Below the pieces are notes generated by a model. The model searched no databases and was not told where the DNA came from. It was given only the letters and a program-made list of their open reading frames with translations. The position numbers and the translations under genes were made by a program. Shown piece after piece: positions 1 to 36,463 of a stretch of 36,463 nt of DNA. How positions within the stretch are numbered: position 1 is the first letter of the stretch; each line of letters starts with the position of its first letter. This DNA comes from Bacteroidales bacterium (GTDB lineage: Bacteria > Bacteroidota > Bacteroidia > Bacteroidales > UBA932): positions 1 to 36,463 of the forward strand of contig JAFSSE010000020.1 in assembly GCA_017445755.1 (NCBI GenBank), in the 5' to 3' direction.

Positions 1-1
1 C

Positions 2-430
2 CATTTCGAAAAGGCAGGAACCACTCCCAAGAAGAAGGTCGTCGAGTTCGAGGCCGACTTTGCAGGAGAGCTTAAACCGGGCGACGTCCTCACTATCTCC
101 GATGTCATTACGGAGGATGTGAAATTTGTCGACGTTGTCGGTACTTCCAAAGGTAAGGGTTTCCAGGGTGTTGTGAAGCGTCATGGCTTCGCCGGTGTCG
201 GCGGAACCACCCATGGCCAGCACAACCGTCTGCGTCACCCCGGTTCAATGGGTGCGTCCTCATGGCCTTCCCGCGTATTCCCCGGAATGCGTATGGCCGG
301 CCACATGGGCAACGAGCGTGTGAAGGTTTTCAACCTCGAGGTCGTCAAGGTCATCCCTGAGAACAATCTTCTCGTAGTCAAGGGCTCCGTTCCTGGAGCA
401 AAAGGTTCTTACATTTTACTGGAGGCATAA
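2..430 (+). CDS. rplC: 50S ribosomal protein L3, 5'-truncated by window edge
   Basis: The reading frame is open from base 2 with no start in view, so this is the C-terminal 142 residues of L3. An internal GTG at 119 is not the real start, because the L3-like sequence continues upstream of it. The conserved L3 loop is visible ([11 protein letters not shown], then [20 protein letters not shown] and [13 protein letters not shown]), which reaches the peptidyl-transferase region of the large subunit. It lies 3 bp before rplD, in standard S10-operon order. Identification is secure from family sequence and context. Confidence 0.97.
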
Positions 431-433
431 CTT

Positions 434-1060
434 ATGGAATTGTCAGTATACAAAATCGACGGAACCCAGTCCGGGAAGAAAGTCGTCCTCGACGAAAAAG
501 TGTTCGGTATCGAACCCAATGACCACGCCATTTATCTCGACGTCGTCCAGTACCTCGCCAATCAGCGTCAGGGTACTGCGAAGGCGAAGGACAGAAGCGA
601 GGTCGCATATTCCACAAAGAAACTCGGTCGCCAGAAGGGCGGCGGCGGTGCACGCCACGGTTCCCTCAAGGCCGGTACTTTCGTAGGCGGTGGTAACATC
701 CATGGCCCGAAGCCCCGCGAGTATAACTCCAAGCTGAATAAGAAGGTCAAGCAGCTGGCCCGTCTCTCCGCCCTTTCCTACAAGGCCGCGGAAGGCAAGA
801 TCACGCTCGTAGAGCCCTTCGAGATGGATGCTCCCAAGACCAAGGAGTTACTCTCCATCCTCAGCAACATCAAGGCCGGTGACCGGAAGGTGCTCTTCGT
901 ACTTCCCGCCAACTCGGACAATATCTATCTTTCATCCAGGAATCTCCCTGAGGTCAAGGTCATCACGGTGGACGAAATCAATACCTACGTGATCATGAAC
1001 GCCCACAGCTTGGTATTTGTTGACGGCGTCCAGGACATCCTCGCAGCAAGGGTAAAGTAA
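434..1060 (+). CDS. rplD: 50S ribosomal protein L4
   Basis: This is a 208-residue protein with the L4 signature: a basic extended loop around residues 45-95 ([20 protein letters not shown], then [20 protein letters not shown]). In L4 this loop lines the exit tunnel. L4 binds 23S rRNA. In E. coli it also represses the S10 operon; nothing here shows whether that applies. Length is normal for the family. It sits 3 bp after rplC and 13 bp before rplW. Confidence 0.97.
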
Positions 1061-1066
1061 AGGAGG
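1061..1066 (+). promoter_or_regulatory. Strong Shine-Dalgarno before rplW
   Basis: AGGAGG lies 7 bases upstream of the rplW ATG at 1074. Most other starts in this window lack such a match. Confidence 0.7.
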
Positions 1067-1073
1067 ACGTGAA

Positions 1074-1364
1074 ATGGGTATTTTAATCAAGCCAATCGTA
1101 ACTGAAAAGATGACCGCCGCCGGTGAGAAACTGAACCGTTACGGCTTCATCGTGGATCGTGGTGCAAACAAGCTCCAGATCAAGGACGCGGTCGAGAAGA
1201 TGTACAATGTCACCGTCGCCGACGTCAATACGCTCAATTATCACGGCAAGCGCAAGTCCCGCTATACCAAGGCCGGACTCCTTACGGGCCGTATGAATCA
1301 CTTCAAGAAGGCCTATGTGACCCTCGCGGGTGATGACAAGATCGATTTCTACGCTAACATCTAA
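1074..1364 (+). CDS. rplW: 50S ribosomal protein L23
   Basis: This 96-residue protein matches L23 in length and sequence, opening with ILIKPIVTEKMT and continuing with DAVEKMYNVTVADVNTLN. L23 sits at the mouth of the exit tunnel and is a docking site for trigger factor and SRP. The start is preceded by a perfect AGGAGG at 1061-1066, 7 bases from the ATG. That is unusual for Bacteroidota, which mostly do not use Shine-Dalgarno pairing. Confidence 0.96.
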   Translation: MGILIKPIVTEKMTAAGEKLNRYGFIVDRGANKLQIKDAVEKMYNVTVADVNTLNYHGKRKSRYTKAGLLTGRMNHFKKAYVTLAGDDKIDFYANI

Positions 1365-1370
1365 AGGAGG
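1365..1370 (+). promoter_or_regulatory. Strong Shine-Dalgarno before rplB
   Basis: AGGAGG lies 8 bases upstream of the rplB ATG at 1379 and just after the rplW stop codon. It repeats the arrangement seen at rplW. Confidence 0.7.
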
Positions 1371-1378
1371 ACTGAATT

Positions 1379-2203
1379 ATGGCAATCAAAAAGTACAAAC
1401 CGGTCACTCCCGGTCAGCGCAACAAGGCGATCAGCTCCTTCGAGGAGATTACCGCGAAGAAACCTTATAAGAAACTCCTCACCCCGCTCAAATCGACGGG
1501 TGGCCGCAACAATACCGGCCAGATGACAGTCCGCTATCGTGGCGGCGGTCACAAGAGGATGTACCGTATCATCGACTTCCTTCGCAATAAGGACGGTGTT
1601 AAGGCCGAAGTCCTTACCATCGAATACGATCCGAACCGCAGCGCCCGTATCGCCCTCGTCCAGTATGAGGATGGTGAGAAGCGCTATATCCTCGCCCCTA
1701 ACGGGCTGAAGGTCGGCCAGATCGTCGAGTCCGGCGCAAGTGTCGCCCCGGAAGTCGGCAACACGCTCCCTCTGAGCAATATTCCTGTAGGTACGCTCGT
1801 TCACGCTATCGAGCTTCGTCCCGGACAGGGTGCGGCCATGGCCCGCTCCGCCGGAACATTCGCACAGCTCGCCGCACGTGAAGGCAAGTACGCGATCCTC
1901 CGTCTCCCTTCGGGTGAGACCCGCATGGTTCCCGTCACCTGCCGCGCCACCGTCGGAACCGTCTCCAACCCCGACCACAACCTTGAGTCCTCCGGTAAGG
2001 CCGGCCGCTCCCGCTGGCTTGGCCGCCGCCCGCACAACAGAGGTGTTGTCATGAACCCGCATGATCACCCGATGGGTGGTGGTGAAGGTCGTGCTTCCGG
2101 TGGTCACCCGAGGTCCCGCAAGGGTCTCCCGGCCAAGGGTTACAAGACCCGCAATCCGAAGGCGGTCTCCAATAGGTTCATCATTGAGAGAAGAAAGAAA
2201 TAA
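1379..2203 (+). CDS. rplB: 50S ribosomal protein L2
   Basis: This 274-residue protein has the normal L2 length. It shows the N-terminal OB-fold region ([31 protein letters not shown]) and the highly conserved C-terminal segment ([20 protein letters not shown], residues around 219-238). The C-terminal segment contains the histidine linked to peptidyl-transferase activity. L2 is needed for subunit joining. It follows rplW by 14 bp and precedes rpsS. Confidence 0.97.
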
Positions 2204-2223
2204 CGGAATAAAACTTAGAGATT

Positions 2224-2496
2224 ATGAGTCGTTCACTTAAAAAAGGACCGTACATCCAGGAAGCTCTGGAAAACAGAATACTTGCCATGAATGACGGCAG
2301 CAAGAAGAAAGAGGTGGTCAAGACCTGGTCTCGCGCCAGCATGATTTCCCCTGACTTTGTCGGCCATACGATCGCAGTTCACAACGGGAACAAGTTCATT
2401 CCGGTATATGTAACTGAGAACATGGTCGGCCACAAGCTCGGCGAATTCGCGCCGACGCGCAATTTCAGAGGCCACTCTGGCAATAACAAGAAATAA
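2224..2496 (+). CDS. rpsS: 30S ribosomal protein S19
   Basis: This 90-residue protein begins [15 protein letters not shown] and carries the S19 signatures [20 protein letters not shown] and [17 protein letters not shown]19 forms part of the head of the small subunit with S13. Length and position between rplB and rplV are normal for the S10 operon. Confidence 0.97.
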
Positions 2497-2507
2497 AGAT
2501 CGGCATT

Positions 2508-2927
2508 ATGGGAAAGAGAAAAAGACTTATGGCCGAGAGGCTTAAAGAGACCAAGAAACAGACAGCTGTCACGAAGCTGAACAATGTTCCCACTTCGCCC
2601 AGGAAGATGCGCCTTGTCGTCGACACCGTCCGGGGAGTGGAGGTCAACCATGCGCTCGATCTTTTGAAGTTCTCGAAGAGAGAGGCATCCATCCGTCTTG
2701 AGAAGGCGCTCCGCGCCGCTATCGCATCCTGGGAAGCCAAGAATGCGGACAAGACTGGCGAACTCGACAAAGGTAACGTGTACGTCAAGACCATCATGGT
2801 CGACGAAGGACGCACGCTCAAGCGTATCCGCCCCTGCCCTCAGGGCCGTGCCGGACGTATCCGCAAGCGTTCCAACCACGTCACCATCGTTCTCGATGTA
2901 AAGAAACCCGCAACAGTGGAGGAATAG
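2508..2927 (+). CDS. rplV: 50S ribosomal protein L22
   Basis: This 139-residue protein contains the L22 core ([19 protein letters not shown], and [19 protein letters not shown], the tunnel-lining hairpin). A short basic N-terminal extension ([20 protein letters not shown]) precedes the core. The first ATG at 2508 is taken as the start. An in-frame ATG a few codons later (residue 8) would be an alternative. It precedes rpsC by 3 bp. Confidence 0.95.
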
Positions 2928-2930
2928 AAT

Positions 2931-3689
2931 ATGGGACAGAAAACAAACCCTATCAGCAACAGAATCGGTATCACCCGTGGTTGGGACTCTAACTGGTGTG
3001 GTGATAACTACCCGGAGAAGATTGCGGAAGACTACAAGATCCGCAAGTACCTCCAGAACCGTCTTGCAAAGGCCAGCCTTTCCAGGATCATCATCGAGCG
3101 TACCCTTAAGCTCATCACCGTTACGATTCACGCGGCCCGTCCGGGTGTCATCATCGGCAAGGGTGGACAGGAAGTCGACAAGCTCAAGGAAGAACTCAAG
3201 AAGGTGACCAAGAAGGACGTCCAGATCAATATCTTCGAGGTTAAGCGCCCCGAGGTGGACGCCACCATCGTCGCGGACAGCATCGCCCGTCAGATCGAAG
3301 GCCGTGTTTCCTATCGTCGTGCTATCAAAATGGCCATTGCTACGGCCATGAGGGTAGGCGCTGAGGGAATCAAGGTCCAGATCAGCGGCCGTGTTGGCGG
3401 CGCCGAAATGGCCCGCAGCGAGATGTTCAAGGAAGGCCGTACTCCGCTCCATACTTTCCGTGCGGATATCGACTACGCGCTTGCAGTTGCCAGCACGAAG
3501 GTCGGTGCTCTCGGAATCAAGGTTTGGATCTGCAACGGCGAAAAATACGGCAAGCAGGATCTTTCTCCTGCAGCCGCATTTGCAGCCCAGTCCCAGGCCC
3601 CTGCACAGGGTCGTGGCGGACGCGAGCGCGGTGACCGTCGTGGTAGCCGTGGCGGCCGTGGCGGCCGTGAAAGAGGCGAGCGCCGGTAA
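2931..3689 (+). CDS. rpsC: 30S ribosomal protein S3 with RGG-rich tail
   Basis: This 252-residue protein shows the S3 layout: N-terminal [14 protein letters not shown], a KH domain with the GxxG loop [11 protein letters not shown] (residues 73-83), and the C-terminal S3 domain ([34 protein letters not shown]). S3 lies at the mRNA entry channel. After the folded core, residues 213-252 form a low-complexity tail rich in Arg and Gly ([20 protein letters not shown]). It is the last gene of this ribosomal cluster. No rplP follows, and a terminator-like hairpin lies 26 bp downstream. Confidence 0.96.
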
Positions 3690-3714
3690 TTCCTTTCGGG
3701 AACAACTACTTCAA

Positions 3715-3760
3715 GAGGGTGACCAAAAAGTCAAAATTGACATAGGTCACTCTCTTTTTT
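3715..3760 (+). terminator. Rho-independent terminator after rpsC
   Basis: GAGGGTGACC (3715-3724) pairs with GGTCACTCTC (3745-3754), with one G-T wobble. A run of six T follows (3755-3760). The loop carries a second small inverted repeat, GTCAA/TTGAC. It would end transcription immediately after rpsC. Confidence 0.85.
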
Positions 3761-3787
3761 ATGTTTAGATATGGAATGTGAGGAGAG

Positions 3788-3960
3788 CAGCCAGCAGAAG
3801 GTAGTCGCCCCAGGGAAGGCGTGTCCACCCTCGGACACGTTAGAGGGAGGGGCCCGACGGATGCAAGTTATCGCGTAGCGATGACGCGGCAGACGTTGGG
3901 AGGGATGAAGTGAGCGAAGCGAACGGAACCTTCCGGGGGCGACCTACCGCCTGCTGGCGG
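3788..3960. repeat. Imperfect inverted-repeat element, possible structured RNA or small mobile repeat
   Basis: The ends are complementary over about 20 positions: 3790-3811 pairs with 3936-3958. GCCAGCAG pairs with CTGCTGGC, then a 2x2 mismatch follows, then GGTAG pairs with CTACC, one base (3943) is bulged, and TCGCCCC pairs with GGGGCGA. Smaller hairpins lie inside: GTGTCC/GGACAC at 3821-3838, ATCGC/GCGAT at 3870-3882 and CGGAA/TTCCG at 3924-3935. No convincing coding frame is present. The 64-codon frame at 3910-4104 has no family signature and runs through the structure. It could be a multibranched RNA or a non-autonomous repeat, and sequence alone does not decide. Confidence 0.6.
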
Positions 3961-4004
3961 AGAAGCGCATTAAAGGTGTGCTGTCGCCTGCTGGCGGAAA
4001 AGCG
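3947..4004. repeat. Two direct copies of a GC hairpin unit
   Basis: A unit beginning CGCCTGCTGGCGG and ending in AAGCG occurs at 3949-3966 and again at 3985-4004. In each, CGCC and GGCG can pair around a TGCT loop. The first copy overlaps the right arm of the inverted-repeat element, so the second may be a partial duplicate of that end. Confidence 0.7.
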
Positions 4005-4025
4005 GGAAGAAGGTGGGCGGGAAAT

Positions 4026-4056
4026 TTTGAGTTCCGGCGGGGATTGCTTACCTTTG
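4026..4056 (+). promoter_or_regulatory. Bacteroidota-type promoter for the metallophosphoesterase gene
   Basis: The -7 motif TACCTTTG (TAnnTTTG) is at 4049-4056. A TTTG at 4026-4029 lies 19 bases upstream as a possible -33 element. No copy of the CGTGnACGTGCACG operator is present here. Confidence 0.6.
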
Positions 4057-4103
4057 GGTATCCATAATGGAACCAGAGGTATTCAAATAAAAAGAACCAT
4101 ATA

Positions 4104-5717
4104 ATGAAAAAAACGCTTCTAGTTGCCCTTACGGCGCTGTTTATCGGATTGTTTCCTTCCGTAGCCAGGACCATGAAAGTATTTGGAACCGTCAGTGACC
4201 TTAACGGGAACCCGATTCCGGGAGTTACCGTCAGCGACGGGTTTACGGCCGTTCAGACGGATGCGGACGGAAAGTATTCCTTCGTCCGGAACGAGGCCGC
4301 GTACTATGTCCATTATTCCGTCCCCTCGGCATATGAAATTCCGCTCCGCTACGGCCTTCCGTGCTTTTTCCGGAAGCTCGACAGGGATTCGGTCTACAAC
4401 TTCCACCTGATTCCGAAGAAAACGCCCTCGGACCGCGCCCTGAACCTCTTTTTCATGGCCGATCCGCAGTGCCAGAACCCCCATCATGTACGCCGTTTCC
4501 ACGAGGAGACTATTCCCGATATCCGGGACCATGCCGCCTCCCTTCCCGGGAATGACTACTGCATTACCCTTGGGGATATCGGTTATACCGAAGGGGAATT
4601 CAACACAACCTATATCCTTCCGATGATGAGGGAGGAGATGAAGGCGGACAATATCGGGATGCCGGTCTTCCAGACCAACGGAAACCATGACCAGATCTAC
4701 GAAGGGCTGGCCCTCAATAAACAGAACCCCCTTCCGATGCAGAGGTATCTGAGGATGTTTGAGGATCTTTTCGGCCCGACGGATTATAGCTGGAACCGCG
4801 GTGACGTCCATATTATCAGCGTCAACAACGTCATGTACGATGTCCTTAACACGGCCTCGAAGTATCATGGGGGACTGACGAAAGAGCAGCTCGAGTGGAT
4901 CCGCCAGGACCTCAGTTTCGTCCCCAAGGACAAACTGGTCCTTATCTGCATGCATATCCCGGTCTGGAACATGAAGGACAGGAAGGAACTTCTCGACATC
5001 CTCGGGGAGTTCCCCAACCGGTATATTTACAGCGGTCATATCCACGCCAACCGCCCCGCGACCCACGAGAACGGAGTCGAGGAATTCAATCTCGCGGCGG
5101 CAAGCGGCTGCTGGTGGTGGAGCAGGATCAATGCGGACGGTGTTCCTCATGGCTATCAGGTCGTCCAGATTGAAGGGAACCGGATTGTAAACCAGTACTG
5201 GAAGTCAACCCGTTATCCTGTCAGCTACCAGATTCGTCTTTATCAGGGTGACTGCGTCTTCGGCGGGCCGCATGAGACCTGCGCCCTTCCTTTCGGGGAC
5301 AAGGTTGTGCTCGCCAATGTTTTCGGTTGGAGAGAGGGCTGGAAGGTCGAGGTGTATGAAAACGGCAGGTACGCAGGGGAGATGGAGAGGATTAACCCCG
5401 ATACCGGAAAGAGCCAGGCCCCGACGGTGACTTCCTGCCAGGACTGGTGGGCGATTGGCTTCCACTGCGGGGTTGTCGGGCGAGGCCATATTAACGGCAG
5501 CCGCCGCGGGAGCTACATCCCGGTCTGCACCCATATGTTCAAGTTTACCCGTAAGAGCGCGAATTCAAGCATCGAGGTTGTCGCCACCGACCCTTACGGC
5601 AATGTTTACCGCCAGAGTGAAATCATAAAGGGGAACGCTTTCGAGGATCCGGGGATCTATGATTCCGCCCGTCCGCCGCTTTACGATACGGACCCTGTCT
5701 GGGAGTATTATCATTGA
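4104..5717 (+). CDS. Secreted calcineurin-like metallophosphoesterase
   Basis: This 537-residue protein has an N-terminal signal sequence (about residues 1-22). Next comes a small beta-sandwich of the metallophosphoesterase N-terminal type (GTVSDLNGNPIPGVTVSDG, about 28-100), then a calcineurin-like domain and a C-terminal region. Metal-site motifs are visible: D120 and Q122 (ADPQ), GD at 157-158, GNHD at 193-196, H284 and GHIH at 311-314. The first motif is DxQ rather than the common DxH. Substrate is unknown. It has its own promoter and lies upstream of the pectin cluster with no operator copy, so a role in pectin use is not shown. Confidence 0.88.
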   Translation: MKKTLLVALTALFIGLFPSVARTMKVFGTVSDLNGNPIPGVTVSDGFTAVQTDADGKYSFVRNEAAYYVHYSVPSAYEIPLRYGLPCFFRKLDRDSVYNFHLIPKKTPSDRALNLFFMADPQCQNPHHVRRFHEETIPDIRDHAASLPGNDYCITLGDIGYTEGEFNTTYILPMMREEMKADNIGMPVFQTNGNHDQIYEGLALNKQNPLPMQRYLRMFEDLFGPTDYSWNRGDVHIISVNNVMYDVLNTASKYHGGLTKEQLEWIRQDLSFVPKDKLVLICMHIPVWNMKDRKELLDILGEFPNRYIYSGHIHANRPATHENGVEEFNLAAASGCWWWSRINADGVPHGYQVVQIEGNRIVNQYWKSTRYPVSYQIRLYQGDCVFGGPHETCALPFGDKVVLANVFGWREGWKVEVYENGRYAGEMERINPDTGKSQAPTVTSCQDWWAIGFHCGVVGRGHINGSRRGSYIPVCTHMFKFTRKSANSSIEVVATDPYGNVYRQSEIIKGNAFEDPGIYDSARPPLYDTDPVWEYYH

Positions 5718-5729
5718 ATTGAAAAATAA

Positions 5730-5749
5730 TTCCGTGAACGTGCACGGAA
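5730..5749. promoter_or_regulatory. LacI-family operator, GH28 cluster
   Basis: TTCCGTGAACGTGCACGGAA is a near-perfect palindrome whose arms extend to 5728-5751. It is one of four matching sites in the window (also 12078, 26533 and 29132). It begins 36 bases before the -7 box and so overlaps the expected -33 region, a position suited to repression. Confidence 0.8.
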
Positions 5750-5765
5750 TTATAAATAAAATACT

Positions 5766-5773
5766 TATCTTTG
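5766..5773 (+). promoter_or_regulatory. -7 promoter element, GH28 cluster
   Basis: TATCTTTG matches the Bacteroidota consensus TAnnTTTG and lies 27 bases before the GH28 ATG. It rules out the earlier in-frame ATG at 5771 as the start. Confidence 0.75.
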
Positions 5774-5800
5774 CCCACAGTAACACTGAAACGGGTAAAG

Positions 5801-7348
5801 ATGAAATACATCCTCAATCTTATTTTTGCGGCTGCAACACTGCTTGCAGCTGCCTGCAGTTCAGTTTCTTTCGAAGGGACGGTCGATAATTCCACCCTCG
5901 CCGAACTCTGCTCCGGAGCCCCGTTCCGGATGGAGAGGGTAACTCTTCCCGTCATTCCCGACCGGACGGAGTCTATCGCAGATTACGGCGCTGTGGGAGA
6001 CGGAATAACCCTTAACAGCGAGCCCTTTGCCAAGGCGATTGTCTCCCTTGTGGAAAAGGGAGGTGGTCATCTTCTCGTTCCGGAGGGGATCTGGCTGACC
6101 GGGCCGATCCGCCTCGAAAGCGGGATTGACCTCCATCTTGACGACAATGCGGTAATCCTCTTCTCGTCCGACCGGGACCTCTACCCGATTATCGAAACGG
6201 TCTTTGAGGGGCTCGACTGCCGCCGCTGCGAATCCCCCATCAGCGCCGTAGGGGCGAAGAATGTCTCGATTACTGGAGGCGGTGTGATAGACGGGAACGG
6301 CGGAGACTGGCGGAGTGTCAAGAAATCAAAGATGAATGCCGCCCAGTGGAAGCGGAAAGTCGCCTCCGGGGGCATTCTCAGCGAAGACGGAAGCCGCTGG
6401 TACCCGGACGAGGGCTTCATCGAAGCCGAAAAGAATGCGGACATGAATGTTCCGAGGGGAATCGAGACGGAGGAACAGTGGCAGCGCATAAAGAGTTTCC
6501 TCCGCCCGGTCATGGTCAGCTTCCGCGGCTGCGAGAATGTCTGGCTGGACGGCGTTACTTTCCAGAATTCCCCGTGCTGGAACCTCCACCCACTGCAGTG
6601 CCGGAATGTCGTCATCAGCGGCGTGACCGTGAGGAATCCGGAATATTCCCAGAATGGGGACGGCATCGATATAGAATCCTGCGAGAACACGGTTCTGGTG
6701 AATTCCGCCTTCGACTGCGGGGACGACGGAATCTGCGTCAAATCCGGAAAGGATGAAGATGGCCGCCGGCGTGCGGCCCCCTGCCGGAACCTGATTGTGA
6801 AAAACTGCGTGGTATATCACGGCCATGGCGGCTTTGTGGTCGGCAGCGAGATGTCCGGCGGGGTAGAGAACGTCCAGGTCTCCTCCTGCCGCTTCCTCGG
6901 GACCGACGTAGGCCTTCGTTTCAAGAGCAAAAGGGGCCGCGGAGGCGTTGTGCGCAATATTTTCATAGACCATATAATGATGACCGACATGCAGACCGAA
7001 GCCATCCTCTTCGACCTCCATTATGGCGGAGTTTCCGCTGTCGAGGCGATGGAAAAGGGGGAGACGGCGGAGATTGAGCCGGTGAAGGTCGATGAGACCA
7101 CGCCCGCCTTCCGGGAGATTTATATCAGCGACATAGTCTGCAACGGGGCCGCGAGGGCCATGTACTTCAACGGCATTCCTGAAATGCCCGTTACCGGCGT
7201 AAATATAGAGCGCTGTACCATTACTTCCCGCCGCGGCATCGAAATCTGCTATGCCAGGGACGTCATCCTGAAGGATGTGAACATCTTCCCGGCGGAGGGT
7301 TTCGAGCGGCTGAGTGTAGTTCACAGTGAAAACGTAACCGAAGAGTAA
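5801..7348 (+). CDS. GH28 polygalacturonase, lipoprotein
   Basis: This 515-residue protein (from ATG 5801) is a glycoside hydrolase family 28 enzyme that hydrolyses alpha-1,4-galacturonan. It has a lipoprotein signal (LLAAACS, Cys19). Family motifs appear in order: NGDG at 285-288, DCGDDG at 305-310, GHG at 341-343 and RFK at 373-375. These supply the catalytic aspartates and the substrate-binding His, Arg and Lys. The beta-helix start is seen at IADYGAVGDG (59-68). An upstream ATG at 5771 would fall inside the promoter. It heads a run of four closely packed pectinase genes. Exo versus endo action is not determined. Confidence 0.94.
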   Translation: MKYILNLIFAAATLLAAACSSVSFEGTVDNSTLAELCSGAPFRMERVTLPVIPDRTESIADYGAVGDGITLNSEPFAKAIVSLVEKGGGHLLVPEGIWLTGPIRLESGIDLHLDDNAVILFSSDRDLYPIIETVFEGLDCRRCESPISAVGAKNVSITGGGVIDGNGGDWRSVKKSKMNAAQWKRKVASGGILSEDGSRWYPDEGFIEAEKNADMNVPRGIETEEQWQRIKSFLRPVMVSFRGCENVWLDGVTFQNSPCWNLHPLQCRNVVISGVTVRNPEYSQNGDGIDIESCENTVLVNSAFDCGDDGICVKSGKDEDGRRRAAPCRNLIVKNCVVYHGHGGFVVGSEMSGGVENVQVSSCRFLGTDVGLRFKSKRGRGGVVRNIFIDHIMMTDMQTEAILFDLHYGGVSAVEAMEKGETAEIEPVKVDETTPAFREIYISDIVCNGAARAMYFNGIPEMPVTGVNIERCTITSRRGIEICYARDVILKDVNIFPAEGFERLSVVHSENVTEE

Positions 7349-7349
7349 G

Positions 7350-9017
7350 ATGCGAAAGGGCTTTTTTCTTGCGGCCTTATGCGCCGCCGTCCTCATACTG
7401 AGCTCATCGACGACAATCCGCCTCATGGGCGATTCGACGATGGCCGACAAAGACATCAGGGGCGGAGCTAATCCGGAGCGCGGCTGGGGCATGATGTTCC
7501 CGAATTTCCTCGACGGAGAATTCTCTGTCGTCAATTATGCCCGGAACGGCCGGAGCACGAAGAGTTTCATTGACCTCGGGCTCTGGGACCGCGTCAGGGA
7601 GGATCTCATGGAAGGGGATTGGCTCTTCATCCAGTTCGGCCACAATGACTCCAAGGCGGACGACCCGGCCCGTTATGCTGCTCCTTTCGGCGCCTACCAG
7701 GAGAACCTCCGGCTCTTTGTCCGGACCGCCCTGGAAAAGGGTGCGAAGCCGGTCCTGCTAACCCCCGTTGCCCGCCGCTGGTTCAAGGAAACAGGGCTTG
7801 ACAGGAACTGCCATGGGGATTATCCCGAAGCCATGAAGCAGGTTGCGGCCGAGCTCGGAGTTCCGCTTCTAGACATGACGTCGGTTACCCTCGACTGGCT
7901 CGAGGGGCTCGGAGACGAGGGCTCGAAGCCCTATTACATGATTTCGACAGGCAAGAATGACAATACCCATACCGTGGCCCGCGGGGCGAGAAAACTCGCC
8001 GAGCTGACCTGCGGCGAGATCCGGAAATCCCTTCCGGAACTGGCTGAACATCTTGTCCGTTACGACATAGTCGTCGATCAGAAAGGGTTCGGGGACTATT
8101 TTACCATCCAGGAAGCGATAGACGCGGCGCCTGACTACAGCCATTCTAAAATCACCACCATACTTGTCCGGGAGGGTGTTTATAAGGAAATGGTGACGAT
8201 CCCCCACAATAAATTCCGGCTCCGCATCAGCGGGGAAGGGGCTGAGAAGACCGTCATTACCTATGACAAATACGCTGAGAAACTTTGGCCGGACAGCGAT
8301 TTCAAAATGGGAACCTCAGGCAGCGCGACCATGTATATCCACTCGAGCTATGTGACCCTCGAGGACATTACTGTCGAAAACAGCTCCGGGGAAGGAAAAG
8401 CCATAGGCCAGGCCGTCGCCCTCTTTACCGACGGGGATTTCCTCTACTTCCACCGCTGCCGCTTCATCGGGAACCAGGATACGGTCTATACTTACGGCCG
8501 TTACGGAAAGGACGGGGGAATAAAGCGGAACTACTTCCTCGACTGCTATATAGAAGGGACCACGGACTTTATTTTCGGCCCTTCGATCGCGTATTTCGAA
8601 AATTGCACAATCCACTCGAAGAAGAACAGCTATGTAACCGCCGCTTCGACCCTGAAGGGCCAGAAGTACGGTTATGTATTCAAAAACTGCCGCCTTACCG
8701 CTGCGGAAGGGGTAGATAAGGTTTATCTCGGCCGCCCATGGGGCGCCTATGCAAAGACGGTTTTCATCGGCTGCGAGCTCGGGGCCCATATAGTGAAAGA
8801 GGGCTGGCACGACTGGGAAAAGCCGGGGAAGCCGGACACCAAAAAGAATTCATATTACGCCGAGTACCGGAATTATGGCCCCGGCGCGGCGACAAAGAAG
8901 GAAAGGGTCGGGTGGTCCCGCCAGCTGAGCGGCTCCCAGGCCGCCGAATATACCTTCGAAAAGGTTATGTACCAGAAGGAGGACGGCATCGTCTGGAATC
9001 CTGAAAACAATATGTGA
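7350..9017 (+). CDS. CE12-like acetylesterase fused to CE8 pectin methylesterase
   Basis: This 555-residue protein has two catalytic domains. Residues about 22-232 form an SGNH/GDSL esterase of the rhamnogalacturonan acetylesterase type: GDST (27-30, Ser29), GHND (97-100) and DNTH (204-207). Residues about 240-550 form a CE8 pectin methylesterase beta-helix: GQAV (Gln354), GNQDT (Gln376, Asp377), TDFIFG (Asp406) and LGRPW (Arg462). One polypeptide could therefore remove both acetyl and methyl groups from pectin. A signal peptide is present (1-20). One base separates it from the GH28 stop, and its stop codon overlaps the next gene's start. Confidence 0.93.
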   Translation: MRKGFFLAALCAAVLILSSSTTIRLMGDSTMADKDIRGGANPERGWGMMFPNFLDGEFSVVNYARNGRSTKSFIDLGLWDRVREDLMEGDWLFIQFGHNDSKADDPARYAAPFGAYQENLRLFVRTALEKGAKPVLLTPVARRWFKETGLDRNCHGDYPEAMKQVAAELGVPLLDMTSVTLDWLEGLGDEGSKPYYMISTGKNDNTHTVARGARKLAELTCGEIRKSLPELAEHLVRYDIVVDQKGFGDYFTIQEAIDAAPDYSHSKITTILVREGVYKEMVTIPHNKFRLRISGEGAEKTVITYDKYAEKLWPDSDFKMGTSGSATMYIHSSYVTLEDITVENSSGEGKAIGQAVALFTDGDFLYFHRCRFIGNQDTVYTYGRYGKDGGIKRNYFLDCYIEGTTDFIFGPSIAYFENCTIHSKKNSYVTAASTLKGQKYGYVFKNCRLTAAEGVDKVYLGRPWGAYAKTVFIGCELGAHIVKEGWHDWEKPGKPDTKKNSYYAEYRNYGPGAATKKERVGWSRQLSGSQAAEYTFEKVMYQKEDGIVWNPENNM

Positions 9018-10192
9018 TGAAAAAGGCCGCAATCATACTTCTCCTTACCCTGACCGCCTGTGGGGCCAGGGTTCCCATGTCTTTGAGGATGGTCCGTTCG
9101 GAGATTTCCCGCTTCCCGGAGCCGGCAGAGCTGGACGGGATGGAAGGGAAGTTGAAGTGGAACTATACGACAGGGCTGGAACTGCTCTCGTTCCTCGATG
9201 TCTATGAGGTCTGCGGGGACACGTCCATTCCCGCCTATGTCGACCGCTGGTATGATGCCCTGATCGCAGAAAACGGCTCAGTGGGAGCCAATTACAGGAG
9301 GTCCAATTATGTGCTCGACCATATCTGTCCCGCCAGGACCCTCTTCCCGCTCTACCGTCTTACCGGGAAGGAAAAATACCGCTCCTGCATCGACAGCATC
9401 TATATCCAAATATGCACCCAGCCCCGGACGGAGGCGGGCGCTTTCTGGCATAAGAAGGTTTATCCTTACCAGGTCTGGCTCGACGGGCTCTACATGGAGG
9501 CCCCTTTCTACTCGGAGTACAGCGCCCTCCTGCTTGCCGGGGAGCATGAGAAATATGTGAATTTCGACGACATCGCCGATCAGTTCCGAACCGCATTCTC
9601 AAAGTGCTATGATTATTCCACGGGGCTTCTCCGCCATGCATGGGATGAAACCGGGAGCATGGCCTGGTCGGACCCCTATACCGGGCAGTCCGCCCATTCC
9701 TGGGGCCGCGCAATGGGCTGGTACATGATGGCCCTTGTCGATGTGCTGGATTTCATGCCTGAGGACCATCCTGCCTGGGAAGACCTTATCGGCATCCTTT
9801 CGACCCTTCTGGATACGCTCCAGAAGTTCGCCGACCCCGAAACCGGGATGTGGTACCAGGTTCTGGACTGCCCCGGAAGGGAGGGCAACTATACGGAGGC
9901 GACCTGCTCCGCAATGTTTACATATGTTTATCTGAAGGCCGCCCGGAAAGGGTATGCACCGCAGTATGGGAAGTACGCCAAACGCCTCTACCGCAATCTG
10001 GTGAAGACTTTCATCCGGGAAGAGGCCGACGGCACCATAACCCTTACCCGCTGCTGCGCCGTAGCCGGTCTCGGCGGAAAAGAGAACCGCAGCGGTGACT
10101 ACGAATACTATATCAATGAAAAAATATGCGAAAATGACCCGAAGGGAATAGGTCCTTTCATATGGGCATCGCTTGAATACGAACGCTTATGA
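9017..10192 (+). CDS. GH105 unsaturated galacturonyl/rhamnogalacturonyl hydrolase, lipoprotein
   Basis: This 391-residue protein from ATG 9017 overlaps the preceding TGA. A GTG one codon earlier is less likely. GH105 enzymes release the unsaturated uronic acid left at the non-reducing end by pectate lyases. Family features include KWNYTTGLEL (47-56) and two aspartates at D101 (YVLDH) and D156 (VWLDGLYM). These are 55 residues apart, the same spacing as D88 and D143 in YteR. A lipobox (LTAC, Cys15) suggests membrane anchoring. Its product feeds KduI and KduD encoded downstream. Confidence 0.92.
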   Translation: MKKAAIILLLTLTACGARVPMSLRMVRSEISRFPEPAELDGMEGKLKWNYTTGLELLSFLDVYEVCGDTSIPAYVDRWYDALIAENGSVGANYRRSNYVLDHICPARTLFPLYRLTGKEKYRSCIDSIYIQICTQPRTEAGAFWHKKVYPYQVWLDGLYMEAPFYSEYSALLLAGEHEKYVNFDDIADQFRTAFSKCYDYSTGLLRHAWDETGSMAWSDPYTGQSAHSWGRAMGWYMMALVDVLDFMPEDHPAWEDLIGILSTLLDTLQKFADPETGMWYQVLDCPGREGNYTEATCSAMFTYVYLKAARKGYAPQYGKYAKRLYRNLVKTFIREEADGTITLTRCCAVAGLGGKENRSGDYEYYINEKICENDPKGIGPFIWASLEYERL

Positions 10193-12072
10193 GGATATTG
10201 AATACTTTTGCCGCCGCGTTTTCCGCGGGGCTCTTCCTTATTGCCTGTGATCCGGATGAAAAAGGGGAAGAGGGAACGGAACTCACCGCCCCCGCGGGGG
10301 TAAAATTGGTTGAGCAGACTTCCACTTCGGCCAGTTTTGAATGGGATGCAGTGGAAGGGGCTGAAAAATATGTCTGGAAAGTCCGCGGATCTGAAGGTGA
10401 GCCGCTAAGTGGTACTGTGACCCTGCCAGGAGTGACGGTTACCGGCCTTAGTGCGGAGATAACGTATTCATTCACCGTTTGTTCCGTGGCCGGTACTTCC
10501 ACTTCGACATGGTCGGGGGCGCTGTCCTTTACGCTGAATAAGGGAGAGGGTCCTTCGCCGGCCTCATACTATGCTGAATTCAAGATTCCGTCTTCGGAGG
10601 ACTCCGACGCTCTCGTCCGCGCCTTCCCAGGGGCTGAGGGCGGCGGAATGTATACTACGGGCGGCCGTGGCGGCAAGGTTATCCGCGTGACCACCCTTGA
10701 AGACGACCCCTCCTCTCCGGTTGAGGGAATGTTCCGCTGGGCGGTTGAAACCCAGAGCGGTGCGCGGACCGTCGTTTTTGACGTTGCCGGACGTATCGAC
10801 CTGAAAGGGAAACTCTCAATCTCAAACGGTAACCTTACGATAGCCGGGCAGACTGCCCCCGGAGACGGCATCTGTATCAGCGGTTATCCGATAAATATCA
10901 AGGCGGGTAATATTATTATAAGGTTCCTGAGGTTCCGTCTCGGGGATGAATATGCTACGGACGATTCGTTCGATACAATCTGGGGCAGGTATTACGATGA
11001 TATCATTATCGACCACTGCTCGATGAGCTGGAGTATAGACGAGTGCTGCTCCTTCTATGCGAACAGGAACTTTACCCTGCAGTGGTGCCTTATTGCGGAG
11101 TCGCTGAACAGTTCCGGGAAGCACAGCAAGAAAAATCACGGATATGCCGGTATATGGGGCGGGAAAGACGCTTCGTACCACCATAATCTTCTTGCCCACC
11201 ATAACAACCGGACCCCCCGCTTCGACCACCCTGAAATCTATGATGCCACCAGTCTGGCCACAAGGAGGGGGAACGTCGATTACCGTAACAACGTGAATTT
11301 CAACTGGGGAACGGGAAACGGCTGCTATGGCGGCAACGGAGCATATATAAATATGGTCGGGAATTACTACAAGCCGGGCCCGGCTTCTGTTGACAGGCAT
11401 TATTTCATTGAGGCCGACGGCCACTACAATGCCGGAAGCTCCTCTAACCCCGACTGGCATACATATCAGTACCCGTATTTATATATGAGCGGGAATGTCC
11501 ACACGCTGTACGAGGATATTTCCAAGGATAATTCCAAGGGGGTGTCATGGTCCGATGCTAAAAACGCCTCCAACGGCGATGTGATAAGCAGCAGCGGGCA
11601 TATCCTTTCCGAGGCGCTTGCCATATCGGGGAAGGACAATGCCAGTGCTTATACTACGACGCACGATGCCGCCACCAGCTTCGAAAGGGTCACCGCGTAT
11701 TCCGGATGTTCCATCGTGAGGGACGATGTCGATAAGAGGATTTCCTCTGAAACCGTCTCCGGGGAAGTTACATTCAAGGACGGAGGGAACGGGAGCAAGG
11801 GAGGAATCATCGATTCCCAGACAGTTGTGGGCGGATGGCCGGAGTATAAAGCCACGGCGGAAGAGCTTGCCCGCTGCACGGATACTGACAAGGACGGTAT
11901 GCCGGACTGGTTCGAAGACAGCTTCGGGCTCGATAAAAACAATGCGGAGGATGCTTCGCGGAAGGATATCGACAAGGGAGGAAGGTATGTGAATTTCGAA
12001 ATGTACCTCCATTACCTCGTCCGAAATATCATAGAATCACAGAATTCAGGAGGAGATTACAAGAGATTGTAG
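10189..12072 (+). CDS. PL1-type pectate lyase with FN3 domain, lipoprotein
   Basis: This 627-residue lipoprotein (LIAC, Cys20) overlaps the GH105 gene by four bases. Residues about 34-118 form a fibronectin type III domain. The lyase region starts at AFPGAEGGGMYTTGGRGGKV (145-164), a common opening of Bacteroidota PL1 enzymes. It contains DHCSMSW (275-281) and NRTPRFD (340-346), which holds the likely catalytic Arg and neighbouring Arg. The tail carries DTDKDGMPD (564-572), a calcium-loop type motif typical of these enzymes. It cleaves polygalacturonate by beta-elimination. PL family 1 is the best fit, but the subfamily was not determined. Confidence 0.9.
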   Translation: MRILNTFAAAFSAGLFLIACDPDEKGEEGTELTAPAGVKLVEQTSTSASFEWDAVEGAEKYVWKVRGSEGEPLSGTVTLPGVTVTGLSAEITYSFTVCSVAGTSTSTWSGALSFTLNKGEGPSPASYYAEFKIPSSEDSDALVRAFPGAEGGGMYTTGGRGGKVIRVTTLEDDPSSPVEGMFRWAVETQSGARTVVFDVAGRIDLKGKLSISNGNLTIAGQTAPGDGICISGYPINIKAGNIIIRFLRFRLGDEYATDDSFDTIWGRYYDDIIIDHCSMSWSIDECCSFYANRNFTLQWCLIAESLNSSGKHSKKNHGYAGIWGGKDASYHHNLLAHHNNRTPRFDHPEIYDATSLATRRGNVDYRNNVNFNWGTGNGCYGGNGAYINMVGNYYKPGPASVDRHYFIEADGHYNAGSSSNPDWHTYQYPYLYMSGNVHTLYEDISKDNSKGVSWSDAKNASNGDVISSSGHILSEALAISGKDNASAYTTTHDAATSFERVTAYSGCSIVRDDVDKRISSETVSGEVTFKDGGNGSKGGIIDSQTVVGGWPEYKATAEELARCTDTDKDGMPDWFEDSFGLDKNNAEDASRKDIDKGGRYVNFEMYLHYLVRNIIESQNSGGDYKRL

Positions 12073-12077
12073 ATTAT

Positions 12078-12097
12078 TTTCGTGCCCGTGCACGGAA
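12078..12097. promoter_or_regulatory. LacI-family operator, susC operon
   Basis: TTTCGTGCCCGTGCACGGAA matches the site at 5730 with only a few changes. It starts 36 bases before its -7 box, the same spacing as at 5730. Confidence 0.78.
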
Positions 12098-12113
12098 ATT
12101 CGGAATTTATTCC

Positions 12114-12121
12114 TATCTTTG
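12114..12121 (+). promoter_or_regulatory. -7 promoter element, susC operon
   Basis: TATCTTTG fits TAnnTTTG and lies 49 bases before the susC ATG. Confidence 0.72.
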
Positions 12122-12170
12122 GCGGGAATTGATTTAATAACACTATATTCAATAATTATAACAACATCCA

Positions 12171-15100
12171 ATGAAAAGTTTAGCAAAAAAACTCATTGCT
12201 GTACTTCTCTGCCTTGGAACCGGACTTTCCCTGTCCGCCCAGACTACCGTTACGGGTATTGTGACGGACGAAAACGGGGAGCCGCTGATTGGAGCAGGTG
12301 TCTTCGTTGAGGGCACTACAATCGGGGCTGTTACCGGACTTGACGGAGACTATGAACTCGTGGTCCCCGCAGATGCGGTGAACCTGGTCTATTCCTTCAT
12401 AGGCCTGGCCGACCAGACGGTAGCTATTGCCGGCCGTACCAGGATAGACGTACAGCTTTCTGCCGACACAACATTCCTCGACGAAGTTGTCGTCATCGGA
12501 TATGCCGCGGTAAAGCGCCGCGACCTCATGGGTTCGGTCAGTTCCGTTGACAGCAAATCCCTGACCGCCGTTCCTGTAACCTCGGTTTCAGAGGCCCTGA
12601 CCGGAAAGATGGCAGGTGTCCAGGTAACTACTACGGAAGGTGATCCTGACGCGGATATCAAGATCCGTGTCCGTGGCAGCGGGTCCATAACCCAGGACAG
12701 CTCACCTCTTTATATCGTGGACGGATTCCCGGTAGAGAGCATTAACGACATTCCTTCTTCCGACATCCAGAGCATCGACATCCTCAAGGACGCCTTCTCG
12801 ACCGCCATTTATGGCAGCCGTGGCGCCAACGGTGTAGTGCTCGTGACGACAAAGTCCGGAGCGGAGGGCAAGGTCAGCGTTACCTACAATGCCTATACCG
12901 GCTTCAAGAAGATGGCGAACAAGGATGCCATCCAGCCGATGAGTTCGTATGACTATGTCCGTACGGTGTATGAGATGGCCATGATGGACGGCAAACTCGA
13001 TACCCAGTATGTCCCCTACTTCGGCGTTTACGACGATATGGACATGTATAAGAATGCTTATACCAACGACTGGGTTGAGCAGGTATTCGGCCGTACCGGC
13101 AGTACCTTCAACCAGAACGTCAGCATCTCCGGTGGGTCCGAAAAGGTAAAGTGGACCGCCAGTTACGCCCATGTCGGCGACAAGGCCATCATGGTCGGGT
13201 CCAACTTCAAGAGGGACAACCTCGCGTTCAAGACCCGTTATGAACCCGTCAAGAAGCTCACCTTCGACTTCAATGCCCGTTACTCCAATACGTCGGTCCG
13301 CGGCGCGGGGGCGAACTCCATGAACGATACCGGGTCTTCATCAAGCAACGGCCGCCTCAAACATGCCGTACAATATACTCCGCTCCCCATTCTCGCCATG
13401 GATTCCGAAAGCGACATGGAAGAGGATTACGGAGACAACGTACCCCCTCTGCAGTCCGTCGCAGACAACGATACCCGCCGTTTCCGCAAGAACTGGACGG
13501 TGAACGGGGCCGTCACCTGGCATATCATCGACAACCTCGACCTGAAGGTTGAGGGCGGCCTTGACGACTGGATCCAGACGGATGACCACTTCTACGGCGT
13601 CTCCACCTATTATTCCAGGGAGAATTCTTCGGTCAAGAATCAGCCGGCCAACCAGCACAAGGATTCCTACCGTAAGAAATACCGCAATACCAATACCTTG
13701 AATTATAATTTCAAGGATCTCATCAAGGACAAGGCCCACAAGCTTGACATTCTGATCGGTCAGGAGTATATCCTTACCAAGGCCAATGTACTTTCGCTCA
13801 ACATCGACGGTTTCCCGGATTTCTATGATGCTGAAACCGCCTGGAACTTCATGAGCTCCGGTACGCCCAACAAGGCCAGCAATTTCTTCGAGGCCGATGA
13901 CAAGCTGCTCTCCTTCTTCGGCCGTGCCAACTATGTGAAGGATGACAAGTATTCCTTCTCCGCAACGCTTCGCGCAGACGGCTCCTCAAGGTTCTCCAAA
14001 GGGCATCAGTGGGGCTTATTCCCCTCCTTTGCGGCCGCATGGACCATCAGCAACGAGGACTTCATGAAGGATGCCACCAAGGTTGACAACCTCAAGCTCC
14101 GTTACTCCTTCGGTACTGCCGGTAACAACAATATCCCGACCGGCGTCACCCAGATGGCCTTCACGTCCTCGAATACCACGTGGGTGTACGGCACCAAGAC
14201 GATGTTCAACACCACTACGGTCGGCGGCAAGTACATTATGCCCAACGAGGATCTGACCTGGGAGACTACCTATTCCCACAATATCGGTCTTGATTTCTCG
14301 TTCCTCCGCAGCCGCGTCAAGGGAAGCGCCGAGGTATACAGCAACCTTACCGACAACCTGCTTATCCAGTTCCCTACGGCCGGATCCGGTTATGAATACC
14401 AGTATCGCAACATGGGCGCTGTCAGGAACAGGGGAGCGGAGTTCTCCCTGGACATAGTCCTTGCCGAAAAGAAAGACTGGGGCATCACCGCCGGGGCAAA
14501 TATCTCCTTCAACAAGAACCGCGTGACCAAGCTCGGCCTTGACAGTATCCAGTCGAGCAGCGGCTGGGGCGGAACATATGTCGCCAACTACGACTATATA
14601 GTACAGGTAGGACAGCCGCTCGGCAATATCTACGGATATATTTGCGACGGCCGCTATGAGGCCTCCGACTTTACCTGGGACGGAGCCCGTTGGGTCCTCA
14701 ACGATGGCGTAGTCGATGCTTCCGGCGTTGTGGGCGGCACCTTCGGTCCCGGTTCCCTCAAGCTGAAGGATATCGGAGTCGCCCTCGATGAGGACGGAAA
14801 TCCGGTCGCGGACAATATCGGAATGATTGACTCCAATGACCTTACCGTCATCGGCAATACCCAGCCCAAGGCGGTCGGCGGTTTCAATATTTCCGCTTTC
14901 TGCAAGGGCTTCGATTTCTCTGCCAACTTCAACTTCGTGCTTGGCAACCAGATTTACAATGCCAACAAGATAGAATTCACGACCAGCAGGTCACAGTATC
15001 GCCGCAATTACCTCTCGAGTTTCGCCCCCGATTCCCGTTGGACCAATATCAACTGGGAAACCGGCGAGCTTATCACCGATCCTGACAAACTTGCCGCCGT

Positions 15101-15416
15101 CAATGCCGGCACCACCCTGTGGTCGCCCAACATGGGCCGCTATGTCCTGACCGACTGGGCCATCGAAGACGGCAGCTTCCTGCGCCTTTCCACCATTACC
15201 ATGGGTTATACCCTGAATCAGGAACTCACCCGTAAATACAAACTGGGCAGTGTCCGTTTCTATGTAACAGGTGGGAATGTATTCCTGCTTACCAAATACA
15301 GCGGATATGATCCCGAGGTGGATACCCGCCGTTCTACCCCTCTGACCCCCGGAGTGGATTATTCCGCATATCCGAAGAGCCGGAGTTATGTTGCAGGCGT
15401 TAACATCACATTCTAA
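12171..15416 (+). CDS. SusC-like TonB-dependent outer-membrane transporter
   Basis: This 1081-residue protein has a signal peptide (to about residue 24) and a carboxypeptidase-like beta-sandwich (TGIVTDENGEPLIGAGVFVE). The segment DEVVVIGYAAVKRRDLMGSV leads into a plug domain ending SRGANGVVLVTTKSG. A long beta-barrel follows, with the C-terminal aromatic SYVAGVNITF. Length is usual for SusC. It would import oligosaccharides with the SusD partner encoded 17 bp downstream. Its own operator and promoter precede it, and the cargo is inferred as pectic oligomers from the neighbours. Confidence 0.94.
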   Translation: MKSLAKKLIAVLLCLGTGLSLSAQTTVTGIVTDENGEPLIGAGVFVEGTTIGAVTGLDGDYELVVPADAVNLVYSFIGLADQTVAIAGRTRIDVQLSADTTFLDEVVVIGYAAVKRRDLMGSVSSVDSKSLTAVPVTSVSEALTGKMAGVQVTTTEGDPDADIKIRVRGSGSITQDSSPLYIVDGFPVESINDIPSSDIQSIDILKDAFSTAIYGSRGANGVVLVTTKSGAEGKVSVTYNAYTGFKKMANKDAIQPMSSYDYVRTVYEMAMMDGKLDTQYVPYFGVYDDMDMYKNAYTNDWVEQVFGRTGSTFNQNVSISGGSEKVKWTASYAHVGDKAIMVGSNFKRDNLAFKTRYEPVKKLTFDFNARYSNTSVRGAGANSMNDTGSSSSNGRLKHAVQYTPLPILAMDSESDMEEDYGDNVPPLQSVADNDTRRFRKNWTVNGAVTWHIIDNLDLKVEGGLDDWIQTDDHFYGVSTYYSRENSSVKNQPANQHKDSYRKKYRNTNTLNYNFKDLIKDKAHKLDILIGQEYILTKANVLSLNIDGFPDFYDAETAWNFMSSGTPNKASNFFEADDKLLSFFGRANYVKDDKYSFSATLRADGSSRFSKGHQWGLFPSFAAAWTISNEDFMKDATKVDNLKLRYSFGTAGNNNIPTGVTQMAFTSSNTTWVYGTKTMFNTTTVGGKYIMPNEDLTWETTYSHNIGLDFSFLRSRVKGSAEVYSNLTDNLLIQFPTAGSGYEYQYRNMGAVRNRGAEFSLDIVLAEKKDWGITAGANISFNKNRVTKLGLDSIQSSSGWGGTYVANYDYIVQVGQPLGNIYGYICDGRYEASDFTWDGARWVLNDGVVDASGVVGGTFGPGSLKLKDIGVALDEDGNPVADNIGMIDSNDLTVIGNTQPKAVGGFNISAFCKGFDFSANFNFVLGNQIYNANKIEFTTSRSQYRRNYLSSFAPDSRWTNINWETGELITDPDKLAAVNAGTTLWSPNMGRYVLTDWAIEDGSFLRLSTITMGYTLNQELTRKYKLGSVRFYVTGGNVFLLTKYSGYDPEVDTRRSTPLTPGVDYSAYPKSRSYVAGVNITF

Positions 15417-15420
15417 CCAA

Positions 15421-15426
15421 GGGAGG
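15421..15426 (+). promoter_or_regulatory. Shine-Dalgarno-like site before susD
   Basis: GGGAGG lies 7 bases upstream of the susD ATG at 15434, in the short gap after susC. Confidence 0.5.
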
Positions 15427-15433
15427 AATTACC

Positions 15434-17284
15434 ATGAAAGCAAATAGAATCATACTTATTGCAGCTGCCGCCCTCGGCCTTGCATCCTGCGACCTTACCA
15501 GCGAGACCCAGTCGACCTTCGACGAGTCCGTCATCTTCTCGAACGCTACGCTTACGGAGTTCAATATCATGTCGATATATGAGGTGTTCGGCCATACCAA
15601 TTCCCACCGTGGCAGATATCTGACTTATTACGGATTCAATACCGACATCGAGGTGTATCTCCAGGATCTTGAGGCCAGTGCGACGTCCGCCAAGCCCCAG
15701 ATTGCAAAATATGCCATCCGGCCGGACAATACCGAGCTCAACCGTGCAGACGGCCCTTATAATGAGCTTTTTGCAGGTGTGGAGCGGGCCAATCTCGCAA
15801 TCAGCGGTCTCCGTAAATACGGAAACATCACCTCGGACAGTGAAATGGCCGCCCTCTACGGCGAAGCCCTGGTAGCCCGGGCCCTCCTCTATGCCGAGCT
15901 TCTGAAGGCCTACGGCGAGGTTCCCGCCCGTTTCGCCCCGATTTCCCCCGAGACCATTTATGTGAACAAGTCAGACAGGGACGTTATTTTCAAGCAGCTC
16001 CTGAGCGACCTTGAAGAAGCGGCGCCGCTTCTTCCCTGGCCGGGGAAGACCAGCCAGACTTCGGTTACCACCCGTCCGAACAGGGCCTTTGCCCTCGGTC
16101 TGTATGCCCGTCTCGCCCTGGTTGCAACTGGCTGGGCACAGCGTCCGGATGACGGACAGGTCGGTACCGGGAATGTCGGCAGCGTCCGCAAATCCGTCGA
16201 CCCGGAATTTGCAGAGCCGACTGAACTATATACCAAGGCGCTTGAAGGGCTCGAGGATGTCATCAAGAACTCAGGCCTCTCGCTTTATGACGATTACACC
16301 AAGCTGTGGAAGGATTTCAACAATCTTGACGTAACTGCAGGCAAGGAGGTCATTTATGCGCTTCCGATGTCTGATACCCGCGGCCGCTGGAATTTCAACT
16401 ATGCGATTCGCGCCGAAGGAGGTTCAACCAGCTTTGCCGCTTCCAATGCCACCAACACCAGGGGCGGTTCGGTGGGACCTGTTCCGACCATGTTCTGGAG
16501 GTACGGGGTCCATGACCAGAGAAGGGATGTGAGCTGCGCCAACTTCCATACCATTCCTTCCGGCTCCGTTGACAAGCAGGTGATTGCCGGCGGCCAGAAA
16601 TGGTATTTCGGTAAATACCGCTTCGACTGGATGACCAGCCATCCTTATGACGGCGGAAACGACGACGGTTGCAAGCCCACCTATATGCGTTATTCCGACA
16701 TTCTGCTTATGGCGGCCGAGATAGCCAATGAACTTGGAGACATCGAAAAGGCCAAAACATATCTCAAGCAGGTCCGTGACCGTGCGTATAAGGGATATGA
16801 GAGCGAGGTTACCGCTTATATCGGGACCCTTTCCGACAAGAATGCGGTTTTCAACGCAATCGTTGACGAGCGCGCCCTCGAATTCATCGGTGAGTTCCTC
16901 CGCAAGGGTGACCTTATCCGCTGGAACCTTCTCGAAACCAAGATCGAGGAGACCCGCACCGAGATGAAAGCCCTCTCCGAGAGAACCGGAAACTTCGCCG
17001 ACATCGGCTCGAACGTCTATTGCAAATATGCCTCCGACGGAATAACCATATCCGAGTTCTATGGATATGAGCATGGCCAGACCGCGGCTCCTTCGGGAAG
17101 CGGCTGGGAACCATACACCGATTCTGCAGGGGCCGTTCCAAGCAACTATTTCGAAATGAGTGAGGTAAAACTCAATTCGTTCTACTTCAGCGCTTACACT
17201 CCCAATCAGAGGCAGTGGTGGCCGATTCCTGCCATTTCCATCACGAATGCGCAGAATTCGCTCTTCAACGACTACGGCTTCTAA
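15434..17284 (+). CDS. SusD/RagB-like substrate-binding lipoprotein
   Basis: This 616-residue lipoprotein (LASC, Cys19) is of the SusD type, which caps the SusC barrel and binds glycans. Typical features are the N-terminal helical region (LYGEALVARALLYAELLKAY) and the C-terminal family segment YMRYSDILLMAAEIANELGD. The latter is followed by a helical repeat (AKTYLKQVRDRAYKG) and DERALEFIGEFLRKGDLIRW. It lies 17 bp after susC and 13 bp before the next lipoprotein gene. The ligand is inferred to be galacturonan fragments. Confidence 0.94.
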   Translation: MKANRIILIAAAALGLASCDLTSETQSTFDESVIFSNATLTEFNIMSIYEVFGHTNSHRGRYLTYYGFNTDIEVYLQDLEASATSAKPQIAKYAIRPDNTELNRADGPYNELFAGVERANLAISGLRKYGNITSDSEMAALYGEALVARALLYAELLKAYGEVPARFAPISPETIYVNKSDRDVIFKQLLSDLEEAAPLLPWPGKTSQTSVTTRPNRAFALGLYARLALVATGWAQRPDDGQVGTGNVGSVRKSVDPEFAEPTELYTKALEGLEDVIKNSGLSLYDDYTKLWKDFNNLDVTAGKEVIYALPMSDTRGRWNFNYAIRAEGGSTSFAASNATNTRGGSVGPVPTMFWRYGVHDQRRDVSCANFHTIPSGSVDKQVIAGGQKWYFGKYRFDWMTSHPYDGGNDDGCKPTYMRYSDILLMAAEIANELGDIEKAKTYLKQVRDRAYKGYESEVTAYIGTLSDKNAVFNAIVDERALEFIGEFLRKGDLIRWNLLETKIEETRTEMKALSERTGNFADIGSNVYCKYASDGITISEFYGYEHGQTAAPSGSGWEPYTDSAGAVPSNYFEMSEVKLNSFYFSAYTPNQRQWWPIPAISITNAQNSLFNDYGF

Positions 17285-17297
17285 TAACGCATGAACC

Positions 17298-20200
17298 ATG
17301 AAACACTTAACTAGATTATTTTCAACGATAGCATCTGTCGCGGCAATTATGTTTGCCGCCGCCTCCTGCGCCGACAATCTCTCGGAAATCAACGAGGAGA
17401 TAGAGCTTTCGCGCTGCCTCACTCCCACTGATCTCAACGCGAGGGTTCATGAAGGCCAGTATGTGGACTTCTCATGGACAAAGACCCGTGGTTCCGAAGA
17501 GTTCGTCCTCGAGGTGTATGACAACGAGGACATGTCGGGAACAGCGGTCAGGACTTCGACCATTGCCGCGGACGACGCCCTCCCGTTTACGCTGTATCTG
17601 GATCCGGACGTAACCTATTATGCCCGTGTGAAGGCCTGTGCCTCCGACAAGGAGGATTCCCACTGGGCCAAGTTCCCCAAGAAAATTGAGACGGTTGCCA
17701 TCAAGGACGGCCTGAACCCGACCCTGGTGGACAGGGCCGCTACCAGCATTACCATCAAGTGGACCCAGGACCCCGAGGTTGACCATGTAAGGATCACTCC
17801 TGCAGTCAATCCAACTGACGAGTTCACCCGTTTCGACATTGGCGCCGAGGCGGTGGCCGCCGGACAGGTTGAGGTGACAGGGCTTAACCCTTCGACCTAC
17901 TACACCCTCACCCTGCACTATTCGAGCGCAGACAGGGGCTCCGTTACGTGCTGGACCCTTCCTGATGTCAGCGGTGCGGTTATGATTGCCGACACAGCCC
18001 AGTTCCGTCAGCTTATAAAGGACGGGGCCTCGATAATCGCCGTGCCCTATGCCGATACCGCCTTTGTAATTGGTGACGTGGAAGTTGTCAAGCCCCTTAC
18101 CGTCGTAGGGCAGCCCAATGATGAAGGCGCTTTCCCTACGGTTGTGGGTGCCTTCAAACTCGCCGCCGGAGCTACCTACCTCAGCATCCAGGGGCTCAAG
18201 CTTGACGGAAATTCGTACAAGTACGGCCATGTCATTACCCTTAGTGAAGCCATAGACGGCCTGTCGGTGGACGTCATCAACTGCGAGATGACTGCCTTCA
18301 CCAAGGGTGCCTACTATGACAACTTTGCCAGCAAGGTTTCCAGCGTCCTCTTCGACGGCTGCGTGTTTACGGATTTCCAGCCCTCGGGCGGCGACTTCTT
18401 CGATGTGCGGCAGGCCTCCACTTATGGCAGCTTCGTCGTCAGCAACTCTACCTTCGATACGGTTGGACGTGACTTCATGCGTTTCGACGCCAATGTGAAC
18501 TTGTCGAAGCTACAGCTGGACCACTGCACGCTCAGCAATGTCTGCTCGAAATCGTCCAGCCACGGCGTCCTTTATGTCCGCGGAACCGTTTCCGAGTACG
18601 TGGTCTCCAACAACCTCTTTGTCAACGAGCTCGGAGGCGAGGCCAAGAAGAACGCCCTGCTGTATTCCACTACGTATAAGATTCCTACCCTCGAGAACAA
18701 CTGGTTCTATAACTGCGGTTCGGTGGAAGACTATTTCCTCAAGAACATGTATGCCCAGATGGTGACCGAGGATGACCAGAAGGCCTTCGCTGCGACAGTA
18801 CTTGCAGCTGATCCCTGCCAGGACAGCGGACTCAGCCAGTTCAACCTTGTGAATGAAAAGCTCATCTCCCTGAGGGTCGGAGACCCCAGGTGGCTTGAAG
18901 AGTTCGTCGAAATCCCCGAGGACCTCACCCAGGAAGTTACCGTTCCCGTCAAGACATGGGATCTTACGGACAGCAAGACCTTCTACAAGAGTGCATCCAA
19001 GGATATGGTCCGGGACGGCATCCGCTTCTATGTAAAGGACAATCCCGTTGTTTTCGAAAGCGACGGCTTCCTCTTCACGGCAGCGGCCACCCTCGATGGC
19101 GGAGCCCCGGTTGACTGCGGGCTCGGCATCAAGGTCAGCGCCCCCGGCTCCCTTGTCCTCTCAACCGGAACGGTCGGTGACGGAAGCGCCCTCGCGGTAG
19201 TCAGCAGGGACGGAAAGCCGGCTATCGGCATTCCCGCATCCTCGCCGAACACCAAGGTCGTCTTCGGCGACATCTCCGCCGAGACCATGATCTATGTGTA
19301 CGGAACAGGGGCGATGAAACTGACCGGGCTCCAGTGGAGCGACGATATCGATACCGGCGGAAGCAGCGTGCTCGCCGATCCGGCGCCGGTTATTGACATT
19401 ACCTCGGTGAACGAGGGCGATGACAAGACCGTGACGGTCAGCTGGGAAGCGGTTGACAAGGCCGGCTTCTACGGAATAACCCTTAACGGCGCCGACAAGG
19501 GCAAGGTAAGTGAAACGAAGTACGAGATTTCCACCAAGACACTCGCAGTGGGCGACTATGTCGTAGGTGTAACCGCCCTTCCTGCCGAGTCCGACCTCGT
19601 TCGCGAACCTTCCCAGGAGGTAACCGTCAGCTTCTCTGTCAAGGAAATCCTCAAGCAGCTGAAGGATGAAACCGTTTGGGATGCCGCGTATTTCGAGTCC
19701 CTCTCCGTCAAATACGGCACGGATGCCGTCAAGGCCGACTTCGTCGAGAAGAACCTTGGATATGTCAACGGTTCCGGTTCCGGATTCAAATTCGCCCAGA
19801 GCGACACCCAGTCCGCCACAAAGGTCTACCGGGGCCAGCTCGCCGGTGCAGGTGCAGCCGCTGACGGCGTGCTGACCAAGTGCGGAATGCAGATCATGGT
19901 CGGAGGCAACGGAACCCTCGAGATTCACGCGGCCGGTACCGGAGATGCCGCCCGTGTGCTCGTCGTCAACGGAGTGGAGAAGGATGTTACCGCAGCAAAG
20001 GTCGACGGAGCAGCCCAGGATCCTACAGTCGTAACGGTCGATGTCACCGCGAATGCGGGAGACCTTGTAAACTGGTATTCGAAGTCCGGAGGAATCAACA
20101 TCTTCTATGTCAAGTGGACGCCGGCCGCCGGCGATCCGGAGCCCCCGACTCCGGGAATAACCGACGAGACGGCAATCAATGAGGCGTGGATGTCGGATTA

Positions 20201-20687
20201 TACCAATACTACCTTGTATCCGGCGCAGGAATACGCGGAAACCGTTACTATTGAGAAGGTAACCTATTACGCGGCTTCCGACAAGAAGATCAAGTGGGCA
20301 TCCAACCGGATGCAGTTCGGAGGGAAGCCCAGTCTGGACAGCACGACCTATCCGGGCGTGTCTCTTCCCAGCAGCAGCACGGCCCGCTATGCTACGTTCA
20401 AGATTACAAAGCCCGGTAAGGTTTCCGTATTCTTCTATGCAGGCGGATCCTCCAATACCGGCCGCAACGGATCGATTGTGCTTGTGACAAATGTCGGCGG
20501 GACCAAGTCCGCAAAGACTCTGCATTCCGCTGATGCGGCCCTCTCCACTTCTGCGGCCGACGGCCTTGTTGAGGTGGATGTTACCGCAGATGATCTTGCC
20601 GGCATAACCGAGTCTGCAGTGCTCTACTTCTTCTCGAACAACAATACAATCCAGATTACCAGGATCGGTTTCACCCCCGCATCCTAA
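17298..20687 (+). CDS. Modular surface glycan-binding lipoprotein (FN3, DUF4957/DUF5123-like)
   Basis: This 1129-residue lipoprotein (AASC, Cys24) occupies the position of a SusE-type surface glycan-binding protein. Two fibronectin type III-like domains lie at about 40-130 and 137-222. They are followed by a beta-helix region at about 228-545 (LTVVGQPNDEGAFP; SVLFDGCVFTDF; YVRGTVSEYVVSNNLFVNE) that resembles DUF4957 and DUF5123 of Bacteroidota pectin loci. The remainder holds a third FN3 (about 695-790) and three beta-sandwich modules (about 555-690, 800-955 and 975-1129). No catalytic motif was recognised. Surface binding of pectin is inferred from position and architecture. Confidence 0.82.
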   Translation: MKHLTRLFSTIASVAAIMFAAASCADNLSEINEEIELSRCLTPTDLNARVHEGQYVDFSWTKTRGSEEFVLEVYDNEDMSGTAVRTSTIAADDALPFTLYLDPDVTYYARVKACASDKEDSHWAKFPKKIETVAIKDGLNPTLVDRAATSITIKWTQDPEVDHVRITPAVNPTDEFTRFDIGAEAVAAGQVEVTGLNPSTYYTLTLHYSSADRGSVTCWTLPDVSGAVMIADTAQFRQLIKDGASIIAVPYADTAFVIGDVEVVKPLTVVGQPNDEGAFPTVVGAFKLAAGATYLSIQGLKLDGNSYKYGHVITLSEAIDGLSVDVINCEMTAFTKGAYYDNFASKVSSVLFDGCVFTDFQPSGGDFFDVRQASTYGSFVVSNSTFDTVGRDFMRFDANVNLSKLQLDHCTLSNVCSKSSSHGVLYVRGTVSEYVVSNNLFVNELGGEAKKNALLYSTTYKIPTLENNWFYNCGSVEDYFLKNMYAQMVTEDDQKAFAATVLAADPCQDSGLSQFNLVNEKLISLRVGDPRWLEEFVEIPEDLTQEVTVPVKTWDLTDSKTFYKSASKDMVRDGIRFYVKDNPVVFESDGFLFTAAATLDGGAPVDCGLGIKVSAPGSLVLSTGTVGDGSALAVVSRDGKPAIGIPASSPNTKVVFGDISAETMIYVYGTGAMKLTGLQWSDDIDTGGSSVLADPAPVIDITSVNEGDDKTVTVSWEAVDKAGFYGITLNGADKGKVSETKYEISTKTLAVGDYVVGVTALPAESDLVREPSQEVTVSFSVKEILKQLKDETVWDAAYFESLSVKYGTDAVKADFVEKNLGYVNGSGSGFKFAQSDTQSATKVYRGQLAGAGAAADGVLTKCGMQIMVGGNGTLEIHAAGTGDAARVLVVNGVEKDVTAAKVDGAAQDPTVVTVDVTANAGDLVNWYSKSGGINIFYVKWTPAAGDPEPPTPGITDETAINEAWMSDYTNTTLYPAQEYAETVTIEKVTYYAASDKKIKWASNRMQFGGKPSLDSTTYPGVSLPSSSTARYATFKITKPGKVSVFFYAGGSSNTGRNGSIVLVTNVGGTKSAKTLHSADAALSTSAADGLVEVDVTADDLAGITESAVLYFFSNNNTIQITRIGFTPAS

Positions 20688-20694
20688 TACCCAG

Positions 20695-20726
20695 GGGAAC
20701 CGGGCCTGACCGTCCGGTTCCCTTCC
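20695..20726 (+). terminator. Hairpin after the surface lipoprotein gene, possible attenuator
   Basis: GGGAACCGG (20695-20703) pairs perfectly with CCGGTTCCC (20714-20722), followed shortly by a T-rich stretch (20729-20734). No promoter motif was found between it and uxaC at 20748. It may therefore reduce rather than abolish transcription into uxaC. Confidence 0.65.
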
Positions 20727-20747
20727 AATTTTTTCAAATAACACACT

Positions 20748-22163
20748 ATGCCTTTTATCGGAAAAGATTTCATGCTTCAGACCAGGACGGCCCGGAAGCT
20801 ATACCACGAGCATGCCGAGAACATGCCCATAATTGACTATCACTGCCACCTTGTTCCCCAGCAGATTGCCGAGAACATCCAGTTCAGGGACATAACCCAG
20901 CTCTGGCTTGTCGACGGCCACTACGGCGACCACTACAAGTGGAGGGCGATGAGGGCGAACGGCGTCAGCGAAGACTATCTCACCGGCGGAAAATACAGCG
21001 CCTGGGAGACCTTCCGGAAATGGGCCGAGACGGTTCCATACACCATGCGTAACCCACTCTACCACTGGACCCATCTCGAGCTCAGCCGCGTTTTCGGGAT
21101 TGACAAGCTCCTCGGTCCCGATACCGCCCGTGAAATCTTCGAAGAGTGTAATGCAAAGCTTGCCACAGAGGAGTTCCGCGGCCAGGCCCTCATCCGGAAG
21201 TTCGGCGTCGAGGTGGTCTGCACCACCGATGATCCCGCTGACGATCTCCGCTATCACAAGATGATAATGGAGAACCCCTTCGGAACGAAGGTCATTCCCG
21301 CCTGGAGGCCCGACAAGGCCATGGCCATCGAGAATCCGAAGGCATACAAGGCCTATCTCGCGGAGCTCGGGAAGGCGGCGGACAAAGAGATCGACTCCTA
21401 TACAGACCTTCTTGAGGCACTTAAGAAGCGTCATGATTTCTTTGCTTCAATGGGATGCAAGCTCTCCGACCATGGGCTCGAGACCTTCTACGCGGAGGAT
21501 TATACCCAGCTTGAGGTCGAAGCCATCTTCAAGATGATCCTCCTCGGGAAGAGGCCTTCCGAGAAAGAGTTGAACAAGTTCCGCAGCGCCTTCCTCCACG
21601 ATATGGCGGTCATGGATGCGGAGGCCGGCTGGGCCCAGCAGTTCCACGTCGGCGCCATCCGCAACAACAACTCCAAGATGTTCAAGCTGGTTGGTCCGGA
21701 TACCGGATTCGATGCCATCCATGACCTCCCGACCGCGGCCGCAGGCCACAAGTTCCTCGACCGCCTTGCTTCCGAGGACAAACTTGCCAAGACAATCCTC
21801 TACTGCCTCAATCCGAAGGACAATGAGGTCATGATGACCATGGCTTATACCTTCAACGACGGAACATTCCCTGGAAAGATGCAGTTCGGCAGCGGCTGGT
21901 GGTTCCTCGACCAGGAAGACGGCATGCGCAAACAGATGAACGCCCTTTCGACACTCGGACTCTTCAGCCGTTTCGTCGGCATGCTGACAGACTCCCGCAG
22001 CTTTATCAGCTATCCCCGCCACGAGTATTTCCGCCGTATCCTCTGCGATGTTATCGGAAGGGACGTCGAGGAAGGGAAACTCCCTGAATCAGAGCTCGCC
22101 GCCATCGGAAAGATGGTCGAGGACATCTGCTACAACAACGCGAAGAATTACTTTAATTTCTGA
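20748..22163 (+). CDS. uxaC: Glucuronate/galacturonate isomerase
   Basis: This 471-residue protein matches UxaC in length. It opens with the metal-site segment IIDYHCHLVPQQIAEN (His32 and His34), then shows CTTDDPADDLRYHK and GCKLSDHGLETF. UxaC converts D-galacturonate to D-tagaturonate (and D-glucuronate to D-fructuronate) in the cytoplasm. Its stop codon overlaps the uxaA start as TGATG, which suggests translational coupling. Confidence 0.95.
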   Translation: MPFIGKDFMLQTRTARKLYHEHAENMPIIDYHCHLVPQQIAENIQFRDITQLWLVDGHYGDHYKWRAMRANGVSEDYLTGGKYSAWETFRKWAETVPYTMRNPLYHWTHLELSRVFGIDKLLGPDTAREIFEECNAKLATEEFRGQALIRKFGVEVVCTTDDPADDLRYHKMIMENPFGTKVIPAWRPDKAMAIENPKAYKAYLAELGKAADKEIDSYTDLLEALKKRHDFFASMGCKLSDHGLETFYAEDYTQLEVEAIFKMILLGKRPSEKELNKFRSAFLHDMAVMDAEAGWAQQFHVGAIRNNNSKMFKLVGPDTGFDAIHDLPTAAAGHKFLDRLASEDKLAKTILYCLNPKDNEVMMTMAYTFNDGTFPGKMQFGSGWWFLDQEDGMRKQMNALSTLGLFSRFVGMLTDSRSFISYPRHEYFRRILCDVIGRDVEEGKLPESELAAIGKMVEDICYNNAKNYFNF

Positions 22164-23641
22164 TGAAATACATCAAGATAAACCCTGCCGACAACGTGGC
22201 CGTTGCCCTTCAGGACCTCTCCAAAGGTGAGGTCGTTGAGGGTGTGACCCTCATTTCGGATGTTCCCCGCGGCCATAAGATAGTCCTTCGGGACCTCAAG
22301 GCAGGCGAGAACGTCATCAAGTACGGCTTCCCGATCGGCCATGTGACCAAGGACGCCCCCAAGGGTACCATGATCAACCACGAGTGCATCAAAACCAATC
22401 TGGAAGGCCTTCTGGACTATAAATATGAACCCGCCCTTGTGGAGATTCCCGAGGCGGCTGTAAAACGGACGTTCAAGGGCTTCCGCCGCTCTGACGGGCA
22501 GGTTGGCATCCGCAACCAGATCTGGGTTATCCCGACCGTCGGCTGCGTCAACGGAATCTGCCAGGAAATCGTGGAACGCTTCAAGGCGGAAATCGCCGGA
22601 AAAGAGGGGAGTGTCGATGCCGTTGTCGCCTTTCCTCACAATTACGGCTGTTCCCAGCTCGGCGGGGACCATGAGAATACCCGGACCGTCCTTGCCGATA
22701 TGGTCCATCATCCCAATGCCGGCGGTGTTCTCGTTGTCTCCCTTGGATGTGAAAACAATCAGCTGGACGCCTTCCGGGAGCTGGTCGGAAGCGTGGATTT
22801 CGCCCGCGTGAAGATGTTCAAGACCCAGGAGGTGGACGACGAAGTTGAATACGGACTGGAGCGCCTTCGGGAAATCTTCTCGGTCTGTTCGAAGGACTGC
22901 CGGGAGGATGTTCCCGTGTCGGAACTCCGTGTCGGGCTCAAGTGCGGCGGTTCCGACGGGCTCTCCGGCATCACGGCGAACCCCCTTCTCGGCGTTTTCT
23001 CCGACTGGATTGTGGCCCAGGACGGCACGACTGTCCTCACCGAAGTCCCGGAGATGTTCGGTGCCGAGACCATCCTCATGAACCGCTGCCAGGACCGGGA
23101 GACCTTCGACAGGACCGTCCATCTTATCAACGACTTCAAGGAATATTTCATGAGGCAGGGAATGCCCGTGTACGAGAATCCTTCTCCCGGAAACAAGGCC
23201 GGCGGTATCTCGACCCTAGAGGAAAAGTCCCTTGGCTGTACCCAGAAATGTGGAAAGAGCATTGTCCGGGGAGTTTTGAAATATGGCGAGCGGCTGAGTG
23301 TCAAGGGTTTGAATTTGCTGTCGGCCCCTGGTAATGATTTGGTTGCCTCTACGGCCCTTGCCGCCAGCGGTTGCCAGATAGTGCTCTTCACTACTGGCCG
23401 CGGAACCCCCTTCGGAAGTTTCGTGCCCACCATGAAGATTTCCACGAATACCCCGTTGTACGAGAAAAAGCCCGGATGGATTGACTTCAATGCCGGCACT
23501 CTGGCCCAGGATGAGCCGATGGAAAAGGTGTCCGAACGCTTTATCGAATTCGTCCTCGCGGCGGCTTCCGGTGCTCCCGTAAGGAACGAGGTTAACGGCT
23601 ACCGCGAAATCGCGATCTTCAAGCAGGGCGTTACGCTATGA
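22163..23641 (+). CDS. uxaA: Altronate dehydratase
   Basis: This 492-residue protein matches UxaA. An N-terminal SAF-type domain (about residues 1-90) is followed by the large altronate/galactarate dehydratase domain. The domain contains DGQVGIRNQIWVIPTVGCVN, FPHNYGCSQLGGDHENT and GLKCGGSDGLSGITANPLLG. It converts D-altronate to 2-keto-3-deoxygluconate. The conserved cysteines fit the iron-dependent mechanism known for the family. Its stop overlaps the start of a small lipoprotein gene. Confidence 0.95.
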   Translation: MKYIKINPADNVAVALQDLSKGEVVEGVTLISDVPRGHKIVLRDLKAGENVIKYGFPIGHVTKDAPKGTMINHECIKTNLEGLLDYKYEPALVEIPEAAVKRTFKGFRRSDGQVGIRNQIWVIPTVGCVNGICQEIVERFKAEIAGKEGSVDAVVAFPHNYGCSQLGGDHENTRTVLADMVHHPNAGGVLVVSLGCENNQLDAFRELVGSVDFARVKMFKTQEVDDEVEYGLERLREIFSVCSKDCREDVPVSELRVGLKCGGSDGLSGITANPLLGVFSDWIVAQDGTTVLTEVPEMFGAETILMNRCQDRETFDRTVHLINDFKEYFMRQGMPVYENPSPGNKAGGISTLEEKSLGCTQKCGKSIVRGVLKYGERLSVKGLNLLSAPGNDLVASTALAASGCQIVLFTTGRGTPFGSFVPTMKISTNTPLYEKKPGWIDFNAGTLAQDEPMEKVSERFIEFVLAAASGAPVRNEVNGYREIAIFKQGVTL

Positions 23642-23928
23642 AAATCAGATATTTGCTTCTGCTGGCGGCGGTCAGTTGCAGCCCTGCTGATGAAACAGGC
23701 GGAACGGCGGAGGTGGACCGCATAGACCTTTCGGAGCTTTCGACAGTCACCGTCCTTGAGAGTGGTGCCATGGTTCCGAAGGAGAAGATGACAAATGAAA
23801 CGAAACGGACGACTTTCATGGATGCCATTTCCGGGGCTGCCGTTACCGGCCATAACTCTTCCGGGAAAGTCCTCACTGCGGCCGAAGCGGACCAATATCT
23901 GAGCAGGGAGAAGGTTCTTGGATGGTAA
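23638..23928 (+). CDS. Small lipoprotein of unknown function
   Basis: This 96-residue protein begins with a short signal and a lipobox (AVSC, Cys14), so it is probably anchored in a membrane. The rest is polar with no family I recognise. It contains TTFMDAISGAAVTGHNSSGK and ends LSREKVLGW. The ATG overlaps the uxaA TGA as ATGA, so translation is likely coupled. It is the last gene before a new promoter at 23965. A truncated remnant of a longer protein is also possible. Confidence 0.6.
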   Translation: MKIRYLLLLAAVSCSPADETGGTAEVDRIDLSELSTVTVLESGAMVPKEKMTNETKRTTFMDAISGAAVTGHNSSGKVLTAAEADQYLSREKVLGW

Positions 23929-23940
23929 AGCCGGCAAATA

Positions 23941-23972
23941 TTTGAAAAAGCGCTCTGTTTTTTGTAAATTTG
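23941..23972 (+). promoter_or_regulatory. Promoter for kduD-kduI operon
   Basis: TAAATTTG at 23965-23972 fits TAnnTTTG, and TTTG at 23941-23944 lies 20 bases upstream as a -33 element. No CGTGnACGTGCACG operator is present. Confidence 0.65.
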
Positions 23973-24000
23973 TAAACTCAGTAATATATATCAAAGCATT

Positions 24001-24804
24001 ATGGCAAACCCTTTTTCCCTCGAAGGCAAAAACGCCTGGATTACAGGCGCTTCCTATGGCATCGGATTCAACATCGCCAAGGCGTTTGTTGCGGCCGGTG
24101 TTAAGACAGTTATTTTCAACGATATCAATGAGGCGGCCCTTGAAAGAGGCCTTGCCAACTATTCCGAAGCCGGTATCACCAACGTCAGGGGCTATGTCTG
24201 CGACGTGACCGATGAAGTGGCCGTCAAAGCCCTCGTGGAGAAAATCCATGCCGAGGTCGGACAGATTGACATCCTCGTCAACAATGCCGGCATTATCAAG
24301 CGTATCCCGATGCATGAGATGCAGAGGAAGGAGTTCCAGCAGGTTATTGATGTCGACCTCGTCGCTCCGTACATCGTTTCCTCCGCCGTCCTTCCCGAAA
24401 TGATGGAGCGCCGCGAAGGGAAAATCATCAACATCTGTTCGATGATGTCCGAACTCGGCCGGGAGACGGTTTCCGCCTATGCCGCCGCGAAGGGAGGACT
24501 CAAGATGCTGACCCGGAATATATGCTCCGAGTATGGCCATTACAATATCCAGTGCAACGGAATCGGCCCCGGATACATCGCTACGCCCCAGACCGCGCCC
24601 CTTCGTGAAAGGCAGCCCGACGGCTCCCGCCATCCTTTCGACAGCTTCATCTGCGCCAAGACCCCGGCCGGCCGCTGGCTCGAGCCGTCCGAACTCGGAG
24701 GTCCGGCGGTATTCCTGGCTTCCCATGCCTCTGATGCCGTAAACGGCCATATTCTCTATGTCGATGGAGGTATCCTCGCCTATATTGGAAAACAGCCCGA
24801 ATAG
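24001..24804 (+). CDS. kduD: 2-keto-3-deoxygluconate dehydrogenase (SDR family)
   Basis: This 267-residue short-chain dehydrogenase has the cofactor motif TGASYGIG (15-22), NNAG (94-97) and the catalytic set Ser147, Tyr160 and Lys164 (YAAAK). KduD reduces 2,5-diketo-3-deoxygluconate to 2-keto-3-deoxygluconate in the breakdown of unsaturated galacturonate. The assignment rests on the kduI gene 6 bp downstream. By sequence alone a gluconate 5-dehydrogenase is close. It has its own promoter. Confidence 0.88.
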   Translation: MANPFSLEGKNAWITGASYGIGFNIAKAFVAAGVKTVIFNDINEAALERGLANYSEAGITNVRGYVCDVTDEVAVKALVEKIHAEVGQIDILVNNAGIIKRIPMHEMQRKEFQQVIDVDLVAPYIVSSAVLPEMMERREGKIINICSMMSELGRETVSAYAAAKGGLKMLTRNICSEYGHYNIQCNGIGPGYIATPQTAPLRERQPDGSRHPFDSFICAKTPAGRWLEPSELGGPAVFLASHASDAVNGHILYVDGGILAYIGKQPE

Positions 24805-24810
24805 AACGCC

Positions 24811-25653
24811 ATGAAAATTAATTGCACAGTTCGCCAGGCATCCTCCAACTTGGATGCCAAGCATTATGATACAGCCCGTCTCCGCAGCGAGTATCTCGTC
24901 CAGAACCTGATGGTTGCCGACGAAATCAATATGGTATATTCCATGTTCGATCGGATTATCGCCGGAGGCGCTGTCCCGGTCCATGAAGAACTCCTTCTCG
25001 AAGCTCCCGAAATCCTCCGCGCGGACTATTTCACCAAGCGCCGTGAGATGGGAATTATCAACGTCGGCGGTCCCGGAGTAGTGAAGGTCGGCGACCGTGA
25101 ATTCGAGATTCCGTTCAAGGAGGCCCTCTATGTCGGCCGCGGAGACCGCCATGTCTCTTTCCGGAGCATAGACCCTGAGCACCCGGCCCATTTCTACTTC
25201 AATTCCGCCCTCGCCCACCGCGAGACCGGGGTGAAACATGTAACGAAGAAGGATGCCGTCGTGATGCACCTAGGATCCCTCGAGGAGAGCAATGAGCGCA
25301 CAATCAACCGTCTCCTTGTCAAGGAAGTCGTTCCCTGCTGCCAGCTCCAGATGGGTATGACTGAACTTGCCCCGGGCAGCACCTGGAATACCATGCCTGC
25401 CCATACTCATGACCGCCGTATGGAGGTTTATTTCTATTTTGAGGTCCCGGAGGATGCGGCCGTCTGCCATTTCATGGGTGAACCGGACGAGACCCGCCAC
25501 CTCTGGATGCACAACGAGGAGGCAGTGATTTCTCCCCAGTGGAGCATCCACTCCGCCTGTGCCACCCGGAATTATACCTTCATCTGGGGTATGTGCGGCG
25601 AGAATGATGATTACAACGACATGGACTGGGTCGCCACGAAGGATCTGAAGTAA
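24811..25653 (+). CDS. kduI: 5-keto-4-deoxyuronate isomerase
   Basis: This 280-residue protein has the normal KduI length. Likely zinc ligands His198, His200, Glu205 (PAHTHDRRMEVYFYF) and His247 (PQWSIHSAC) match E. coli KduI His196, His198, Glu203 and His245 with constant offset. It isomerises 4-deoxy-L-threo-5-hexosulose uronate, the form taken by the unsaturated sugar released by GH105. It is placed between kduD and a DUF4861-like gene, with 1 bp to the latter. Confidence 0.95.
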   Translation: MKINCTVRQASSNLDAKHYDTARLRSEYLVQNLMVADEINMVYSMFDRIIAGGAVPVHEELLLEAPEILRADYFTKRREMGIINVGGPGVVKVGDREFEIPFKEALYVGRGDRHVSFRSIDPEHPAHFYFNSALAHRETGVKHVTKKDAVVMHLGSLEESNERTINRLLVKEVVPCCQLQMGMTELAPGSTWNTMPAHTHDRRMEVYFYFEVPEDAAVCHFMGEPDETRHLWMHNEEAVISPQWSIHSACATRNYTFIWGMCGENDDYNDMDWVATKDLK

Positions 25654-25654
25654 T

Positions 25655-26485
25655 ATGAAAAAAACGGTTCTATTTGCCATTCTGGTTCTTTCTCTCGCCG
25701 CATGCGCGCCGAAGGGACCCTCTGTCATGGCCCGTTACGTTCCCGAGCGGGCGGATGATTTCGTATTTGAGAACGACCTCATCGCCGGCCGTTTCTATGG
25801 GGAGGCCCTTGAGGGCAATCCGACCTCGCCCGGGCTCGACATCTGGGTGAAACTCCCCGGGAAACTCGTCGCCGACGACTGGTACGCCCATGCCGTCGAA
25901 GACCCCGGATATTATCACCATAATCACGGTGGCAAGGACTGCTACAAGGTTGCGGTCAGTCTTGGCGGCGGCGCTTCCGTTCCGGTCGTTGACGGGAAAC
26001 TTGCCTATCCTGCGACCAACTACCGTTCCTATGAAATCCTTTCCTCTACCCCGAAACAGGTCGTCTTTGCCCTGCATTATCCGGCATGGACGGTGGATTC
26101 GCTGGTCGTTTCCCTCGACAAGGAGGTGACGGTTCCCGCCGGAAGCCGCTTCTGCCGGGTCAGGGATACTTATTCATTCAACACCGATTCGCTTACCATA
26201 GCCGCCGGAATCCGGCGTCACAAAGTCGCAGAGGAGCAGATTTGGCCCGACCGTTTCGCAATCTGGGAAGAGGCATCCGACCAGAGCGCTGAGCCGGAGG
26301 ACGGTATGATCGGGGTGGCCCTTGTGATGGAAGGCGGCGAAATAGGTAAACTCGGGAAGCACATGGTTTCCTGCCGGAGAATCTGCTCCGGGGAGAGCGT
26401 GGAATATGCCATTGCCTCGTGCTGGAGCAAGGCCGGCGTCAGGGACGCCGCAGAATGGTTCCGTCTTGTAGAGTCATTTAAGTAA
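25655..26485 (+). CDS. DUF4861-like lipoprotein
   Basis: This 276-residue lipoprotein has a lipobox at LAAC (Cys17). It shows features I associate with DUF4861: FVFENDLIAGRFYGEALEG, GLDIWVKLPGK, YHHNHGGKDCYKV and a late WPDRFAIWEE. Several His and Trp residues could contact sugar, but no reaction is established from the sequence. The gene follows kduI by 1 bp and ends at a terminator. A link to unsaturated uronate use is inferred from that context. DUF4861 proteins I recall are often longer, so this may be a compact form. Confidence 0.7.
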   Translation: MKKTVLFAILVLSLAACAPKGPSVMARYVPERADDFVFENDLIAGRFYGEALEGNPTSPGLDIWVKLPGKLVADDWYAHAVEDPGYYHHNHGGKDCYKVAVSLGGGASVPVVDGKLAYPATNYRSYEILSSTPKQVVFALHYPAWTVDSLVVSLDKEVTVPAGSRFCRVRDTYSFNTDSLTIAAGIRRHKVAEEQIWPDRFAIWEEASDQSAEPEDGMIGVALVMEGGEIGKLGKHMVSCRRICSGESVEYAIASCWSKAGVRDAAEWFRLVESFK

Positions 26486-26488
26486 GGT

Positions 26489-26527
26489 CAACCTACCCAT
26501 TTACGGGCAGGTTGGCAGCTTTTTTTT
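26489..26527 (+). terminator. Terminator after the DUF4861-like gene
   Basis: CAACCT (26489-26494) and CCC (26496-26498) pair with GGG (26505-26507) and AGGTTG (26509-26514), with one mismatched pair between them. A run of eight T follows (26520-26527). Confidence 0.88.
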
Positions 26528-26532
26528 AGTAT

Positions 26533-26552
26533 TTTCGTGCACGTGCACGGAA
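26533..26552. promoter_or_regulatory. LacI-family operator, uxaB
   Basis: TTTCGTGCACGTGCACGGAA contains the perfect palindrome CGTGCACGTGCACG, the most symmetric of the four sites. It starts 28 bases before the -7 box, 7-8 bases closer than the other three. Confidence 0.82.
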
Positions 26553-26560
26553 AATTTGAT

Positions 26561-26568
26561 TATCTTTG
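26561..26568 (+). promoter_or_regulatory. -7 promoter element, uxaB
   Basis: TATCTTTG fits TAnnTTTG and lies 32 bases before the uxaB ATG, directly after the operator. Confidence 0.75.
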
Positions 26569-26600
26569 TAACCGGAATTGAATAATTAATAACAGCGATA

Positions 26601-28040
26601 ATGGAAAAATTAAACAGGACTACCGCCCCGCAGGCGAAACAGTACACCGAAAAAGTCATCCAGTTCGGAGAAGGAAACTTCCTCCGTGCCTTCATTGAGT
26701 GGATAATCTGGAAAACCAACCAGAAAACGGACTTCAACGCTTCTGTCGTTGTCGTACAGCCGATTGAGAAAGGGATGGTTGACTCTCTGAACGCCCAGGA
26801 CGGGCTGTATCATCTCAACCTCCAGGGACTCGACGGCGGAAAGCCGGTGGACAGCGTCGACCTTATCGACGTGATTTCCCGCGGCATAAATCCCTACCGT
26901 GATTTCGAAGACTACCTTCGGCTTGCGGAGCAGCCGGAGATCCGTTTTGTCATCTCCAACACCACCGAGGCCGGAATCGCCTTTGATCCCGCCTGCCATT
27001 TTGAGGACCGTCCCGCCTCCTCCTATCCGGGGAAACTCGTCCAGCTGCTGTACCATCGTTACGAGTACTTCAAGGGCGACCGTAAGAAGGGACTCATCAT
27101 CTTCCCCTGCGAGCTGATTTTCGAAAACGGCAAGCATCTCAAGGAGTGTATCCGCCAGTATATCGACCTCTGGGGGCTCGGAGAGGACTTCCGCTCATGG
27201 TTCGAGGAGGGTTGCGGCGTTTACAGCACCCTTGTCGACCGTATCGTTCCGGGATATCCCCGTGACAACGCCGCCGCACTTTGCGAGAGGGCCGGCTATG
27301 AGGACAACCTCCTCGACAAGGCCGAAATCTTCCATCTCTGGGTCATCGAAGCCCCGAAGGAGATTGCCGCTGAATTCCCCGCCGACAAGGCCGGGCTCAA
27401 TGTCCTCTTCGTCCCCAGCGAGGCCCCGTACCATGAACGCAAGGTGACCCTCCTCAACGGTCCCCACACCGTCCTTTCGCCGGTCGGCTACCTCAGCGGG
27501 CTGGATACCGTAAAGGAATGCTGCGAGGATCCGGAGATCGGGCGTTATGTGCGTAAGGTGATGTACGAGGAACTCCTCCCGACCCTGAATCTTCCTAAGG
27601 AGGAGCTCGAGAAGTTCGCCGGCGACGTGCTGGAGCGCTTTGTCAACCCCTTTGTGAAGCATTTCGTCACGAGCATCATGCTCAACTCCTTCCCGAAATT
27701 CAAGACCCGTGACCTCCCCGGACTGAAGACCTATCTCGAGCGCAAGGGCGAACTCCCGAAGGGCATCGTCCTCGGCCTCGCCGGTATCTGCACCTATTAT
27801 AAGGGCGGAAAGAGGGGAGAGAATGAAATCGTAGTCAATGACGACGAGCAGATAAAGACCCTTCTCACCGACCTCTGGAAGACGGGGGATGTGAGGAAAG
27901 TCGCTGAGGGCGTTCTCGGCGCAGCGTTCATCTGGGACGAGGACCTCAACGCCGTTCCCGGCCTGACGGACCTCCTTGCCGCGGATCTTGGAAAAATCAG
28001 TTCCGAGGGCATGCGTGCCGCCGTCCGTTCGATTCTGTAG
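26601..28040 (+). CDS. uxaB: Tagaturonate reductase (altronate oxidoreductase)
   Basis: This 479-residue protein is of the long-chain polyol/mannitol dehydrogenase family and has the usual UxaB length. The nucleotide-binding start is IQFGEGNFLRAF (20-31), and VISNTTEAG follows. The catalytic pattern K-x4-N-x2-H is present as Lys281, Asn286 and His289 (KVTLLNGPH). UxaB reduces D-tagaturonate to D-altronate, linking UxaC and UxaA. The gene is a single unit with its own operator, and it is convergent with the LacI-type regulator, 11 bp away. Confidence 0.94.
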   Translation: MEKLNRTTAPQAKQYTEKVIQFGEGNFLRAFIEWIIWKTNQKTDFNASVVVVQPIEKGMVDSLNAQDGLYHLNLQGLDGGKPVDSVDLIDVISRGINPYRDFEDYLRLAEQPEIRFVISNTTEAGIAFDPACHFEDRPASSYPGKLVQLLYHRYEYFKGDRKKGLIIFPCELIFENGKHLKECIRQYIDLWGLGEDFRSWFEEGCGVYSTLVDRIVPGYPRDNAAALCERAGYEDNLLDKAEIFHLWVIEAPKEIAAEFPADKAGLNVLFVPSEAPYHERKVTLLNGPHTVLSPVGYLSGLDTVKECCEDPEIGRYVRKVMYEELLPTLNLPKEELEKFAGDVLERFVNPFVKHFVTSIMLNSFPKFKTRDLPGLKTYLERKGELPKGIVLGLAGICTYYKGGKRGENEIVVNDDEQIKTLLTDLWKTGDVRKVAEGVLGAAFIWDEDLNAVPGLTDLLAADLGKISSEGMRAAVRSIL

Positions 28041-28051
28041 CCGCAGGACGA

Positions 28052-29098
28052 CTAGTAATACTCGCAGTTGAAGCGGGTCAGCACGTCCATGTGCATGTAA
28101 TTGTCCTTTTTCGGGGGATCTTTTTTCAGGACGATGACGTCGGAGAGGGCCTTGATGGCGTTTCGGACCTGTTCATCGGGGTGCTGGGTGATCAGCATCG
28201 TTACTGAGCCGCGCTTCAGGGCGGCTACATTGGCGGGGATATTGTCGAAGCCGATGACCCTGAAGCCCTTTTTGCCGCGGGACTCGAGCCAGGAGGCGAC
28301 GAGGTGGATGCGGGAATTGAACATTACGATGCTGGTGATGTCCGGGTGAGCGGCGAAGAACTCGTCAAGGGTTTTCCGGATGCTTTCCGGTTCAGTCGGA
28401 TCAATGAATACGTTGGGCAGGGTGCTCCCCGGGCAGTGCTCGGCCATGTAATCCATGAAACCGGCGCGGCGGTTTACGGTTGGATCCGAAATCCTTCCCC
28501 GGTCCCTGAGTATCCGGACGATGGCGACGTCCCGTCCGGGCCGGTCTTCGGTCATCAGATAGGCGCAGAGGTAGCCGCTCTGGTACATCGGCATTCCATA
28601 GTAGGCGAGGTAGCCGTCGTCCTCGATCCTGGAGTCGACGAAGATGTATGGTATTCCCTTTTCGCGGAGGCGTCCTGTCAGTTGGAGGGTTGCGTCGAGG
28701 TACATCGGGGCGATTACCACCCCGTCCGGAGCGGCTTCAACCACCCGGTCACAGGCGGCGCGGAAGGCCTCGAGGTCATACTGGTCATACCCGACGCGGG
28801 TGACCCTGACCCCGAAGGGCTTTGTGTCCTCTTCTCCGCGCAGAATTCCACCTTCGGAGAGTTCCCAGAACTCACCTTCCTTCCATTCGGGGAGGAGGAC
28901 CATAATCTCGTGGGCACGGTTCGAAGCGAGCATGGAGGCGAAGATGTTTGGCTCATAGCCGAGCTCGCGGATCACTTTCATAACCTTTTCGTAGCTTTTT
29001 TTAGCCACTTCCCCCCTGTTGTGGATTACTCGGTCCACGGTTCCCTTAGACACCCCGGACAAACGGGCGACGTCTTTTATCGTGATTTTATCAGCCAT
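28052..29098 (-). CDS. LacI-family transcriptional regulator of the uronate/pectin genes
   Basis: This 348-residue protein has an N-terminal LacI helix-turn-helix (TIKDVARLSGVSKGTVDRVI, residues 5-24), a hinge (NIFASMLASNRAH), and a periplasmic-binding-protein-like effector domain (about 65-340). It lies between uxaB and kdgK and is divergent from kdgK. The palindromic operator between them recurs at three other promoters, which makes this protein the best candidate for binding all four sites. The inducer is unknown; a uronate or ketodeoxy intermediate is a guess from pathway context. It is likely autoregulated through the site at 29132. Confidence 0.92.
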   Translation of the reverse strand: MADKITIKDVARLSGVSKGTVDRVIHNRGEVAKKSYEKVMKVIRELGYEPNIFASMLASNRAHEIMVLLPEWKEGEFWELSEGGILRGEEDTKPFGVRVTRVGYDQYDLEAFRAACDRVVEAAPDGVVIAPMYLDATLQLTGRLREKGIPYIFVDSRIEDDGYLAYYGMPMYQSGYLCAYLMTEDRPGRDVAIVRILRDRGRISDPTVNRRAGFMDYMAEHCPGSTLPNVFIDPTEPESIRKTLDEFFAAHPDITSIVMFNSRIHLVASWLESRGKKGFRVIGFDNIPANVAALKRGSVTMLITQHPDEQVRNAIKALSDVIVLKKDPPKKDNYMHMDVLTRFNCEYY

Positions 29099-29115
29099 TC
29101 AATCGTAATTTTTTG

Positions 29116-29123
29116 TAAAGATA
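29116..29123 (-). promoter_or_regulatory. Possible -7 promoter element of the regulator
   Basis: On the minus strand TATCTTTA is one base from TAnnTTTG and sits 17 bases upstream of the regulator ATG. The operator at 29132 lies just upstream of it. Confidence 0.45.
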
Positions 29124-29131
29124 GGAAAAAA

Positions 29132-29151
29132 ATCCGTGTACGTGCACGAAT
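29132..29151. promoter_or_regulatory. LacI-family operator between regulator and kdgK
   Basis: ATCCGTGTACGTGCACGAAT matches the shared core CGTGnACGTGCACG. It starts 35 bases before the kdgK -7 box and could act on both divergent promoters. Confidence 0.8.
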
Positions 29152-29166
29152 TCCGGAAAAAAAGAT

Positions 29167-29174
29167 TAATTTTG
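29167..29174 (+). promoter_or_regulatory. -7 promoter element, kdgK operon
   Basis: TAATTTTG fits TAnnTTTG and lies 21 bases before the kdgK ATG at 29196. It excludes the earlier in-frame ATG at 29136. Confidence 0.7.
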
Positions 29175-29195
29175 TACCCTACATACAGTAACACC

Positions 29196-30236
29196 ATGCC
29201 AAGAATCATTACTTTCGGTGAGATTATGCTCCGGCTAGCGACTCCGGACTATCTCCGTTTCTCCCAGGCCGGAACCTTTAACGCCACCTTCGGCGGCGGT
29301 GAGGCCAATGTCGCCGTATCCCTCGCAAATTATGGAATGGACGCCCAGTTCGTGACCCGCTTCCCGGTAAACGACATCGCCCGCGCCTGCATCGCCGACC
29401 TCCACAAACACGGAGTCGGCACGGATTTCTGCATAACCGGAGGCGACCGCCTCGGAATCTATTTCCTTGAGACCGGCGCCGTGGCCCGTCCGAGCAAGGT
29501 TGTCTATGACCGGGCCCACTCCTCAATCGCTGAAATCCAGAGGGGAATGATTGACTGGGAGAAGGTCTTTGAAGGGGCCGACTGGTTCCACTGGACAGGC
29601 ATCACTCCTGCAATCAGCCAGGGCGCGGCCGACGTCTGCCTCGAAGCAGTGAAGGCGGCGAACCGCCTCGGCGTGACGGTCTCATGCGACCTCAACTACC
29701 GGAAGAACCTCTGGAAATACGGAAAACTCGCTTCCGAGGTTATGCCCGAGCTGGTCGAGTGCAGCGACATTATCCTCGGCAACGAGGAGGATGCCGAGAA
29801 GGTCTTCGGCATCAAGCCCGAGGGCTTCATGGTAACCGCGACCGGCGGACTCATCGACCAGGCCCGCTTCCGCAGCGTCGGCGAGCAGCTGATGGAAAAG
29901 TTCCCCCGTGCAAAGAAGGTCATCATTACCCTCCGCGGCTCCATCAATGCGAACCACAATACCTGGGGCGGCGTACTCTATGACGGGAAGAAGCTCTATG
30001 AGTCAAAGCGTTACGACATTACCCATATCGTCGACCGCGTCGGCGGTGGCGACTCCTTCATGGGCGGGCTTATCTATGGGCTTTTAACTTATAAGGGTGA
30101 CGACCAGAAGGCCCTCGACTTCGCAGTTGCGGCCTCCTGCCTCAAGCACACGATTTACGGAGACTACAACCTCGTCACCGTCGCCGAGGTGGAGAACCTC
30201 ATGAAGGGCGACGGCAGCGGACGCGTATCCAGATAA
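29196..30236 (+). CDS. kdgK: 2-keto-3-deoxygluconate kinase
   Basis: This is a 346-residue PfkB-family sugar kinase starting [14 protein letters not shown]. The N-terminal [15 protein letters not shown] segment and the C-terminal catalytic motif [10 protein letters not shown] (base Asp286) are both clear. It phosphorylates 2-keto-3-deoxygluconate to KDPG, at the point where the Uxa and Kdu branches meet. The in-frame ATG at 29136 is rejected because it precedes the promoter and lies within the operator. Eda follows after 4 bp. Confidence 0.93.
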
Positions 30237-30240
30237 AACC

Positions 30241-30909
30241 ATGGCACAGTACGATAAAATCAAGGTCATTGAGACCATGAAGGAGACCGGCATTGTCCCC
30301 GTCTTCTACCACTCCGATGCGGAAATTGCAAAAAAGGTCCTGAAGGCCTGCTACGACGGCGGGATCCGCGCCTTTGAATTCACCAACCGCGGCGATTTCG
30401 CCCAGGAGGTCTTCGGGCAGCTGGTAAAATATGCCGTAAAGGAACTTCCGGGCATGATTGTCGGCGTCGGCTCAGTGGTCGATCCGGCGACCGCCGCGAT
30501 GTACCTACAGCTCGGCGCCAACTTCGTCGTCGGCCCGCTTTTCAATCCTGCGATAGCCCCCGTCTGCAACAGGCGCTGCGTTCCTTACTGCCCTGGCTGC
30601 GGTTCGGTCAGCGAGGTTGGAGCGGCCCAGGAGGCCGGCTGCGACCTCTGCAAGGTTTTCCCGGGAGACGTCCTCGGCCCCGCCTTTGTAAAGGGTCTCC
30701 GGGCCCCCATGCCGTGGAGCAAGATCATGGTAACCGGCGGTGTGAAACCGACCCGCGAGAATCTCGAAGGATGGTTCAAGGCGGGCGTAACCTGCGTCGG
30801 GATGGGCTCCAACCTCTTCCCGAAGGAGGTGATCGCCGCCGGGGAGTGGGACAAAATATCCGGGCTCTGCCGCTCGGCCCTCGATATAGTCAGAGAAGTA
30901 AGACAATAA
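30241..30909 (+). CDS. eda: KDPG aldolase
   Basis: This 222-residue class I aldolase cleaves KDPG to pyruvate and glyceraldehyde 3-phosphate. Residues matching the active site are Glu46 and Arg50 (FEFTNRG), the PGCGSVSE loop (118-125), and the Schiff-base Lys138 (CKVFPGD). Slightly atypical segments around these sites (FTNR, CKVF) are as I recall them in Bacteroidota homologues. It is in one operon with kdgK and exuT. Confidence 0.94.
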
Positions 30910-30919
30910 ACCACATATC

Positions 30920-32371
30920 ATGAGTACACAAAAGAAACTGATGACCAATTGGCGCTGGTGGCTCTGTTCGCTGCTCTTCGTGGCAACGACAGTCAACTAC
31001 CTTGACCGCCAGGTCCTGTCGTTGACATATGAGGAATTCATAAAGCCGGAATTCCACTGGACTGACGCCAATTATGGTACCATTACTTCCTTCTTCTCCA
31101 TCTTCTACGCCATCGCCTGCCTTTTTGCCGGCAAGTTCGTGGACTGGATGGGAACCAAGAAGGGATACCTTATCGCCATCGGCGTCTGGTCGGCCGGCGC
31201 CTGCCTCCATGCCGCTACCGGCTGGGCTACGGCCCACATCGTCGGTCTCGACAGCGCCGCCGCCCTTAAGGCGGTGGAAGCGGGCAGCAATGTGGCCCTG
31301 GCTGTATCTACAACCGGTGTTTACCTCTTCCTCCTGTGCCGGGGAATCCTGGCCCTCGGTGAAGCCGGCAACTTCCCGGCCGCCATCAAGGTTACCGCCG
31401 AGTATTTCCCGAAGAAGGACCGTGCATTCGCGACCTCTATATTTAATGCGGGCGCGTCCGTGGGCGCTCTGGCCGCACCTCTGATGATTCCGCCGCTTGC
31501 GTCGAAGTTCGGCTGGGAATGGGCCTTCATCATTATCGGCGGCCTCGGATTCATATGGATGTTCTTCTGGGCCTTCATGTATGACAAGCCGGAAAACAGT
31601 TCCCATGTCAATGAAGCCGAGCTGGAGTACATCCACCAGGATGACGCCGAGGAGGCCGCTGAAAAGGCGGCCCTCGCCGAGGAGAAATCCATCCCGATGA
31701 TCCGCTGCTTCAAGTACAGGCAGACCTGGAGTTTCATCGCCGGAAAGTTCTTCACCGACGGCGTCTGGTGGTTCTTCCTCTTCTGGGCGCCTTCCTATTT
31801 CAGCAACCAGTTCAACGCCCCCGCAACCTCCGGCCTCGGCCAGGGACTGATTTTCACCCTTTACGCAATCGTGACGGTGATCTCGATTTTCGGCGGCTAC
31901 CTTCCGAAGATATTCGTGGACAAAAGGGGTATGAACCCCTATGCCGGCCGTATGCTCGCCATGCTGATTTTCGCTTTCTTCCCGATTGCGGCCCTCTTCG
32001 CCCAGCCCCTTGGAATCCGTTTCAACAGCCCCTGGTGGCCTGCTATCCTGATCGGGCTCGCCGGTGCGGGTCATCAGGCCTGGAGCGCGAACCTCTTCTC
32101 GACCATCGGGGACATGTTCCCGAAGAGCACCATTGCGACCATCACCGGCATCGGTGCCATGGCCGGAGGTATCGGATCGATGATCATCCAGAAGGTCGCC
32201 GGCAACCTCTTTACCTATGCTGAGAACGCCGGAGCGGCCTTCCGTTTCCTCGGATTCGAAGGTAAGCCCGCTGGCTATTTCATCATGTTCTGCTTCTGCG
32301 GCGTCGCCTACCTGATTGCCTGGACCATCATGAAATCCCTTGTTCCCAAGTACCGCAAGGTGGAAGTATAG
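30920..32371 (+). CDS. exuT: Hexuronate MFS transporter
   Basis: This 483-residue membrane protein of the major facilitator superfamily has about 12 hydrophobic segments. TM1 carries the motif NYLDRQVLS seen in the anion:cation symporter family that includes ExuT. A charged loop lies near the middle (HQDDAEEAAEKAALAEEKS). It probably imports galacturonate and glucuronate across the inner membrane with protons. It is the last gene of the kdgK-eda operon and ends before a strong terminator. Transport of the unsaturated sugar is possible but not shown. Confidence 0.9.
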   Translation: MSTQKKLMTNWRWWLCSLLFVATTVNYLDRQVLSLTYEEFIKPEFHWTDANYGTITSFFSIFYAIACLFAGKFVDWMGTKKGYLIAIGVWSAGACLHAATGWATAHIVGLDSAAALKAVEAGSNVALAVSTTGVYLFLLCRGILALGEAGNFPAAIKVTAEYFPKKDRAFATSIFNAGASVGALAAPLMIPPLASKFGWEWAFIIIGGLGFIWMFFWAFMYDKPENSSHVNEAELEYIHQDDAEEAAEKAALAEEKSIPMIRCFKYRQTWSFIAGKFFTDGVWWFFLFWAPSYFSNQFNAPATSGLGQGLIFTLYAIVTVISIFGGYLPKIFVDKRGMNPYAGRMLAMLIFAFFPIAALFAQPLGIRFNSPWWPAILIGLAGAGHQAWSANLFSTIGDMFPKSTIATITGIGAMAGGIGSMIIQKVAGNLFTYAENAGAAFRFLGFEGKPAGYFIMFCFCGVAYLIAWTIMKSLVPKYRKVEV

Positions 32372-32433
32372 GACGCTGGATTCGCGCGACTGTCATAGTG
32401 ACTCGTAACTAACTACTGATTAATAATTTAGAC

Positions 32434-32467
32434 AAAACGACCTACCGGATTTCCGGTAGGTCGTTTT
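32434..32467 (+). terminator. Strong terminator after exuT
   Basis: AAAACGACCTACCGG (32434-32448) pairs perfectly with CCGGTAGGTCGTTTT (32453-32467) around a 4-base loop. A-rich and T-rich ends would let it work in both directions. Confidence 0.92.
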
Positions 32468-32507
32468 GCGTAATGCGATGAGTATAATATACTTGTTTGC
32501 CACGGAG

Positions 32508-32539
32508 TTTGCTTGTTTTCCCTAAATAACTTATATTTG
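32508..32539 (+). promoter_or_regulatory. Promoter for the SpvB/RHS gene
   Basis: TATATTTG at 32532-32539 fits TAnnTTTG, with TTTG at 32508-32511 separated by 20 bases. It lies 24 bases before the ATG at 32564. No LacI-type operator is present. Confidence 0.68.
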
Positions 32540-32563
32540 TCAGCAGTTCATAACCTATTTTGT

Positions 32564-35500
32564 ATGAAAAGACTCCCCTTCGCATTCCTATTGTTTTTCA
32601 CCCTCGCGCCTTCCTTCATAGCCCGGGCCGACGGATACGCTGTCGGGGAGATTCCTTATGAGGTTGGGGTAAGCCCTTCGGGAGGAAGGACCATAAGTGT
32701 TCCTATCATGACGGCTCCGTGCCGCGGTACGGTGCCGGGGGTGTCAATCTGTTATAACAGCCAGGGCGGGGACGGCGTCGCCGGCTTCGGATGGGACATC
32801 GGGGGGCTCTCCTCGATCACGCTCGCCCCAAAGACCATGTATTACGACGGTACGGTCGGGGAGCCGGATCCTTCACTCCCTTCTTCCCAGGTCTTTGCCC
32901 TGGACGGGGTCAGAATCGTTTATTCTCCTATTGACGAACTCGAGGAATATCCATATGTCACGGTAACTGGCGATGTCCGGATTGGTATCAACCGGACCGC
33001 CTCCGGGGAAATCCGCAGCTTTATCGCTCTGTTCCCCGACGGGAGTTCTCGCCGCTACGGGTTTACGAACAGCATCTCGACCAAGCTCGTCTATCCTATA
33101 ACGCAGGAGTGGGGACCGCTTGGATACATCATTAAGTACAACTACAACGAGTCAGGGAACCAGTATTTCATCTCATCCATACAGTACGGAGGGATGAACT
33201 CTCAGTCCCTTCCATGTGAGATCCTGTTTTCCTACAGCTCCAGATCATCAGTCTCAACGCAGTACGTATCCGGGGTGCCAGTATCATCGGGATATCACCT
33301 CAAATCCATTACCAGCAGGAACAACGGTGAGGTTCTCCGCACATATACCCTGACCCATGCACATGACGGCGCTATGACGCGCCTGGTGCGCCTCGACTGT
33401 TCCTCTTCCTCTGAGACGCTCCCCCCGCTGACTTTCAGTTACGGGAACGATAACAACCGGAACCGACTCGATTGCACGGTCCGCCAGACGCTCTCCCAGT
33501 TTCCTTCTTCTGCGACCCTTTTCCGCGGGAAGTTCCTCTCCGGCAGCCACTCCGACGGAATGGCCGCCTACACGGAGTCATACTCTCCGTATGACATACT
33601 GGAGGAAGGGAGCGGATACGCCGTTTTCGGGAGCACCTATCCGGCGACGCATCCGATAAGGGTTTATCCTGATTTAGGGACAAGCGGATTGGGATGCACG
33701 CTCTATACCGGACAGGGGTTCCAGTGCATCGATACGGCAGACTCCGATGGGGACGGGAGGGATGAGGTTATACGGGTCAACTTCGGGACCTTCGACGCAA
33801 ACAATTCTACGCTGAATATTACACGGTACACCTTCACCGGGCTTTCAACCTATACCCAGAACAGCTACTCGGTCTCCGTCTACGGAAAAGTTGAAGTCGG
33901 GGGTTATTACAGTCCGATGTCCCGAAGCTACTACTTTGCCGATTTCCTAGGTAACGGGAAAACACAGCTTCTCACCGTCTCCCACTCCTCCAACGCAGGA
34001 TACTACTGCTACGATACTCCCCACTTCGCCCTGATTGACCTGGAAAACGGAACTCTCCTCTCGGATACGGCAATCCCGGGAATAAACATCAATCCCTATA
34101 TCGGGAACTATTTCCTTATCATGGACGCAGACGGAGACGGAAAGGCGGACTTCGTAGACAAACAGACCATGAAGGTTTACTCGGCATCAGCCGCTGGTGT
34201 GTTCTCTTTCTCGAGAATGCTGGGCGTTCAGTCCTCGTCCCTCCCTAATGACAGGACAATTCTTGGCGATGTCAACGCAGACGGAAAGACAGACTTTATA
34301 GTTACTCCAGTCAACAGCTCTCCCACCTACACGTCAATAAGCTACCCCGTCTGGCATCCCTCAGCGTGCCCTTACTGCAGCGTCTCAGACCCGATTTCCT
34401 CTCCCACAGGGGAGACATGCCGGGGCTGTGGAAGGAACGTTTTCAGCTATTTCTCCGCACACCCCGAGGCAGCTACCTGCTATTTCTGCGGCAGGGCGCT
34501 TGGCTATACTACACCCGAGGACCCGGACGAGGAGCGTTCATTCTTCTGCTCCGAACACGGAACGGAACATAACCGCCTCTTCCCATCCTATCCCTCGGGC
34601 GCCGACGAGTGGACTTTCCTCCTTAATACCGGGAAGGGATTCGCAAGCGAGACGAGGACGATGATGACCGTCTCACATGGCGACTCGTTTCTGCTCTTTG
34701 ACATGAACCGCGACGGTTTCCCTGACCTCGTGCGGCTCCGGGGAACCCATGCCGGACTTTTCCTTAACAATTCAGGAACCTTCTCTTCTCGCCTCCCTGA
34801 AGACGACACCTCCTTCGGCACTTCCGTCCGGTCCCTACAGATCACACATCTCAACGCCTGGCGCTCCTCTCACCTGGTACTGATAGCTGACGGTGTTGCC
34901 AAGACCCTTACGTACGCCGACACAGACGCCAACCTCCTGACGGGAATGACCGACTGTTTCGGGAACTGCACGGAGAGCATCTACTGTACCGGGTACGACG
35001 AGGACGGAAGCTACCACCCGACATCAGTGGCAAGGACATATCCATTCTGCCAGTTCACTTTCCCGTCCACCCTTCTCTCCGACAGCCGCACCTTCGCGGA
35101 CGGGACGTCTGCCGCTGCCGAGAAAACCCACTATGACTACTCCGGAGCGGTCTTCCTCCGGGACGGAAGAGGATTCCAGTGCTTTGAGCAGGTATCCTCA
35201 CGTGACAGCATCCGCAGCCGTACGGAAACGACCGTCTTCAATCCTGCCTTTCGCGGAGCACCCTCCTATGTAACAACCCCAACAGAGATTACATCCCGCC
35301 AGTACTCACTCTCCGTTTTTTCCGACAAGAGAGAGCGGGTACTCTGCACCCACGAGGAGAGCCGCAATCTTCTGACCGACAATATCGTCTATGCCGACTA
35401 CACCTATGACAGTTACGGGAATCCGATCCTGAAACACTCTTGGGACTGGCATTATGACCCGGAAGACGATGACCGCTATCCGAACACAATCTGGGATATG

Positions 35501-36463
35501 CAGTTTACCTACCAGAACTGGTGTGACGAGGATGGGTACCGGCTGGGCCTTGTGACGGAAGTGACGGAGACGAAATATTATTATGACAGCGAGAGCGACG
35601 CCACTGTCCGACGGACGGAAGTGGATTACGAAGATGTCAACGGGTGCATGCCGATGTGGAGAAAAGAGTACAGACGGGACATGGCCCACGCGGCGGACTC
35701 CCTGGAACGGGAGACGTGGTGGACCTACGACTCCTACGGAAATCCCCTTACCGAAAGGACCAGCGTTTTCGGGGCGACCGGCTATGTCGGCAAGACCTTC
35801 ACATATGGGTCGGGAGGGAGGAACCTCGCGAGCGAAACGGATGCGCTCGCGCTCACAACGACCTTCTCCGGGTATGACCGCTTCGGACATCCCGCATCCT
35901 CGACGGATCACCTTGGAAGGACTACCACCTATTCATACGACTCCTTTGGGCGGAGAATAAAGGCGGTCTCCCCCGACGGATCCGTTGACAGCACTGCTGT
36001 TGCCTGGGGCGGGAAGGGGAAGTATACCGTAAGCCGCTATGTCTCGGGGGCGCCTGCGCAGATAACCCACTACGACGCCCTCAACCGGGAAGTGAGGAGC
36101 GAGGAACAGTGTTTCAACGGAGCATGGCGGAAAGTGGACAGGGAGTACGACTCCTTCGGACGTCTCTACCGGGAGTCCCTACCCTTCAGGGGAACCTCTC
36201 CTCTGTACTGGACCGTGCACACCTATGACGCCTATGACCGCCCGACGGGTGTCCTCGAGCCCTCCGGGAAGGAAACGACATGGACTTACGGATCTGCACA
36301 GTCGTACAGCGTCACACGCGTAGAGGACGGAATACAGACGCAGTCTTTCATAGACGCCTCCGGAAGTGTTACGATGGTAGTAGACGGCGGAGGGACTATT
36401 TCCTATGACATCCGGCCTGACGGCCAGCCCTCTTCAGTAAGCGTTACAGGGGGCGGAGTGACG
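32564..36463 (+). CDS. Secreted SpvB/RHS-repeat protein with zinc-ribbon-like insert, 3'-truncated by window edge
   Basis: The frame from ATG 32564 stays open for 1300 codons to the last base, so the C-terminus is outside the window. A signal peptide (1-22) precedes an SpvB-type domain (about 27-310; VSICYNSQGGDGVAGFGWDI). VCBS/FG-GAP-like loops follow (DSDGDGRDE about 393-401; DADGDGKADF about 521-530; DVNADGKTDF about 569-578; DMNRDGFPDL about 713). Between them residues 602-668 hold CPYC, CRGC, CYFC and CSEHGTEH, a zinc-ribbon-like pattern. YD/RHS repeats start near 946 (YTYDSYGN) and recur near 1052, 1123 and 1220. Such proteins often carry a toxin domain at the C-terminus, which cannot be seen here. 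Confidence 0.88.
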   Translation, partial: MKRLPFAFLLFFTLAPSFIARADGYAVGEIPYEVGVSPSGGRTISVPIMTAPCRGTVPGVSICYNSQGGDGVAGFGWDIGGLSSITLAPKTMYYDGTVGEPDPSLPSSQVFALDGVRIVYSPIDELEEYPYVTVTGDVRIGINRTASGEIRSFIALFPDGSSRRYGFTNSISTKLVYPITQEWGPLGYIIKYNYNESGNQYFISSIQYGGMNSQSLPCEILFSYSSRSSVSTQYVSGVPVSSGYHLKSITSRNNGEVLRTYTLTHAHDGAMTRLVRLDCSSSSETLPPLTFSYGNDNNRNRLDCTVRQTLSQFPSSATLFRGKFLSGSHSDGMAAYTESYSPYDILEEGSGYAVFGSTYPATHPIRVYPDLGTSGLGCTLYTGQGFQCIDTADSDGDGRDEVIRVNFGTFDANNSTLNITRYTFTGLSTYTQNSYSVSVYGKVEVGGYYSPMSRSYYFADFLGNGKTQLLTVSHSSNAGYYCYDTPHFALIDLENGTLLSDTAIPGININPYIGNYFLIMDADGDGKADFVDKQTMKVYSASAAGVFSFSRMLGVQSSSLPNDRTILGDVNADGKTDFIVTPVNSSPTYTSISYPVWHPSACPYCSVSDPISSPTGETCRGCGRNVFSYFSAHPEAATCYFCGRALGYTTPEDPDEERSFFCSEHGTEHNRLFPSYPSGADEWTFLLNTGKGFASETRTMMTVSHGDSFLLFDMNRDGFPDLVRLRGTHAGLFLNNSGTFSSRLPEDDTSFGTSVRSLQITHLNAWRSSHLVLIADGVAKTLTYADTDANLLTGMTDCFGNCTESIYCTGYDEDGSYHPTSVARTYPFCQFTFPSTLLSDSRTFADGTSAAAEKTHYDYSGAVFLRDGRGFQCFEQVSSRDSIRSRTETTVFNPAFRGAPSYVTTPTEITSRQYSLSVFSDKRERVLCTHEESRNLLTDNIVYADYTYDSYGNPILKHSWDWHYDPEDDDRYPNTIWDMQFTYQNWCDEDGYRLGLVTEVTETKYYYDSESDATVRRTEVDYEDVNGCMPMWRKEYRRDMAHAADSLERETWWTYDSYGNPLTERTSVFGATGYVGKTFTYGSGGRNLASETDALALTTTFSGYDRFGHPASSTDHLGRTTTYSYDSFGRRIKAVSPDGSVDSTAVAWGGKGKYTVSRYVSGAPAQITHYDALNREVRSEEQCFNGAWRKVDREYDSFGRLYRESLPFRGTSPLYWTVHTYDAYDRPTGVLEPSGKETTWTYGSAQSYSVTRVEDGIQTQSFIDASGSVTMVVDGGGTISYDIRPDGQPSSVSVTGGGVT

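Follow-up and report, generated by a model that had tools for sequence, protein, structure and literature searches.

The window analysed here is a stretch of 36,463 nucleotides on contig C37 of a genome of Candidatus Cryptobacteroides. Its annotated genes make up a pectin route from the polymer down to the KDPG aldolase. The features are listed by position; the source of each assignment is given in brackets.

5801..7348, plus strand: GH28 polygalacturonase-like lipoprotein, first gene of the pectinase operon (Pfam PF00295; start chosen by inspection)
7350..9017, plus strand: GDSL esterase and pectinesterase (Pfam)
9014..10192, plus strand: GH88/105-type unsaturated uronyl hydrolase (Pfam PF07470)
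10189..12072, plus strand: probable pectate lyase with fn3 (NCBIfam PelZ, E 2.7e-28, 99 bits, which is far under the model cut-off of 840; fn3 by Pfam)
12171..15416, plus strand: susC (TIGR04056, 803.7 bits)
15434..17284, plus strand: susD (Pfam)
17298..20687, plus strand: DUF4957/DUF5123/fn3 protein, putatively lyase-like (Pfam)
20748..22163, plus strand: uxaC, uronate isomerase (Pfam PF02614, 650 bits)
22163..23641, plus strand: uxaA, altronate dehydratase (Pfam)
24001..24804, plus strand: kduD-like SDR (Pfam)
24811..25653, plus strand: kduI (Pfam PF04962)
25655..26485, plus strand: DUF4861 protein (Pfam)
26489..26527, plus strand: putative intrinsic-terminator-like hairpin with T run (sequence inspection)
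26601..28040, plus strand: uxaB, tagaturonate reductase (NCBIfam NF002969, 640 bits)
28052..29098, minus strand: LacI-family regulator of 348 aa, HTH at residues 6-51 and Peripla_BP_4 sugar-binding domain (Pfam)
29196..30236, plus strand: kdgK-like PfkB kinase (Pfam, NCBIfam)
30241..30909, plus strand: eda, KDPG/KHG aldolase (NF005499, 375 bits, above cut-off)
30920..32371, plus strand: MFS hexuronate-type transporter, exuT-like, substrate presumed (Pfam/NCBIfam)

The start listed for the GH28 gene, TTG 5771, falls within the -7 box of its promoter; the ATG at 5801, which opens a lipoprotein-like leader, is the more likely start. The hairpin at 26489..26527 would set uxaB apart from the upstream genes. 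The kduD-kduI-DUF4861 genes have a consensus promoter of their own (TTTG-N20-TAnnTTTG, 23941-23972), and transcription from susC might also continue into them. Among the 23 window ORFs scanned with Pfam, no HTCS or sigma/anti-sigma regulator was found. These 23 were taken from 58 listed ORFs of at least 120 aa, most of the others overlapping, and NCBIfam alone was used for the ORF at 32513-36463. In the whole assembly, Reg_prop was detected in a single frame of 964 aa, on contig C12.

The earlier note had claimed four near-identical 20-bp palindromes at 5730, 12078, 26533 and 29132, and all of them are present. They are listed below with their scores in the matrix described further on.

5730..5749: operator 1, TTCCGTGAACGTGCACGGAA, upstream of the secreted pectinase operon; -7 box 5766-5773; score 33.4
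12078..12097: operator 2, TTTCGTGCCCGTGCACGGAA, upstream of susC; -7 box 12114-12121; score 33.1
26533..26552: operator 3, TTTCGTGCACGTGCACGGAA, a perfect 14-bp palindrome upstream of uxaB; -7 box 26561-26568; score 33.8
29132..29151: operator 4, ATCCGTGTACGTGCACGAAT, common to kdgK (plus strand, -7 box 29167-29174) and lacI (minus strand); score 23.6

The recomputed starts of the TAnnTTTG boxes (5766, 12114, 26561 and 29167) lie 36, 36, 28 and 35 nt from the operator starts, exactly as had been proposed. The positions also agree with the claim that the sites precede the pectinases, susC, uxaB and the divergent kdgK/lacI region. The placement of the fourth site there is right, with the addition that it also faces the promoter of lacI itself. 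The -7-like box of lacI (TATCTTTA, minus strand 29123-29116) is 28 nt from the start of operator 4, the same spacing as at uxaB. Four operators thus serve five promoters in the window, operator 4 facing both ways, and at all five they stand 28-36 nt ahead of a Bacteroidota -7 box. The 22-mer and the start codon are 33 nt apart for lacI, 43 for kdgK, 47 for uxaB and 72 for susC; for GH28 the gap is 50, if the gene begins at 5801. According to PMC4052901, LacI-family operators are even palindromes with a CG centre and usually lie 30-140 bp ahead of the start codon; the window sites have such a CG centre, and their start-codon gaps fit this rule. Beyond the 20-mers, the flanks of the four sites have little in common, and these unlike flanks rule out duplication of one promoter as their source. 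The weakest of the four matches is operator 4, at the regulator itself (23.6); this site belongs to the training set of the matrix.

The 12 fixed letters of CGTGNNCGTGCACG, a pattern picked after the sites had been seen, gave five matches in the window (the four sites, one of them on both strands) and one match in total over 200 Markov shuffles of the window. When three mismatches were allowed, the window count was not significant (13 against a shuffle mean of 8.83, reached by 16 of 100 shuffles); the signal therefore sits in the near-exact matches. The genome assembly of the organism (2,178,474 bases, 82.94% complete) was scanned by patterns. With at most one mismatch, CGTGNNCGTGCACG was found at the four window sites and at C5:7968, and the reversed-pattern control gave 3 and 1. 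The wider palindrome YCGTKNNCGNNMACGR occurs at six places, four of them in the window, against a control of one per strand. The many unrelated genome-wide hits that the earlier note had held against its own reading did not appear, the pattern scans being nearly confined to this cluster. C5:7968 was rejected as a fifth operator, since it lies within the coding region of a paralogous lacI; C5:30547 was also rejected, since reading frames on both strands cover the place and the arms differ. A three-mismatch match at 28084, inside lacI, is not promoter-like. Since the genome is only 83% complete, further targets could be missing.

A symmetric matrix of 22 columns was trained on 37 regulator-upstream sites, one of them from the window; an off-register match at locus L094 was left out. 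The other three window sites, which were not used for training, score 33.1-33.8, and the next best place in the window 4.5. At 14 bits or more, 20 matches were obtained in 409,364 bases (20 neighbouring regions, the window and part of contig C5, with training sites and loci that supplied them included), compared with 0, 0, 0, 2 and 0 in five Markov shuffles. Based on the pattern shuffles of the window and the assembly scans, chance was rejected as the source of the four sites. In the window gap before kduD, the best score is -11, and no operator was found there.

The protein encoded at 28052-29098 matches PF00356 (7.1e-18) and PF13407 (1.9e-33) in Pfam, which places it in the LacI family. Its AlphaFold model has a mean pLDDT of 89.1; the closest solved fold is 3gbv, a putative LacI regulator of Bacteroides fragilis (E 4.2e-29), and PurR, LacI and CcpA are matched as well. 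In the model, residue 18 is the first residue of the second helix (18-25). The window regulator has lysine at this position. A paralogue on contig C5, 46% identical to it, has arginine and adjoins another SusCD locus, which includes a GH88-like gene. The C5 paralogue has its own upstream palindrome, TTTGTGCGCGCGCACAAA, which has T in place of the outer C and G at position 9; operator positions follow our own numbering.

The identity of residue 18, which lies in the recognition helix, co-varies with the operator. For the Lys18 homologues, 51 of 59 rows supplied 102 half-sites, with A at position 9 in 53, C in 37, T in 7 and G in 5, whereas among Arg18 homologues this position is G in 10 of 16 half-sites and A in the remainder (Fisher p 2e-7, the half-sites being independent neither of each other nor phylogenetically). 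In Glu18 homologues, position 8 is T in 14 of 14. The counts are based on the best palindrome with intact GT/AC arms in each row, and identical upstream rows were collapsed. A quick tree of the proteins longer than 250 aa shows Arg18 at three places apart from one another, namely in the C5 paralogue, in the L141-L153 group and in the L015 group. Co-variation of this kind would be the expected mark of a protein that reads this palindrome.

Conservation was examined in a sample of 101 genomes of the genus Candidatus Cryptobacteroides. A regulator of about 50% identity or more is present in 30 of them, with the window and one partial copy counted. A site lies upstream in 30 of 31 regulator copies of about 49% identity or more: in 29 copies it is within two mismatches and at most 350 bp before the gene, and the site of L106, TTTCCGTGTTCGGTAACGGAAA, was found by a looser palindrome scan. 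The 31st copy (G083:C159, 49% identity, Arg18) has no site in about 300 bp upstream; genome G083 carries a Lys18 orthologue besides this copy. The strict motif occurs in 31 of the 101 genomes, namely in 25 of 30 with the orthologue and in 6 of 71 without it (Fisher p 2e-13, table tallied by hand). In three of the 25 (G074, G083 and G124), what the strict pattern picks up is a low-scoring, unlabelled place (17.0-18.4) away from the regulon genes; these places are L090, L076 and L089. In a set of named records that overlaps the genus sample in part, 36 of 41 loci with a regulator of at least 49% identity score at least 17 in the 350 bp upstream of lacI. Five loci do not: at L124 the site (27.8) precedes an exuT-lacI run, and the remaining four fall into a subgroup that has Arg18 and changed palindromes. 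The regulators of G012, of the same genus as the window, and of L143 (Candidatus Cryptobacteroides onthequi) are identical in the tree. The upstream conservation and the co-variation both speak for the view of the earlier note that the LacI-type gene at 28052-29098 encodes the regulator of these sites.

The window and the related loci contain 96 unique sites scoring at least 17. They were assigned to lacI (70), GH28 (40), kdgK (27), uxaC (9), susC (5), uxaB (4), exuT (3), kduD (2) and PME/GDSL (1), with no label for eight; one site may serve two genes, and the sites shared by lacI with a divergent GH28 or kdgK gene in part train the matrix. The same target genes recur although the gene order is rearranged between loci. 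The spacing from site to box is 33-37 nt in 22 of 27 cases for kdgK and 34-37 in 23 of 40 for GH28; the search for a -7 box at the sites found none in 11 of 40 cases for GH28 and in 28 of 70 for lacI. The uxaB site is present in the window and three other genomes, whose uxaB genes are 80-85% identical, and its spacing is 27-28 nt in all four. The two related loci in which kduD has an operator are L065 and L077. At L070 (G091), where the regulator is 39% identical, the site overlaps the listed uxuA start. Of the five unique susC-labelled sites, only that of the window has a box at the expected distance, and the other four genes encode SusC proteins just 29-37% identical to that of the window. 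An operator directly before a window-type susC is thus seen in the window alone, and uptake is the least replicated branch of the proposed regulon. At L154, the pectinase genes behind the GH28 operator are followed on the same strand by a SusC gene of 74% identity; this arrangement may be an alternative route to the same control of susC.

Taken together, these data are best explained by a local pectin/galacturonate regulon of one LacI-family repressor, which would act at the four palindromes and be released by an intermediate of uronate breakdown; we put the probability of this reading at about 0.86. In the proposed mechanism, a dimer of the regulator would occupy the palindrome TTTCCGTGnACGTGCACGGAAA at four places when inducer is lacking, covering the -33 side of five promoters and blocking the polymerase. 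The five units controlled would be the pectinase operon, susC-susD-DUF4957-uxaC-uxaA, uxaB, kdgK-eda-exuT and lacI itself. A cytoplasmic intermediate of galacturonate breakdown would free the operator. Our first choice is 2-keto-3-deoxygluconate (KDG), because the saturated (uxaCBA) and unsaturated (kduID) branches converge only at this compound; tagaturonate or galacturonate would come next. The autoregulated, divergent lacI/kdgK placement would form a simple feedback loop. We infer the binding, the repression rather than activation, the inducer and the limits of the operons from the DNA and its relatives. Very probably, one repressor switches most of the pectin pathway, from the secreted enzymes to sugar-acid breakdown. 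The idea in the earlier note that degradation, uptake and catabolism stand together under one repressor is supported by the comparison of loci, except that the kduD-kduI-DUF4861 genes have no operator of their own here.

Several other explanations were weighed against this one. The regulator could bind these sites and activate, or do both, as Cra/FruR activates some promoters. Beyond this precedent among LacI-type proteins, no support for activation was found here. Against it, the window operators reach into the -33 element or the spacer that separates it from the -7 box, a position in which a dimer should obstruct the polymerase. We consider activation improbable. Slightly less probable still is shared or crossed control, in which the C5 paralogue would act on the CGTGnACGTGCACG sites, alone or together with the window regulator. 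The similarity of the paralogue and its place beside a SusCD locus favour such cross-talk, but its distinct palindrome and its Arg18 in place of Lys18 argue against it, as does the fact that the window-type site tracks the C37-type orthologue across genomes. That the palindromes belong to an unrelated regulator or to a chance repeat family is the least probable of all and, in our judgement, very hard to sustain. CG-centred palindromes of the LacI type are generic, the first pattern was chosen post hoc and one Arg18 regulator copy has no site; against these points stand the placement at promoters, the dissimilar flanks, the 30 of 31 upstream sites and the helix co-variation. We thus retain the reading of one repressor acting at the four palindromes.

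LacI-family regulators of uronate genes have been predicted in Bacteroides by comparative genomics, namely UxaR (BT0824), KdgR (BT0487), UxuR (BT1434) and UxmR (BT3613), as given in PMC3878776 and PMC4052901. The window regulator is like them in its family and its uronate targets. As for a UxaR/KdgR-type regulator, sites precede uxaB, kdgK/lacI and the run from susC to uxaA, and likewise in related loci. Unlike these regulons as described, the one predicted in the window would take in secreted pectinases and a SusCD pair. The Bacteroides relatives of the window regulator (37-39% identity) stand in a uxaC-lacI-uxaB cluster, the setting expected of a UxaR-type regulator. Those tested match the window protein better than the four other LacI proteins of the window's genome (for L186, 239 bits versus at most 216). 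Their loci were fetched by an alignment headed by the window protein, and the tree places them outside the window clade of 85 rows.

Dickeya and other pectinolytic enterobacteria have KdgR, an IclR-family repressor that joins extracellular pectinases to KDG catabolism. It works alike, but it belongs to another family, has a different operator and is unrelated to the window regulator. In B. thetaiotaomicron, the regulons of ManR (GntR family) and AraR (NrtR family) span extracellular enzymes, SusCD and cytoplasmic catabolism, according to PMC3878776. Their architecture is the same as that of the window regulon, but the protein families and the sugars are others. Among the papers listed from the open-licence PMC literature, none described such a regulon in Cryptobacteroides. 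For experiments on LacI uronate regulators of Bacteroides, the only listed papers that seemed pertinent to that genus were PMC3878776, PMC4052901, PMC7366714 and PMC6989115. What appears to be new is a uronate LacI regulator that would reach pectinases in the genus and SusCD in this genome, together with the putative common operator of lacI and kdgK and the paralogue with its own candidate operator. LacI uronate regulators had already been predicted in Bacteroides, and regulons that join SusCD to cytoplasmic genes were known there; in this respect the locus is a solid but fairly ordinary example.

A broader and more tentative idea is that the UxaR-like LacI has multiplied in Cryptobacteroides and replaced HTCS regulators as the chief means of controlling glycan loci locally, with private operators gained through a change at residue 18. 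It is suggested by three LacI proteins of this group, each near a SusCD pair in the genome (C37, C5 and C34), by the single Reg_prop frame and by Arg18 with a matching operator change in three parts of the tree. The idea is weakened by the C34 copy, which has no operator directly upstream, and by the Arg18 copy of G083, and the HTCS count covers this genome alone; we hold it to be possible but rather doubtful.

The predicted regulon gives a concrete example for a rumen and gut genus represented here largely by metagenome-assembled genomes, in which a LacI regulator of the monosaccharide type would extend to secreted pectinases and, in this genome, to SusCD uptake. Pairing each orthologue and paralogue with its operator would also provide a data set for the LacI recognition code, in which residue 18 can be compared with operator position 9.

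The left end of the window carries part of the S10 ribosomal operon, of which L4, L2, L22 and S3 were verified with Pfam. In the window, the following feature was examined:

window 3690-4104, end of the S10 ribosomal operon and a repeat

The last gene of the operon is rpsC, and it is directly followed by a repeat (3740-4080) with 15 matches in the genome, counting its own place. No gene for L16 (rplP) was found in the assembly, which is 83% complete. Because the operon ends at rpsC, rplP was not found and the repeat lies at this point, the contig may be misjoined right after rpsC. The pectin cluster is located to the right of this repeat and possible misjoin. At the opposite end, a large open reading frame with a YD repeat (TIGR01643) occupies 32513-36463 and extends past the contig end.

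Other LacI-family genes were found at the following loci:

L036 (contig C5 of the same assembly) 6292-17767, paralogous lacI locus
L120 (contig C34 of the same assembly) 29-7245, a third member of the window regulator's LacI group
L207 (contig C159 of genome G083) 215-1249, regulator copy with Arg18

The C5 paralogue shows 46% identity to the window regulator and is divergent from a GH88-like gene, with a SusCD pair downstream. It has its own palindrome, TTTGTGCGCGCGCACAAA, near 7560 of L036. This is probably a second glycan locus under LacI control. An MmeI-type restriction-modification protein (2516-5395 of L036) adjoins it. The C34 protein (34% identity) is accompanied by genes for a TonB receptor, SusD, BACON and Exo_endo_phos, and no palindrome is visible immediately upstream of it.

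The Arg18 copy has no operator in the approximately 300 bp upstream. G083 also carries a Lys18 orthologue, which has the operator. Among about 110 homologues, operator positions 8-9 co-vary with the amino acid at regulator position 18, the first of the recognition helix in the structural model; K, R, A, E and V are among those found there. These naturally occurring pairs form a data set from which the LacI recognition code could be read.
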